DNA of 64,000 nt from contig OW203732.1 in the NCBI GenBank assembly GCA_934045075.1, positions 17,205,889-17,269,888 of the forward strand, written 5' to 3'. Positions within the stretch are counted from its first letter, which is position 1; each line of letters begins with the position of its first letter. The stretch is from Yponomeuta sedellus (Eukaryota; Arthropoda; Insecta; Lepidoptera; Yponomeutidae). Below, one piece after another: positions 1 through 64,000 of the stretch. The position numbers and the translations under genes were made by a program. The notes below the pieces were generated by a model. That model made no database searches and was not told where the DNA came from. It saw nothing but the letters and a program-made list of their open reading frames with translations.

Positions 1-180
1 TCATCTCGACCCTGTGAGGCGCGAACACTGCCGTGTTTTTGGAACGGCTTTGGTACCTACTGTTGACAGCAAGTGAACCTTAACAAAGTTGGTGTCCTAG
101 GCGGACATGCGTCGATCGAATAGTGGATTCATTAGGGAAGGACAAGAAAAAAATACTCTGCTAAGTGATAAATCGAAAGA

Positions 181-257
181 GGTTTGTCAGGATTGTGGCA
201 AGTGGCAAGTCAGGCCTGAGGTTATGCTTGTATACATACATATATACACACGAACAA

Positions 258-325
<68 letters not shown>

Positions 326-345
326 ACACACACACATACATAAAT
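181..345 (+). repeat. Z-family retroposon tail running into a CATA/CA microsatellite
   Basis: The stretch at 187-225 matches the 3' end of a short repeat seen near 14.2, 22.1, 29.1, 45.6, 47.3, 52.2 and 55.6 kb (gtggcaagtgg, then gaggttatg). It runs directly into about 110 bp of CATA and CA units. The short reading frames through the array (HTHT/YIHT peptides) are repeat artefacts. Confidence 0.75.
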
Positions 346-347
346 AA

Positions 348-700
348 TTTAGATATCTTCGTAAGGTTTAAATATGGAGAGATATTTTTTCGGATACACC
401 TATAAAATCAGCCTATCATCAGTTTAAACCTTTCTCACGTCTAAAGTAAGTCTTTCACGTAAACCCGGTGAGGCGGCAGCGTCAGGTATGATTGTCTGTC
501 TGTCTGTTAGCCAATATGAGGAGTAATGGCCGGCTCGTGATAGTGCAGCCTTACGTCAGATAAATCGTTTAATGATCTAATGGCTTGATCTAATGGCTTG
601 ATCTATTGGTGGGTAAATGCCTCGCCTGCTTCCTCGGTGGTTATTCCTCGCGAGCATTCTTTTGCGCTAGTATTTCTTGAAGACTCGCGATAGATATAAA
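348..700. other. No gene recognised
   Basis: AT-rich DNA with a short tandem duplication (gatctaatggctt twice near 573-602). I see no coding frame, RNA gene or clear repeat boundary. Confidence 0.5.
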
Positions 701-701
701 T

Positions 702-1048
702 TTATATATTAAACGGGTCTAATCGCGATTATTTAATCCTTAATTCCCGACGGGTAACAAGGTAATTACGTTTTAGACAATAAATAATCGCGATTAAAGT
801 GGTCACGGATAGACTGAAGTGGCGAGTACAGTCAATTCTAAATTTCATACCTAGTTATTAAATGGGTCTAATCAGGATTATTTATTAGCTCAAAATTAAT
901 TACGTTATTTCCCGATGTTTCGGCAGCGTTACAGTTGCCGTGGTTCCTGGATTAGATCCGTTTAGTAAAGAACCATGTATGAGAATCGCGAATCATTAAA
1001 TCATAAATAATCAAATATCGCGATAAGACCCGCTTAATACCTGCTATT
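702..1048. mobile_element. A-family foldback element, rearranged copy
   Basis: Contains the family end motif aaacgggtctaatcgcgatt, the inner motif ttcggcagcgttacagttgc and the outer end motif gagaatcgcgaatcattaaa. The modules are present in both orientations and partly repeated, so this is a rearranged or doubly inserted copy. The intact example is at 4906-5217. Confidence 0.7.
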
Positions 1049-1084
1049 CTTAAGCGATCTTAAGGGGAATCTTATGGCGTGGGT

Positions 1085-1245
1085 TTTTTCAGTATCCTAT
1101 AGAATCCCACCGCAGGGTCTGTACCCTGCAGGCCTGTGCCTGCTCTTAGACAGAGAGAGAAAGGGAGAGAATGGGCTTAATTACAACGCGTGCCCACCGC
1201 GGATTAGCTATTCCAAGCGCTGCTGAGGTATATACATAGCACACA
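1085..1245 (-). mobile_element. B-family tRNA-headed SINE, 3' half
   Basis: Matches the body and tail of the more complete copy at 62190-62500: ccacy-gcaggr-cctgtgcctgctctc, then an agag run, tgggcttaattac-acgcg and cccaccgcggatt. The tRNA-like head is missing, so this copy is truncated at its 5' end. Confidence 0.65.
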
Positions 1246-1289
1246 TTTTGGTTATCAGGAAAAGAAAAATAAAAAAATATAAATAAGTA

Positions 1290-1375
1290 ATGGCCCAGGA
1301 CAGGAAAAACTGGACTGAATTGGGGGTGGCCTTTGCCCAGCAGTGGGACACCAACATAGAGCCTACGTAAAAAAA
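1290..1375 (+). mobile_element. Non-LTR retrotransposon 3' end (RTE-like tail)
   Basis: Carries the conserved C-terminal/3' tail signature of insect LINEs (gcccaggacagg, then tttgcccagcagtgggac) followed by an A-rich tail. Only about 80 bp remain. The RTE clade assignment is from memory of this tail type and is uncertain. Confidence 0.5.
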
Positions 1376-1420
1376 ATTAATGATATTTTAATATACATTT
1401 TAGTAAAATTAAATCTATAC

Positions 1421-1590
1421 TATTTTTATTTTTAATGCACTAACCCGTGCTAAGGACAAATTTAAAAACCTATTTAGAGGCTAAAAATTTCACCCATTAA
1501 ATTCGAACCCGCAACCTCTGGCACGGATAGCCAGAGGTTGCGGGTTCGAATCCCGGCATGGGTGAAATTTTTAGCCTCTAAATAGGTTTT
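1421..1590. mobile_element. F-family tRNA-like foldback retroposon, copy F1
   Basis: Two inverted arms each hold the tail (cactaacccgtgctaagg or its complement), the module tttagaggctaaaaatttc and the T-arm half of a tRNA-like sequence (gggttcgaatcccgg). They join near ctctggcacggatagccaga. The insert is bounded by taaaattaaatctRtac at 1404-1420 and 1591-1607, a 17-bp TSD with one mismatch. The flanking duplication shows that the hairpin arrived as one insertion. Confidence 0.85.
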
Positions 1591-2221
1591 TAAAATTAAA
1601 TCTGTACAAAGTTATTTATTTTTAAAACGAACATTAATGATTTTTTCAATAATAAGTCAGTGCCACAAGTTTAATAAAAATCACATTAAAATTTTACTAT
1701 TATGTCGACAAATACGAGTTATTCCTATTTGATTTTTAAATTACAGCAGTTGATAGTTTTTTTAGTTTTTGATCTCAATATTATCTTTTTGCAATTTTCT
1801 ATCCTAGGTAACAATAGTGATGGTACTTTACTTTCTTTATACTTTATTGTACACTTAAAAATCGTACAGAAAACACCAAATTTACAAAATAAAAAGCTGG
1901 ACATGACGGGCTTATTTAATGTTGGTATGTTCATCGCAGCATTTCATTCTCTATCGCTCGCGGTGAATACCACTAATTTAAGATTCGACCACGCTTTGTG
2001 ATCGTTGTTATTAAATATCGGCATTGTTTCGGCTGCAACGTTTAATTTGTTTCGCTTCGTTCAATGTTTGTTTGTTGAAGACAGTTTTGTAACACTTGAT
2101 TTGCAAACAAGTTTGGGTGCAGAGAAATAAACGGTCAAAACAACTAAAAGCTAACGTGTTAAAGCAATGGTTGGCGCAAAAATAGGGAAATTTTGTTGCT
2201 CCGTTCCTGGGAATTAAAAAA

Positions 2222-2679
2222 ATATAGTTATATATTAAACGGGTCTAATTGCGATTATTTATTACGTAAAACGTGATCACCTTATTTCTGCTGTGTGCTT
2301 GCTATGTGGTGTCGGCCTAGAGAATAGCAACAACCCAAATTCTTCCCGCGGGTGTCGTAAAAGGCGACTAAGGGACACAAACCGAGGGGTGGGCAGCAAC
2401 GCCCCCTGCAGTACAATTCCACCAAACTGCGATCCCCAACCCGCGTGGGAATTATGTGCATTACCCCCCAATGATGGCACAACCTTGCGCTGTGGCGCTC
2501 ATTAGGGGAAGGCTATGTCCAGCAGTGGACTAATATAGCCTGAAGAAGAACCTTATTTCTTGACGTTATGACAGCGTTACAGTTGCCATGGTCTCGGGTA
2601 GACCATGCCGGGCTGCCCCGTTTAATATACCTTTAACTATGTATGAGTATCGCGAATCATTAAAAAATGTGTTAATACA
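2222..2679. mobile_element. A-family foldback element split by a nested R retroposon
   Basis: The left arm (tatattaaacgggtctaatt) runs to 2289, and the element resumes at 2551 and ends with gtatgagtatcgcgaatcat. The R insertion lies between two copies of ccttatttct (2280-2289 and 2551-2560), so the order of events is A first, R second. Confidence 0.8.
2290..2550 (+). mobile_element. R-family short retroposon with LINE-like tail
   Basis: About 260 bp: a head (gtgtcggcctagagaatagc), a middle (gtcgtaaaaggcgactaagg, then gatccccaacccgcg) and a 3' tail (gggaaggctatgtccagcag...gcctgaagaagaa). The tail is shared with the LINE fragments at 26225 and 52289, so this looks like a non-autonomous passenger or an internally deleted RTE-like LINE. 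Its 10-bp TSD is ccttatttct. Short open frames within it are not conserved between copies. Confidence 0.75.
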
Positions 2680-2700
2680 GTGACTTGAGTTGTACTTAAT

Positions 2701-2955
2701 TTTCTTCTTCTTCTTCTTCAGGCTTTATTAGTCCACTCCTGGACATAGCCCTCGCCTAATGAGCGCAAGGTTGTGCCATCATTGGAGAGTAGTGCCCATA
2801 ATCCCCACGCTGGGCATGCGGGTTGGGGATCGCAGTTTGAGTACTACAGGGGGCGCTGCGGCCCACCCCCCGGTTTGTATCCTTCAGTCGCCTTTTACGA
2901 CACCCGTGGGAAGAATTTGGGTTGGTGCTATTCTCTAGCCCGACACCACACAGTC
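2701..2955 (-). mobile_element. R-family short retroposon
   Basis: Full-length reverse-strand copy of the element at 2290-2550. It starts with a cttcttcttcttc run (the tail's GAA repeat) and ends in tagcccgacaccacac. It is flanked by acttaattt(t) at 2694-2703 and acttaacttt at 2956-2965, a probable 10-bp TSD with one mismatch. Confidence 0.75.
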
Positions 2956-2965
2956 ACTTAACTTT

Positions 2966-3644
2966 ACTGATTAAGTATCTAGATTACGTATACATGTAAA
3001 AAATATAGCTCAATATCAAAGGGACACCTTAAGGCATTTTAACTGAATGTGCTTTCAATTGCAGATAAGCAGGTTGTAATTTTCATGTGCCTATTAAATT
3101 TTACTTTTATTAATTTTGCGTCGTAATACTTCAGAGTAAAATAACTAAGGTTGCAGGTACATGCAAACGTTTCCAACTTCTAAACATGCTAAGGTTAATG
3201 TGTGCGTGTAATGATCTCGCTTTTTTATCCTTAGGTACACAAATAAACATTATTCTATTTGTATTTGTTTCATCTCTTGAAATAAGTAATGAACTTTGAT
3301 TAAATTCCCTTCAGTGAGGCACAGATTTAGGTCTTAGCCTGAAATTGAATCGCATTCCTCTCTATTTTCAGCCTATACTCTGCCATTCCTTCCGCACTTA
3401 TGTTCGGAAATCTCATTTGCAGAATATCGCCAAAGGGTCCGACGATATTTTCTATTGAGTTTTCAATAAGCCCCGTTTAAGTGCCGCAGTAGACGTTTAG
3501 GTTGTCAGCATAAAGCGATCACCAAAATAATTCGGTTTTGGCGTGTAGTAAAAGAATTTCTGTCAGTGATATAACTATTCTGAGCGCCAACTTCCGTCGA
3601 AGTTTCACTATCAGTAAGCCCACTCTTTGTAAATTTGATTTAAT
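2966..3644. other. No gene recognised
   Basis: AT-rich DNA ending at the TSD of the 5S-derived SINE. The 64-codon minus-strand frame at 3519-3713 runs into that SINE and has no recognisable motif. Confidence 0.5.
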
Positions 3645-3657
3645 AATCACCACACTT

Positions 3658-4021
3658 AAGCGCTCGTGGCCTAGGCGAACCGAGTGATTGGAATCAATCA
3701 CTGGGTTAAGCAATAACAGGCGCGGTCAGGTACGGGATGGGTGAGCGTCCCGTGACTACCGCTAGTGGCATTTTTCCGAGCGCTTCCGTGCTTCGCAAGG
3801 CACGTTAAGCCGTTGGTGCCGGCTGTCATATAATGGCAGTCGTTAAGCCATGTCAAAGGCCTTATGGGCGGCTTGATAACATCTGACAGTAAGGCTTGCC
3901 ACAGTCTTACAATCCTCCACCAACCCGGACCTGGCCCCCGTGGTGGAGTATGGCCTATACCTTCCTCAGGGAAGAGACCCGTGCCCCTCGGTGGGGACAT
4001 AATGGGTTGATGAAAAAAAAA
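3658..4021 (+). mobile_element. 5S rRNA-derived SINE (SINE3-type), full length
   Basis: The head resembles the 3' two-thirds of insect 5S rRNA. GTTAAGCAA (about 3704-3712) and GGATGGGTGAGCG (about 3735-3747) are the A-box and C-box regions of the pol III internal promoter, and the 30-nt distance between their starts equals that in 5S rRNA. Next comes a family-specific body (ctagtggcatttttccgagc, then aggccttatgggcggcttga) and a tail (gtggggacataatgggttga) ending in an A run. The 13-bp TSD aatcaccacactt lies at 3645-3657 and 4022-4034. At least eleven more copies or pieces lie in the window. The 110-codon minus-strand frame here is antisense to the SINE. Confidence 0.88.
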
Positions 4022-4099
4022 AATCACCACACTTCACACTAAATATTTATTTATAATTTATTCATTTTTTTTTTAATTATTAATATTACAGAGGCGAAA

Positions 4100-4205
4100 G
4101 TTTTTGAGGTGTATGTTTGTTAACTTTTCACGTCTAAACGTATTGAGCGATTTTAATAAAATTTGGTATGGAGTTTGGATGGAAATTTGGTATGGGACAA
4201 TCTTT
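4100..4205 (+). mobile_element. H-family repeat fragment
   Basis: Matches the left part of the next entry (ggcgaaagtttttgaggtgt, cacgtctaaacg, attttaataaaatttggtat) and breaks off after the ggtatggagttt region. Short CATCA tandem units follow at 4295-4340. Confidence 0.55.
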
Positions 4206-4335
4206 TTTTTAATAAAATTTATTTTCTCTAACACCGTGAGGTACAGCAATTATTTAAGGTTATACCAATGAGGTAAGGCCGCCAATCATACTATCACATC
4301 TCATCACATCATCACATCACGTCACATCCCATCAC

Positions 4336-4545
4336 ACTAATATTATAAACGCGAAAGTTTGTGAGTGTGTATGTTTGTTACTTCTTCATGTCTAAAGGGC
4401 TGGAGAGATTTTAATAAAATTAAGTATGGAGTTGGCTGACACCCTGGATTACCATAAGGCTACGTTTTACTGCGGGAAATATGTTATTCCCATTAGAAAA
4501 TCGATAAACCGCGAGTACCACCGCGGGGCACAGCTAGTAAATAAT
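4336..4545 (+). mobile_element. H-family AT-rich interspersed repeat, near complete
   Basis: Runs from actaatattataaacgcgaa to ccgcggggcacagctagtaa. This is a very common lepidopteran repeat architecture (mentioned from general familiarity). The ctag end would fit a non-autonomous Helitron, but I see no hairpin or host-site evidence that settles the class. Another copy, at 18168-19978, is split by a LINE. Confidence 0.6.
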
Positions 4546-4905
4546 AAGCAGTGGAAAAATAGAGTAGCGGAGTGATCAAATTCATCATAATTATTGAGCT
4601 GACCATGTTTGTTTAATTGGCTCAATATATTTCATTTATTTAGAGAAATTCGTTGTTGTTCGTGTTGACCAATATCTCTAAATAAATTAAACAAGGTCTG
4701 TTAAACTAATAGACTTATTCTAAACTAAACTAAACTAATTACTTATTAAACTCACGACATTTCTACCGGGTTGGCCGGAGGCGGCCTACACGAGCCTACA
4801 TTAAAAAATATAGTTTTAAGGTTGGTCTATCAGTTTCAAGTGTCATTCACGAGGTGCTCACTTGATTTTTCGTAGTAAAACACATTTACAATTAATATTA
4901 CCGGT

Positions 4906-5217
4906 TTATATATTAAACGTGTCAAATCTCGATTATTTATTAGGTAAAACGTAATTACCTTATTTCCCGACGTTTCGGCACCGGATCGGTCTGTTGACGT
5001 AGTGAGTGTTGTGTGTCGGCCAGCTGCGAAAAATTAATAGTGACTACCCACAATAATTGACTGTACTCGCCACTTCAGTCTACCCGAGACCACGGCAACT
5101 GTAACGCTGCCGAAACGTCGGGAAATAAGGTAATTACGTTTTACCTAATAAATAATCCCGATTTGACCCGTTTAATGTAATAACTATATATGAGTATCGC
5201 GAATCATTAATAAATAC
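4906..5217. mobile_element. A-family foldback retroposon, intact reference copy
   Basis: 312 bp bounded by an exact 13-bp direct repeat taatattaccggt (4893-4905 and 5218-5230). Its ends are inverted repeats: aaacgtgtcaaatctcgatt to tttcccgacgtttcggca on the left, and gctgccgaaacgtcgggaaa to aatcccgatttgacccgttt on the right. A central unpaired region covers about 5000-5085. The right end carries an extra gagtatcgcgaatcattaat outside the palindrome, followed by A-rich DNA. The long inverted repeats suggest a MITE, but the TSD length and asymmetric tail suggest retroposition. Confidence 0.8.
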
Positions 5218-5230
5218 TAATATTACCGGT

Positions 5231-5800
5231 GTGCCGAAACCCTAAGGGTAGAAGTGGATGCGTTATTAGGGCGTCCCTAGAGTCCTTTTCGCACACGTCA
5301 GCGCTTCTTCGGCATTTTTGAAGGGTTTTGCATAAGTGCTAAACGTTTTCCATTTAAAGGAATAGGGGTTTTAATATTGAAATAGCTTATTTCTATTTAT
5401 TGGCAGAAGAAAATGCCTTACGTGAGATTTATTTTTATACCAACGCTACCATAATGTCTACATAATTGGTTAAAAGTAATCAATGCCGGCCGGCCCCGGG
5501 AATTTTAGGAATTTAATAATTTGTTTTTTAAATTCCCAGTGCCAAATAAAATTTATACGTATAGAATTTAAATATCGAGATAGTATTTAAATATCTAGAT
5601 CTCAATCGGTGCTCGAACAGCTTTATACATAAATTATATATTGACGATGGCTACAAAGATACCTACATTAAATTTCCTAGATTTGGGTTATGCCACTGAT
5701 ATGGCTATGCCTCGCGGCATTGGCATATCAGTGGGTATCCCGGGTGCTCACCGTTATGTGGGAAAAAAGCTAGGGTATGGGAGTTCAAGTGATTTTATCT
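5231..5800. other. No gene recognised
   Basis: AT-rich spacer with short local repeats (tggcatatcagtgg and related). No coding or RNA feature recognised. Confidence 0.5.
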
Positions 5801-5819
5801 TATACCAATGAGGTACTGA

Positions 5820-6195
5820 TGTGAGAGCGGTGGTAGCTTAGTGGGTAGAACCATGGACTGGCAAGCGAGAGCCCGTGGTTCGATCCCGAGTGCGGGCATG
5901 TACCAATGACTCTGTTTGATTTCAAAGTTACGTACATTTGCGAATTTGTAGTCGCAATACCACACGCTAACGGTGAAGGAAAACATCGTGAGGAAACCCG
6001 CGGCTTGGTTGGCTCCGCACGTATTGACTAGTCTTTCCTGTGGGCTAGGCCGACTAAGCTGTCAGGATGGTATAGGTGCTGGGCAAACCTACACCATCTA
6101 TAAAACCATGTCCCAGGCACTACAGCGTCGGAGTGGTCTCTTCAGCCATCTAGTGTGTGTGAGGATACCACTGGAAGCTGTATAAATCATCTCAT
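5820..6195 (+). mobile_element. B-family tRNA-headed SINE inside a LINE 3' UTR
   Basis: A tRNA-like head has an A-box region (tagcttagtgggtagaacc, about 5834-5852) and a B box (ggttcgatccc, 5877-5887). A body shared with other copies follows (atgtaccaatgactctgttt, then gaaggaaaacatcgtgagga). It sits in an older LINE-tail motif: ataccaatgaggta lies just before it, and a diverged ctgaggtaaagctgccaatt lies after it at about 6227. The downstream part (6000-6190) is less familiar and may be a second module. Confidence 0.75.
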
Positions 6196-6319
6196 TACGT
6201 AGATGCAAAAAGGCCAATCATCATCACTGAGGTAAAGCTGCCAATTGTACTATGTTCTTTTGTAAATATTTCGTGTTGTTAGTTCCAGAGTTCAATAAAG
6301 ATATACTTATGGATTCTTA

Positions 6320-7180
6320 TTTTACCTCGTAGAGAATGCAACTGAAGCAATTTTGTGTCTATAGTCAGAAAAGTAAAAAAATGGTAGCCAGCCATTATCC
6401 ACGACGAGCGCTTGCCACGTTCTATAACACGAGTTACGTCTTATCTTGAATAAAAAAAAACCGCCATTAAGTGCACATTGAAGTTCTGTAAATACGAAAT
6501 ATTCTGAACAAATAAAAAACTCAAAAGACAGAATTTTCTTAGTTATACACCATTTCAAATTTTATTTAATTATTTTCCTCGTTAAGATTCGCTTTTTTTT
6601 AAATGTGTGTTTTTTCTATAAATTCATGAATTTGGTTCCAAATTTTATAAAAAATTACCTATAGTCTTGTAAGATAATTCTTGTGAAGCTGCAACGGATA
6701 AGGTACCCCTAACTGCCACGTTTAAAGTTTCCACACTGTATACGGGAATGACACAGGTAACTTTGGCAGAGAGTAACATACGCACGTATGGAATAGGCTT
6801 ATAAATAGCCCAAGTTATGACATTAAGAATAATTATGTCACAACTTTATCCTCCGGAAAATACCGCAAGAGAGATAACTTACACACAAGCGGAATCTTAA
6901 TTTAAAGCCTATCGGGTTTCTAGGCAAAAAAGCAGCTTTTCCTAACCGAACTTTTTTCAGACATTCTGGTCACATACTGGCTTAAAATGAGTCCTTCTTA
7001 AGAATTATGTAAGGGGAAGTGCACATCCGTCGATCGGAATAGTGGGAAAGACTTTATCTAAGTGTACTGTAGATTTAGAGTCTACTGAGTCTCCATCGTC
7101 AACCTCCGATGGACACTCATTAGACTCTGAAGAAATTGCTATTCACAGCAATATGGCCGCCAATTATATTTTAAATTTGA
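6320..7180. other. No gene recognised
   Basis: AT-rich. A 78-codon minus-strand frame (6322-6558) and a 60-codon plus frame (7042-7224) show no domain, and the latter runs into the F2 insertion. Confidence 0.5.
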
Positions 7181-7193
7181 AAATATTAAATTT

Positions 7194-7365
7194 ATATTCT
7201 TTTTCATGTACTAACCCGTGCTAAGGACAATTTTAAAAACCTGTTTAGAGGCTAAAAATTCCACCCATGCAGGGACTTGAACCCGCGACCTCTGGCACGG
7301 TTAACCAGAGGTCGCGGGTTCGAGTCCCTGCATGGGTGGAATTCTTAGCCTCCAAATAGGTTTTT
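7194..7365. mobile_element. F-family tRNA-like foldback retroposon, copy F2
   Basis: Two inverted arms meet at about 7299-7302. Both arms carry the same private variant in the T-arm region: tgcagggac on the left and gtccctgca on the right, where other copies have tgccgggat and atcccggca. Flanks aaaatattaaattt (7180-7193) and aaaatgttaagttt (7366-7379) are a probable 14-bp TSD with two mismatches. Confidence 0.75.
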
Positions 7366-7379
7366 AAAATGTTAAGTTT

Positions 7380-9365
7380 GTTTTTTATTGTTGTCTTATC
7401 TTATCTCATCTTATTTGATAGTCCATGAGCTGCTACAAAAAGGCTCTACAAATACTAGGTGTCCTAATCAAAAACCGCAAAAGAATTCCGATAGACGCTG
7501 GCATTTTATAACATACTTGAAGTGATCGTTTTAGTCATTATTCTTTTCATCCATAGTTATTTCATGTACATAAATGGACAGTTCGTTTTTATAGTTAGGT
7601 ATTTCCACTTGCTACTATCTCCACCCTAACAGTTGAAGATAAATACGGTGTGCGTTCATTATAATAACCTTTCCGTCACACGTCAATTAGATTATATTAG
7701 AACATTCTTTGTTGTACATACAATAAGCTTATTTATACATAGGCAAGCTTAATAATAATGAGTATTCTCGATTGGTTTCGGTGTCAAATAACAAAATTTA
7801 GTTCACAATTTCCCGCACAATCTGCTCGCAGCCGAATATCGAGCGCTAGAGGAAATATCGAAAATATCCGGGCGCGGAACACAAGTTCCCTTTCAGTGGG
7901 GTCTTTGTTTTAAATCGCTTTTCATCGCTGGAGTAGGCGTGTTTAATTTAATATCGCAGGGTCGATGGCACAGCTCTCTCGTTTATTGTAAGGGTGTTAC
8001 AAATATTTGAGCCCGTGGAGAAAGGCGCTTTTGATAGCTAGAACTTTAGATACTCAAGAGCAAAGAATATTTATTTTTATTTTATTTATTAGGACTACCA
8101 ACAAGATATACACCAATACATTTTCAATAGACCATAACTAGAAATAAACTAAGTGTTACCTCACTTACACGCAGTCACAACATGCACCGTTAGTATAAAG
8201 TTGCTTGAGGACTTCATGTATTAATTATAATTTACACTGGTTTATAGTTAAGTTTGCTAATAAAGTCATGAGATAATTTAATAATAATAATAATATGTCT
8301 TTACTAATATTACTGTACTTATATGTTTCGCTCTATATTTTACCATTTAAGCCATTAAACTAGAAAGATTTCGTCAGTTACTTTATTTTGCTCTTGAGTG
8401 TAGACAGATTGCACATGACAAAGTTTACAAGTTCGTTTCTTACTCTAAAAGCGGTCTTAACACCGAGAGTGAGCTCTCTCATACACCTTTTATAAAGGAG
8501 AAACAAAGAGAGTTGTCGACTCCTCAGGAAGATAAAGAAATCATGTACATACAAAGAATACATAGACAAGGAAATTTGGAGACATAGGAATACAGTAGTA
8601 TTTAATCATGTTCAGTGTTGCATATCAAATTTAGTTCATAAACAATAACGCAATGCTGACTATAAAGTTAAATTACCTTTTCTTAAACATGCGCGGAAAT
8701 ATTATCATTACTTTTGAAAAAAGAACACGCGAAGTATCATATTTACGTAGACTGAAAAAACAAAATCACTTCCCGGCGCATTCTTTGAATTTGGAACGAA
8801 GAGCGCACCTGCAATGTTGTATGAAACGTTGTGCTATTTGAATTTAGAACCCTTTCATCTATCGTACACATTGCGTTTTCGTGACTGCCACAGATCAGAT
8901 GCGCGAGTATGCAATCACTACGTTTTAAGAGTCGGCACTTCCTAGCAACTCGTTTTCAAAATTAAGAACGTAGTTTGTACCAACCTAATCAAAAATTGGA
9001 TAGTACCAACATGAGAATGAAATTGCAAAACATTAGTGATGGACTATACGTATCACATATCGATATCGATAAAAAAAAATCGAGGTGCCTCTCCTCTTAC
9101 CTTATTTTCATGCTTTGGAGATTAAAGTAGGCGATAAATCCCAACACAGTATGTCAACTCAATTATGACATTGTGTGAATGGATTATCGCTTACTTTCAT
9201 AATGAAACAGGCATTTTTTTTAAAACAAATCATTTATTTAGCATCAATAAGTGTAGAAACCCTTATGTCACCAACGCGTCGCTTCGCTGTCAAAACTTTG
9301 CACTTGGGTAGAATTTCAAATGTTTGGAGTCTGAAACAAACAAAATAATGAGTCAAAAAATATAT
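7380..9365. other. No gene recognised (2 kb)
   Basis: AT-rich with short frames only (for example 8378-8569 minus, 8653-8841 plus), none with a motif. The stretch at 8070-8160 resembles a worn LINE 3' end (tttatttattaggactacc) but is too short to assign. Confidence 0.5.
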
Positions 9366-9370
9366 TACCT

Positions 9371-9598
9371 ATACCATATTTATTTGAGGCTGAGACGAAA
9401 TGAAATTTTTTAATACTTTTAAAATAAATACTGTCTTATTATAATATTGTATACGTAATTTTTTTTATAAAGTATTAAATCTACTTTACTTAATTCTTAG
9501 TGTAAAAACCGAAATAACCTTTTTTTACAATGAAAATAGTCTAGAAAGTACTGAAAAGTTGTTTACATTTTGTCTCAGCCCCAAATAAATATGGTATT
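9371..9598. mobile_element. MITE, about 228 bp
   Basis: Terminal inverted repeats: ataccatatttatttgaggc continues to tgagac (9371-9396), and its near-exact complement lies at 9572-9598 (gtctcagccccaaataaata...). The centre is AT-rich and noncoding. The TSD is unclear. It lies just downstream of the P-like transposase relic; whether it is that element's terminus or a separate insertion cannot be decided here. Confidence 0.6.
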
Positions 9599-9731
9599 GG
9601 TACTGCTAATAATATTAATCTCAAGGAACGTTTGTATCACCTGTTTACTATTTTGCTGTACTTTGAGCTTGCGAAATTTTATTTGCGTTCACGTTAATTT
9701 CTTCTGCCTTTATGAAATCATTATTATATAT

Positions 9732-11061
9732 TTAACATTGTCTTCGAATCAAAATTTTTACAATTAAGGCAATTATTCTCTCCGTCACATAACGGTGGCT
9801 ATTACAGCTCCACCATGCAAAATTGGTCTGCACCAAGATAAGCGTACGAAACATTTGACCAACATTTTCTTCATGCAATACTTGAATATTTCTTTTAAAG
9901 CAAAGTAATGCCTCCTCAGTAGTGCGACACAACTGCATAGATGGATATGTTAAGGAACATTTATCCTTCCACCACTCACGAAGACTTATATATTTATACA
10001 CTGGTTGATCTACAGCAACCTTTTTCTCAAGTAAATTCGAGCATGTCTGACAATTATTGCTTTTCAATAGCCTATAGGCTAAATAACCACTCAGGTAAAC
10101 AAGAGGTTGAATTCACTTTCAATTTGTTCCTCTACGTCTGTTTCAGCAAAATTAAAGTTGGGTACTCATCAGCATCTTCTTCTGTGTCATTTTGTGCATT
10201 ACCTGATGGTGTTGCAGTAATGGAAGTCGTAAACAATAATTTGTTGATATCGTTTTCGCAGTTTGCTCCTCGACTGTGTGGCGCATTAAGACCGGAAACG
10301 AGAACAGTTTTTATAGCACTTGCAAAATGACTGCATGTAGGGTTTCTGTTCGTAGGGCTACTTTGGCGAATAATACAGAAAAAGTTTTCTAAAGAATCTT
10401 GATTTAGTTGCCGTAAATTGAGATATCTGAATCCCTTCTATTGGCAATCAAACCAAATATCCTTTAGAGATTTAATAGTGACGATGAAGTCTTGAACGCA
10501 TCTGACTTTTGACAGCTCTAGTCTGCTATCGTAAATAACCCAAATCTTCATTGCCTGTACCTTTAACCCATAAGCGGCATCTAGAATACAAAACAAAACG
10601 GTGCAATGTATTTAAAAAAACATAAAACAAAACTAAATACTTTGAGCAAATTAAAGCAACATAAATAAATACTTTCTGTTCTTGCTGTGTGGTGTTCGAC
10701 GTTTAAAATTAAGTAGTTATGATAAATTTTAGACAGCAAGTAGAAATATCTGGCAGAAATCAATCGTACAAAATATCGATAAAAAAATTACCATATAGGT
10801 ACAGCACTACAACCGGTGTTAATTTAAATTTGTCAAAATCGTAAATTGTTATAAATAATTCAGCTGTTTATCCAAGCGCATTAAATAAATATCAAATACA
10901 TAAATATCAAATTATCAAATTTGCGTACATTTATTATGATAAACTTGCTAATTTTACCTTTTTGGCTCCAGTGGAAATCTGGCTAAGAATATGCCAGACG
11001 TACATTTTCTGACTCTTCTAAGGCCACAAATTTCACATTTCCTCAATGCTTTTCCTCCCAT
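9732..11061 (-). pseudogene. P-element/THAP-type transposase, internally deleted and broken
   Basis: Exon 1 (10958-11061) starts with an ATG at 11061. It encodes a THAP-like zinc finger start with a C-x2-C pair (KCEIC) and an FLARFPLEP motif, and ends at a good donor (AG|GTAAAAT). An acceptor, ttttgtattctag, precedes 10580, and reading on in phase gives RCRLWVKGTGNEDL, which continues a THAP domain. From about 10540 a second frame gives the C-terminal part of a P-type transposase: a LNQDSLENFF motif, SHFASAIKTVLV, then after a frameshift YLSGYLAYRLL and NCQTC, ending at 9732. The central several hundred residues of the family are missing. In-frame stops and at least one frameshift make it inactive. 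Family call by motif only. Confidence 0.7.
10581..10957 (-). other. Probable intron of the P-like transposase
   Basis: 377 bp between donor GTAAAAT (10957 downward) and acceptor ttttgtattctag (ending at 10581). Splicing keeps the THAP reading phase (104-bp first exon, then A-TGC-CGC). It is AT-rich with no coding frame. Confidence 0.5.
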
Positions 11062-11414
11062 ATTTCTTGTATAATCACTTTTCACACACTAAACCTACTG
11101 CTGAAGTTAAAATAAATAAAATAATTCGACGCAAAAGCAACAAACGAACAAAATTACCGGCCATTTGCAAAATATGTAATACCAACCTTACCAACGTTAG
11201 ATTTGATATATTTTCTTCAGCAGTAGGTTATATATCAAATCTAACGTTGGTAAGGTTGGTATTACATATTTTGCAAATGGCCGGTAATTTTGTTCGTTTG
11301 TTGCTTTTGCGTCGAATTATTTTATTTATTTTAACTTCAGCAGTAGGTTTAGTGTGTGAAAAGTGATTATACAAGAAATATGGGAGGAAAAGCATTGAGG
11401 AAATGTGAAATTTG
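11027..11414. repeat. Perfect inverted repeat, 184-bp arms, 20-bp loop
   Basis: The arms at 11027-11210 and 11231-11414 are exact reverse complements at every base I compared, with loop 11211-11230. The left arm holds the start codon, the C-x2-C codons and the upstream region of the P-like transposase, so the right arm is a mirror copy of that 5' end. There the open frame stops after eleven codons (TGA at about 11413). The loop's cttcagcagtagg also occurs inside both arms (about 11095 and 11335). Transcription through it would give a long perfect hairpin. Confidence 0.95.
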
Positions 11415-11640
11415 ACTTAATTATAAATCATGATACATCTACGTGTTCACTGCGGAGTTAATGCCTTTTGTTTTAGCAGGATTATATTTTTTGTTTCATT
11501 GTTGGCACAAAGTACGTTCCTAATATCTTTTGTATGGAGTGACGAGGGCCTGGCGTTTACCTTTCGGCACAAACAGTACATTAAAAAAAATTGGCGGTAA
11601 AGCGGAGATCGTTGTTATTTGGTTTTAATAATAAATTAAA

Positions 11641-11760
11641 ATGAGTTCATATGATTCTGAAAATGAAATGGACATTGACTGCACTCCACCAGATTTAAGA
11701 TCGGAAGCTAAATTAGCGATGGCAAACCAGCTTCCAGCGAAATCAAAAGGAAAACAATAA
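11641..11760 (+). CDS. Short ORF, 39 codons, unidentified
   Basis: Begins with ATG in a favourable context (aaaatga) and ends at TAA. The product is acidic, with a DSENEMDIDCTPPDLRSE start and a basic LPAKSKGK end. The ending resembles the opening of tyrosine-recombinase-like (Crypton-type) transposon proteins, which I mention only as a weak lead. It lies just right of the inverted repeat and may be the first exon of a lost transposon protein or a chance frame. Confidence 0.3.
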   Translation: MSSYDSENEMDIDCTPPDLRSEAKLAMANQLPAKSKGKQ

Positions 11761-12311
11761 CATTTTCGTTCAATAATTGTCCTAACATGAGCAATATCAC
11801 TTTTAATAATAATTAAATATATTATGTAAAAGGCCCTTTTTTATTTTCTTGCATTTTTTTAAGAAAAGCACTATATATGCCTCTGACGGAATGGCAATTG
11901 CCTGTCTCGTATCATTGGCCTTCAAACTCATACTCGACCTGCAATTGCCTATTTCGCTGCCTTTGCAATAATGTACTATTATCTGGGGGCGCGGTAGTGC
12001 CATCGCCAAGACGAGCTAAGCTTTTCTCCAAATGATTCGTCGTTTTTTAAATCCTCATAACTTGGGTTTGGATTACACCAAATTAAAGAAATTGTCAAAT
12101 AATCATGTTTATAGTAAACTGATTAAAAATAAGAAGTATCAATGTCATGGCTTTTAAGTTCTACAACCCCGATTTCGTCACTGACTCACTGATGATCATC
12201 AAAGTTATTAGGGTAGTTTCTAAAATCCTAGAAAGATGAAATTTTGTATGTTAGCTAGTGTTAAAACACATACAAACGAAATTTTTAACTTGGAACTTTT
12301 AGCCTATAAAA

Positions 12312-12588
12312 ATGGTGGATCAGAGTTTGTCTGAGCCTACCACAAATGTTTATACTAGAGCTCTGAAAATTTATATAAGGACTCCTGGCTCTTACCTCGG
12401 GCAGAGGATAAGTCTTGCCATCCAACGAGGTAATGTAGCCAGCATAATGGGGACCCTCCCCAGAGGCGGCGATGATCTGGGCGCAGTAATTAAGCTTTTA
12501 GGTATTTAGGTGTTTTAAATTAATTAATTTATACATATATTTAGGTTTATTTTGGTAGACTTAGTTTATAATTAGTAAAAAAAAAAAA
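12312..12588 (+). pseudogene. Retroelement ORF C-terminus with 3' UTR and poly(A)
   Basis: A 65-codon frame (12312-12509) ends in a segment with the motif SYLGQRISLAIQRGN, then VASIMGTL. It is followed by an AT-rich trailer and a run of twelve A (about 12576-12587), which looks like a retroposon tail. The same motif (GAYLGQR, QRGNAASVLGSF) occurs at 61487-61656. I think this is the C-terminus of a LINE polyprotein, but I cannot name the clade. The part upstream of codon 20 may be unrelated. Confidence 0.45.
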
Positions 12589-12589
12589 G

Positions 12590-13249
12590 ACTCCATGTTT
12601 TAAAAAAAATATAAAATCCATACTTCAAGAGTTTTAGTAACTCACTGCCACCCTTTAAATTACGGGAAAGAAAGAAGAACAAAAAAAGACAAAAACATTT
12701 TCAGATCCAACTTGCAAAAAGAAATGAAATCTCATCAAAAACGTCTTCAAATGTTGCCAAGAGGAGTCAAAAAGTTATCAGATCTCACGTAGAACCAGCT
12801 TCTATAACTCCTTACACCCTAACTTCACAAACTATACACGTTGCAAAAGCTGAAAACCATTTCTTCCCCATTTCCAATAAACCAAAGTTGAGAGAGAGAG
12901 AGAGAATGCTTATTCTCATTTTTTTTTATTAGAGCACTAGATACTGCAAATAAATTTAAGCCCCAAGTTTTTGTGGTCGTCCAGGAAATAACACTCACCG
13001 TGATGCAACGCTCTTTATGTTTATATTTGTGTTTACGATCTCGCATCAGTTCCACATTCCCATTCTCTCCTCGTCTCTTCCGGGCATTCGGCTCTGTATG
13101 CGCGCGATGACGGCTGTAAATCTAACTAGGTGTGCCTTTGATCGATGCCTCTTGGGAGCACTCAACTAGGTTACTCAAAACTATGTATCTCCAAGCTTGG
13201 CACTACAAATGTCTGGAATCACTCCTGGAATTCTGACAAACGGACGGCG
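12590..13249. other. No gene recognised
   Basis: AT-rich spacer with a short GA run at 12892-12905. The 76-codon minus-strand frame at 12825-13055 has no motif. Confidence 0.5.
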
Positions 13250-13256
13250 TGTAGTA

Positions 13257-13418
13257 TCCAGTCGTCGTCGTCGTCAGGCTATACTAGTCCACTGCTGGAC
13301 ATAGCCCTCCCCTAAAGAGCGCCATGTTGTGCTATAATAGGGGGTGATGCCCATAATGCCTACGCTGGGCATGAGGGTTGGGGATCGCAGTTCGGTGGAA
13401 TTGTACTGCAGGGGGCAC
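13257..13418 (-). mobile_element. R-family short retroposon, 5'-truncated
   Basis: Starts with a GTC run (13260-13275), then ctatactagtccactgctgg and the body to about 13418, lacking the head. It is flanked by tgtagta at 13250-13256 and 13419-13425, a possible 7-bp TSD. Note the GTC tail repeat here versus TTC at 2701. Confidence 0.7.
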
Positions 13419-13429
13419 TGTAGTAATTT

Positions 13430-14150
13430 CACCGATTTTTTAGTCTGTCTCTAAATGCATTGGTCCAGTGACGTTATATTTAGTTTTTCCCAGAGCAGCT
13501 TTTGATGCGTGTTTACACGGATTGGATTTGCAAATCGACCTCTTCAGAACGGAAGTTATTATTGCAAGACTTGATACTGCGAAGAGGTCACGGAGCGGGT
13601 GTTCTGCTTGGCAATGTCGATTCGATAACTTCCTTCTAACTTCAAATAGGATGTCAGACATCGTATTTGAGATAGATGTAAATTATAGTAATAAGAACAT
13701 CCACACAATACAATCGTTATCTTGATCCCAAACTAGGATATCATGTGATAATGGTAGGCAAGGACATCGCAAACATAAAAATATCTAAGACTGAGGCTAT
13801 TCGTACAAGCATGGTCCGAAAGTATGGTAATCAACGTGACCAGAGAGAACCGTTGGACCAAAGAGGCTAGACGTATACTCGTACGCACCAAAACATATAG
13901 CAACTTTGTTTCGCCAGTTTGTTAAAAGAAGAAGTATGAATCGTTTGTAGGGTTAAGTTCGTGCCATGTATTTACAGTAGGCAATAAAACATACGATGTA
14001 TATTTTTTAAAAACAAAATCAACCCATGTCGGTTTGGACATGTGGAGAGGATAAAGGAGGAAAGATTGACGAAACAAATATATATTGCGAATGTGAGTAG
14101 AAGTGCTGGTAAGTCCCAGGCGGACATATATCGACCAAACAGGGGATGTA
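13430..14150. other. No gene recognised
   Basis: Mixed-composition spacer. Overlapping short frames on both strands (13440-13725) have no recognisable domain, and the 126-codon minus frame at 13922-14302 runs into the Z element. Confidence 0.5.
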
Positions 14151-14164
14151 TTAACAAAGGGGAA

Positions 14165-14305
14165 GATAAAAGTACCCGGAACCGGCGTGCGTGTATGCAA
14201 CGACTTATGAACGTTGATGAAGCGAAGGTGACCTGTCCCTGGTCTCTGCCTACCCCTCTGGGATACAGGCGTGAGGTTATGTATGTATGTAGGTATGTAC
14301 AATCA
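14165..14305 (+). mobile_element. Z-family retroposon with TATG tail
   Basis: Shares gaagcgaaggtgacctgtcc, ctctgcctacccctctggga and acaggcgtgaggttatgtat with copies at 29.1 and 45.6 kb. It ends in a short TATG run. The 5' boundary is uncertain. It is probably a short retroposon or LINE tail typical of Lepidoptera. Confidence 0.65.
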
Positions 14306-14309
14306 ATCT

Positions 14310-14918
14310 AGGTAGGTACCTTACGATGTGTTAAGTGGTTGAATTTGGGCCCCGCTTTCTTAGAAGTGCTCAGTATACGAGTTGTTGGTTATTTTTTTCT
14401 TAAGGTTTTTGTTATATTTATGCTGATTTCCTATAGCCTCGTATGACACCCGCGCGAACACAACGAATTTATTGGGTCGAGGAGAAATTATTTGTTAAAA
14501 TCTCATCATTAGTTAAGGAGTAATTAGGGAATATAGAATCGGACATACATACATTTATACATACAGAAATACGAACTAAACACGTTACCCTCCTTTTGGG
14601 ATTCACCGTAGTCGGGTAGAATACTAGACAAATGGGTGCAAAAACACGGTTTGTTATGCCTGATGTCTGACTTTGAAAGCCGAACTTTACTAACAAAAAA
14701 TCACGCACGCAAACTTTACGACTGGCACGCAGGGTTTTCTACATTCCGTATGGAGATAATAGTTGCTAAGACACCAGCTACATAAGTATAGGCCTATTCT
14801 GATTCTTCGAGGCTGAAAGTTAGCTGGAATAAAATACTTTAGTTAGTTTTAAGCTTGTCTATGTGCAATGATGAATTTTCAAAGCACATCTATTTATTAA
14901 GTTCCTAATACATAGGCT
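14310..14918. other. No gene recognised
   Basis: AT-rich spacer up to the mariner. One 79-codon minus frame (14469-14708) without motif. Confidence 0.5.
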
Positions 14919-14920
14919 GC

Positions 14921-16175
14921 TACTTATGTATGCGGAATCTGGGATTCCAATAATTTTAAACGCAATGTCTGACCTCCATGGTCAAATTCGTTCTTTTTTT
15001 AAATACTGGCCGCTAATATTTTTCTCTTAATACGTTAGTGTTTTGTTTTTGTTGGGTTTAAAATGTCATATCGCTGAAAAAATGGAACTCACTCGTGAAA
15101 ATATTCGTGCTATGATTTATTACGATTTTTGACGTGGTTTAACGCAACAACAGTGCGTAGATCAATTAACTTCGACTTTTGGTGGTGAAGCTCCATCAAA
15201 AACGACTGTGTATCACTGGTTTAGTGAGTTTAATCGCGGGCGCAGTAAGCTCACGGACGAAGTTAAAGAAGGTCGCCCGAAATCGGTGGTTGTGACCCAA
15301 AATATTGAAGCTGTGCGTAAACTAATAATGCAAGACCGCCATGTTACGTATCGCGAGATAGAGGCTATTCTGGGCATTTGTATGACGAGCATTCATAGGA
15401 TATTACATGAACATTTGTCTGTAAAAAATATTTGTTCGCGTTGGATCCCGCACAACTTAACTCATGATCAAAAAGATGCTCGCGTCGAATGGTGCAAGAA
15501 AACCTTAAAAAAATTCAACGGAGGCGACTCAAAATCTGTTTATACATTCACAGGTGACGAATCCTGGATCTATGCGTACGATCCCGAAACTAAGCAACAA
15601 TCAACAGTTTGGGTGTTTCAAAATGAGCCGAACCCTACGAAAGTGGCTCGTGCAAAAAGCACTGTAAAGCAAATGGTGGCCTGCTTTTTTGGTATTAATG
15701 GCCATGCGGCTACAATACCACTGGAGAATCGCAGAACGATTAATTTGTTTGCCGGAAGTATTTGAAGAAATACGCCAAAACAACCAGCGACGCAGAATCA
15801 TACTTCACCATGGCAATGCCAGCTGTCATACATCTCAGGAAACAACTACATTTTTGGATGGTCAAAAATAGAATTGATGGGTCATCCACCGTACTGCCCT
15901 GATTTGGCTCCCAATGATTTCTATTTATTCCCAAATGTAAAGAATAAATTACGTGGTCAACGATTTTCGACCCGTGAAGATACCGTAGATGCGTTCAAAC
16001 AGCACGTTTAGGAGATACCTCAATCAGAGTGGAAAAAGTGTTTTACAAATTGGTTTCATCGAATGCAAAAGTGCATCGATCATAGTGGAGAATACTTTGA
16101 AAAACAATAAAAGCATAATTAGCCATATACATTTGTTTATTTTTTCTATTCCGCATACATAAGTAGCAGCCCTCG
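14921..16175 (+). mobile_element. mariner element, copy M1 (complete ends)
   Basis: 1,255 bp between TA dinucleotides (14919-14920 and 16176-16177). Terminal inverted repeats of about 28 bp: cataggctgctacttatgta on the left and the complement of cgagggctgctacttatgta on the right. It carries one transposase frame, now broken. Two sister copies lie at 41670-43353 and 54032-55315. Confidence 0.92.
15082..16110 (+). pseudogene. mariner transposase, broken (M1)
   Basis: About 343 codons from ATG at 15082 to TAA at 16110. The N-terminal helix-turn-helix region (MELTRENIRAMIYYDF... GLTQQQ) is cut by TGA at 15130-15132, where sister copies have CGA, a CpG-type C-to-T change. The main frame then stays open to about 15730, including the first catalytic aspartate (GDESW). 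There is a short deletion near 15540 and a frameshift in the region after ENRRT. The second aspartate region reads HHGNAS, with D replaced by G. A further stop interrupts the C-terminus (gtttaggag). Not functional. Confidence 0.9.
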
Positions 16176-16179
16176 TATT

Positions 16180-16710
16180 ACGTCTTCAATGTCTTGCGGC
16201 ATTTTCATGGCGAAAAAGTTTTTTCATTTCTTATACTCGGAAAGTATTGTTGTTTTGATCCGATTATTGGGTGGAAAATGCTGCTTCCTTCCATAGGGAG
16301 GGAAAAACTGATTCAAATTACTTCCCACCTAAGGGCCGGAATGAACTTTAAAAATAGAACTACTGTCAGTTGTGAAGAGTTTTACCTATGTAATAAATAG
16401 GCTTTTTAAAAAAAACTAATTAAAAAAAATGCTGCGGCCATGTGAGTTTCTAAACAGCCAGTGTGAACTTAGCGCAAACTTCTTTGAGCGGAATAAGCCG
16501 TAACAATTACGCGGTGAGTTCCATTTTTAAAACTTAAAAAGTCTATTTAAATTGGCGGGTACTAATCTGTTATAGTACCTATCTGTGACGGAATTCATAA
16601 AAATAGGTAATAATAATAAACTATTCATGGACAATCTTTTATGCTAAGATTTGAATATTAAAAATTAGTATTTATTTTCGTCATATTCCAAATGAAAAGT
16701 AGAGTGTTTA
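16180..16710. other. No gene recognised
   Basis: AT-rich spacer. A 68-codon frame (16194-16400) has no motif. Confidence 0.5.
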
Positions 16711-16812
16711 ACACGGGTAAAAGAATCAATTCCTACTCGGACTATAGCCGAAATACCTCGATATTTAGACTATAGTCTAAATACCTCGGGAATTGATTCT
16801 TTCTACCCTCGT
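16711..16812. repeat. Imperfect palindrome, about 100 bp
   Basis: The outer arms acacgggtaaaagaatcaat (16711) and aattgattctttctaccctc (16791-16810) are near complements. An inner actatagtctaaat/atttagactat segment pairs around 16765. It ends 20 bp before a MITE and may be a separate short foldback. Confidence 0.6.
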
Positions 16813-16834
16813 TAAGGAATCTACTATTCTGTTA

Positions 16835-17053
16835 CAGTCTATTTATTCTTACTTGTCCAATTTTGTAAACAAGATTCTACCCTTTAACTGTGACTTTCTA
16901 GTCCAAAACTGCCATATTTCCATAAATGAAGTAACCTGGAACACTCTTTTAGATAACACGATTTGCGAGAAAATGTCTAGTTTAGGCATCTAATCTCAAT
17001 TTTAAGGTTAGAATCTTGTTTACTAAATAGGACAAGTAAGAATGAATAGACTG
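16835..17053. mobile_element. C-family MITE, copy 1
   Basis: 219 bp between TA dinucleotides (16833-16834, 17054-17055). Terminal inverted repeats start cagtctatttattcttactt (left) and are mirrored at the right end (aagtaagaatgaatagactg), extending inward through the gtaaacaagattcta region. Noncoding. Related copies at 47673-47912 and 63895-64000. The TA target suggests a Tc1/mariner-type helper. Confidence 0.8.
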
Positions 17054-17059
17054 TAGATA

Positions 17060-17640
17060 TATTTTTTGTATCCCCTTTCGTCTATTAAAAGGACGCCTTA
17101 TTCTATACATTTGTACCTAAGTAATCTTCTACAACGACCAAAAGTTGGCATAACTTTAAGGCTCAATTCACACTGGCGCAGAGTCGAAGCGAAGCGAAGC
17201 GAAGCGACGCAACGCGTCACGTTTTTCAACTGTTCTAAATTCATCTCTGTTTATCTGTTAGAAGAGTACGGTACGAATTTGTGTTTGAAATTTTGGAAAC
17301 GCTCAGCGACGCGCGTCTGTGCGCGTCTTCGCCTGCAAGGATCGCCCGGGTTCGCGCGTCATCATTATCGAACTCGCTCATTTTGTACCTCTGTGCTTAT
17401 AAATATAGAAATGCGGGGAAGATATCTGGGCAAGTTTCGCCTCAAGAGCCATTTATTACTTGTCAAAACATCGTATTACATCGGGAGTTTTCTTACAAGA
17501 GTTTTCTTTACCACGCTCTCCTTGAATTTACATGCCACGCGAGCGGCGTCGCATAAAAATTTTGCTAATGGGGAGAGCTATTTATTACTTCGTTTTAAGT
17601 TCCTCCTATGTTCTTATTGTATCTGAGGCTTGTAATATTC
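17060..17640. other. No gene recognised; GCGAA tandem units
   Basis: Contains gcgaagcgaagcgaagcgac at about 17187-17206. The 186-codon plus frame at 17066-17626 shows no domain and starts in low-complexity DNA, so I do not call it a gene. Confidence 0.45.
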
Positions 17641-17644
17641 ACCG

Positions 17645-17740
17645 ATTTTTATTATTCAACCATTTCGAGAATAGTTGAATAATAAATTCAACTATTCTTT
17701 ATATATTTCGACCAATTGGGTCGAAATATTTATTCGACCC
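17645..17740. repeat. Adjacent short palindromes
   Basis: tattattcaac pairs with gttgaataata around 17664, and tttcgacc-aatt-gggtcgaaa forms a second hairpin at about 17706-17726. Confidence 0.65.
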
Positions 17741-17906
17741 AATTATTCGAATAAATATTTTTTTCGAACATTTGCTATTTATTTATTTCATAGTATGTAG
17801 TATAATTTTACTTCATAAAATAAAATTATTCGAATAAATATTTTTTTCGAACATTTGCTATTTATTTATTTCATAGTATGTAGTATAATTTTACTTCATA
17901 AAATAA
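17741..17906. repeat. Tandem duplication, 83-bp unit x 2
   Basis: Units 17741-17823 and 17824-17906 are essentially identical (aattattcgaataaatattt...cttcataaaataaa). A recent local duplication in AT-rich DNA. Confidence 0.9.
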
Positions 17907-18234
17907 AAATAAAACCTTCAACATGTCACACAGATGAAACCATTATTCTGAAATCATTACATCGGTAAATAATCGACAATTTTTTTTTATCAGTACTATT
18001 TATTAATCCTCTTCATAGCATTCATAACAGTTCGAAAACACAAATTTGTTCGATATCCGAAATATTTGACTAATAGAGAGCAACATTTTCGAATGGTAAA
18101 ACAGGCGAATCATCACATCACTTCTTCTGAAGTAATGTTTGGTTCACATCAGAAGAAGTGATGATGATGACAACTTCACGTCTAAACGCCTGGAGCGATT
18201 TAAATAAAATTTGGTATGAAGTTAACTGACACCC

Positions 18235-19884
18235 TTTTTTTTTTTTTTTTTTTTTTTCACCCAGGAGAAACCCCAATTACGGGTACCACCGGCTCGGGGG
18301 AGCACAGTGGTTATGTCGGACTCCCCGCCCTGAAAAGGGCGGTATACCGACTAAAACTCCTGGGGTGTTCCTCCGCACCGCAAAGGACGGGGCCACGGGG
18401 ACGCTTGCGCACACTTCCGCGACCCCGTCTGCGGGCGCCCTTGCGGGCACTCCTCCGGGGGGATCTTTGTCCCCCCTACTCCGCTGAAGGCACTCCGGAA
18501 CACGCAGAGCGCCTTCCAGCACGGGACCTCTTAGTCGAGCGGCGGGCCCCCCGACCCACCGCCCGAAGGCCCCCGTTATGGCGGCAGACGGTCGGCATAC
18601 GCCCGCCGTCTGCGCCCGGTTCTCCGACGGCGGAGAGGGAGCGCAAGAGGATCATCCTCTCGCGCCCTCTCCGCCGCCTCCTTCCTCGCCATGACGGCCT
18701 CGCAGAACGCGAGGACCGCCCCCCAGGCCTCCTCGCTGCCGACCATCGCACTGACGATCGCCGGCAGCGAGAGGTCCGCCCCAATAGCCGCGGCCAGCTG
18801 GGCACGCGGCTCCGCCCATGCGGGGCACACGGCGCGCGTGTGCTGCGCCGTGTCCTCCGCCGCGTCGCAGTGGTGGCACGCCGTCGACGGCTCCCGACCC
18901 GCTATCCGGCACAGGTACACACCAAAGCATCCATGCCCGGTGAGGACCTGCGCCAGACGGTAGGTCAGGGCGCCGTGCCTGCGGTCGGCCCAGTCCCGAA
19001 GGACGGGCCGAACGGCGGCCACCACCTCGAGGCCGGCGGTAGGTCGCGCCAACCTCTCCCCCCACTCCCGGAACAGACCGTCGCGGGCTCCCTCTCTCCA
19101 CCGCACGATCTGCTCCGGAAGAGGCATCCCGCCGTTGGCGCGAACCTCCGCGCTGCGCCAGTAGACCTCCGCGAGTACCTCGGCTTCGAGGTCCCACGGA
19201 GGGCTACCAGCCAGCACCGTCGCCTCATACGAGGTGGTGCGGTACGCTCGGGCCAGCCGGGTCGCCATGACCCGCTGCGGGCGCCGCAGGAGGGTCCGGT
19301 TCACGGACCCTAGGGCGTCCACCCATATTGGCGCCCCGTAGAGCGCCATAGAGCGCACCACACCATCGTACAGGCGGCGACAGCTCCCTCCAGGCCCCCC
19401 GATATTAGGAAGCAGCCCCGAGAGCGCTCCGGCCAAGGCCACCAGCCTGGTGGCCAAGCGCCGGAAGTGCTCCGTGAACCTCCATCGACCGTCGAGCACG
19501 ATGCCCAAGTAGCGCATGTGCGGTGCGACGGCGATGGAGGTCCCACCCACCACAATGCTCATTCCTGGAGGCGGCGCGTTCCGAGGGCCGTGAAAGACCA
19601 CAGCCTCGGACTTATTGAGCGCCACCTCCAGGCCGAGGCTGCGAATCCTCCGCACGGCATGGGCGACACCCGCCGTGCCGAGGAGAGCCGCCTCCCTGTG
19701 GGTGCTGCCCTGGGCCGTCACGAGGGTATCGTCGGCGTAACATGTCACGCCGACCCCCCGCAAATTGGCCCCACGCAGCACCCAGTCGTAGCCGATGTTC
19801 CACAGGAGCGGTCCGAGGACCGACCGCTGCGGAACACCGCACGACATCGCGAAGGCGGACCACTCGTCCCGGGCCGGATATACT
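18235..19884 (-). mobile_element. R1-clade non-LTR retrotransposon, 5'-truncated
   Basis: Strikingly GC-rich against AT-rich flanks. On the minus strand it runs from a truncation point inside the reverse-transcriptase domain (about 19884), through the C-terminal coding region and about 320 bp of 3' UTR, to a 22-nt poly(A) tail (seen as T at 18235-18256). Truncation plus poly(A) is typical of target-primed insertion. The large plus-strand frame 18216-19313 is antisense to it. I could not define a TSD. Confidence 0.88.
18576..19847 (-). CDS. Reverse transcriptase C-terminal part, R1-clade LINE
   Basis: 423 codons from the first internal Met; the frame is open upstream to the truncation point, so this Met is not the true start. 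Residues 4-13 are the GVPQRSVLGP motif of the RT palm (usual GVPQGS; here R replaces G), and residues 37-41 are CYADD, holding the catalytic aspartates. The thumb and C-terminal region follow (MRYLGIVLD, AYRTTS.EA..VLAG.PP). At about residues 337-360 is a zinc-knuckle-like C-x2-C...H-x4-C cluster (ACHHCDAAEDTAQHTRAVC), characteristic of R1-clade proteins. The tail is basic. Open throughout but lacking the endonuclease and the first RT motifs, so not autonomous. Confidence 0.88.
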   Translation of the reverse strand: MSCGVPQRSVLGPLLWNIGYDWVLRGANLRGVGVTCYADDTLVTAQGSTHREAALLGTAGVAHAVRRIRSLGLEVALNKSEAVVFHGPRNAPPPGMSIVVGGTSIAVAPHMRYLGIVLDGRWRFTEHFRRLATRLVALAGALSGLLPNIGGPGGSCRRLYDGVVRSMALYGAPIWVDALGSVNRTLLRRPQRVMATRLARAYRTTSYEATVLAGSPPWDLEAEVLAEVYWRSAEVRANGGMPLPEQIVRWREGARDGLFREWGERLARPTAGLEVVAAVRPVLRDWADRRHGALTYRLAQVLTGHGCFGVYLCRIAGREPSTACHHCDAAEDTAQHTRAVCPAWAEPRAQLAAAIGADLSLPAIVSAMVGSEEAWGAVLAFCEAVMARKEAAERAREDDPLALPLRRRRTGRRRRAYADRLPP

Positions 19885-19979
19885 ATGGTCCGGTCATATG
19901 CAACGTTTTACTGCACGAAAATATTTTATTTCCATGGGAAAATCGATAAACCGTGGGTGACACCGCGGGGCACAGCTAA

Positions 19980-20399
19980 AGTTCGATTAAAATGAAAATT
20001 CGTAGTCCAAGCCCTATTTGCTCCTTAACTAAGGCCGACTTGCACCGTCTTAAATGATTCTTAAGTCGCCATTAAATTTAAATAATATAAGACATTTCAT
20101 GTACAACAAGAAAGCTCAATAAATATCCTATCTAAATTTTGTATGAAGAATTTTAGTTAAATTATATTGGATATTAATTCTGTTTCATTGGCATATCTAC
20201 TACGTAGGTATTGCTTTAGGAATCTGCTATTCCAGTTATGACCTTAATTATCATGGAAGTTCCGTAGATTGACTAGTTCTATTTCCACTATAGATAGGTA
20301 TCGAGACACTGCCTGGTTTGTGTTGATCTACATTTGATATCTGATAATCCATCGTCACTACAGCCCCATAAGGTCCAATACACTAACTGCGCGCTAACT
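19980..20399. other. No gene recognised
   Basis: AT-rich spacer without repeat or coding signal that I can identify. Confidence 0.5.
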
Positions 20400-20531
20400 G
20401 AAGCGCTCGTGTCCTAGTCGAACAGAAAGATTGGTATCAATCACTTGAGTTAAGCAACAACATCTCGGTCAAGCGCAGGATGGGTGACCGTCCCGTGACT
20501 ACTGCTAGTGGCATTTTTCCTAGCGCTTTCT
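20400..20531 (+). mobile_element. 5S-derived SINE, head only
   Basis: Matches the 5S-like head of 3658-4021, including gagttaagcaacaacatctc and aggatgggtgaccgtcccgt, and stops after ggcatttttcctagcgcttt. The body and tail are absent. The A-box side (agttaagcaac) is closer to true 5S rRNA than the copy at 3658. Confidence 0.8.
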
Positions 20532-20539
20532 TGAGTCAA

Positions 20540-21785
20540 ATTCGCAGTGACGGCGTAAAAGTCGATGTGCTCTCGAGTGCGGCAACTGGACATCAATTAC
20601 AAAAAGCTGTGGAACGTATTATCCAAGCACGTTTCCATGTATGGTTAGGTGGCATTTTTCGCGCCCGGCGAAAGTTGTACTCATGCCTAAGTGTGGAGAC
20701 ATCCCCTGCCTTCTTCGACCACATTTGCATGGGTACCCGTTCTCGATAAAGGCACATTTTGAAAGAATCCGCTGAACGCTTAATGAACCTGTAATTATTC
20801 TAGCCGTAACATATATACGTTGGCTGATTATTTGATATTTTGGTGTTATTTGCTAAAGTCCACTATTATCCTATACCTAAGTTGGTACCTTCACACTGGT
20901 CCTTAGAGCATCTCACGCGTTGCTGAAATAAGGACAAAGAGAGGCACCATCAGAAGAGCCTTTAACAACATCTGCCTGGTCCCGATAGAAGAGGATTCTT
21001 AAACGAAGTTCAACCCCGGGAGTAGGTATGTCTATGAATAAGTGACGGGTGTCACTCACTTACTTTTCCTACTTCAATGAAAAATATAATACGTTTGCTG
21101 ATTATTTGGTATTTTGGTGTTATTTGCTAAAGTCCACAAATATTCTGTACCTAAGTAGGTACCTTCACACACAGTTATAATAAAAATAATTCACGCTCTT
21201 TTCCAATTATTACTTCTCGATAAGAGGAAAATTAATCTCTGGGAAAATTGTACTCCGTCCATCACTAGTAGTGCCGTGTGTACCTGTAAGTGTCATCAAG
21301 AGGACACCGTGTCACCTTCATTAAACGCGAGCCTATTACCCGTGTCATGTAATGAGCTTGTCGCCTGTTCTGGGGGTAGAGCGAAATAATTAAAATTGAT
21401 CCGACCCCTGCTTCCCTATTGTCTCGCGGTATTAGCCGCTTGTGACGTCACGGTTCGTACAGTCGGCTTTGGAAGTCGGTAGGGCCGTGCCCGACCAAAG
21501 ACAAATTTGATTAAAAAAATTTGAAAAGTTCTTCATAGTGGACGACAGAGGAAATACATAAAATTACTTGTATGAAATTGTGACAAATTTTCATTGGCCA
21601 GTAGTATTGACTTTAAACTTTGCCATAATACGCTAATCTAGTTTGGTTTTTGTGAAGGCTGACTTGCACTACTCCTTAACTAAGCATGTTGCTTTGCATG
21701 ATTGACGCTATGTGTAGTATTTAAATTGATTTTTTTGGAAGGATTCAAGTAAAAAACCGATTTAACCACATCTAAGACAGTGTTA
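20540..21785. repeat. Spacer with a dispersed 74-bp direct repeat
   Basis: The segment 20823-20896 recurs, diverged, at 21097-21170 (attttggtgttatttgctaa in both). An 89-codon frame (20480-20749) overlaps the SINE end and has no domain. Otherwise no feature recognised. Confidence 0.55.
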
Positions 21786-21787
21786 GA

Positions 21788-21955
21788 TGCTATAGGGACT
21801 GCCACTTGACACAATCCTGACAGATCACCTTTGCACGGAAGCGCTCGGAAAAATGCCACTAGCGGTAGCTCACCCATCCCGTACCTGACCGCGCCTGTTG
21901 TTGCTTAACCAAGTGATTGATTCTAATCACTCGATTCGCCTAGGCCACGAGCGCT
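21788..21955 (-). mobile_element. Composite: Z fragment joined to 5S-derived SINE head
   Basis: 21788-21832 is Z-family sequence (gggactgccacttgacacaa, then ctgacagatcacctt), and 21833-21955 is the 5S-SINE head in reverse (cggaaaaatgccactagcgg to aggccacgagcgctt). The abrupt join could be a chimeric retrotranscript or two insertions. Confidence 0.65.
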
Positions 21956-21957
21956 TC

Positions 21958-22095
21958 TAATCGCGCTTCTAAACGAGTCTAATCGGGATTATTTATTAGG
22001 TAAAACTTTATTACCTTAATTCCGACGTCTCGGTGAATTGACGTTTTTAAATAATCGCTAACGGGTATACCGTTTAAGATATAACTATCATTAGT
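21958..22095. mobile_element. A-family foldback element, short degraded copy
   Basis: Holds aacgagtctaatcgggatta, ttattaggtaaaac and the reverse arm aataatcgctaacgggtata, with the centre mostly lost. A Z-family tail (gggatacaggcgtgaggtta) follows at 22120-22145. Confidence 0.6.
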
Positions 22096-22169
22096 GGCAG
22101 CCCTAGTCTATGCATACCTATGGGATACAGGCGTGAGGTTATACGAGTATTATGTGTTTATGTTATAAT

Positions 22170-22615
22170 AGTGCAACTCGGCCAATGTCATAAGATAAGT
22201 ATCTGTTAGCATTTTAAAATTTCGTTTAAAAATAATATTACTTCTGCACATTATCCACCGACTGTACCAAGTATTAATGTGTGCCCTAATTAAACTCGCC
22301 TTTGTACCGCCTACGCGAAGGCACAGGTGAATGGGGCTCTCTGATTACGCGGAATGACAAGCTGATGGCCGCTGTCCACACGCCCATTGTGGCGCGGACC
22401 CGTCAACAGGATTTAAATTACGTTTTGTGGATGCTGGGTTGGAATTTTCGGTGGGTCATCCTTTCTCTATCGTATTGTCGTTGTAAAACTGGGCCCTGGG
22501 GCATAAACATGACTTTTATGTCAGATTGTCTGATAAATTAATGTAACGAATTCTTCCGGTTTCTTATACGCTAATTTGTTAATCTGCTGTTGTAATCAAT
22601 TGTCAGTACAACAAT
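22170..22615. other. No gene recognised
   Basis: Mixed composition. A 79-codon frame (22302-22541) has no motif that I know. Confidence 0.45.
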
Positions 22616-22617
22616 TT

Positions 22618-23195
22618 TCAACTCCTTCCTGAGCTCAGTGTCTGCTACAATAAATCAGCTTATATTCATCAAATCCTCAGAAATCCTTTATCAACAACGG
22701 TTGCTCTAAGTCAACAAGAAACTCGACTAACAATATAAGTCGGACAATATGTATTGTCTCCTTTATTTCCATGATAATTAAAATCCTTTCCAAAGCTCAG
22801 TGTCTGGAACAATACGTCAGCCCATATTCATCGAATCCTCGGGAATCCTTAATAAACAATCATCGCTTGAAATTTCACTATCAACAACATTCGGACTATA
22901 TTCACTGTATCCTTTAGTTCCACTTGCTCCAAGTTAACAAGAAATTGCTCCAAGTTAACAAGAAACTCCACTATCAACTTCAGTCGGACAATATGCCTTC
23001 TTTATTTCCAGCATAATTTAAATCCCTTCCAGAGCTCAGTGTCTACTACAACACGTCAGCCCATATTTATCGAATCCCCCGGCAACCCTCAATAAACAAT
23101 CATCGCTTGAAATTCCACTATCAATATCATTCGAATAATATGCACGGTCTCCTTATTTCCATGATAATTTCAGCTCCTTTCCGAGCTCAATGTCG
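22618..23195. repeat. Diverged tandem repeat, units about 150-240 bp
   Basis: The anchor agctcagtgtct (or a close form) recurs at 22632, 22794, 23033 and 23184 with conserved order between anchors: cagcccatattcatcgaatc, aaacaatcatcgcttgaaat, tcggacaatatg, ttatttccatgataat. The long unit has an internal duplication of tgctccaagttaacaagaaa (about 22928 and 22946). Old, locally expanded array. Confidence 0.75.
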
Positions 23196-23199
23196 CTAT

Positions 23200-24640
23200 C
23201 GGCAGACGTCCCCTCGTTTATTATTCTCGCAAGTAATCAATATGCACTAAACATGTCTAAGCCCGCACACTGGGTAGGGGTGTCTATTTATCATCTGAAC
23301 TGGCCGCGGTACTATTGGTTCTCGATCTTATGCAAGTGTTTTTTGAAGTGAATACTTTTTTAGTCGTATATTTTCGGAAGAATGAACGAAATTGAAGGGT
23401 CACACTCGGGTCGGTGCCGCTGAATCTTATTACTCGGCTCTAGTCGGTCGGTACCGCTGCTTCGCATGGTCATTTTGTTTTAGAAAATCATATAAGTTTT
23501 CATTTCTATTGTGTGGTCATAGGCACTAAGCCGTAGCTTGAAATGTCTGATCGCGATCTGGAAATTTCATCAAGAAAAAGAAGCCCTAAAATGGTGGCTT
23601 AAATATACAGAAGTTTCGTAGACGTGCCACAGACAGCAAATTGGTATCGTTGCAGGAGTTCTTGATGTAGAATAAAAAAAATGTGTAGGACTTCAATTAT
23701 GTGGTTTTATTTCAATAATAAACAGAAATTTTAGATAGAAAACACAATAAAAGATAATTTCACAAGTTGAATAATAAATTTGATATTGATGCTGTAAATT
23801 ATAGGGTTTCGTCAAAGGTAAGTAGAAATGAAGTGATGAAGATTCAAAAGCAATTTAGAGTGGATGAAGTAATTTCAAATTTTGATTACAAAATGATAAG
23901 ACTGAAAGAAAATATCAAAAATAGTATAAAGAGATTTACACCGTTCCGCTGTGTCAAGTTCCTGATGGCGGAGGATCGAAGTTTTCTTCCCAACTATTAA
24001 TTATAAGTTAATAAAATAGAGTTAAAAGCATTACTATAGCAAAACATTTATTTTTAAGGTCAAAAGTTGTAATTTGAGACCTCTAATTTAACGTACATTA
24101 GCAACTCGGAATCACAAAATGTGGAAGGCTCCCAATGTTCTCAGTGCAGTCGATTCGTGGTGGATAGGCACTGGTTCTCGTTTAAGGAGAACATCCATAG
24201 TACCCCAGCAAAAGCGGCAGAAGCACCTCAGTTCTGTTCTCCATCGACAACGCACGATATGATATATGGTGCGATAAACCGCTCGGGAGTAATGCTCGAT
24301 CATTTAATTTGTTAGCCCGCGTCGTGTATTGAAATTCCGACGTTTTAGTGCCTTGTTTCTGGCTAGCGTGGTTTTCGGGTCTGTTAAATGTGCATTGACC
24401 GACTGTTTTAGCGCTGCTTGTAGCGGAAGTTATTAGAACTACATTATAAAGTTATATTGCGCTGCGTGCAAGAACGTGGCTAAAACATCCTTGGTTGCGT
24501 GTGACCGTAAGATCTTGTTAATTTGCTCTAGAAAGCCCGTAACTGAGAAAAAATGCTGATTACGGATTGGAATTGGATGGAAATTGTAAGAAAGTGGTTT
24601 ATTATAAAGAAATGTGCGCCTTCTATCAGAAGCCTTAGGG
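23200..24640. other. No gene recognised; small unidentified frames
   Basis: A 19-codon frame starts at 23543 (MSDRDLEISSRKRSP). A 77-codon frame lies at 23767-24000 (MNNKFDIDAVNYRVSSK start, charged, no motif). Either could be an exon relic of a mobile element, but nothing supports a gene. Confidence 0.4.
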
Positions 24641-24644
24641 CTGC

Positions 24645-24765
24645 TTCAAAAACTTGTGACAGTAAGACCAGTCAGTTGTCTTGCAACCCTCCAATAATCC
24701 GGACTTGGCCCCCGTGGTGAAGTACGGCTTATGCGTTCCTCATGGAAGAGCCCCGCGAAGAGCTC
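24645..24765 (+). mobile_element. 5S-derived SINE, 3' part
   Basis: Diverged body and tail: gacagtaagaccagtc, tgcaaccctccaataatccg, gacttggcccccgtggtgaa, ttcctcatggaagagcc. Confidence 0.65.
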
Positions 24766-24769
24766 CCTA

Positions 24770-26220
24770 TTTGAGTAATTATTATTTTTGTTCATATAGT
24801 TTATCAGATTAAGATTGATCTCACAGAATGCGGTGGCTCGATAGACGAGGTCATGAATAGGGCGAACTCCAAAGAGAAAATAAGCAACGCTGCAAGCACC
24901 ACCACGTAGGACTAAAGCTGTGAACAGAAAGAAATAGACAGAGAGTTTATCGTTCTTTCCAATACCTAGGCCTATAATGACCTTTCATATGGCATAGAAA
25001 AGATTAATTTCGTTCGTAGTTATCTTCATAGATGTTCATAGTAAAAGTTGCTGATATTGTTATAGGACCCAGGATTTCCTATTTACTTATAATATCTTGG
25101 AATAAACTAAATATTTTTCCAATCCTATTATATTGTTGCGTTCTTGGTAATGAGGTCTTCACTAGCTCCGGTTCAGCGAACATTGATTTTTACCACTCTT
25201 GGCTTCAATCCAATAACTTGGCTCTCTTCAATTTATTTGGCCGTAGACCTCCTTAGTTGTTGCGTAACCATTGTTGGACCGCCTAGTGATAGCGGGTAGA
25301 ACATTATTACAATAGTTCTCCTTATTTCAGTCGCGAGAAAAGGAAACGCAAAAGTTCGGATCAAGGACAATTTCTTCTTTAAACTCGAAACGTATGGACA
25401 GTTTCACACAGGCTGCTATTAATTCTCTCACCGATTTTAGATTTCTTCTGGATTTCCACCTTTGACGAAACACTACTGACAATTTTTACCTTAAAAATTA
25501 CCTATTATTTCTGTTTAAGACGAAGTGATCACGTAACTTCATAGAAATAAGGGTCAATATCCCACCTGCACAACTAATTCACTTCACCGCCGTAGCGCTG
25601 GGGCAGCGCTACGGCGGCGCTAAATTACTGGATACGAATACGGTAGATGTGGATCGAACTCACGTGCGAACGACGCTAGTGAATAGCACGGCTGAACAGA
25701 ATTTTAAAATAAACATTGTTCTGAAGTCATATATTTTTTTATTAATAACCGCAAAATCTGTTTCAAGAATACTTCATATTATAAGATTTTTGAGAATCCG
25801 AAAAGTTCTAAAAATATTGTTCTCGATTTATTTCTTGAACTATCTTGAGTTTCTCTTTCTTAAATTCTGTGGTATAAAAGCAATGCCGCTTCAATCTAAG
25901 TTTGACACAAGTTTCCAATAATTTACCTACTTAATCTAGGTATCTAAATGCAATTCTATGCAATTTGGAAGCCGAGAGACGCTTCTGTGTCTTTTTTTCT
26001 ATTTCAGCTCATTCTTTGGAACTAGGCAACAGACCGAATGGAAATTTCTCCGAAGACTTATGAAAGTCGTGAAAAACTTGTTCTGAACGTAATTGACTGT
26101 CGAAAGTTATAATTGTGTAGATATAAGTTTAAGGCTAGACTTAGTGATGTTACCTCACTTCTTTTGTTACATCCTGTAATAAAATCTTTATATCTATCCT
26201 GATAGACATTACTGCGGCAA
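24770..26220. other. No gene recognised apart from a GC hairpin
   Basis: AT-rich. Frames at 25032-25256 and 25649-25921 have no recognisable domain. A perfect GC-rich hairpin at 25587-25617 is listed separately. Confidence 0.45.
25587..25617. other. Perfect GC-rich hairpin, 13-bp stem
   Basis: ccgccgtagcgct pairs exactly with agcgctacggcgg around a five-base loop (ggggc), isolated in AT-rich DNA. It has no following T run typical of a pol III stop. Function unknown. Confidence 0.8.
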
Positions 26221-26224
26221 GATG

Positions 26225-26312
26225 AAGACAGGGCGCTATGGTGCTCATTAGGGGAGGGCTATGTCCAGCAGTGGACTACATAATATAGCCTGAAGAAGAA
26301 GAAGAAATTACT
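26225..26312 (+). mobile_element. RTE-like LINE 3' tail
   Basis: About 85 bp of the tail shared with 2505-2550 and 52400-52493: gcgctatggtgctcattagg, gggagggctatgtccagcag, then tatagcctgaagaagaagaa. Confidence 0.75.
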
Positions 26313-26838
26313 GTTTCAGGAATACCAAGTTTAACAGGAAGATAATACTGTTAGCCTTAAGTTTACCTCTGTATTTTACACTTTTAATGGTGTAAGAAAA
26401 CATTTTAATAAAAGTGGATGGGCGGTGGCGGATTACACGGCCGATGCTTTCTCGTGAAAAGTCTATAAATAAGCGTTAATTTTTAGATCATACTGCGCAA
26501 TGTGTTACGGGGCATTGGCGCCATCTAGCGGCACGATTTAAAAGGATCTGAGTAATGGCTACCCTGCTCTACTCAACGATATATAAGTGCATTCCACATG
26601 ACACGTATTTACAGAGTCAGAGCCTTCGCCGAGGCCACATGTTTTCGTTCCATGCGGTTTTAGCCAGTGACCCCCTACTACCGAACTGAACGACCTTTCA
26701 CGTCAAGAGTGAGAAGGAATACCAAAAGTAACAGCTTCTTAAAAGGAAAGGCTCTAGAGGTCGGAACATCGGACGTAAAGCAGGTTACATCCACATTTGA
26801 TGACATTCCCGACCTTCGCACTAAGCGATTTTCATCAT

Positions 26839-27620
26839 TTAAAAACCTATTTAGAGGCTAAAAAATTCACCCATGCCGGGATTCGAACCCGCAACCTCTG
26901 GCTATCCGTGCCAGCGCTCTACCAATTGAGCCAATGGGCGACTCACAGCATCAGTGAAATTTCGAACCTCTTTACACTATTCTCTGTATTACGTACAGGC
27001 AGCGACATCTGACTTAAGCAAATTTCATTACTTATAGCCCCGACTACCTACTTTGCAGTTAGGTTTAACATCGGAACGATATCACTGTTACATGATTATA
27101 CTATTTTTATTTTTAATGCACTAACCCGTGCTAAGGAACAAATTTAAAAACCTATTTAGATGCTAAAAATTTCACCCATGCCGGGATTCGAACCCGCAAC
27201 CTCTGGCTATCCGTGCCAGCGCTCTACCAATTGAGCCAATGGGCGACTCACGTGACTTTAGAGGCTAAAAATTTCACCCATGCCGGGATTCGAACCCGCA
27301 ACCTCTGGCTATCCGTGCCAGCGCTCTACCAATTGAGCCAATGGGCGACTCACGTGACTTTAGAGGCTAAAAATTTCACCCATGCCGGGATTCGAACCCG
27401 CAACCTCTGGCTATCCGTGCCAGCGCTCTACCAATTGAGCCAATGGGCGGCTCACGGCATCAGTCACGTGAGTCGCCCATTGGCTCAATTGGTAGAGCGC
27501 TGGCACGGATAGCCAGAGGTTGCGGGTTCGAATCCCGGCATGGGTGAGATTTTTAGCCTCTCAATAGGTTTTTAAATTTGTTCCTTAGCACGGGTTAGTG
27601 TATTAAAAATAAAAATAGTA
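26839..27620. mobile_element. F-family concatemer, copy F3 (782 bp, one TSD)
   Basis: Bounded by gattttcatcat at 26827-26838 and 27621-27632. Reading along the plus strand: one reverse-oriented tRNA-like unit with its 170-bp spacer and tail; then three tRNA-like units repeating at exactly 102-bp spacing (ttcacccatg at 27171, 27273, 27375), also reverse; then, after about 27455, one forward-oriented tRNA-like unit with the normal tail (cacgggttagtgtattaaaa). The forward unit folds as a cloverleaf: acceptor CGCCCAT/ATGGGTG, D arm, anticodon arm CTGGC-ACGGATA-GCCAG, T arm with TTCGAAT. The 99-codon plus frame here is translated repeat. Confidence 0.9.
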
Positions 27621-27724
27621 GATTTTCATCATCATTCGTAATGCGCACGGCCAAAGTGTGGAATACCTTGCCGACATTTATCACCTGAATCTCTTTGAGA
27701 TGCATGTGAACAGGCTTCTTCTGG

Positions 27725-27990
27725 ACCAACTCGCTCCATTCTAGAACTCTGTCTTGACTTAACGACTGCCATCTAAGGCCTGCGACTTGGCTTGACGACT
27801 GTAATCTATCGACGGCAGCCGGCACCAACTGCTTAGCGTGCCTTCCGAAGCACGGTACCGCTCGGAAAAATGCCACTAGCGTTAGTCATAGTCGGCCACC
27901 CATCCATGCACTGAACACGCCCTATGTTGCTTAATCTTTGTGATCATTTAAGATCACTCAGGCGGCCGGGGCTATGAGCGATGCTAGCCT
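27725..27990 (-). mobile_element. 5S-derived SINE, variant copy
   Basis: Reverse copy with gacggcagccggcaccaact, cttagcgtgccttccgaagc, cggaaaaatgccactagcgt and tgttgcttaatctttgtgat. It shares the variant gttagtcatagtcgg with the copy at 40637, suggesting a subfamily. The A-box side is worn. Confidence 0.7.
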
Positions 27991-28117
27991 ATATAGGGTC
28001 TTTACCTCCTCATAAAAAACTAAGAATTTCACCACAGTAATTTTCAATGAGTTTTTACGAAAAATTCTTTTATGATGTTGGTCGCCTGTTACTTGTTAAC
28101 TTCTAAAGCCTACTTAG

Positions 28118-28200
28118 CCGTTACGTTACGTTACGTTACGTCAGGTCACGTCACGTCACGTCACGTCATGTCACGTCACGTCACGTCACGTTATGTTATG
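28118..28200. repeat. GTTAC/GTCAC pentanucleotide array
   Basis: About sixteen units that change from GTTAC to GTCAC and back to GTTAT, consistent with local unit conversion. Confidence 0.9.
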
Positions 28201-28303
28201 TAAAGTCAAGACCTGTAAAAAACTTAAATAAAAGAAAAATTAAGACAAGCAATAAGATCCTAATTTCAATGGTATAACTAAATATAACTTACTGTAACTA
28301 AAT

Positions 28304-28831
28304 AAAAAAACCGGCCAAGTGCGAGTCAGACTCGCGCACCGAGGGTTCCGTACAAACCTGTATTATAGACCTTAGTATTTGGTATGAATTTCAATTTAAT
28401 ACCTCTACGCGTTTATGAGGAAATGGGTAGTAAGTTTAAAATTATTAAAAAAAAATATATTATGAGATGCAACTAAAAATTTATGGTTTTCGTAATTTTT
28501 CTTTTATCTATGCTATAAGACGTTGCTTCGTACCAAATTTCAAGATTCTGAGTTCACGGGAAGCACCCTGTAGGTTTTGATTCCCTTGCAAATGTCGAAA
28601 ATTTGCGGCATAAACGGCTGTATCTTTTGATTGCGTTGGCTTAGAAGTTTGATTTTTTCACAGCTTCAAGGGACAGTAGACCTAAGTAATTGATATAAAT
28701 TTCAGCTTCATACCTCCACGCGTTCCTGAGAAAAAGGGTCTTGACAGACGGACGGACGGACGGACAGACGGACAACAAAGTGATCCTATAAGGGTTCCGT
28801 TTTTTCCTTTTGAGGTACGGAACCCTAAAAA
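28304..28831. mobile_element. Common lepidopteran interspersed repeat
   Basis: Starts aaaccggccaagtgcgagtc, then actcgcgcaccgagggttcc. It carries a gacggacggacggacagacg run near 28748 and ends agggttccgttttttccttt, tgaggtacggaaccctaaaa. The ends are related (agggttccgt versus acggaaccct). I recognise this as a very abundant repeat of moths and butterflies, probably non-autonomous. The class is not settled by what is visible. Confidence 0.75.
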
Positions 28832-29112
28832 CTAATGAAATCCTTAATTAATGAAAGTTTAGTCTACATTCAGAAACTGTTGGGTTAGCGCGCCAACGGG
28901 ATTGACCTAAACGACAGAACCAAGGAAAAGGCAACATTTCATAGACCGTACTTGCAACTATGAAATTTTAAGACCCCCAGTAACATTGTTCGAGCCGTGT
29001 TAAGTCGTGTTAGTGTCCAATAGAGTCTCTCATAGGACAGGCGGCGGCAAGTGAAGCATTCTCTTTTTAAGCTGAAGTCATTATTATAATTGAATAGCTT
29101 TTCGTTAAGCAA

Positions 29113-29396
29113 ACTCTATCTGTCAGGACCGTGGCAAGTGGAAGTCCCTGGTCTCTGCCTACCCCTCTGGGATACAGGCGTCAGGTTACGTATGTATGTA
29201 TGTATGTATGTATGTATGTATGTATGTATGTATGTATGTATGTATGTATGTATGTATGTATGTATGTATGTATGTATGTATGTATGTATGTATGTATGTA
29301 TGTATGTATGTATGTATGTATGTATGTATGTATGTATGTATGTATGTATGTATGTATGTATGTATGTATGTATGTATGTATGTATGTATGTATGTA

Positions 29397-29429
<33 letters not shown>

Positions 29430-29430
29430 G
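29113..29430 (+). repeat. Z-family retroposon running into (TATG)n and (TG)n
   Basis: 29113-29186 is Z-family sequence (caggaccgtggcaagtggaa, gtctctgcctacccctctgg, gatacaggcgtcaggttacg). About 209 bp of TATG (29189-29398) follow without a break, then a TG run and two more TATG units. Long YVCM or IHT frames on both strands are artefacts. Confidence 0.92.
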
Positions 29431-29531
29431 ACTCTATGCCCAGAACTCTGCAGTTACGTGACAATTACATAATCTAGCTCAAGAAACGTTAGTAAATTCC
29501 TTAATCTTGACTCCTACACCAAGTTAATTAT

Positions 29532-29560
29532 CTTGTCTTTCTTGTCCACAGGTAAGTTAG
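29532..29560 (+). promoter_or_regulatory. Candidate recursive splice (ratchet) site
   Basis: A pyrimidine-rich run (tcttgtctttcttgtcc) leads to CAG joined directly to GTAAGT (AG 29550-29551, GTAAGT 29552-29557). An acceptor abutting a donor with no exon is the arrangement of ratchet sites in long insect introns. A second GTAAGT at 29602 could instead make it a 50-bp exon. No transcript evidence here. Confidence 0.35.
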
Positions 29561-29734
29561 CGCCAAGTGTCAGGTGTGATATCAACAAATGGCATCTAGC
29601 CGTAAGTATAATTCAACAATTTATTTTGCAACTTGATTGTCTCGGGTTCGAACTGAGCAGAGCTATTCAACGCTGTTTTTGTATCAAGTTATGATATTGA
29701 TTTACTTTTATTATACTAACATTTTTTCAGCCTA

Positions 29735-30020
29735 TATACGTTCCACTGCGAAGCACAGGACTTCTCTCTAATTACCACGTTTACCCACCGCGGATTGGTA
29801 ATTTTAAGAGATGAGGTATCGGGGCGGTAGAACTGTGGGTACAACACAGGCCTCTCTATCTGTAGGTCGTGGGTACGAAGCCATTATACCAATGAGTGTG
29901 ATTTTATAAATAACGTACATTTGTGAAGATAAAGTAGCAATTCCACCCCATAAAACATCGTGAGGAAACCTGAGTGTCTGACGTGCACTAACACGTGTAC
30001 CAATAATAAATATTTCAGTG
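29735..30020. mobile_element. Two B-family SINE pieces back to back
   Basis: 29735-29815 is the reverse-oriented tail (ccactgcgaagcacaggact, accaccgcggattgg type). From 29815 a forward-oriented worn head and body follow: ggtcgtgggtacgaagcc as B-box remnant, accaatgagtgtgatttt, acatcgtgaggaaacctgag. Confidence 0.6.
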
Positions 30021-30534
30021 TGGGTAACAAGATCCAATATTGTTTCACATTATAAAATTATACAGTCGTACGATATTTCGGCAAGCAATTACCGCACAAT
30101 TAAATAATTTACAGAGCAGCTCGATAGCGCAGCTGGGAATTCAGAGCTAACCAGCGTTGATTTTATATCAGACATTTTCATGAGTTATTAACACTTTCCT
30201 TGTACTAATAACCGGAGTTTTCGTTGATTGTTCTTGTAGGTTATTCCAGTCTACTTTCTTCATAGTAGACTTGCAGAAAAGACCCAGGCAGGGTCGCCAT
30301 GAAATATGATGATCTCGGGTCGTTGGTCCGAAGGGGTTGCTTGAGGTAAAATGCAGGCTTTAAGTTTATCAGTTAACCTTCGAATTTCAAATGAACAGCG
30401 TAATAATCATATAAGGTATTAAATTGCAAAAAATAAAACTTATTGCTAACTAAACACTACGTAATTATATGCACACACAAACATTACGCTTTCATTTTGT
30501 ATGTTTTGTTTGTGCACAAGTCTACTTCGTTCTC

Positions 30535-30642
30535 TAATGTATTAGTCCTGTCCATAAAAAGGTGGTCTGGAAGAGATCACTTTTAGTGATAAGACCGCCG
30601 TCTGTACTCTTAGGTGTAGAAATATCTGTATAATTTCCATTT
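30535..30642 (+). mobile_element. LINE 3' UTR fragment
   Basis: ggtctggaagagatcacttt, tagtgataagaccgccgtct, then tgtaatttcc-type sequence, a 3' end also seen at 34195-34320, 51603-51790 (reverse) and 58150-58330. Confidence 0.65.
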
Positions 30643-30649
30643 TTATTTA

Positions 30650-30838
30650 CAACTAGCTGCCCCAGCGAACTTCGTACCGCCTACCATCGATTCTTTAATA
30701 TTTCTCTCCGTAAGAACCATCCTCGTACTTCAAGGAATATTCTAAAAAAATAATTAGTCGGTTAATCGGTTCAGCTGTTCTCGAGATTTGCGCTTACCAA
30801 CACATTCAGCGATTCATTTTTATATTATAGATAAAGTG
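30650..30838. mobile_element. H-like repeat subfamily
   Basis: Starts caactagctgccccagcgaa, then cttcgtaccgcc, and ends tttttatattatagataaag: the same end logic as the H family (ctag...tataatat) but a different middle. Confidence 0.55.
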
Positions 30839-31009
30839 TTCTCTATCTATGTATCTACTGAGTGTGTATAACACATTGACATCGTTTACGTTGTTGTGAC
30901 CATATTTTATTCTGAACGTTATCATCATCATAATATAATAATATTATACATCAACTTTCCTTTATCAAGCAGCCTGTCCCTCCGGGATTTAGGCGTGAGT
31001 TTATTTAGG

Positions 31010-32440
31010 TACTAAGTCCTTAGAGGATGACTAACAAACTTCCCAACGTTTCATTGTATGCAAATTTTGTTGTTTATTGTTTGTTATTATTATTAGCTTT
31101 GAAGTAGTACAGTCGACAGCACATTTACCTTTACGCGCGTGCTCACAATTCACGACTGAAATGTAAAGGTTTATCTGCTGGAGACTGTACCCTGTCAAAC
31201 ATAACATCAATGATTAGTATATTTCAAAACATGCTTCGAATTATTATTATTAACATTATTTATTGCACCAAGTAAATATCGTACAATAGGCGCGCTTAAT
31301 ACTAATTAGTATTTTATTCATAATAATGAAAAACGTTCCGATGACGTAGTGAAATTTCAAGTTAGGTACCGATGCGCAAGAAGAAAGTCCTTCGACTTTG
31401 ATTGAGACTCCTAAAACTACACGCCCAAAGAAAAGACCCCGCATTTCCCCAATAAAACTCAAACCCATTTAACACTGCGAGTGCAGGCAGCGATTTTACG
31501 GGCCCGCCAAGTGCGTTTCCAAGTAATACGTCAAGAAAGCGCGCGCTGTCGTCCGACATCGACACGACACGCCGTCTGCGGTCTGCGGTCGCGCCTCCAT
31601 ATTATTGAACTTGCTTCGGCGTCTACACAAGTTGTATTTAGGAAGCAGCTTTTTGAAATGCGTCGATCCATTAAACACGAGGTCAATGCAAGCGAGGTGC
31701 AACCTCCAGGCCCAGGCGGTTTCCTTGCCTACCCTCTTTATGCTGCTGTCGGAGAGTCTCCTGCGTAGACATAAATTGCCCTACGCAACATAGAAATACC
31801 TGAAAGCGTATCGGCCAAAGTAAGGATAACACATTAAGAAGAAGAAGTAGGAAATGTAGGTACTATATAGGCACGCTTTCAGTTCCGTTTTTGTATAGAG
31901 AAGCAGGGTTAGGAATCGGTATTCTATGCAAAGGCAGAACCAGGAGCATTCCCTAGATTAGATAAATTCTACTCAGAATTTTAATAAGCTTGCCTAGGAT
32001 CAGATGAAATCATTAGTCCAACCCCTAACATGGTTACGCTGTCTGCCCGACACGGGATTTATTTAAAATAAGTTTTTCAAGTGATAAAATGCTATACTAA
32101 TGGAAGATATCGTGGGAAGTGTAAGGTATTCAAGCGTCAATTTATTTAAGTACGTGTATTTATGATGCTGCGACGCCACTACTTTTACGACATCAACATC
32201 ATAAACCTGTCATTTCCCATTTCCCTTCTACTTACTTGTACACACCTCATATCGACACATCAGAGAGAGTAGCCTCCCTGAGGTCTGAATTATAGCTATT
32301 GGCTTGGCGCGAATCAATGCGGAAGGCCAACTATACCGCTACTGCCATTCAAGGGTTAGAACTAAATCCGCAGTGCGTGTCATACTTGTTTTCTTTGTTG
32401 CACATGGAACTGCATGCCGCAGTTGAGTAAATTGTCAGTA
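31010..32440. other. No gene recognised; moderately GC-rich block 31480-31790
   Basis: Overlapping short frames lie on both strands in the GC-richer block, including a 95-codon plus frame (31481-31768), but none has a motif and no splice pair stands out. Elsewhere AT-rich spacer. Confidence 0.4.
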
Positions 32441-32446
32441 TTTATT

Positions 32447-32703
32447 GGTCGTCGTCGTCGTCGTCAGGCTATACTAGTCCACTGCTGGACATAGCCCTCC
32501 CCTAAAGACGCCACGTTGTGCTATCATAGGGGGTAGTGCCCATAAATCCCCACGCTGGGCATGCGGGTTGGGGATCGCAGTTCGGTGGAATTGTACTGCA
32601 GGGGACGCTGCTGCCCACCCCCCCGGTTTGTGTCCCTTAGTCGCCATTTACGACACCCGCGGGAAGAATTGGGTTGGTGCTATTCTCTAGGCCGACACCA
32701 CAC
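32447..32703 (-). mobile_element. R-family short retroposon, near full length
   Basis: GTC tail repeat (32449-32465), ctatactagtccactgctgg, cggttggggatcgcagttcg-type body, and the head end ttctctaggccgacaccaca. Same structure as 2701-2955. TSD not clear. Confidence 0.75.
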
Positions 32704-32904
32704 TGCAGGGATTGGTGCGGGAACATTTTTATTGCATTCGTGGGTTTTACAATGCTAGTATTTTTAATGGCTCTACAACGGTACATAAATGAAGGAACGT
32801 TAAACCTGAAAATATGAAAATTCATTCGATTCTGTTGTTTGCAAATAAAAATCTGTTGATTCCAGTTCGGTACCGAAAAATTGGTAATATAATATTTAGT
32901 ATTT

Positions 32905-33015
32905 CTTAATGATTCGTGATACTCATACATATTTATATACTACGGGTTATATATATAACGTAGTTATAAATATTTGGTAAATAATCGCGAACCCGTTTAA
33001 TATATAAATGAATAT
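32905..33015. mobile_element. A-family foldback element, short copy
   Basis: Left end is the complement of the family's outer end (cttaatgattcgtgatactc). The right part is taaataatcgcgaacccgtt, taatatataa. The centre is lost. Confidence 0.6.
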
Positions 33016-33559
33016 AATATTTGCTTAACAGTATTTACTGATATATAAACATTATATCTACAGATATTACTTACACTACTCCACTACTTACACTATTATT
33101 TTAAAAATGGAACTAAACCTAAACCATTATAATTTAAATAAAATATTTGAGCCAGATCGCTGTCGGTCGGCAGAGTACCAAGAAGGCTGGCGGCATTGCC
33201 TCGCTGTATGCCTAGGCAAAGCCATATTTGCTTGGGATATTACATATGACACATGAGCTGAATTTCGTGAAGGTGTTTGAGTTTGCATTTTTGATACTTT
33301 AATTATGAATGAAACTGAGCGCAATTAGAAGTCAGTTTATGATTTATAGTTAAGAATATGTACGTTCTCTTTTCGTTCAACCACTTTATTTGTGACGATG
33401 TTGTTGCCAACAAATATTTTTTTAGATACATCCATGCCTTCACTTGAGATAGAAGATTAGTGCAGGACTGTTTTACGTGCGTAAAAAAAACAGTATCTCG
33501 CCATAGATACATCGATTGACTACAAACGTCCAAAAGTAACTTCGCGTTACTATTTAGAA

Positions 33560-33797
33560 TAAATAAATATTCATGGACATATTACAAAGATCTCGTTAGC
33601 CCCATCCTAAGTACAAACTAAATGTGTTACAGGTGCTAACTCGACGACAGATTTAATACAATAAATACATAGGTAACATCCAAGACCCGAGACAAACTAG
33701 AAAAGTTCTTTTCCTAGTTTGACCCGGCCGGGGATCGAACCCGAGACCTTCGGTTGTACAGTCAGCGTGCCAAGCCGCTGCGCCACCGAGGCCGTCA
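33560..33797 (-). mobile_element. tRNA-headed SINE, second type
   Basis: On the minus strand: head gacggcctcggtggcgcagc, ggcttggcacgctgactgt, B box gggttcgatccccggccggg (complement at about 33721-33740). The body has caaactaggaaaagaact and acccatc-type A/T-rich sequence down to about 33560. The head folds like a tRNA and differs from the B and F families. Confidence 0.75.
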
Positions 33798-34194
33798 AAA
33801 TAATTGTTGCTCAAGGATTCTAGCTATTAACGAAAAATCTATGGATCCCATTTCTGAGCGGATGTTAGTGGAGTTGCCGGCCCATTTACAAACACGCCGA
33901 TTAACTTATCGATTAACACCGTTTAAGACCGACTGTGTATCATTAATTCCTGGAGCTTTCACGACATCATCATGCAAACGCGTATTCTAATTTCAATATC
34001 CATCTCCGATACAGTTTATTGAAGTTTTCCATCTATTAATATCACGGCAATCTGTGCAAATAGGCAATTTATACATCGACAGTTGCCGTGTGACTGGTAA
34101 CAGGTGATTTAGACCAAACGAATGTAGGTAAGCCCGGTACAATGCCTTCTCTTGTACCTATCACCGACTACCCGTCTCTAATTTCTTTCTTGTC

Positions 34195-34320
34195 TCCGTC
34201 TATGGTAGCCTGGAAGAAATTGCTTTTAGTAATAGGGCCGCCATTTGTACTGTATTTTTTATATAATTTCTGTTACTGTAATTTCTGTGTACAATAAAGA
34301 ATATTCTATCTATCTATCAC
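34195..34320 (+). mobile_element. LINE 3' UTR fragment
   Basis: agcctggaagaaattgcttt, tagtaatagggccgccattt, then aataaagaatattctatcta with a short CTAT tail. Confidence 0.65.
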
Positions 34321-34556
34321 TTTTTATTATTTAAGTCTCGTGTGTTTGTGATTTCGTTGTAGCGATCAATCAATTAGTTTGTATTCGTGCACTGCAACCA
34401 AGGCACATTTAAGCGCAATCTTGTTTTTCGTTGATTTGTAACAATCACCTCCATTTGCAAAAATACAATAAAATCGCTCGAGGACAGGCTAATGTATAGC
34501 GCACGAGCCTCGAGCGCAGGCACGTTGATTAATTAATAACTTTCGTTCTTCAAATT

Positions 34557-34735
34557 AAGCCATGTTGGAGGCCTTATGGGCGGCTTGATAACTTCTGACA
34601 GTAAGGCCCGCCACTGTCTTACATCCTCCACCAACCTGGAATTGGCCCCGTGGTGGAGTATGGCCTAACCTTCCTGCGATGCCGGAAGAGACCCGTGCCC
34701 CAGCAGTGGGGACATACAAGGGTTGATATCAATAG
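34557..34735 (+). mobile_element. 5S-derived SINE, 3' part
   Basis: aggccttatgggcggcttga, tcctccaccaacctggaatt, gtggtggagtatggcctaac, cccagcagtggggacataca, agggttgata. 5'-truncated. Confidence 0.8.
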
Positions 34736-35010
34736 CGATATCGTTCTTCAAGTCTAAACACGGCATTACGTGTTGCAATTAATCCGGGGCGTGCGGTGAC
34801 ACCCCCTACATTAATTAGAACGAAGCATTAATATCCAGAGCATGAGGATGTTCGGTTTCACGCCTCACTGTTATAAATGAATAATAACAACTTCCACATA
34901 ACACAATCAGTTGGAACGCGGTGGGAGAGCACGACATACAAACAGCCTACGGATGGTAATGGCCGCCCCGTCATCCTTGATGATTATGATTTCCTCTTTT
35001 CCTTACCTCA

Positions 35011-35330
35011 TCTCGTCTCGTCTCGTCTCGTCTCGTCTCGTCTCGTCTCGTCTCGTCTCGTCTCGTCTCGTCTCGTCTCGTCTCGTCTCGTCTCGTCTCG
35101 TCTCGTCTCGTCTCGTCTCGTCTCGTCTCGTCTCGTCTCGTCTCGTCTCGTCTCGTCTCGTCTCGTCTCGTCTCGTCTCGTCTCGTCTCGTCTCGTCTCG
35201 TCTCGTCTCGTCTCGTCTCGTCTCGTCTCGTCTCGTCTCGTCTCGTCTCGTCTCGTCTCGTCTCGTCTCGTCTCGTCTCGTCTCGTCTCGTCTCGTCTCG
35301 TCTCGTCTCGTCTCATCTCATCTTATCTTA
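35011..35330. repeat. (TCTCG)n microsatellite, about 60 perfect units
   Basis: 300 bp of uninterrupted TCTCG to about 35313, decaying into TCTCA/TCTTA. Because 5 is not a multiple of 3, it gives an open VSSRL-type frame on the plus strand and DETRR on the minus. The 196-, 170- and 102-codon frames here are this repeat. Confidence 0.97.
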
Positions 35331-35334
35331 AAAG

Positions 35335-35465
35335 TGACTACAATAATTACCTGTACTCGCCACTTCAGTTTACCCGTGGACATGGCAACTGCAACGCTGC
35401 CGAAACGTCGGGAATTAAGGTAATTACGTTTTACCTACTAAATAATCGCGATTGGATTAATAAAT
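35335..35465. mobile_element. A-family element, right half
   Basis: cgccacttcagtttacccgt, gcaacgctgccgaaacgtcg, ggaattaaggtaattacgtt, aataatcgcgatt. The left half is absent; the TCTCG array stands in its place. A worn outer-end motif may follow at 35530-35560. Confidence 0.7.
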
Positions 35466-35469
35466 AACA

Positions 35470-36320
35470 CAACATAACATTTACATACAGGTACATACAT
35501 TGCGTCTAACCATATACTAGGATACCGTATGTATGAATGAGTAACGCGAATAGTTAAGATATACTTCCCTTATCAGCGACATAGAATTCGTAGAAGTGAT
35601 CTCCATTTCTCGCGGTCTTGTGTGGCAACTTCTGGCTCTTTTCAGGCGAGCCTGTCATGCATAGGTAACAAAAGAAAAGTAATATACGCGTTGAGAACCG
35701 CACCTTTTTAAAGTAGGTTAAAATGGTCGGTTCTTTATGGGAACGGTTTTTATTTAAGGCTCGTAGGGATTGTGACCGATCCTAAGCAAAAACGGATCGT
35801 TTCCGGGATATTTAAACCGGGCTATTTTCCTGGTCCCTAACTAGTTTACGCTGTGCAATGTTAACCTGGCAAGGACTTCACAAACTTGGAAATACACCCA
35901 GACTGAGGCCATTTGTACAAATGTACTAGGTTTGCGAGGCTCAGTACTAACTGAGCCTTGTAAAACCATAACTCCTGTTCACGTGCTATCTCGAAAAGGG
36001 TCTGCGACCGCTATTGATATGGCTATCTCATCTTTTGAGGTTAGCCCACCAATAAGACAGTATAGTCATTAAAATTTTACTGTATTACGAGTCCCGTTTC
36101 CTTGCCATTCTACAGAGCCCGTTGTCCGTACGTTTCCGTAAACAGGCCGACAGTACAGATATCCGAATGAATAGGGAACAGCACAATATCAATAACGATA
36201 TTACCAGAACTGGAGCATGCGAAACGTGGCCCCAAACAATAATAAGCCATTTAATGAGCTAGGCTGTGCTGCCACCAAATAGTTCCTGAAACAGAAGGTC
36301 ATTTTTACTTCATATTTTTT
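35470..36320. other. No gene recognised
   Basis: Mixed spacer. gttaacctggcaaggacttc near 35860 recurs at about 55420 (gctatggtaaccaggcaagg), an unassigned shared fragment. Confidence 0.45.
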
Positions 36321-36324
36321 TATG

Positions 36325-36550
36325 TAGCTTATAAATATCCCACTGCAGGACACAGGCCTTTTCTCAGAGAGAAAGTATATACTTAATTACTACGCGTGCC
36401 CACCGCGGATTACCAATATCAAACGCTGAGGTATTTGAACACCTCAGATACTCAGGTTTCATCATCATGTCTTTCTTCACATCAGCGAATGGTATTGCTA
36501 CAAAAACGTCACAAATGAACATAACTTGGAAAAGAAAGTCAGCCCATGTC
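36325..36550 (-). mobile_element. B-family SINE, body and tail
   Basis: ataaatatcccactgcagga, cacaggccttttctcagaga, cgtgcccaccgcggattacc, acacctcagatactcaggtt, tggtattgctacaaaaacgt. The tRNA-like head is missing. Confidence 0.7.
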
Positions 36551-36559
36551 CACTTTAGG

Positions 36560-37190
36560 GCATCTTTGCCCTCTAACATCGCACTAAGCTCTTCGGTCCC
36601 TTGTCAGTCCACTGCCTTTCTGTTGCATTATTTACGTCATCTGCCCATCTGCCTGATAGAGGACGTCCAGTTTTCGGCTACCACTTAAGTAACCGCCGTG
36701 TTTATCGACCGTCCGCACACTACTACATCGACTTTGTATAGTTCGTAAACTGTAGTTTTGTGATTCGTGATTCGTGCGCCTACATCTTCTAATCTCGCTT
36801 AGCGATTCAACATTGATTTTGGCCTACCAATCAAAAGACGCCACATCTCTGTCCATGCAGGTTTGTCCATCTGGGGTTTATGCACGTCTTTGGGAAGTTG
36901 GTTGTTTGCTTTTTTGAGAGGCCCGTACTTGGCCTTTTTCAAAATCAGTAACTGAGTGAAATCAGTAACAAAAAAACTTAACATTTATGATCGATAACAT
37001 TGCCAATTACAGATTTCCACGGAATTACTTATATTTTTTTCTTATCTTGAGGCAGAGATTTGAGTACATATTGCTATTGTTATTGAAAAAATCTGTAATC
37101 GTTTGATTTATTTAGTTTTATGTTGTTTACTGTGCCACTTTTTATGACGAAGCTTTCTGTGAATTGTTGGATTGTGTAATGCCTCTTTCT
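36560..37190. other. No gene recognised
   Basis: Short minus-strand frames (36364-36579, 36799-36984) show no domain that I can support. Confidence 0.4.
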
Positions 37191-37194
37191 ATGG

Positions 37195-37600
37195 TCTAAA
37201 TAAAATATATCAGACCCCTGTAATGCTTATGGGGCCGAATCATTCCAGATCTTCTACACCTTCTTGTTAGTTGTCGGGTATAAACTCCGAGTATAATATG
37301 CAGTAAACTGGCCGCAACAAGGCGGTCGCACGGTTTCAGGGCGCGTATAAAGCATGACTCCACGGTCTTGACAATGGAAGTCCGGGTCTGCAAGTTGCAG
37401 ACCAGTCAGTGGACCAAATGGAATGGATGAAGTGGAAAATTCTCTAGCGTCGTTCTTTGTATTTTGCGGTTGAACACCGGCAGACCAGTTTTCAGTGACT
37501 GCGGTAATATTACAAGGCTTACTTGAAACACATCTGGTATTTGGTGTGCAAGATATTTATTTACAATTACTCTTCCTTTATTGTGACGCATTCTACAGTT
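37195..37600 (-). pseudogene. Possible BEL/Pao retrotransposon pol relic
   Basis: Two broken minus-strand frames. In one frame around 37350-37425 the peptide PLTGLQLADPDFHCQDR appears, which resembles the LADPDF segment in the protease region of BEL/Pao elements; the usual LLGAD that should follow is not readable. Neighbouring frames start near 37591 and 37393 and are shifted relative to it. Recognition rests on one motif. Confidence 0.3.
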
Positions 37601-37609
37601 GAAAAAAAA

Positions 37610-40600
37610 TCACGTATATCTAGCATTTATTGTCTTGTAAACTCTACTTTTATACTTCCATGCTTCAATTTGATTTAAAACTACTCTACTATAGAATCTA
37701 CAAAACTACTTTCTAGTTTATTGAAACTTAAGAATATATTTTCAAAGGATTACATATTATTATTTCACATTTCAATTTAATAACTTAAATTTCATTCAAA
37801 TTTTAATTATGCATGTGATTTAATTGATTTTGCTTGATTCTGTCCTTTCCGCTGTTACGTATCTGTTAAAATATGTTGTTTATTAATATCAGTAGGAGAA
37901 CCAACGATCCCTAATACACAGGTTTCTACCTAGTTTAGGGGTCAGAAGTTCGAATTTTACAATGACACTGTGTACGAACAACCTCTGTATTTAGCTTAAG
38001 ATAAAAAATTGTAGACTGTACAAATAAATATTTTTTATTTTTTTTATTTATTTTATTATGACGGTAAGGATTCTAACATTTCCAACGTAACTCAAAGTTA
38101 ATCAAATCTATGGAAGCAAAAAAAGTAATATGTAAGACCAATAGATGACAGCTCTAAATGATGTTGTTTGAAAACATGCAGTTCACGTAGGTATCCTATA
38201 GCAAAGCTAATGTCATCAGCCTTTAGTATTATACGAATCAATGGTTGTAGATGACAGACTTTGTAAATGTAAAAATCACAGTATAAATGTGTCATATTAT
38301 GATAGCTAATGTATTGAAACCTCCTAATAAACATGTACCTGGCCGGCGGCGGGGCTGTCAATGTATTTAAATTTAGGCGTACCATAAAATGGTAATGTTT
38401 TAGGCATCGGTCGTGGATATAGTAAGCTAGGAAATACAGCTGATGGACTAAAAGATGAAAAACTACGAGTTTAAAGATAATCCTCCACTTTTATTGCTAC
38501 AGATCATTTCGCTACAGCTATAGTATCAGCCACCACTATCACCACACAGTGTCACTGCGCCGCCAGCCTTGACAATGGCGGCCTACACTGCCGCGAAAGC
38601 GCCTAGACTGGTTCCAGCTCAATTAAAGCCGTGGTGATTTGCGATCGGATGCGTCCGACACTGACGCTAGATGCCGGGTGCGCTAGGCAAATTACATGAC
38701 AGAAATACCGGTCGGTATTACGAGGTACGGCTTAGATATTGGGCATAAATCCTGATTTATTATCATAGTACAATGGCAATAGAATGGACGCGTGGATTCA
38801 TTTTATTGCTGCTTCAAGTTGTTGCTCATGGACGACGTATACATTGGCACTGGTATTGGCATAGGCACTTTCTTAGTATCAATGAATGTGGTTTAATCCA
38901 CTAACTTACATAATTAAGGCGCTGGGCTTGAATTTTGTTAATGCATTTTAGTATAATGACTGAAGTCTGCACTTGCACTAGTCAAACTTTCTAGGCGTGA
39001 ATGGAATGCAAAAACCTATCACGTGAACAGACCGTGACAGCAATTTTACCCCTGGAATCGCTCTTGAGTGCTCATTTGAAGATGCTGTTTGAAACAAAGG
39101 TGGAACTTGACAGCGCACTGAAGAGCGAAGGACTTTATTAACGAACCTAAATGTCAGTCGCCGCGTATCTTTAGGTGTCAATCAAGCCGACCCGTACTCA
39201 ACCACTGCTGGACATAGGCTTCTCCTAAGCACTCCACTCCCGTCTGGCCTTGGCCATACTCATGCAGCCCCTGTCAATATTCTGTCTAGTTTTGAGCCAG
39301 GAGGCACCTAATCTGTACCCACCCGACTGCATGAAGTAGATCCTGCCGCTCTCGTAAGGTACTTTTTAGTCATTTCAAAAAGTGTATCTCATAGGTACTG
39401 CTTAAATATTGATAGACGCAAAAGCTTATGATAATGGGACTTACCTAATAACGTACACAAATATTGTCCTGTAATCCCTGAAAGTCCTTCTGTAACAAGG
39501 TATTTGTTTAAAAATCTGGATGTCTGCGAGCATTATCGAAGTGGAAATTGCTGCATAGCTTAGCGGCTTTCTCGACGAGTGCCGGTTGACACTGAAAAGT
39601 TATGTACCTACCATGCAGTTTGAACTAAGTTACCTTGCCTGTAGTAACTTAAACGTGAACCAATTGAGCCTGTTTTACATAAACGACCCGCCGATAGATT
39701 ATCTTACAGTTTTTGAAATTAGAGATCTGCTTGTCAATCAGCCGATATTCGTCCACTGCTGGCTTCTCTCAAGGCATGCCTTTTCTGTCTGTTTCTGGCC
39801 GTACTCGGCCCCGTATGCAGCAGCATTTGCCTCAGATCGCCGGTCCTGCCGGCTGGTGGGTAACTTGTGCTTATGCTGCACAAAAGTAGGTACTTGTATT
39901 GTGCGAATTAACCGCAGTTTAGCGCACAAGCTCAGGAGGTTTACGAGCACGGCCAGAGCAGGCGCATTAGCGATTCGCTTGTGGAGCGTGTCGAAGCCAC
40001 TCTTGGGCTCAATAACACCTCCACTTTTGTTGGTTAGCGTTTTCGCTTGGAATCTACCGAATTTGGTATTTTATTGGATATTTCTTTTATTTTCTTGATG
40101 TCATCTTTCGATCCCATCTCGTGTATCGCCCGGTTGGTTTTGGCAAAGGTTAAGGTTTAATATACTAGGCAAAATTGATGGGAATGGAAAACCTGAAGGA
40201 CCTCTTTCAACACTAAAGACATCGCTGGTAGGCATCGCTTTTCAGTGTAATTTCCTCCCACCTGGAAAATACTTTTGATACGCATTTGGACAACCCTCAA
40301 GGTTTCCTGTCAGTCGCAACATTTATGTACCTCCTATGTTTTCTCTTCTTCCGGACTTTAGAGAAACCTTATTCAGCGCTCGCGAACTCCATCGAGAGTC
40401 GCAGGTCCTGGGCAGCCATCGTCCCGACGCTGGCCAATGCTAAGAAACGACCTCGTAAAACATTGCCGGCAATGGTGAGAGGCAAGGCTTGTTCCCAAGG
40501 CCTTAGTTTGCACACAAAGGTGTGTTTATTAGAATGTTGTTTGTATGTGTTTTATTTGATATGTTTGTTTTAATTGCGAATTATCAAATTACCCATTTTA

Positions 40601-40630
40601 AATTAAACTGTTAATTTTTTTAATTTTGAA
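37610..40630. other. No gene recognised (3 kb)
   Basis: Mostly AT-rich. A worn antisense LINE tail lies at about 39185-39310 (tactcaaccactgctggaca). A GC-richer patch lies at 38520-38720. A 170-codon plus frame (39586-40098) has odd composition and no domain. I cannot support a gene. Confidence 0.45.
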
Positions 40631-40636
40631 TTTGCA

Positions 40637-40892
40637 ATATTATCTATCATCATCATCATCAACCCACTATGTCCCCACCGCTTGCAAGACTAGTGGCTGG
40701 TCTCACTGTCAGAAGTTTTCAAGCCGCCTGCCATCTATCGACGGCAGCCAAAACCAACTGCTTAACGTGGCTTGCGAAGTACGGTTCCGCTCGGAAAAAT
40801 GCCACTAGCGTTAGTCATAGACGGTTTACACATCCATGCCCTGAACGCGCCCTGTGTTGCTTAACTTTCGTAATCGTTTAAGATCACTCATA
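40637..40892 (-). mobile_element. 5S-derived SINE, variant copy
   Basis: catcatcatcatcaacccac tail, tcaagccgcctgccatctat, cggaaaaatgccactagcgt, ttgcttaactttcgtaatcg. Same gttagtcatag variant as 27725-27990. Confidence 0.75.
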
Positions 40893-40899
40893 ATATTAC

Positions 40900-41660
40900 C
40901 TATAACCTGCCTTAACTATAAGTGAGAAATGTTCCATAGGACAGATAAGTCCATAACCAATTTTGTAAAACATATAAACATTCATTATCTGTGCCTGTAT
41001 TTTCTGCAAATAAATGAATAAAAATTAAACAACATTAATGAAGTATTTAAATAGAGCACTCTAAGAATATTTCTTTGGTGAAAAATTTTACCACACGAGT
41101 GTTCTGGGTTATAATATGGCGTCACGAAAATCAAATTGCTGACTTTAACTGTCATGTTGTTTATAAATAGACCTAATGTGTGAAATAAAAATTATAAGTA
41201 GTTTTTTTAAAACCCGACTTAGACGTGGCTAACATTAATCTGTTAAATTGCTATGTATCATTGCACGTAACCTCTTTTCATTAAGCCAAAGTTTTGTTTA
41301 GCGCCCTTAGTTTTGGAGGTCTGCGGAATAACCCGAGAGCGCGTAGAAATGGCCCGTAACTTATTTTATGGGCACGAGAGGGATTTGCTTTTTTGGTCGA
41401 ATAACGATTTGTTTGTGACCCCTGCCAATAGGCTTGTTAATTTAACGGCGGTTCTTATTAATTATTACATTACGCACCAATTTCCAATTTTCTAAATTGC
41501 CTACTTACACGAAATGAGTCTCTAATTTCTGCACAAATGTAAGTCTTTGCAGAAAAGACCTAAATATTACTTACTTACACATAATTACTTGAATTACAGG
41601 TAAGAAACCAATGAGCCTTTGTCCGACTCAGCCAAAATACTCTATTTTAAGTTAAGAGAG
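40900..41660. other. No gene recognised
   Basis: AT-rich spacer. An acceptor-donor juxtaposition (acag|gtaaga) at about 41597-41604 lacks a pyrimidine tract. Confidence 0.45.
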
Positions 41661-41720
41661 TAGTAGAAGAGAGTACTGCTACTTATGTATGCGGAATAGA
41701 AAAAATAAACAAATGTATAT

Positions 41721-42126
41721 GGGTTCGAGTCCCGGCATGGGTGAAATTTTTAGCCTCTAATTAGGTTTTTAAATTTGTTCCTTAGCACGGGTTAGTGCAT
41801 TAAAAATAAAAATAGTGTAATCATGTGGGTACAGTGATATCGTTCCGATGTTAAACCTAACTGCAAAGTAGGTAGTCGGGGCTGTAAGTAATGCAATTTG
41901 CTTAAGTCAGATGTCGCTGCCTGTACGTAATACAGAGAATATTGTAAAGAGGTTCGAAATTTCACTGATGCCGTGAGTCGCTCATTGGCTCAATTGGTAG
42001 AGCGCTGGTACGGATAGCCAGAGGTTGCGGGTTCGAGTCCCGGCATGGGTGAAATTTTTAGCCTCTAAATAGGGTTTTAAATTTGTTCCTTAGCACGGGT
42101 TAGTGCATTAAAAATAAAAATAGTGT
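41721..42126 (+). mobile_element. F-family tRNA-like retroposon, copy F4 (dimer)
   Basis: Two forward-oriented units. The first starts inside the B box (gggttcgagtcccggcatgg) and includes the tail and 170-bp spacer; the second has a whole tRNA-like unit (ctcaattggtagagcgctgg) and tail (cacgggttagtgcattaaaa). Exact 10-bp TSD aaatgtatat at 41711-41720 and 42127-42136 inside mariner sequence that is otherwise collinear with M3. Confidence 0.92.
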
Positions 42127-42147
42127 AAATGTATATGGCTAAATATG

Positions 42148-43184
42148 CTTTTTCTAAGTATTCTCCACTATGATCGATGCACTTTTGCATTCGATAAAAC
42201 CAATTTGTACAACACTTTTTCCACTCTGATTGAGGTATCTCCAAAACGTGCTGTTTGAACGCATCTACGGCATGTTCACGGGTCGAAAATCATTGACCAC
42301 TTAATTTATTCTTTAAATTTGGGAATAAATAGAAATCATTGGGAGCCAAATCAGGGTTGTACGGTGGATGACCCATCAATTCTATCCAAAAATGTAGTTG
42401 TTTCCTGAGATGTATGACAGCTGGCATTGTCATGGTGAAGTATGATTCTGTGTCGCTGGTTGTTTTGGCGTATTTCTTCAAATACTTCCGGCAAACAAAT
42501 GGTCATGTACCACTCCGAATTAACCGTTCTGCGATTCTCCAGTGGTATTGTAGCCACATGGCCATTAATACCAAAAAAGCAGGCCACCATTTGCTTTACA
42601 GTGCTTTTTGCACGAGCCACTTTCGTAGGGTTCGGCTCATTTTGAAACACCCAAACTGTTGATTGTTGTTTAGTTTCGGGATCGTACGCGTAGATACAGG
42701 ATTCGTCACCTGTGTAGATATTATAAACAGATTTTGAGTCGACTCCGTTGAATTTTTTTAAGGTTTTCTTGCACCATTCGACGCGAGCATCTTTTTGATC
42801 CTGAGTTAAGTTGTGCGGGATCCAACGCGAACAAATTTTTTTTACAGACAAATGTTCATGTAATATCCTATGAATGCTCGTCATACATATGCCCAGAATA
42901 GCCTCTATCTCGCGATACGTAACATGGCGGTCTTGCATTATTAGTTTTCGCACAGCTTCAATATTTTGTGGCACAACCACCGATTTCGGGCGACCTTCTT
43001 TAACTTCGTCCGTGAGCTTACTGCGCCCGCGATTAAACTCACTAAACCAGTGATACACAGTCGTTTTTGATGGAGCTTCACCACCAAAAGTCGAAGTTAG
43101 TTGATCTACGCACTGTTGTTGCGTTAAACCACGTCGAAAATCGTAATAAATCATAGCACGAATATTTTCACGAGTGAGTTCCAT
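42148..43184 (-). pseudogene. mariner transposase, broken (M2)
   Basis: Starts MELTREN at 43184 and is open for about 277 codons from there. It keeps the helix-turn-helix region, the first aspartate (TGDES) and the second (HHDNAS). A short deletion after TTTFLD shifts the frame; the third aspartate region (NPDLAPNDFYLFP) reads on in another frame. The C-terminus has a further stop (tcaatgatt) and a worn end. The open frame can be extended upstream of the true start, but the family start is the MELT methionine. Confidence 0.88.
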
Positions 43185-43359
43185 TTTTTCAGCAATATGA
43201 CATTTTAAACCCAACAGAAACAAAACACTAACGTATAAGAGAAAAATATTAGCGGCCAGTATTAAAAAAAGAACGAATTTGACCATGGAGACCAGACATT
43301 GCGTTTAAAATTATTGGAATCCCAGATTCCACATACATAAGTAGCAGCCTGTGTTCATA

Positions 43360-44125
43360 GTTGTTGTTGATTTAATTGCATAACGGGTACGAAGGGACTG
43401 TCATCGTCACATTGTGACAAAAGTTCCTAAAATAAAAGAGATTGGAAAAAAAAACAATATATAAAAGAATCCTCTATAGTAGCTCTTATCAAAAGAATAT
43501 AAAAATAAATATTGAATAAAATAGATGACTTACCACTGGGAGCCGTTAGCCTACTTTAGTGATAAAATATCATGTATCTCAGTAAGCTATAGTTTCAGAG
43601 ATTTCAACACTTATATTCACTCATTTTACTTGGGAGTCTTAAATACCATAAAATGGTTTGCAGTCGATTTATCGCTTTCTATTCAATATTAGCAGCATCA
43701 AGACTATTCAACACTACTGAGTTCACATAAAATTACAAAAGGAATACAACAATACTGGCAAATAGTGGAGCAGTCGACGGCAGGTTAATCTTTACATTTT
43801 TGCTGCAAAGTCGTCCTTAATGTACCTGATTATAGTGCAAGCATTTTTTATTTTATTGTTTATTGGATAAACAGCTTAATACAAGAGGTATTTTTACAAA
43901 AAAAGATAAATTCGATTTAATCCCAAATAACAGGCTATCATTGATAATTAGAAGAACATTTGGATTTACATAATAATTTTATCATAATGGAATTAACATA
44001 AGTATTCATAACTTTTTTTGAAAAGGATATTGTTGTGAATGTGTTTCTGCTGGAGTTACAAGGAGTCTGCTGCAATGCGTGTCAGACAGACTACCTGTAC
44101 ACCTCTTCTTGTGTGACCCATGAAA
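43360..44125. other. No gene recognised
   Basis: AT-rich spacer with no open frame or repeat that I can name. Confidence 0.5.
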
Positions 44126-44126
44126 T

Positions 44127-44420
44127 GAAATGAAAAGGTTTTATTCAATGTAGCCCAGAAACTGCGGCTTAATGAACGTTACAAGTCAAACTGGATAAGA
44201 TAATATAATAATATCCTTTATTGTACACACCAGAAAATAATTACAGAGACAACAGTTACAAAAGAAGAGGTGCAATTAGCGGCCTTATTGCCGATAGAAA
44301 TTTCTTCCAGGCAACGTTAAATCGGAAAGATTGCAGAAGGAGAAATTGAGACAAGTAGTTGGTGCTCATCGAATATTGATGTACATACGTATACGTAATA
44401 AAATAAACTTACATAGTCGT
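44127..44420 (-). mobile_element. LINE 3' UTR fragments
   Basis: 44130-44195 (atgaaaaggttttattcaat, cggcttaatgaacgttacaa) matches 53785-53850. 44205-44350 (cctttattgtacacaccaga, gcaattagcggccttattgc) resembles 51603-51790. Two different LINE tails lie next to each other. Confidence 0.6.
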
Positions 44421-44496
44421 CCTTAACGTCCTTTATAATACTATTATAAACATACATAAACATTAAGTTATAATAGGAAGCATGATAGGAACTATA

Positions 44497-44662
44497 CTAT
44501 TTTTAATGCACTAACCCGTGCTAAGGACAATTTGAAAAACCTATTTAGAGGCTAAAAATTCCACCCATGCCGGGATTCGAACCCGCGACCTCTGGCTATC
44601 CGTGCCAGCAGAGGTCGCGGGTTCGAATCCCGGCATGGGTGGAATTTTTAGCCTCTAAATAG
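44497..44662. mobile_element. F-family tRNA-like foldback retroposon, copy F5
   Basis: Long left arm with the full tail (ctatttttaatgcactaacc), T-arm half and anticodon arm; the right arm is shorter, ending gcctctaaatag. Exact 15-bp TSD atgataggaactata at 44482-44496 and 44663-44677. The tail end abuts the TSD on the left, so the insertion is minus-oriented. Confidence 0.93.
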
Positions 44663-44689
44663 ATGATAGGAACTATAAATGGGATATAC

Positions 44690-45360
44690 CTACAGACAAA
44701 AATATTTGGAGAGAAAGAATTCTACTACTTTAGATTTAAATATACAAATTTAAACTAGGTGTCAATTTCAAAATCTAGATCGTTTTGGAGAAGAAATGGA
44801 CAAATAAACTCCACACTTAGTCTTTTCAAAGGCCTTAATTAACATAGTTTACATACTTCACCTACCCACGCTAGCTATTTATACCTAAATCTTCTAATGG
44901 AACCCTGACGAACATCTTCCTACCAAATACAAGAAATCGAAATCAGTAGAGACGTTGTAATGTTACGGCTCACTCGACACGTTTATTCAAGCAAAAATCT
45001 ATTTCTGAGGATATTAGTCTGCTATCAAAAAATTATCTATGGAGTCTATGAAGTCACGTCACTGATTGGCAATTGACAACATAAGTCTGCACTGCACCTT
45101 CAGATCAAGTCATTAAGGTTGAAAATTTAATGTATTTGCAACGTCACAGATCCAGCCAGCCATATCGCTGCTGCGAGTGACAGGTGACAGCTGTCAGGCT
45201 TCCCGAGTAAATATAAGTAAACGTAAGCGCGCGTTCGGCAGACATTTTGCAGTTTTATTCTATTTTCTTGTTGTCATTCGACGTAGTGACATAACGGCAG
45301 TATTTTTTAGCTTGCCTGTATTTTTTCCGGCTGCATTTTGTTTGTTATTCTTTGTTAGCA
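44690..45360. other. LINE-tail remnant and spacer; no gene
   Basis: 44745-44860 (aaactaggtgtcaatttcaa, tctagatcgttttggag) continues the 53850-53960 family. 45160-45200 holds close E-box-like sites (caggtg, cagctg) of unknown meaning. Confidence 0.45.
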
Positions 45361-45365
45361 CATAA

Positions 45366-45660
45366 CATAACCTCACGCCTGTATAAACCTAATTAGAGGC
45401 TAAAAATTCCACCCATGCCGGGATTCGAACCCGCGACCTCTGGCTAACCGTGCCAGCCTCTAATTAGGTTTTTAAAGTTGTCCTTAGCACGGGTTAGTGC
45501 ATTAAAAAATATATATATATACTCACGCATGTATCCTAGAGGGGTAGGCAGAGACCAGGGACTGCCACTTGCTATGATCCTGATAGATCACCTTCGTTTC
45601 ATCAACGTTCATACGTCGTTGCATGCACGCATGCCGGTTCTGGGTGCTTTGTTAGTTTTA
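45366..45660 (-). mobile_element. Z-family retroposon interrupted by F6
   Basis: Reverse copy: cataacctcacgcctgtat, then after the F6 insert ctcacgcatgtatcctagag, ggtaggcagagaccagggac, tcatcaacgttcatacgtcg, ttgcatgcacgcatgccggt. Confidence 0.75.
45385..45521. mobile_element. F-family tRNA-like foldback retroposon, copy F6
   Basis: Left arm from aaacctaattagaggctaaa to the anticodon arm; the right arm is only gcctctaattaggtttttaa plus the forward tail ending in an AT run. Both arms share a private taattag variant (others ctaaatag). TSD ctcacgcctgtat/ctcacgcatgtat (45372-45384, 45522-45534), 13 bp with one mismatch. Confidence 0.88.
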
Positions 45661-45923
45661 AAACTATTCTAGTCTGTACATACTGGGAGTCTCCATAAGA
45701 TTGGCAAGTTTTATTGATAGTGCGATTAATTTTTTTTTTAAATTATACTTAGAAAGAGATTTGTTCCAGCAAACTTAAGAGAGTCGGAGAAGCAGTTAAA
45801 AGCGGGTCTATATACGTGTACAAAATATACTATACTACAGAATAACCTACCTAACTACGAAAGAAATAAATAAACTACATAAACTAAAAATAAATACATA
45901 AATATATAGCTCAATGTTATGAC

Positions 45924-46415
45924 TTATGACAGAGATAGATAATGCTCTTTTAACCGCTTCTTAAATGTACCAAGAGTGGGACTAGTGCATATCTTTTGTG
46001 GCAGCGCGTTCCATAGCCTGACCGAATGGACCGTGAAGAAGTCACCGTAAGCGCCACTATTATGAGCAGGGATTATAAGAAGGTGAGAGTTGGCAGGTCT
46101 AATTGGCCTTTCCCCAGAGTGTAGGTACTGAAACCTTTCTCTGAGGTAGGCGGGGGATGAGGGATTGTTGAGTGTTTTATATAATAATGATAGTACATGT
46201 ACATTCCGGCGAAGTCGAATTGGGAGCCATTTTAACTCATGACGGAAACGAGACACATGATCAAATTTGCGTAATCCGTATATGAAACGGATACCCAAAT
46301 TTTGTGATCGTTCGAGTTTGTCTAGCAGCTCCTCATTGGGTCCTCGCATTTTTCTGTAGAAAAAAGATATAATCACATACGAAAGGTACCTACCGCCAAT
46401 ACATTGTGTACACAA
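45924..46415 (-). CDS. Non-LTR reverse transcriptase C-terminus (5'-truncated LINE)
   Basis: 163 codons in one frame to a stop at 45924. From about residue 19 it follows the conserved C-terminal region of CR1/L2/Jockey-type LINE proteins: LLDKLERSQNLGIRFIYGL, FRHELKWLPIRLRRNVH, then AYLRERFQYL, RPANSHLLIIPAHNSGAYG, and the closing SVRLWNALPQKI...TFKKRLKEHYLS. The first 18 residues are probably read from flanking DNA, so the true truncation is near 46365. It is followed (45924 down to about 45840) by an AT-rich 3' UTR. Open but a fragment: no catalytic motifs remain. Clade not resolved. Confidence 0.85.
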   Translation of the reverse strand: MCTQCIGGRYLSYVIISFFYRKMRGPNEELLDKLERSQNLGIRFIYGLRKFDHVSRFRHELKWLPIRLRRNVHVLSLLYKTLNNPSSPAYLRERFQYLHSGERPIRPANSHLLIIPAHNSGAYGDFFTVHSVRLWNALPQKICTSPTLGTFKKRLKEHYLSLS

Positions 46416-46419
46416 TATC

Positions 46420-46825
46420 GTTTCTCAAGCGACCCCCTCAAATCTGTCTACTTCAGTTACCACTACATACTCAATTCAAGCCACTTCACAATGCTTGTCA
46501 CTTGCTAAGAAAAATATGACAAATCATACACGAACTAGGCATATCAGGACAATTGAAAAAACGTTCCTTGCGTAGGGAGGTGGATGTGTTTATATTCACA
46601 TGCTGCATTGAAAATTTCTCCAACCCCCTCTCAAGAATCTTGGATAGAGATATAATGAAGTACAAAGCACATAGTCACTAGTTCACAGGCGGTTAGCGGA
46701 TAATCTATGAAATGTCAAATTACAAATCTGCTTTTCATTTTATGTCCTGCTGCAAGGCACCGATCCATGTTCCTCTGTGGATTACCTAAATGATTTTAGT
46801 AGAAACCTGATAAAGTTATCCAAGG
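46420..46825. other. No gene recognised
   Basis: AT-rich spacer without recognisable elements. Confidence 0.5.
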
Positions 46826-46829
46826 TGAA

Positions 46830-47050
46830 TTTTAAAAACCTGTTTAAAGGCTAAAAGTTCCACCCATGCCGGGATTCGAACCCGCGACCTCTGGCTACCC
46901 GTGTCAGCGCTCTTTCCAACTGAGCTAATGGGCAACTCACCGGCATCAGTAAAATTTCGAACCTATTTACACTATTCTCTGTATTACGTACAGGCAGCGA
47001 CATCTGGCTGAAGTAAATTGCATCACTTACGGCCCCGAGTACCTACCTAT
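46830..47050 (-). mobile_element. F-family tRNA-like retroposon, copy F7 (single unit)
   Basis: One reverse unit: aaacctgtttaaaggctaaa, cacccatgccgggattcgaa, gctctttccaactgagctaa, then the spacer (ctctgtattacgtacaggca, gcgacatctggctgaagtaa). No tail copy and no clear TSD; more diverged than the others. Confidence 0.75.
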
Positions 47051-47104
47051 TTAAGTAACTTCTTTAAGTTACTGTATAACTGTATAACTTTACTGTGTAA
47101 GTTA

Positions 47105-47335
47105 TCGCCAGAGGCCTTATGGGCAGCTTGATAACTTAGACAGTGCGGCCTGCAATTGTCTTACAATCCTCCACCAACGCGGCCTCGGGCCCCGTGGTGG
47201 AGTATGGCCTAACCTTCCTGCGATGCAGGAAGAGAATCGTGCCCCAGCAGTGGGGACATACAAGGGTTGATAACGATATGAAATACACGCCTGTATCCCA
47301 GAGAGGTAGGCAGAGACCAGGGACTGCCACTCAAA
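47105..47335. mobile_element. 5S-derived SINE 3' part (+) next to a Z fragment (-)
   Basis: 47108-47275: aggccttatgggcagcttga, tcctccaccaacgcggcctc, cccagcagtggggacataca, agggttgataac. 47283-47335: acacgcctgtatcccagaga, ggtaggcagagaccagggac, Z family in reverse. Confidence 0.75.
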
Positions 47336-47482
47336 TCAGGAACAGAAATCAAGAATAAACTTAATAATTTTCTAGCCTAACATCTCGTCACTTGGATACC
47401 TTGCACCAAACCAACCCATTTGAGCCACTATGCGAATTTGTCATTGGAGAAAAATAGTCAGCACCTGCAAATAAATGCGTGG

Positions 47483-47560
47483 GGGCCCCTCTAGAGGGGC
47501 GCCTTTCCCCGAGGGTCCCGCAGGGGTCCTTTGAAGTGCGCTTATATAAGTACCGCGACT
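47483..47560 (+). promoter_or_regulatory. Palindrome and TATA-like motif, possible LTR or promoter remnant
   Basis: A perfect 16-bp palindrome gcccctctagaggggc (47485-47500) is followed by a GC-rich stretch and then cttatataagtaccgc at about 47541. The TATA-like box with GC-rich flanks in AT-rich DNA resembles a retroelement promoter. No matching second LTR found in the window. Confidence 0.3.
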
Positions 47561-47672
47561 TGAGGGCGATAGCAGACAGCACCATTACTCGCACACATGT
47601 TTTGTTTGGTTCTTTTTTGGGGATTACTATGAAACTTTGGACCAAAACACACATAAGCATAAGCAGCCTGTA

Positions 47673-47912
47673 GTCTATTTGCCCTTACCTGTCCATTTTA
47701 GTAAACAAGATTCTACCGGTAAAGTAGTCTTTTTAGTCCAAAACTGTAGTACTCCCATAAATGAAGTAGCCTGTGACACTATTTTAGATAACACGCTGCC
47801 AATTTTATAAAGTTCATGAACCTGCGAGAAAATATCTAATTTTAACTTTAAAAGTCAATTTTAAAGTTAGAAGATTGTGTACTAAATTGTGCAAGTAAGG
47901 ATAAATAGACAG
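47673..47912. mobile_element. C-family MITE, copy 2
   Basis: About 240 bp between TA (47671-47672) and TA (47913-47914). gtctatttgcccttacctgt on the left mirrors caagtaaggataaatagac on the right. The interior matches copy 1 (tagtccaaaactg, ataaatgaagta, ttttagataacacg). Confidence 0.75.
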
Positions 47913-48266
47913 TATTTATACAACTTGCGAAGGGTAAAACGGAAAGAGAAAATAACGAAAGCTGACCACACCACCACGTGGGACTAAAGCTGGAAAGAGA
48001 GAGAGCCTATAAAGAGAGCGTGCATTAAATACCAAATGTAAGACAAAACGCTTCGAGAAAAGGTAGGTAGTGCCTCGCTTGTGTTGTCAAGGGCACAAAC
48101 TGTAAACTCAAATAAGACTGAAATGGGAGTGGGTAACCAAATAACAATACTAAATTACCCTCATTATAAACAAGACTAAGTTCTTTTTGCTAACAAGACT
48201 AACTTAATCTTATTACTTGGTTAACCCCATTTTAGAGGTAAATAAATATGGACAATCTATCTATAT

Positions 48267-48649
48267 TTAAAAACTTATTTAGAGGCTAAAAATTTCACCC
48301 ATGCCGGGATTCGAACCCGCAACCTCTGGCTATCCGTGCCAGCGCTCTACCAATTGAGCCAATGGGCGACTCACCGGCATCAGTGAAATTTCGAACCTCT
48401 TTACACTATTCTCTGTATTACGCACAGGCAGCGACATCTGGCTTAAGCAAATTGCATCACTTACAGCCCCGACTACCTACTTTGCAGTTAGGTTTTACAT
48501 CGGAACGATATCACTGTACCAACATGATTATACTATTTTTATTTTTAATGCACTAACCCGTGCTAAAGACAAATTTAAAAACTTATTTAGAGGCTAAAAA
48601 TTGCACCCATGCCGGGATTCGAACCCGCAATTAAAAATAAAAATAGTAT
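48267..48649. mobile_element. F-family tRNA-like retroposon, copy F8
   Basis: A reverse-oriented unit, spacer, tail and second partial unit, then at gaacccgcaa an abrupt switch to only 19 bp of forward tail (ttaaaaataaaaatagtat). Exact 13-bp TSD aatctatctatat (48254-48266, 48650-48662). The forward tail next to the TSD marks the 3' end of the insertion, so most of the body is inverted relative to it. Confidence 0.92.
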
Positions 48650-48662
48650 AATCTATCTATAT

Positions 48663-48748
48663 ACTCGACGATGGTAGTGAAAATGTAATTACCTTAGTTG
48701 CCGACGTTTACCTTATACATAATCCAGATTAGACCCGTTTAATTAACT
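48663..48748. mobile_element. A-family element, short copy
   Basis: aatgtaattaccttagttgc, cgacgttta, then taatccagattagacccgtt, taatt. Most of the centre is lost. Confidence 0.55.
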
Positions 48749-48759
48749 ATGATAATCAA

Positions 48760-49615
48760 GTGTTCACGTATTAAAATTCTCCGTTCAGAAAACAGCACCT
48801 CGACTAATCTGCTTTTTTAGCTTTCGGGATTGATCCACGGTCTTTTTATTAAAACAGTAAAAACTCAACGCATTATAGTTAAGTTAAGCTGCTCCTGTCC
48901 CTTATGCGAAAACTTTTGCGATGCCCAAACTCGGTTTATTTTAAGTCCAGTCCATTTGGAACGCTATAACAAGATTTTATTGTTTACGTTTTGCTATAGC
49001 TGTGTAATGAATGAACTGTAAAAATGGGACTTATTCCCTTTTTTAATTTAGCGGTGTTGGAGCCATGATTGCCACAGAGAGGTGAATTTCATAAAAAAAA
49101 TCCTCAGGCTCAAAAAAACCTCTTATTTATTTTTTAGTTCAATCTCACCTATTTGTTCAATTTAATTCAAATTAATTCAAATATTTTTGTTAATTATAAA
49201 AACTAACTGCCTTATTTATAGAAACACAATTCCTCTAAAACACGCCTATATTTTATCTGTGATTACATATTTTCTTGTGAAATCTCCACCACAGACTATT
49301 TTAGTCAACGTTTTTGAAGTGCATAAGGAACTGTGTTTTTTATAAATAACACCAAATATGTTTCCTTAAAAACGTCAAAGTTGTTAGTTTCACAATTAAT
49401 AGATTATGCGGTGAAGAACGTAACAAAAACAGTCCACATGTATTATTTTCAGAAAAAGAATACTTATTGACTCACAAAACTTCGAACTCATTCGAATTTT
49501 AATTTATGTACTTGGAATATCTTCCCTATCTAAACCTGAGTACTCAGTGATGAGTATTTGAAATGAGAATGAGATGATATGTGACCAGCCCATGGCCGCC
49601 ACATTTTTTAATGTA
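48760..49615. other. No gene recognised
   Basis: AT-rich spacer. A 63-codon frame (48830-49021) has no motif. Confidence 0.5.
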
Positions 49616-49619
49616 CGCG

Positions 49620-49728
49620 ATATCATCCCTTTGTTTGTCCCCACTGCTGGGGCACGGCTCTCTTTCTGCACCGCAGGAAGGTTAGGCTATACTCCACCTC
49701 GAGGGCCAAGCCCATGGTGGAGTATTTG
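49620..49728 (-). mobile_element. 5S-derived SINE, 3' tail
   Basis: tgtccccactgctggggcac, caggaaggttaggctatact, ccacctcgagggccaagccc, then tggtggagtat. Confidence 0.7.
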
Positions 49729-49734
49729 GAGTAA

Positions 49735-50450
49735 ATGTGAAGTTCAGGAAAAGCTCGGGAAAAACTGATTCCTGAACTATTTATAATATTATGTAAGTTC
49801 TTGTACGAAACTCTTCATGGGCGAGTCCAACTCAAATTTGTCCGGCTTTTTTTAGAAAGGGAAAGAACCTTTTAGATGGCCCATGATTAATTATGTCAGG
49901 ATCTGGAACCTTATTAGGCGCACCAAATCCTATCGGAATCCTTACGTTTGCGATAGCAATTATTATAAAACTTTACACTTAGACGATGGGAATCATTCAG
50001 GATGTGTGTGTAATACAGGGATATATTATACGTAAGATCCACGAGAACGTGTTTTTTATTCATATATTTTATTTCCTTACTGCACTAATGTACAAGCGCT
50101 TGCTTAATGTGAGAAGCATTCTCTTCCACCAAACCTTTGGTGCTTTTTCTTGAAGTCGTTGTTTTTATATAATTTTATTTAAAATAGAAGTATTATTACT
50201 ATTGCACAGTAGTTATAGTGCGGTATCTAAAACGAGCTGTAAACCGGCCCTAAAACAGTACCGGAACCTACAAACATCGACTAATGGGATTCAGAAGCGA
50301 ACTGGTACCATAACTTCACCCCCTGAGGTATTTGAATCTATTTTCATTAGCTGCACGGCGGCGCCCGCACAACTTTCTTGCGGCGCTCGGCGGGTGATTG
50401 GCCGATCTAATATCAATTACCGGAACTTTTGCTCTGGTTATCGACGATTG
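49735..50450. other. No gene recognised
   Basis: AT-rich spacer leading into the satellite. A short repeat-like stretch cgaactcaaatttgtccggc near 49825 is unassigned. Confidence 0.45.
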
Positions 50451-50454
50451 ATTA

Positions 50455-51597
50455 TAATTTAATTACAAGCGAGCTACTGCGGTACGCTGAAGCTGTAGCT
50501 ACTCGCGATCGAGGGGAACTATACTATACTGCGGTCGTAGTAATTGGACTTTCAAAAACATGTTCGGTTTCGCGGGCTATATCCCAGTCCCACACCGTAA
50601 GTTCCACAAGCTATGAGGCCGCCTTCGCCGGATCAGGATCACATCAAAATTTAATTAAAAATGTGCTACTGCGTTACGCTATGGATCTAGCTACTCGCGA
50701 TAGTGGCAAAGTATGCAATAATCGGGGCGAACTATATTGCGGTCATTGTTATTGGACATTAAATAACCAGTTGGGTTTCGCGAGTCACATTCCAGTCCCA
50801 CACCGTAAGTCCCACAACCTATGAGGTCGTCGTCGTCGGATCACGATGGGGAGAAAATTTCGTTACTCTTTGGCTCTAGCTACTCGCGATCGTGGCAAAC
50901 TATGCAACGATCGTGGCGAACTATACTGCGGTCACTGTAATCGGACATTAAAGAACCAGTTGGGTTTCGGGAGTCAGATCGCACTCCCACACCGTAAGTC
51001 CCACAGCCTATGAGGTCGTCGTCGTCGGATCACGGTGGAGAGAAAATCATAATTTATTTACAAAAGGGCTACTGCAATACTCTGTGGCTCTAGTTACTCG
51101 CGATCGTGGCAAACTATGCAACGATCGTGGCGAACTTAATGCGGTCGTAGTAATCCGACTTTCACAAACCAGCGGGGTTTCGAGGGCCACATGCCGGTCC
51201 CACATCGTAAGTTCCACAACCTATGAGGTTGTCGCCGTCCGATCGCGATGAGGAGGTCATCGTTATTTAATTACAAGCTGTAATTACGCTGTGACCCTAG
51301 CTACTAGCGATTTGTCGCGAACTATACAATGATCGTCGCGTACTATACTGTGGCCGTTGTAATAAAATTTAAATAAAAAGCTGGGTTTCGCGAATCACAT
51401 CTCGGTCCCACGCCGTAAGTCCCGCAACCTATGAGGTCGCCTTCGCCGGATCACAATGAGGAGGGTATAGTAGTTTAATTAGAAGCGGGCTACCGCGTTA
51501 CGCTGGGGCTCTAGGTACTCGCAATCGTGGAAAACTGTGCAGCGATCGAGGCGAACTATACTGTGGTGATTGTAATCGGGCGAACCCGGCCCGCATG
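50455..51597. repeat. Diverged satellite, 5.5 units of 189-213 bp
   Basis: The anchor ctatgagg recurs at 50611, 50819, 51008, 51221 and 51429. Each unit has the same order: gctac-gc-ttacgct, agctactcgcgatcgtggca, aactatgcaacgatcgtggc, gaactatactgcggtc, gtttcgcgagtcaca, cacaccgtaagtcccacaac, ctatgaggtcg and a gtcgtc-ggatca block. Neighbouring units differ at many sites, so the array is old. The GTAAGT hexamer is kept in all five complete units. A 131-codon frame (50429-50824) does not persist across units, so coding is unlikely. Confidence 0.88.
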
Positions 51598-51602
51598 CAT
51601 GT

Positions 51603-51800
51603 AGAGATAGATAGAGAACACTTTATTGTACATAAAAAAGGAAATCACACAGATATTTCTTAACCTAAGAGTATAGACGGCGGCCTTATCACTAAAAGTG
51701 ATCTCCTACAAACAACCTTTAGATGGACTGGAGCAATATATTGCAGAAGGAAGTAGATGCACAAATAAATCAAAATATTTCAGATACATTTGAATAAAAT
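51603..51800 (-). mobile_element. LINE 3' UTR, reverse
   Basis: agatagatagagaacacttt, attgtacataaaaaaggaaa, cggcggccttatcactaaaa, gtgatctcctacaaacaacc, atggactggagcaatatatt. It directly abuts the satellite. The forward counterpart is at 58150-58330. Confidence 0.7.
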
Positions 51801-51909
51801 ATGCTTAATTAAGAAAATAATTATATTAACCCTAAATAGATACATACAAATCATGATTTACTAACATAAATAGAAAGTGATATGATAATATATCATTATC
51901 ATTTACATT

Positions 51910-52025
51910 GTCGTTCATTATTCGTGGGGACCCATTACGTCCCCACCCAGGGGAACTGGTCTCTTCCCTTAGGAAGGTATAGGCCATACTTCACCACGGG
52001 GGCCAAGTCCGGTTTGGTATTTAAA
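51910..52025 (-). mobile_element. 5S-derived SINE, 3' tail
   Basis: cgtccccacccaggggaact, ggtctcttcccttaggaagg, ccatacttcaccacgggggc, aagtccggtttggtat. Confidence 0.75.
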
Positions 52026-52139
52026 AAAATATATATTTTGTATAAATACATACATTTATAGGCATAACAATATATGTAGAGGACATAAATAAAAAGTCGC
52101 ATGTAGCGACTAATGCCTATTGATAAAGCGGAAAATGGT

Positions 52140-52215
52140 GGTCAGGATCGTGGCAAGTGGCAAATCCTGGTCTGGGCGTACTCCTCTGAAATACAGGCGT
52201 GAGTTTATGTGATGT
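52140..52215 (+). mobile_element. Z-family retroposon tail
   Basis: gtcaggatcgtggcaagtgg, caaatcctggtctgggcgta, ctcctctgaaatacaggcgt, gagtttatg; no TATG expansion. Confidence 0.65.
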
Positions 52216-52261
52216 AATTTAATTGTTTGAATGTAATAACTGTGTGATAGTTATCATAGCA

Positions 52262-52545
52262 TAGTTATATATTAAACGGGTCTAATCGCGTTAGTAGGCT
52301 GGCCATATCTCGCGAAGAACCGACAATCGTTGGAGTAAACGTGTTCTTGAGTGGAGACCGCGACTCGGCAAACGTAGTGTAGGACGCCCTCCGACCAGGT
52401 GGGATGAAGGCTGAAGACAGGGCGCCATGGCGCTCATTAGGGGAGGGCTATGTCCAGCAGTGGACTACATAATATAGCCTGAAGAAGAAGAAGAATCGCG
52501 ATAATTTAATATATAACTATGTATGAGTATCGCGAGTCTTTAAGA
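52262..52545. mobile_element. A-family element split by an RTE-like LINE end
   Basis: Left piece 52262-52288 (agttatatattaaacgggtc, taatcgcg); right piece from 52494 (tcgcgataatttaatatata, actatgtatgagtatcgcga). The intervening LINE end is flanked by aatcgcg on both sides (52282-52288, 52493-52499). Confidence 0.75.
52289..52493 (+). mobile_element. RTE-like LINE 3' end, 5'-truncated
   Basis: Includes the C-terminal coding relic: conceptual reading across shifts gives GWPYLARR..NR.SKRVLEW.P-like and GRPPTRW-like sequence, typical of the end of lepidopteran RTE-type LINE proteins. The tail gcgctcattaggggagggct, atgtccagcagtggactaca and a GAA run follow. Broken by stops. Confidence 0.7.
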
Positions 52546-52729
52546 AATTGTCATTATAGCTCCTTTATTTAGTAGAATAGAGCCGAAAGTAGAATCAATC
52601 GGCATTTACCAGGTAAGCACACAACATCGTAGACCCCGTCTTTGCTCACCATCAGGCGTGACTGGGGTCAAATATAACCTGTCTTACTTAAAAAAGATCT
52701 CATAGTTCTGTCAGTTCTGTGGTCAGTTC

Positions 52730-52855
52730 TTGAATCGCTATCCGTTTCCTCGACGTTGCAATTGCACCCGTGACCACGACAACTGTTGAAGCGACAACAT
52801 TGCCGAAATCTGAATTGAGGTAATTACATTTTACATAATAGGTAAGTTTATTGCA
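52730..52855. mobile_element. A-family element, right-half fragment
   Basis: tgaccacgacaactgttgaa, aacattgccgaaatctgaat, tgaggtaattacattttaca. Diverged. Confidence 0.55.
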
Positions 52856-53046
52856 AAATAAACTTACCTATTAATGAGTAGGTTGCAGAGTAAACATTTA
52901 TTTATTCAATTTATTAGGTGTACGAAACCGATCACAACTATTACAAAATTTAATTATAAGTGGATCTATTCTATAATACATGCAAAGTTCTAGTCTCAAG
53001 CAAGCCATAATGTAATTTCGAGTATCTTCATAAAGTATAACATTTT

Positions 53047-53121
53047 TAAAAACCTATTTAGAGGCTAAAAATTATAAAATTAATCCTTAGCACGGGTTAG
53101 TGCATTAAAATAAAAATAGTA
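53047..53121. mobile_element. F-family mini-insertion, copy F9 (75 bp)
   Basis: Only the two outer parts remain: taaaaacctatttagaggct (reverse) joined near ataaaattaa to ccttagcacgggttagtgca and the forward tail. Exact 16-bp TSD taaagtataacatttt (53031-53046, 53122-53137). No tRNA-like sequence is left, yet it has a full-length TSD. Confidence 0.9.
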
Positions 53122-53636
53122 TAAAGTATAACATTTTAAGCATAAACATACAAACTACACAACTGTGTAAGTTCAAGATTTCTGCTATTTTCTCTGTAAA
53201 AACGCCACTTCGAATACAGTTTCGTGAAGGATTTTTTTGTAAACATCTGTTAATGGCTAAGTTGTTTGTAGTGGCTAAGTAGTTAGGTAGTCGATAAATA
53301 AATCATGGTACGCAATGTAGAGTTCTCAATCAAATCTTGATTATCAATAAAGTAAAGCCTGATGATATCGTACAACCTTATACTTACCAGTCCTATCGAC
53401 AAATTGTATCTATTGCTTGTTAAGTAAAACATTTTCTTTGGATAAGGATAATTATGATGTTTCAATTACTAGCTAGGTACACAGGTAGTGATTATATTGA
53501 TGCGTGCTTAGCATGATCAGTGTAATAAGCACAGACATATTCATTAATGATAATAACTTCCATACAATGCTGTCACCTGTCATGGTCCCAGATTAGGATG
53601 CCCTGATGATGAAATAATGAATGAATGATAAATGAT

Positions 53637-53771
53637 TATATTATTTTTAATGCACTAACCCATGCTTAAGGACAATTTTAAAAACCTATTTAGAGGCTAA
53701 AAATTCCAGCCATGCCGGGACTCGAACCCGCGACCTCTGGCTAACCGTGCCAGCCTCTAAATAGATTTTTA
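53637..53771. mobile_element. F-family tRNA-like foldback retroposon, copy F10
   Basis: Reverse-oriented tail, T-arm half (gccgggactcgaacccgcga) and anticodon arm, then a short forward piece gcctctaaatagatttttag. Exact 14-bp TSD gaatgataaatgat (53623-53636, 53772-53785). Confidence 0.92.
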
Positions 53772-53784
53772 GAATGATAAATGA

Positions 53785-53960
53785 TGGAAATGAAAAGGTT
53801 TTATTTCAAGTAGCGCAGAAATTGTGGCTTAACGAACGTTACAATTCAAACTAGGTGTCCATTTCAAAATTTAGATCATTTCGGAGAAAAAATACATAAA
53901 AATCTCCAAACTGAATGTTTTCAGTTCTTAATTAACCTAGTTTACAAATTTTTTATAAAA
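53785..53960 (-). mobile_element. LINE 3' UTR fragment
   Basis: gaaatgaaaaggttttattt, gtggcttaacgaacgttaca, aactaggtgtccatttcaaa. The complement of the 56395-56520 segment, which ends in gaataaaaccttttt. Confidence 0.65.
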
Positions 53961-54031
53961 CATAGAACTTATGCATTGTAATGGCTTTAATTCTAGACAT
54001 TACTGTCATCTAAATAATCCTTTATGCTATA

Positions 54032-55315
54032 CGAGGGCTGCTACTTATGTATGCGGAATAGAAAAAATAAACAAATGTATATTGCTAAATATGCTTTTAT
54101 TGTTTTTTAAAGTATTCTCCACTATGATCGATGCACTTTTGCATTCTATGAAACCAATTTGTGAAATACTATTTCCACTCTGATTGAGGTATCTCCAAAA
54201 CGTGCTGTTTGAACGCATCTACGGCATCTTCACGGGTCGAAAATCGTTGACCACGTAATTTATTCTTTACATTTGGGAATAAATAGAAATCATTGGGAGT
54301 CAAATCAGGGCTGTACTGTGGATGACCCATCAATTCTATTTTTTGACCATCCAAAAATGTAGTTGTTTCCTGAGATGTATGACAGCTGGCATTGTCATGG
54401 TGAAGTATGATTCTGCGTCGCTGGTTGTTTTGGCGTATTTCTTCAAATACTTCCGGCAAAAAAATGGTCGTGTACTACTCCGAATTAACCGTTCTGCGAT
54501 TCTCCAGTTGTATTGTAGCCACATGGCCATTAATACCAAAAAAGCAGGCCACCATTTGCTTTACAGTGCTTTTTGCACGAGCCACTTTCGTAGGGTTCGG
54601 CTCATTTTGAAACACCCAAACTGTTGATTGTTGTTTAGTTTCGGGATCGTACGCGTAGATCCAGGATTCGTCACTTGTGTAGATATTATAAACAGATTTT
54701 GAGTCGCCTCCGTTGAATTTTTTTAAGGTTTTCTTGCACCATTCGACGCGAGCATCTTTTTGATCCTTAGTTAAGTTGTGCGGGATCCAACGCGAACAAT
54801 TTTTTTTTACAGACAAATGTTCATGTAATATCCTATGAATGCTCGTCATACTTATGCCCAGAATAGCCTCTATCTCGCGATACGTAACATGGCGGTCTTG
54901 CATTATTAGTTTTTGCACAGCTTCAATATTTTGAACCACCGATTTCGGGCGACCGTCTTTAACTTCGTCCGTGAGCTTACTGCGCCCGCGATTAAACTCA
55001 CTAAACCAGTGATACATAGTCGTTTTTGATGGAGCTTCACCACCAAAAGTCGAAGTTAATTGATCTACGCACTGTTGTTGCGTTAAACCACGTCGAAAAT
55101 CGTAATAAATCATAGCAGGAATATTTTCACGAGTGAGTTCCATTTTTTCAGCGATATGACATTTTAAACCCAACAAAAACAAAACACTAACGTATATAAG
55201 AGAAAAATATTAGCGGCCAGTATTTAAAAAAAGAACAAATTTGACCATGGAGGTCAGACATTGCGTTTAAAATTATTGGAATCCCAGATTCCGCAAACAT
55301 AAGTAGCAGCCTATG
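54032..55315 (-). mobile_element. mariner element, copy M3 (best preserved)
   Basis: 1,284 bp between TA dinucleotides (54030-54031, 55316-55317). The ends are cgagggctgctacttatgta and the complement of cataggctgctacttatgtt. Close in sequence to M1 and M2. Confidence 0.94.
54097..55143 (-). pseudogene. mariner transposase, two in-frame stops (M3)
   Basis: 349 codons from the MELTREN start (55143) to TAA (54097-54099), without a net frameshift. It has an N-terminal helix-turn-helix (FRRGLTQQQCVDQL), then VYHWFSEFNRG-type second helix-turn-helix (here MYHWFSEFNRG). Catalytic aspartates: SDESW, HHDNASCH and SPDLTPNDFYLFP. The spacing from the second to the third is 34 residues, the mariner D34D pattern. 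It carries TAG at 54475-54477 (after NSE, where M2 has W) and TAG at 54169-54171 (after SEWK). It also lacks residues after KSVV relative to M2. No complete protein can be made without suppression. Confidence 0.92.
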
Positions 55316-55559
55316 TAGTAGCCCTTATGACACAAACCGTGCTTATCATATTTTTTGAACCGCTTTTCAGGCAAGCTTAATATATCTTCAGGGATTTTAT
55401 TATAGAAACCTGTGCTATGGTAACCAGGCAAGGGCTTCACAAACGTATACATATACCCGATTGGACTGTACATTGGTCATTGCACAAATTTAGGGTGCCT
55501 CCCAGTGGGAATCGAACGTCTTTTGCAAAGGGCAAGATAGCAATCCGAGTAATGAAAGT

Positions 55560-55650
55560 TAATAAAGCGAAAGTGTTCTGTTAGGTTCCTGGCAACTGGC
55601 AGTACCTGGTCCCTGCACGTCCCTCTGGGAAAAAACCGTATGTTTATGTT
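55560..55650 (+). mobile_element. Z-family fragment
   Basis: Worn copy: gcgaaagtgttctgttaggt, tggcaactggcagtacctgg, tccctgcacgtccctctggg. Confidence 0.5.
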
Positions 55651-55847
55651 ACATATTTACTGTAAAACTAGCTAAATTACCTAACTGTTGAGTTATGTAA
55701 TAATAGTTTTTTTTTTAATCTTTATTTAAGGGTTTGGTCACAAAGTGATGATGTCACCCTATGTAATAATAGTCGTAGTTACATAAACCAAAAAACATGT
55801 TATTCGTTTCCTTATGTAAAGTAATATTTACTAAGCAACAGGTACAT

Positions 55848-56100
55848 GAAGCGCTCGTGGCCTACTGAAACCGCGTAATTGGAATCAATCAGTTGTTTGC
55901 GAGGCACGCTAAGTCGTTGGTGCCGGCTGTCATGTAATGGCAGTTGTGAAGCCATGTGAGAGGCCTTATGGGCGGCTTGATACTTTCTGACAAAATCCTC
56001 GCCACCGTCTTATAATCCTCCACCAACCGCGCGGGACTTGGCCCCGTGGCGGAGTATGGCCTAACCTTCCTACAGTGGGGACATACAAAAGGTTGATATC
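55848..56100 (+). mobile_element. 5S-derived SINE with deleted promoter core
   Basis: Head start aagcgctcgtggcctactga, then after caatcagttg it jumps to tttgcgaggcacgctaagtc, skipping both pol III boxes. The body and tail (ggccttatgggcggcttgat, acatacaaaaggttgatatc) are normal. It could not be transcribed from its own promoter. Confidence 0.8.
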
Positions 56101-56109
56101 GTAAGAGGT

Positions 56110-57500
56110 ACTTATTTTGCGTATTGATATCTTTAAACAAGGCTAAGTACTGTGTCTTGGGTGACTTATAAAGGATGCTTTGCACGATCATTTGTTATTA
56201 ATATGCTTGCAAAAAGAGGCTTTTCAATGTTATATTTATTATTAACTACTCGTGAAGCTTTATTTATTATTTTTTTTAACACAGGCTTTCTCTCAGAGAG
56301 AGAGAGAGAAAGAGAAAGTAGGGGCATAGTGTAGTTAGTGAACTTTTTTTTTGTGTAGTTATGTAAACTCTGTTAATTAAGGACTAAGGAAGTTTGGAGT
56401 TTTTTGTCCGGTTTTTCTCCAAAACGATCGAGATTTAGAAAAGGCCACCTAGTTTAACTTGTAACGTTAATTAAGTCGCAATTTATGTGCTACTTTGAAT
56501 AAAACCTTTTTAATTTGAATTAATTTAAGGCACACACTTTGCTTCTCGAGTAAGCAGCAGTTTCATCAGTCGAAAGGCGCGTGCCCGGGATCCATCGAAA
56601 TCCCCTAATAGGGTATTAGAAATCAGTTGATTTCACGGTTACTTCGGCCTCGAATGAGGTCCGAAGATAATAGGCATCGGGAAAGAGCTGACAGGGACGG
56701 AGAATGTTGTCTAAGGCTTCGTTGTGGTCCCATCGTGATTAGGGGAAAGCACAAGGTGCTTACTCGTATTTATCATACTTATATGGCGATTTTTAGATGC
56801 CAAAAATATTAGGTAGAGAGGGGTACCCTAATCGAATCTGGGTCTCGGTCGTTGCACGTACATTAATAAATAGAAATAATAATTGATGTATTCTATCTTA
56901 TGTACAACTGGCTATTCTCATATTTTTTCCGATCTCTTCAGACCAAGGTTGTCTGAAAAAGACCCTTTTTGCGATAAGACCGCCGATTGTATACTATTGA
57001 ATACTGTCAATTACTGTTGCACACCAGTAATAGACATATCTGTCAATTACTGGTGTGCAACAAACCGTTAGCTGTCTCTAAATTGGTGTATCGTGCAGAA
57101 GTAATAAGACTTAACCCGTGATACCCATAATACATCTACGTATATTATGTATCTTAATCTTCCTGACCTGATGAATGGACGCCACGCCCACCCCACAAAT
57201 GCGGCTCATCCAGCTGAGAACGCAGGCAATAAAACTTGTATACAGTCTATAAACAGTAGTCTTTTGTTCTCCGATGCTCTCGGACAAAAGGCGGCAATGG
57301 ACTGTTGGTAGAGTTCGGGCCGGCCTAATTGAGGGCAGTCTGTTAAATCACACGTTTGAACTGGATCCGAGACGAGTGTTTGTACAATTTCGTTTGAAAG
57401 TGCAGTAAATCTGTACGTGCAATATGTTATTGTTGAAATACAAAGAGAGAGGAAATAAACAGAAAAAGAGATGGAAGACATTTGGTAGGGTTTTCTTTTT
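56110..57500. other. LINE-tail fragment and spacer; no gene
   Basis: 56395-56520 is a LINE 3' UTR (ccaaaacgatcgagatttag, gaataaaacctttttaattt). A near-perfect hairpin lies at 57016-57061. 56945-57000 is a worn LINE tail (gataagaccgccgattgta). Short frames have no motif. Confidence 0.5.
57016..57061. other. Near-perfect hairpin, 21-bp stem, 4-base loop
   Basis: gttgcacaccagtaatagac and its complement (tgtcaattactggtgtgcaa) pair with one mismatch around tatc. Too short and too tight-looped for a usual microRNA precursor. Confidence 0.8.
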
Positions 57501-57504
57501 TATT

Positions 57505-57660
57505 TTTCTGTACAAGTCCCTCTGCAGGTCACGGACCTTCTCACAGAGAAATAGAGAATTGGGCTTAGTTTCAAGCGCTGTGGTAGTTAAACACCTCAGA
57601 CACTCAGATTTCGTCGCGATGTTTTCCTTCACTGTTAGCGAGGGTTTCCTAAACATATTA
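57505..57660 (-). mobile_element. B-family SINE, body fragment
   Basis: ccctctgcaggtcacggacc, ttctcacagagaaatagaga, aaacacctcagacactcaga, ttcgtcgcgatgttttcctt, cactgttagcgagggtttcc. Confidence 0.65.
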
Positions 57661-57669
57661 TAAGAAAAT

Positions 57670-58145
57670 ATATTATGTTTATAGTTTTTGGTAAGTGACA
57701 ATCCTATCTCAAGGTCCGATAGATACTCAACCTCCGCTGAGCCACAGCAAAATAACATTCGTGCTAAAAGTGCACCCAAATTGACTGCGGAGCCAAAGGG
57801 CTTAGATAAAAGCATAAACAAACGTAGGAAGGACATGATGGAACTTCAAATCGCATTAGTAACCTCAGAAAGTATTATCTTTATTTATTTCTGACACAAT
57901 AATTAAAATATAATTGTGCGTGATTTTTGGAGTACATTCTAAACAAAACGCAACTGTTTTTATCTAGTGGTAAGTAATACCATTTTTCAGTAATAGTGGT
58001 GAAATTATCTGTCTATTCTAATAAAACATCGTAATTTTTTTCCTAATAAGTACCAATAGCACGAGAAAACGAGGTTCTTTAAAAATTAAACCTAATTGGA
58101 TCCATTTATAATCCCCGAAACCGATTACATAACATTACATTTAAT
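57670..58145. other. No gene recognised
   Basis: AT-rich. Frames at 57688-57894 and 57348-57836 have no domain. Confidence 0.5.
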
Positions 58146-58147
58146 TG

Positions 58148-58335
58148 TTGGAGCGATCTCATTTAGACGTTGTCTAAATGAGATCACTTTTAGTGATCTG
58201 GAACAGGATGGACTGGAACAATATATTCTTTGGATGGACTGGAACAATATATTCGAAAAGGAAGTAGATGTACAAATAAATCAAATTATTCCAGATACAC
58301 ATGAATAATACACGCTGAATTAAGAATGTTATTTA
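58148..58335 (+). mobile_element. LINE 3' UTR with hairpins and an internal duplication
   Basis: gatctcatttagac (58155-58168) pairs exactly with gtctaaatgagatc (58172-58185), and gatcact-ttt-agtgatc follows immediately. ggatggactggaacaatata then occurs twice (58206 and 58232). Similar to 51603-51790 in reverse, which lacks the duplication and the first hairpin. Confidence 0.7.
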
Positions 58336-58339
58336 TATA

Positions 58340-59390
58340 TAACTGTAAATAGATAGATACAAATAATATACATAAATGGAAAGTGATATAAATAGATGGA
58401 AAAAATTCTGATTCTCATTCGGTGTTGCTCTACATCTGAATGGTAGTGAAAAAATGTGATTCGGTTATGTTTTGCCCTGCGTAGGTAGCTTTCCGTGGAA
58501 TTTATGTGGCTGACAAATCGGACGGTTTCCTTCTTCGGCTAGCTAAATCATTTTACACATGGCAGAGCTTAGGAAGCTGTTTGCCCCAGTCGCTCGTTTT
58601 TTTCTGGAGTTAAGTGGAATATACTTTTTGGTTGGCCGTCGTCGTCTTCAAATTGCTATTTCATAGCAGCTTTTCTACGTGTATGGGTGCTTAAGATAGT
58701 AGTAACTTTTGAGCTTATAGCATCATTGTACAGTATTTTTTTCTTGCCTTTAATTAGAGGTAGCTTCTATTACATTCCATTGATTGGTTGGTGGGTAGGT
58801 AAGTTTTCGTTTTTTATCAATTTGATGCTGAGGTAACAAAAAATATTGTATTCATTTAATAAGTGCCCAATTTTTTTTACTTATCGATTTGATTTATGCA
58901 AATTACGCGTTGTTAGAGATAATTATGTCCAGTTTTAACTCGTAAGAGATGCAAGTACGTTAAGTTTTTCTGTACTTATCTCAAAAAAAGACATATTTAC
59001 AACGACTCAAAGTTTCTAGGTTCGCTGTGTAGCAACGATATTTTTTGTTCTGTTCAAAATTGTCAATTTAGTCTAAGTTTGTATTCGCCAGAAAATTGTT
59101 GGCCAGAAAAGATTGGTCAAGCTCAATATATAGGTATTTTCTAATCGCTCTACCAATGTTGCAGTCTACAGTAATTAAGTGATCTACATAATAAAAAATA
59201 CGATTATGTACTTATTAAATAAATGAATTCATGAATTCATACATTTAATAAGTGCATAATTTGTTTTGTTGTTGCCAGTTGTTGCCTCAAAATCAATAAC
59301 TATTTGAAATCCTCTCCCATTCATAGAAAAATGCCCATTTCATTGGTTCTAAACATTATCAAAGAGCAGAAAAACTGTAAAAATAAATAA
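58340..59390. other. No gene recognised
   Basis: AT-rich. tcatttaataagtgcc (58854) and catttaataagtgcat (59243) form a dispersed direct repeat. A small palindrome gaattcatgaattc lies at about 59225. Confidence 0.45.
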
Positions 59391-59396
59391 ATAATA

Positions 59397-59710
59397 TGTT
59401 ACAGCCAAAACTCTTAAACGGTCAAAACTAGTTTTGACTGCAGAAAAATTTAGTACAATTCTTATGTGTATCCAACAATGTCGAGTTGGTTTTCGGTCTC
59501 ACACGTTCAACGTGACACGCCGCTCCTTCGCGCTCCGCTACGCTACGCGCTTCGTCGCACCTATATTTTGGTTGTCGCAGATTGAGTGATGCATCATTTT
59601 AGGTGTTTTAACCATTTGGTGTTTCAAATGTAAGCTTTGGACAAAAGTACTTTTTACTGATTTTAGCAGTCATAATTAGTTTTGACCGTTTAAGAGTTTT
59701 GACTGTGACA
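59397..59710. mobile_element. MITE with 40-bp terminal inverted repeats
   Basis: 314 bp between TA dinucleotides (59395-59396, 59711-59712). The left end is tgttacagccaaaactctta, aacggtcaaaactagttttg; the right end mirrors it (ttttgaccgtttaagagttt, tgactgtgaca). A GC-rich core lies at 59500-59570. Noncoding. TA target fits the Tc1/mariner group. Confidence 0.85.
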
Positions 59711-59964
59711 TATATAAGTAAACAAACAGATTTTTTTGGTAAATGACTAACGTTTTTAGATATTTCGAATTTTAGAAATAACCCTGCATGGAAAACACAT
59801 AAAAAAAGATAGTAAGTAATTCATAAAAAAAGGTAATACCTTTTCGAACATTTCATTTCCCTTATGTTAAATTGAGGAATTGTTTCGCTAGTACGGATGG
59901 CTTCCATTTTTCTTTTCCAATAAGTACGGAACGAAAAAGGGTTCTTGTTACGCAATACGATATT

Positions 59965-60145
59965 TCGAGTTTATAGTTATATACTAAACGGGTCTAATCG
60001 CGATTATTTATTAGTACTCGCCAATTCAGTCTACCCGTGACTGCAACGCTGCCGAAATGTGGGGAACTAAGGTAATTACGTTTTACCAAATAAATAATCG
60101 CGATAAGACCCGTTTAATTTATAACTTAATCATTAAGAAATACTA
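59965..60145. mobile_element. A-family element, shortened copy
   Basis: Left end tagttatatactaaacgggt, then at ttattag it jumps into the right half (actcgccaattcagtctacc, ctgcaacgctgccgaaatgt, aataatcgcgataagacccg, tttaat). Most of the left arm and centre is deleted. Confidence 0.75.
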
Positions 60146-60289
60146 CTAAGATTTTAACTTTGAAATTTGACTATCGACCTTCTCCTTATTACGACGTCAC
60201 ATAGTTTGACTTTTTGTAGTACTTTAAATAAGCACTCTAATAAATTACGTTAAGAGTTACTTTGCAACAACAAATTCTATTTTAGGTTA

Positions 60290-60600
60290 ACCTGCTGCCT
60301 ACATCCCGTTTGATGTGCTGGGGATGGGTTAAGCTAAAATCAAACATACCCATTAGTAATTTGAAATATTGTGATGACGACAAACGGCGCGACCCTTCGT
60401 CTAAGCCATTAAATGCAGAAGCTGCGCCGCACGTGTATACGGAACCGAAAAAGCGTTCGGCCATTTTGACGGGTGGCGCGCACATAATGGCGGAAAGGGT
60501 TTCCCGCGGATTTGCGCGGGGAGCAGCGATAAATTATGAATAATTAACAGTAGCCGTCCGCATCTGTGGCCCTCTATAGTACATTGATAAGCGGGGCGTC
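60290..60600. promoter_or_regulatory. CpG-rich, unrepeated block
   Basis: Dense CpG (gctgcgccgcacgtgtatac, acgggtggcgcgcacataat, tttcccgcggatttgcgcgg) in AT-rich surroundings, unlike any repeat in the window. It holds ccattttg/aatggcgg motifs and ends in ataaattatgaataattaa. A 77-codon frame spans it, but I see no domain. A promoter, enhancer or exon are all possible. Confidence 0.3.
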
Positions 60601-60829
60601 TACACTGTGACTTTAATAATAAATTCCATGGATCTTACTTGCCTCGGTCCTAAACTAAGTTATCAAATATCATACTCGATAGGGTCTCTGGTGTATCAAA
60701 AAGTTGCAAAAAATTACCAGATCAATATTTTAGGAGAACTCAGTTTTAGCTCTTTTTTCGCTCGCGAGAACTCAGTTTTCGCCCGATTTTCTACGGTGTA
60801 TATTTGTATAACTAAGGGTTTAATTTAAA

Positions 60830-61100
60830 GAAACCAAGGCGATGACATTTCCTGCAATATTACTTGCCTAATATTAATTAGTAAGCTTAATTAATGCTAG
60901 CCTTATCACTAATGCGGATTATATCTCGTTAGTCTATACGTCCAACCACTACTTTTATTAATATTACCTTCTTTCTCATTTATCTTACTTTATCTTAACC
61001 CTAGGCCGGAGAAAGAAATCCTATTGAGAAACCTGCGGGAGTAGCCCGGAATCGCAAGCGCCGCCGAGCTCACATACACATAATTTAAGGACTCAACGCA
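60830..61100. other. No gene recognised
   Basis: AT-rich, then a moderately GC-rich patch (61030-61075). Nothing assignable. Confidence 0.45.
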
Positions 61101-61106
61101 CTTGCG

Positions 61107-61144
61107 CGAAGTTACTCGTAAACACAAGGTTACGAGTAACTTCG
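61107..61144. other. Perfect hairpin, 15-bp stem
   Basis: cgaagttactcgtaa pairs exactly with ttacgagtaacttcg around acacaagg. Weaker pairing (gcacttgcg with cgaagtgc) extends outside it. Confidence 0.8.
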
Positions 61145-61202
61145 ACTGTGCGAAGTGCGACTGAATAAAAAAAAAGTATCATAAGTGCCCCCAGTCCAGA
61201 GA

Positions 61203-61400
61203 GCGCCGAGCGGTGGTAGCGGAACGGTGTTGAACGCCGGCTTCACAATCGGGAGGTTGTGGGTTCAAACCTGGCATGTATCAATGACTTTGTTTTCTAA
61301 GTTATGTACATTTGTGAAGTTGTAGTACCATAATACCACTAGCTGACTGTGAAGGAAAAGATTGTGAGGAAACCCGAGAATCTGAAGTGTTAACGTACTT
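61203..61400 (+). mobile_element. B-family tRNA-headed SINE
   Basis: Head gagcggtggtagcggaacgg with B box gggttcaaacctggcatgta; body atgactttgttttctaagtt, acatttgtgaagttgtagta, gaaggaaaagattgtgagga, aacccgagaatctgaagtg. Confidence 0.75.
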
Positions 61401-61486
61401 CAGCTCTTGTTACGTACAATGGCCCGACTATGAGGCTAAGCGCGTAAATGTCAGGTCTAACTAACTAACTTGTGGTCTTGGTCTGA

Positions 61487-61656
61487 GTGACCAAGATCCT
61501 TGTTAGGGAGCTGGGTCGCCGCTTGAGGAACCGTGGGCTGCCGCTCCGGTGCGTATCTTGGACAAAGGGTATTTTTTGGCTGCGCAGCGTGGCAATGCTG
61601 CCAGCGTTTTGGGGTCCTTTGCTTCAGATATTTTCCAGAGTGGTTTGTTCAGTTAG
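61487..61656 (+). pseudogene. Retroelement ORF C-terminus, frameshifted
   Basis: Three frames in turn give ILVRELGRRLRNRG, then RSGAYLGQR, then QRGNAASVLGSFASDIFQS ending at TAG (61654-61656). The YLGQR...QRGN(V/A)AS(I/V)(M/L)G pattern matches 12312-12509, so both are relics of one ORF family, probably a LINE. At least two frameshifts. Confidence 0.5.
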
Positions 61657-61659
61657 GAT

Positions 61660-62185
61660 TTTTTGTGTGCTTAACATTTTATTATTTTATGTGTTCCGTG
61701 TTCTTGACGAAACTTTATTGGATATCGTACTGTGAATTTTTTTTATTATGTGTGATATTTTTTTTGTAACTATTTTATTTTGTTTTGACCACATGCCAAG
61801 TAACCATCTCAGTGTGTTTCAGCCCTTAAACGACGAAACTTCCGGAACTTCACCACTGCGTTGCTTTCATACCATTGTTGGATTTTGTTTTTATACCGTA
61901 TTTTTATTACGAAACGCGGTGCGATGCCACCTCAAGCTTTTACTACGAGTTTATTTTGCCGCTAATAAAAATATAAATAAAAGCGCGAGTAATGTCGCAG
62001 CGGAATGACGTTAAAGGGAGATTAATTAAGATAAACCACCCCGGAGTGATAATCGTGACGTAATAAAATAAGATGGCTAGTCTTTCATGCGATCTTTGAC
62101 ATTTCAAGGAAATGAACAGTGTTTTCTCCGTTTATTACATAAACATAAAGAGCGCATTTCCTCTTGAGTCTCTATACGTGTCCAT
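61660..62185. other. No gene recognised
   Basis: T-rich trailer of the preceding relic, then a mixed spacer. An 86-codon frame (61748-62008) has no domain. Confidence 0.45.
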
Positions 62186-62189
62186 TTTT

Positions 62190-62502
62190 TATGAAGCCTA
62201 TAAACGTCCTATTGCAGAGCACAGGCCTTCTCTCAGAGAAAGAGTATGGGCTTAATTACCACGCGTTCCAAGCGTGGATTGGGAATTTCAATCGCCGAGG
62301 TATTTTAGTTCCTCAGACACTCAGATTTCCTCAAGATATTTTCCTTCAGAGTTAGTGAGTGGTATTGCTACTATGACTTCACAAATGTACATAACTTTGA
62401 AAACAATCATTGGTGCATGCTGGTACTGGGAATCAAACCTGGGTTTCTCGCTTCCGAGTCCATTGTTCTACCCACTGGGCTACCGCCGTCGTTGTCCACT
62501 AT
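62190..62502 (-). mobile_element. B-family tRNA-headed SINE, near full length
   Basis: On the minus strand the head is at 62430-62500 (complement of tgggctaccgccg, gttctacccactg as A box; gggaatcaaacctgggttt as B box). The body (tgtacataactttgaaaaca, ttcctcagacactcagattt) and tail (cacaggccttctctcagaga, ataaacgtcctattgcagag) follow. This is the reference copy for the truncated ones. Confidence 0.8.
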
Positions 62503-62747
62503 TCTAAAGAAATATAATATATCGAAATCACCGGAAAGAACGCTGATTATTTATTTATTTACTTAAACTAAATGTACAATACGGCTGACTTGGTGCCATA
62601 AGCAATTTCTACCAAATGACACACCTTAGAACGCAACATAAAATTTCCCATGTTTTTAATTACACCTCCGTTAAAACTTAAGCCAATAAATTATAGATTT
62701 ATCTAATACATACAAATGACATATTTCTTGTTTTATATTAAAAGCAG

Positions 62748-62935
62748 CGGACCCAACAGACGTTGTCCTGCATACAGCGCCATCTGCTGGGCTGATTCGT
62801 GAATTTAAACCATCCAAGGCGCCACTAAAGCGCATACAAAAAAAATCATCCTAATCTGTCCATCCGTTTAGGAGGAGTTAAGTGACATACACACGTACAG
62901 TAGAGTTAAAGATATCAAGATATAGTACTTGGTAC
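62748..62935. mobile_element. Interspersed repeat of H-like type
   Basis: agcagcggacccaacagacg, ttgtcctgcatacagcgcca, tctgctgggctgattcgtga, atcctaatctgtccatccgt, ttaggaggagttaagtgaca. A recognisable lepidopteran repeat with a target-like acatacacacgtacag end. Confidence 0.6.
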
Positions 62936-63035
62936 ATAAGTACCAAGGTACATAGGTCCTCTTGTAACGCGAAATAGACTCTAAAATATTAACTCTGAAA
63001 CGTGGCCTGATTCACGCTTGAAGCACCTACGACAT

Positions 63036-63409
63036 AGATAGTTATAGACATCAACCCTTGTATGCCCCCACTGCTGGGGCACGGGTCTCTTCCTGTATCA
63101 CAAGAAGGTTAGGCCATACTCCACCACGGGGGTCAAGTCCGGGTTGGTGGAGGATTGTAAGACGGTGGCCGGCCTTACTGACTGAAGTTATCAAGCCGCC
63201 CATAAGGCCTCTGACATGGCTTAACAACTGCTATCACATGACAGCCGGCATCAACGGCTTAACGTGCCTTGCGAAGCACGAAAGCGCTCGGAAAAAATGT
63301 CACTAGCGGTACTCACGGGAGTGTCACCCATTCTGCACCTGACCGCGCCTGTAACTTTAACTCAAGTGATTGATTTCAATCACTCGGTTCGGCTTAGCCA
63401 CGAGCGCAT
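63036..63409 (-). mobile_element. 5S-derived SINE, full length
   Basis: Tail atcaacccttgtatgccccc through ggccatactccaccacgggg and cgcccataaggcctctgaca to the 5S-like head (gcgcctgtaactttaactca, ttgatttcaatcactcggtt). 9-bp direct repeat ctacgacat at 63027-63035 and 63410-63418. The C-box region is degraded (cacccattctgcacctg). Confidence 0.85.
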
Positions 63410-63740
63410 CTACGACATGTTATGATGTTTTGAGCATAATATGAGCTTCACGGAGAAATTGATTACGTCGGGACCGTACAAGAAAGCCGGTAGATACTAA
63501 TATATTTATCGAAGGGCCCAACGATAAATCTTTACGAGCTGTCAACATTGTTCCTCCCGCTTTATACATTCGCCCAATATTTGTAATGCGTAGGCGAATG
63601 TATGGCTCACTCCGCACTTTACGTCTGTCATAAAGGTTTATTTATTATGCGTATTTGACATGGGTTTCTTCTGCATTTGCAGGAGACATTTGCAGTGTGT
63701 TAATCTACATGGCTAATGAAATGTTTGTATTTTGTTTCAG

Positions 63741-63798
63741 GTAATGAAGGCATCGTGTTTTGATAACTCCGAGCTAATGTTATGAATTGGCCTCTAAG
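63741..63798 (+). other. Candidate noncoding exon
   Basis: A strong acceptor (tttgtattttgtttcag, with ctaatga upstream as a possible branch site) ends at 63740, and AAG|GTGAAT follows at 63798. All three frames of the 58 bp contain a stop, so it could only be UTR or noncoding. Inference from splice signals alone. Confidence 0.25.
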
Positions 63799-63894
63799 GT
63801 GAATTTTCTATTCGGTCAGGTTCTGAATCGCGCTGCTAACTTACAAGCTTTTAAATTTCTAATAAGCTGGAAAATAGGTTAGTACAGTCTATTT

Positions 63895-64000
63895 ATTATT
63901 ACTTGTCCAATTTAGTAAACAACATTCTAACTTTAAAATTGAGATTAGTAGATGCCTAAACTAGACATTTTCTCGCAAATTCATGAACTATGTTTATAAA
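63895..64000. mobile_element. C-family MITE, copy 3, cut by the window end
   Basis: TA (63893-63894), then cagtctatttattattactt, gtccaatttagtaaacaaca, and ttttctcgcaaattcatgaa as in copy 1 read in reverse. Continues beyond the window. Confidence 0.8.

What the first reader, a model, noticed from the sequence alone, without database searches (positions are those of the whole stretch)
1421..53771. F family: ten tRNA-like insertions, mostly hairpins, with retroposon-type TSDs
Copies at 1421, 7194, 26839, 41721, 44497, 45385, 46830, 48267, 53047 and 53637 share a tail (cacgggttagtgcattaaaa, then a taaaaatagt-type end), a 20-bp module and a tRNA-like body. Nine have direct repeats of 10-17 bp. Seven carry inverted copies of the 3' region. 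Classical twin priming inverts a 5' segment without duplicating the 3' part, so these inverted duplications suggest two template copies primed from both ends of the break, or a hairpin template. Direct sequence observation; mechanism inferred.
Basis: partly seen in the sequence, partly recalled or inferred. Interest (0 to 1): 0.88.

Follow-up and report, generated by a model that had tools for sequence, protein, structure and literature searches.

The report
Hairpin SINE mobilised Penelope-style
A very abundant tRNA-derived repeat in this genome inserts mostly as hairpins with two fixed ends, the mark left by Penelope-like retroelements, so this short parasite seems to ride on Penelope machinery instead of the usual LINE machinery.

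Summary
The copies belong to a tRNA-Ser-like SINE with a 309-bp repeating unit; its tail motif occurs about 90,000 times in this 657-Mb genome. In a local sample, 57 of 73 scored tail-ended copies are hairpins. Their outer ends lie at two fixed internal points about 42 nt apart: P (unit ~263) on the inverted arm and T (~305) on the sense arm. Of 66 two-armed elements none proved P/P or T/T; three have another end. This is the signature of Penelope-like elements (PLEs): two adjacent internal RT start sites, an optional 30-40 bp "tail", tandem units, inverted copies (PMC11167929, PMC3846280). The genome carries an abundant GIY-YIG PLE with the same layout: ends 31-38 nt apart, one of each in the five pairs read, TSDs of 11-12 bp, 28 head-to-head and 0 tail-to-tail neighbours. 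I conclude that the SINE is mobilised in trans by PLE machinery. Sequence homology to the PLE examined is inconclusive, and the exact partner was not found. Ten literature searches listed no tRNA SINE assigned to PLE machinery.

The parts
1416..1597 (-). hairpin copy: T (tail) end at left, P end at right; arms meet in the anticodon stem palindrome
   Evidence: TSD AGATTTAATTTTA
7197..7368 (-). hairpin copy of the older tail variant; P end at right
   Evidence: TSD with one mismatch
26837..27619 (+). hairpin copy: P arm runs through more than one unit (with two extra 102-bp pieces), then a sense arm to T
   Evidence: TSD GATTTTCATCAT at 26827-26838 and 27621-27632
41721..42128 (+). non-hairpin sense copy, 1.3 units, T end
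   Evidence: TSD AAATGTATATGG at 41711-41722 and 42127-42138
44498..44662 (-). hairpin copy, 54-bp perfect arms
   Evidence: TSD at 44482-44496 and 44663-44677
45382..45517 (+). hairpin copy: P arm 261>189, sense arm 242>T
   Evidence: TSD with one mismatch
46828..47046 (-). copy ending at P, no tail, no clear TSD (unit 50-266)
48265..48653 (+). P arm of more than one unit (264>1, 309>208) with a sense arm of about 20 nt to T
   Evidence: TSD AATCTATCTATAT
53039..53124 (+). short hairpin copy
   Evidence: TSD at 53030-53046 and 53121-53137
53641..53771 (-). hairpin copy with short P arm
   Evidence: TSD at 53623-53636 and 53772-53785
41979..42052 (+). tRNA-Ser(GGA)-like domain within a unit (others at 26866, 27171, 27273, 27376, 27473, 48294)
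   Evidence: ARAGORN; Rfam RF00005

Best explanation
The F family is a non-autonomous, tRNA-Ser-headed SINE that is reverse-transcribed and inserted by Penelope-like element (PLE) machinery. SHOWN: copies end at two fixed internal points, P (unit ~263) and T (unit ~305), about 42 nt apart; a typical insertion has an antisense arm starting at P on one side and a sense arm ending at T on the other, inside one TSD, mostly 12-14 bp; about a quarter of the P arms run on into a further unit; a young GIY-YIG PLE in the same genome shows the same layout. INFERRED: a dimeric PLE enzyme cuts both strands of an AT-rich site, leaving two 3' overhangs; one overhang starts reverse transcription at T and the other at P inside a multi-unit (or circular) SINE RNA; each cDNA stops, often in the folded tRNA region; the two antisense cDNAs are joined, which gives a head-to-head hairpin with the tail on one side only.
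For: Fixed ends: 57 hairpins (P on the inverted arm, T on the sense arm) and 16 plain copies among 73 scored tail-ended copies; the score itself requires P and T, so the test is in the rest: of 9 further two-armed elements none proved P/P or T/T, five are P/T by script or by hand (L007, L015:6660, L034, L040, L060), L015:6033 is probably P/T, and three have another end (L002:2146, L012, L039). First element base after the TSD at unit 254-265 in 23 of 24 junctions without extra bases. Genome scale: 98,113 exact sites just before P, 37,940 of them running exactly into the tail; with 9 of 12 (unbiased) to 42 of 51 (all) local continuing tails exact, roughly half of the sites end near P. Templates: 21 distinct unit boundaries (22 rows, one locus twice) all have the same spacing although linkers of 1-15 bases were allowed; 16 of 57 P arms exceed 264 nt and none stops at 243-284 nt, near the unit start. 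PLE in the genome: RT probe gives 554 candidates, 150 scored, best E 2.7e-60, about 30 open frames of 791 aa; GIY-YIG end read in L078. PLE ends: P at 1115-1119, T at 1151-1156; with the sampled loci 9 ends in the P cluster and 9 in the T cluster, five of them in stretches fetched for the purpose. Five pairs read are one P and one T: C9, C1, L013, L015, L031; C9 and C1 have TSDs of 11 and 12 bp; L031 is a PLE nested in a SINE copy, each with a 12-bp TSD. Among the 150 PLE RT matches, neighbours within 6 kb are 28 head-to-head, 0 tail-to-tail, 12 same-strand at 2692-2706 bp. Cut-site preference is similar on both strands. Published PLE enzymology matches: both strands cut and extended, two adjacent internal start sites, 30-40 bp tail between them, AT-rich targets, multi-copy RNA (PMC11167929).
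Against: No partner PLE sharing clear sequence with the SINE was found. The P-T stretch of the SINE aligns in register with PLE family A at p 0.0004-0.0008 against shuffles, but another place in the PLE scores higher, and 16 of 3042 (15 of 3017) AT-matched genomic windows reach the score, some probably SINE tails. The young SINE's 42 nt between P and T is a little longer than the PLE distances (33, 37, 38; about 31-32 in two sampled pairs). The PLE paper reports starts not homologous to the cut DNA, whereas the SINE P junction shows microhomology of 2 nt or more in 15 of 24 against 3.9 expected. That paper saw no start-site difference between strands, which alone would allow the P/P and T/T copies not seen here. 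In one SINE copy (L002:2146) the inverted arm starts at unit ~207.
Confidence: 0.82

Rival explanations
1. L1-type twin priming by an ordinary LINE partner: the second DNA end anneals to one favoured unpaired A/U-rich stretch (P) of the SINE RNA.
For: Microhomology at P; P lies among the windows of lower predicted opening energy; L1 inverted copies depend on microhomology (PMC2912911, passages), and U5 snRNA was primed in one single-stranded loop in a twin-priming model (PMC4476161, passages).
Against: Alu and SVA copies are almost never inverted (1 of 5554 and 4 of 477 in PMC2912911; 0.02% and 0% in PMC12016303); in cell assays 5' inversion came from human L1 in human cells apart from one Nimb-2_DR insert (PMC4245944). 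None of 10 LINE downstream stretches has the tail. It does not explain why the genome's PLE has the same two kinds of end.
Confidence: 0.13
2. Snap-back: one cDNA folds on itself in the anticodon stem and copies itself, making the hairpin.
For: Four scored hairpins and one unscored copy (L002:2146) share the joint at unit 192/199 in the anticodon palindrome; arm ends coincide within 20 nt in 23 of 57 against 12.4 expected (p 0.0006).
Against: Many inverted arms are longer than the sense arm and hold extra units, for example L004, L008, L028, so they cannot be copies of it. Snap-back does not predict a fixed P end.
Confidence: 0.03
3. The template is a circular RNA (retrozyme-like) copied round and round, instead of linear multi-unit RNA; PLE machinery may still do the copying.
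For: Constant unit boundaries, no pile-up of P-arm ends at the unit start, 11 of 57 P arms of 285-365 nt, near one unit.
Against: No ribozyme family matched in a unit or a tandem stretch. The genome also holds tandem copies that could be transcribed. A stop at the next folded tRNA region explains the arm lengths as well.
Confidence: 0.15

Closest known systems
Penelope-like elements (Poseidon of Anolis carolinensis, PMC11167929; Pen2a_Av of Adineta vaga, PMC3846280; D. virilis Penelope as cited there)
   Same: two adjacent internal RT start sites, optional 30-40 bp tail on one side, tandem units, inverted copy at one end, short TSD, AT-rich target
   Different: the SINE encodes no protein, has a tRNA-like domain, a 309-bp unit and about 90,000 tail motifs; about 42 nt between its two ends; microhomology at P
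Lepidopteran tRNA SINEs (PxSE, HaSE; PMC8010984, PMC3272025)
   Same: tRNA-derived, dispersed, a few hundred bp
   Different: listed tails are mostly simple repeats, some like a LINE; the passages seen mention no hairpins or tandem units
Metazoan retrozymes (PMC7229834)
   Same: about 300-bp units in tandem, non-autonomous, PLE suggested as a helper
   Different: no hammerhead found here; a tRNA-like domain instead
L1 twin priming (PMC12016303, PMC2912911)
   Same: both DNA ends prime reverse transcription, inverted segment, TSDs of similar size, microhomology
   Different: L1 breakpoints are spread along the RNA 3' part with short overlaps; here one fixed second site and arms that share more than 15 nt in 46 of 57

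Membership tests
tRNA-derived SINE | tRNA-like domain with pol III boxes | tested here: met
   Rfam tRNA E 1e-6 and ARAGORN tRNA-Ser(GGA); A and B box match by recalled consensus only; transcription not tested
tRNA-derived SINE | dispersed, short, TSD-flanked | tested here: met
   exact repeat of at least 8 bp kept in 39 of 58 two-armed and 11 of 16 plain copies
SINE mobilised by a LINE | 3' end shared with a LINE of the genome | tested here: inconclusive
   0 of 10 LINE downstream stretches; only the 150 best of 14,974 RT candidates were scored
Penelope-like element (autonomous) | RT plus GIY-YIG ORF in the element | tested here: not met
   the 309-bp unit is too short for such an ORF; so the SINE is not itself a PLE
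PLE-type integration | two fixed internal end points some 30-40 nt apart | tested here: met
   P ~263 and T ~305, about 42 nt, slightly over the published range; the genome's PLE 31-38 nt
PLE-type integration | tandem units and head-to-head inverted copies, tail on one side | tested here: met
   PLE comparison
PLE-type integration | RNA recognition sequence shared with a PLE | tested here: inconclusive
Retrozyme | hammerhead ribozyme | tested here: not met
   no hammerhead match at E up to 5
PLE-type integration | enzyme starts at both sites on this RNA | not testable with these tools
   needs biochemistry

The most novel reading that the evidence does not exclude
A tRNA-derived SINE that, by anatomy, is mobilised by Penelope-like elements instead of LINEs: a further kind of partnership in which a pol III-type RNA offers two internal start sites to a PLE dimer, so that most new copies are born as hairpins.
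Probability: 0.72. Interest if true: 0.87.

Novelty: new variant of a known kind. Interest (0 to 1): 0.78.

Why it matters
SINEs are normally tied to LINEs. A SINE that uses PLE machinery would add a new helper class. Its tens of thousands of short copies would give a natural record of PLE start-site choice, second-strand priming and cDNA joining, steps that the in vitro PLE work left open. It would also explain a large source of hairpin DNA, and so of possible double-stranded RNA, in this genome.

Tried and rejected
Pol III termination at TTTTT as the cause of P: an equal T5 run at unit ~236-240 gives no clear ends (one junction scored at 236, L017:5816, looks like a mis-assigned P). LINE partner: 10 LINE downstream stretches without the tail, best chance-like match E 0.06, output cut after the first subjects. 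PF01541 search found one hit, which I read by recall as a host SLX1-like exon; that model scores PLE endonucleases weakly (20.9 bits, under the cut-off, for my probe), so it was not taken as absence. Accessibility of P by RNA folding: among the more open windows but not the only one. Sequence homology of SINE tail to PLE family A: inconclusive. Second PLE family 3' stretches (L084, L085): no SINE similarity, P and T not reached. Viral collection: 0 exact matches to two patterns. Sharing of rare variants by both arms (7 shared, 110 in one arm only; 0.45 shared expected with permuted partners) suggests one source RNA, but gene conversion between arms could do the same. The microhomology test chose TSDs with a mild preference for ends near the element, which may raise it somewhat.

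Rows dropped: one search listed 98 elements; 73 were scored. The 25 left out are 10 sense copies ending at P, 4 with P on the left only, 7 other or fragmentary, and 4 mixed, anti-left or edge rows (L002:2146, L015:6033, L015:6660, L060:1). The contig-1 sample was chosen by exact + strand tails, so copies without a tail are mostly invisible there; random loci plus window gave 22 scored hairpins and 3 plain tail-ended copies, and 10 P-ended copies without a scored tail. Of 200 planned random stretches only the first 20 were delivered on, and 18 exist.
Full report
What was checked. The tail motif occurs 11 times in the window against 0.01 expected and about 90,000 times in the genome against 1 in the reversed control. 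The ten listed copies are real. Nine have TSDs and seven have inverted arms; 48267 is an eighth with a very short sense arm.

Unit. Boundaries found in 66 genome loci and the window define a 309-bp unit: 22 rows, 21 distinct (L006 overlaps L005), all with the same spacing though the pattern allowed linkers of 1-15 bases. Copies with the older tail variant mostly fall outside that pattern. Unit 163-231 is a tRNA-like domain. Downstream lie a T5 stretch (256-260), P (~263), a small stem-loop GCACGGGTTAGTGC, and T (~305).

Sample and counts. I parsed 18 random 10-kb loci, the window, and 47 loci (L001-L008 without the overlapping L006, and L027-L066) around the first listed exact + strand tails on contig 1. 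Of 98 elements, 73 tail-ended ones were scored: 57 hairpins, 16 plain. In the part not chosen by tails, 22 scored hairpins stand against 3 plain tail-ended copies. The hairpin share is the same in young and old copies: 32 of 41 with at least 95% identity, 25 of 32 below.

Ends. In the scored hairpins the antisense arm starts at P and the sense arm ends at T; this is part of the scoring rule. Nine more two-armed elements lie outside the score: none proved P/P or T/T, three (L002:2146, L012, L039) have another end, the rest read as P/T, L015:6033 with less certainty. L048, called T/T by the first script, reads as P/T. An exact repeat of at least 8 bp around the whole element is kept in 39 of 58 two-armed and 11 of 16 plain copies; of 49 repeats counted 33 are 12-14 bp. 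In 51 of 57 hairpins the arms share sequence, in 46 by more than 15 nt. Microhomology of at least 2 nt at P is seen in 15 of 24 junctions without extra bases, against 3.9 when TSDs are swapped; 15 of 39 junctions have extra bases or imperfect ends and were left out of that test. Genome-wide, 98,113 exact sites lie just before P and 37,940 run exactly into the tail. Since 9 of 12 continuing tails in the unbiased sample, or 42 of 51 in all, are exact, about 48-53% of the sites end near P. This is an estimate; the planned upstream control did not complete.

Arms and template. In 37 of 57 hairpins the P arm, and in 36 the sense arm, ends at unit 180-260, the tRNA region and its flank; the two ends coincide within 20 nt more often than permuted partners (23 of 57 against 12.4; p 0.0006). 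Sixteen P arms exceed 264 nt and so run on into another unit, and none stops at 243-284 nt, near the unit start. Some tail ends reach a few bases into the next unit (for example L033, L064). So the RNA extends beyond the unit on both sides: it is multi-unit, or circular.

Why not L1-type twin priming. Inverted Alu and SVA are almost absent, and in cell assays 5' inversion came from human L1 apart from one insert. A fixed second site, templates that run past the unit and one fixed difference between the two ends are not L1 features.

Why Penelope. A PLE enzyme from Anolis cuts and extends both strands and starts at two adjacent internal RNA sites; the optional 30-40 bp tail is the stretch between them, and PLEs lie in tandem (PMC11167929, parts 1 and 2 of 4 read, plus passages). 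Pen2a_Av has an inverted pLTR, a 31-bp tail optionally on one inverted pLTR, and a 9-bp TSD (PMC3846280, passages). Among these 150, neighbours within 6 kb are 28 head-to-head, 0 tail-to-tail and 12 same-strand at one unit. Five fetched stretches and L031 show PLE ends at 1115-1119 and 1151-1156: 38 nt apart in the C9 pair, 37 in the C1 pair, 33 in L031. Blast of the PLE end region against all held loci gives 9 P-type and 9 T-type ends; a tenth at the P position (L020) is only the break made by a SINE insertion; three short cross-hits and the source itself are not counted. The five pairs read are one P and one T: C1, C9, L013, L015 and L031. L031 holds a PLE nested in a SINE copy, read by hand with a 12-bp TSD for each.

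What stays open. The partner PLE is not named. The SINE tail aligns with PLE family A around the ORF start better than shuffles, but not uniquely. Microhomology at P and the absence of P/P and T/T copies need explaining; one RNA held by a dimer, with T taken first, would do, and shared rare variants of the two arms (7 against 0.45 expected; 110 more in one arm only) fit one source or later gene conversion. Circular template is not excluded. The organism was not identified; an insect, probably a moth or butterfly, is my recall-based guess.

Literature. Ten searches listed no paper that, by title, abstract start or passages seen, assigns a tRNA SINE to PLE machinery. [quoted passage not shown] PMC8010984 was seen as outline, passages and part of its results, PMC3272025 as abstract and passages, PMC7229834 as passages. 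Most subscription papers are not in that library.

Noticed in passing
window 4909-5215, 857-999, 2222-2668, 59972-60126, 48680-48750: Other PLE-like hairpins: the longest match (5085-5215) shares the ACCACGGCA...GCCGAAACGT core with the genome's PLE (5071-5126), and copies lie as inverted pairs, in the clearest case (4909-4983 and 5085-5215) with a longer 3' end on one side.
   Followed up: partly
L020 4795-5119: A SINE copy (4832-5010) sits inside a PLE end region, close to the PLE's own P point.
   Followed up: no
window 26837-27455: Inside the large hairpin a 102-bp tRNA piece (unit 151-252) is repeated in tandem with the same five extra bases at the joint, which looks like repeated copying from the RNA 5' end or later local duplication.
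   Followed up: no
window 18576-19847 (-): Fragment of what looks like a LINE reverse-transcriptase reading frame in a 63% GC stretch; Rfam calls a mir-3389 match inside it (19782-19848), so that miRNA family may be transposon-derived.
   Followed up: no
window 42351-43286, 54475-55182, 15208-15765: Three mariner-like transposase frames (named by recall).
   Followed up: no
L016 4591, L050 642, L063 669: A different repeat (AACRGTGCRAACCTCTTTACACCATT) shares about 20 nt with the SINE unit near position 115-136; SINE copies lie in it at L050 and L063.
   Followed up: partly
G000:C5:21072321 and C26:1239662/1240343 (L084, L085): A second PLE family (about 50% identity to the probe) with a longer C-terminal reading frame; the C26 copies are a head-to-head pair.
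   Followed up: partly
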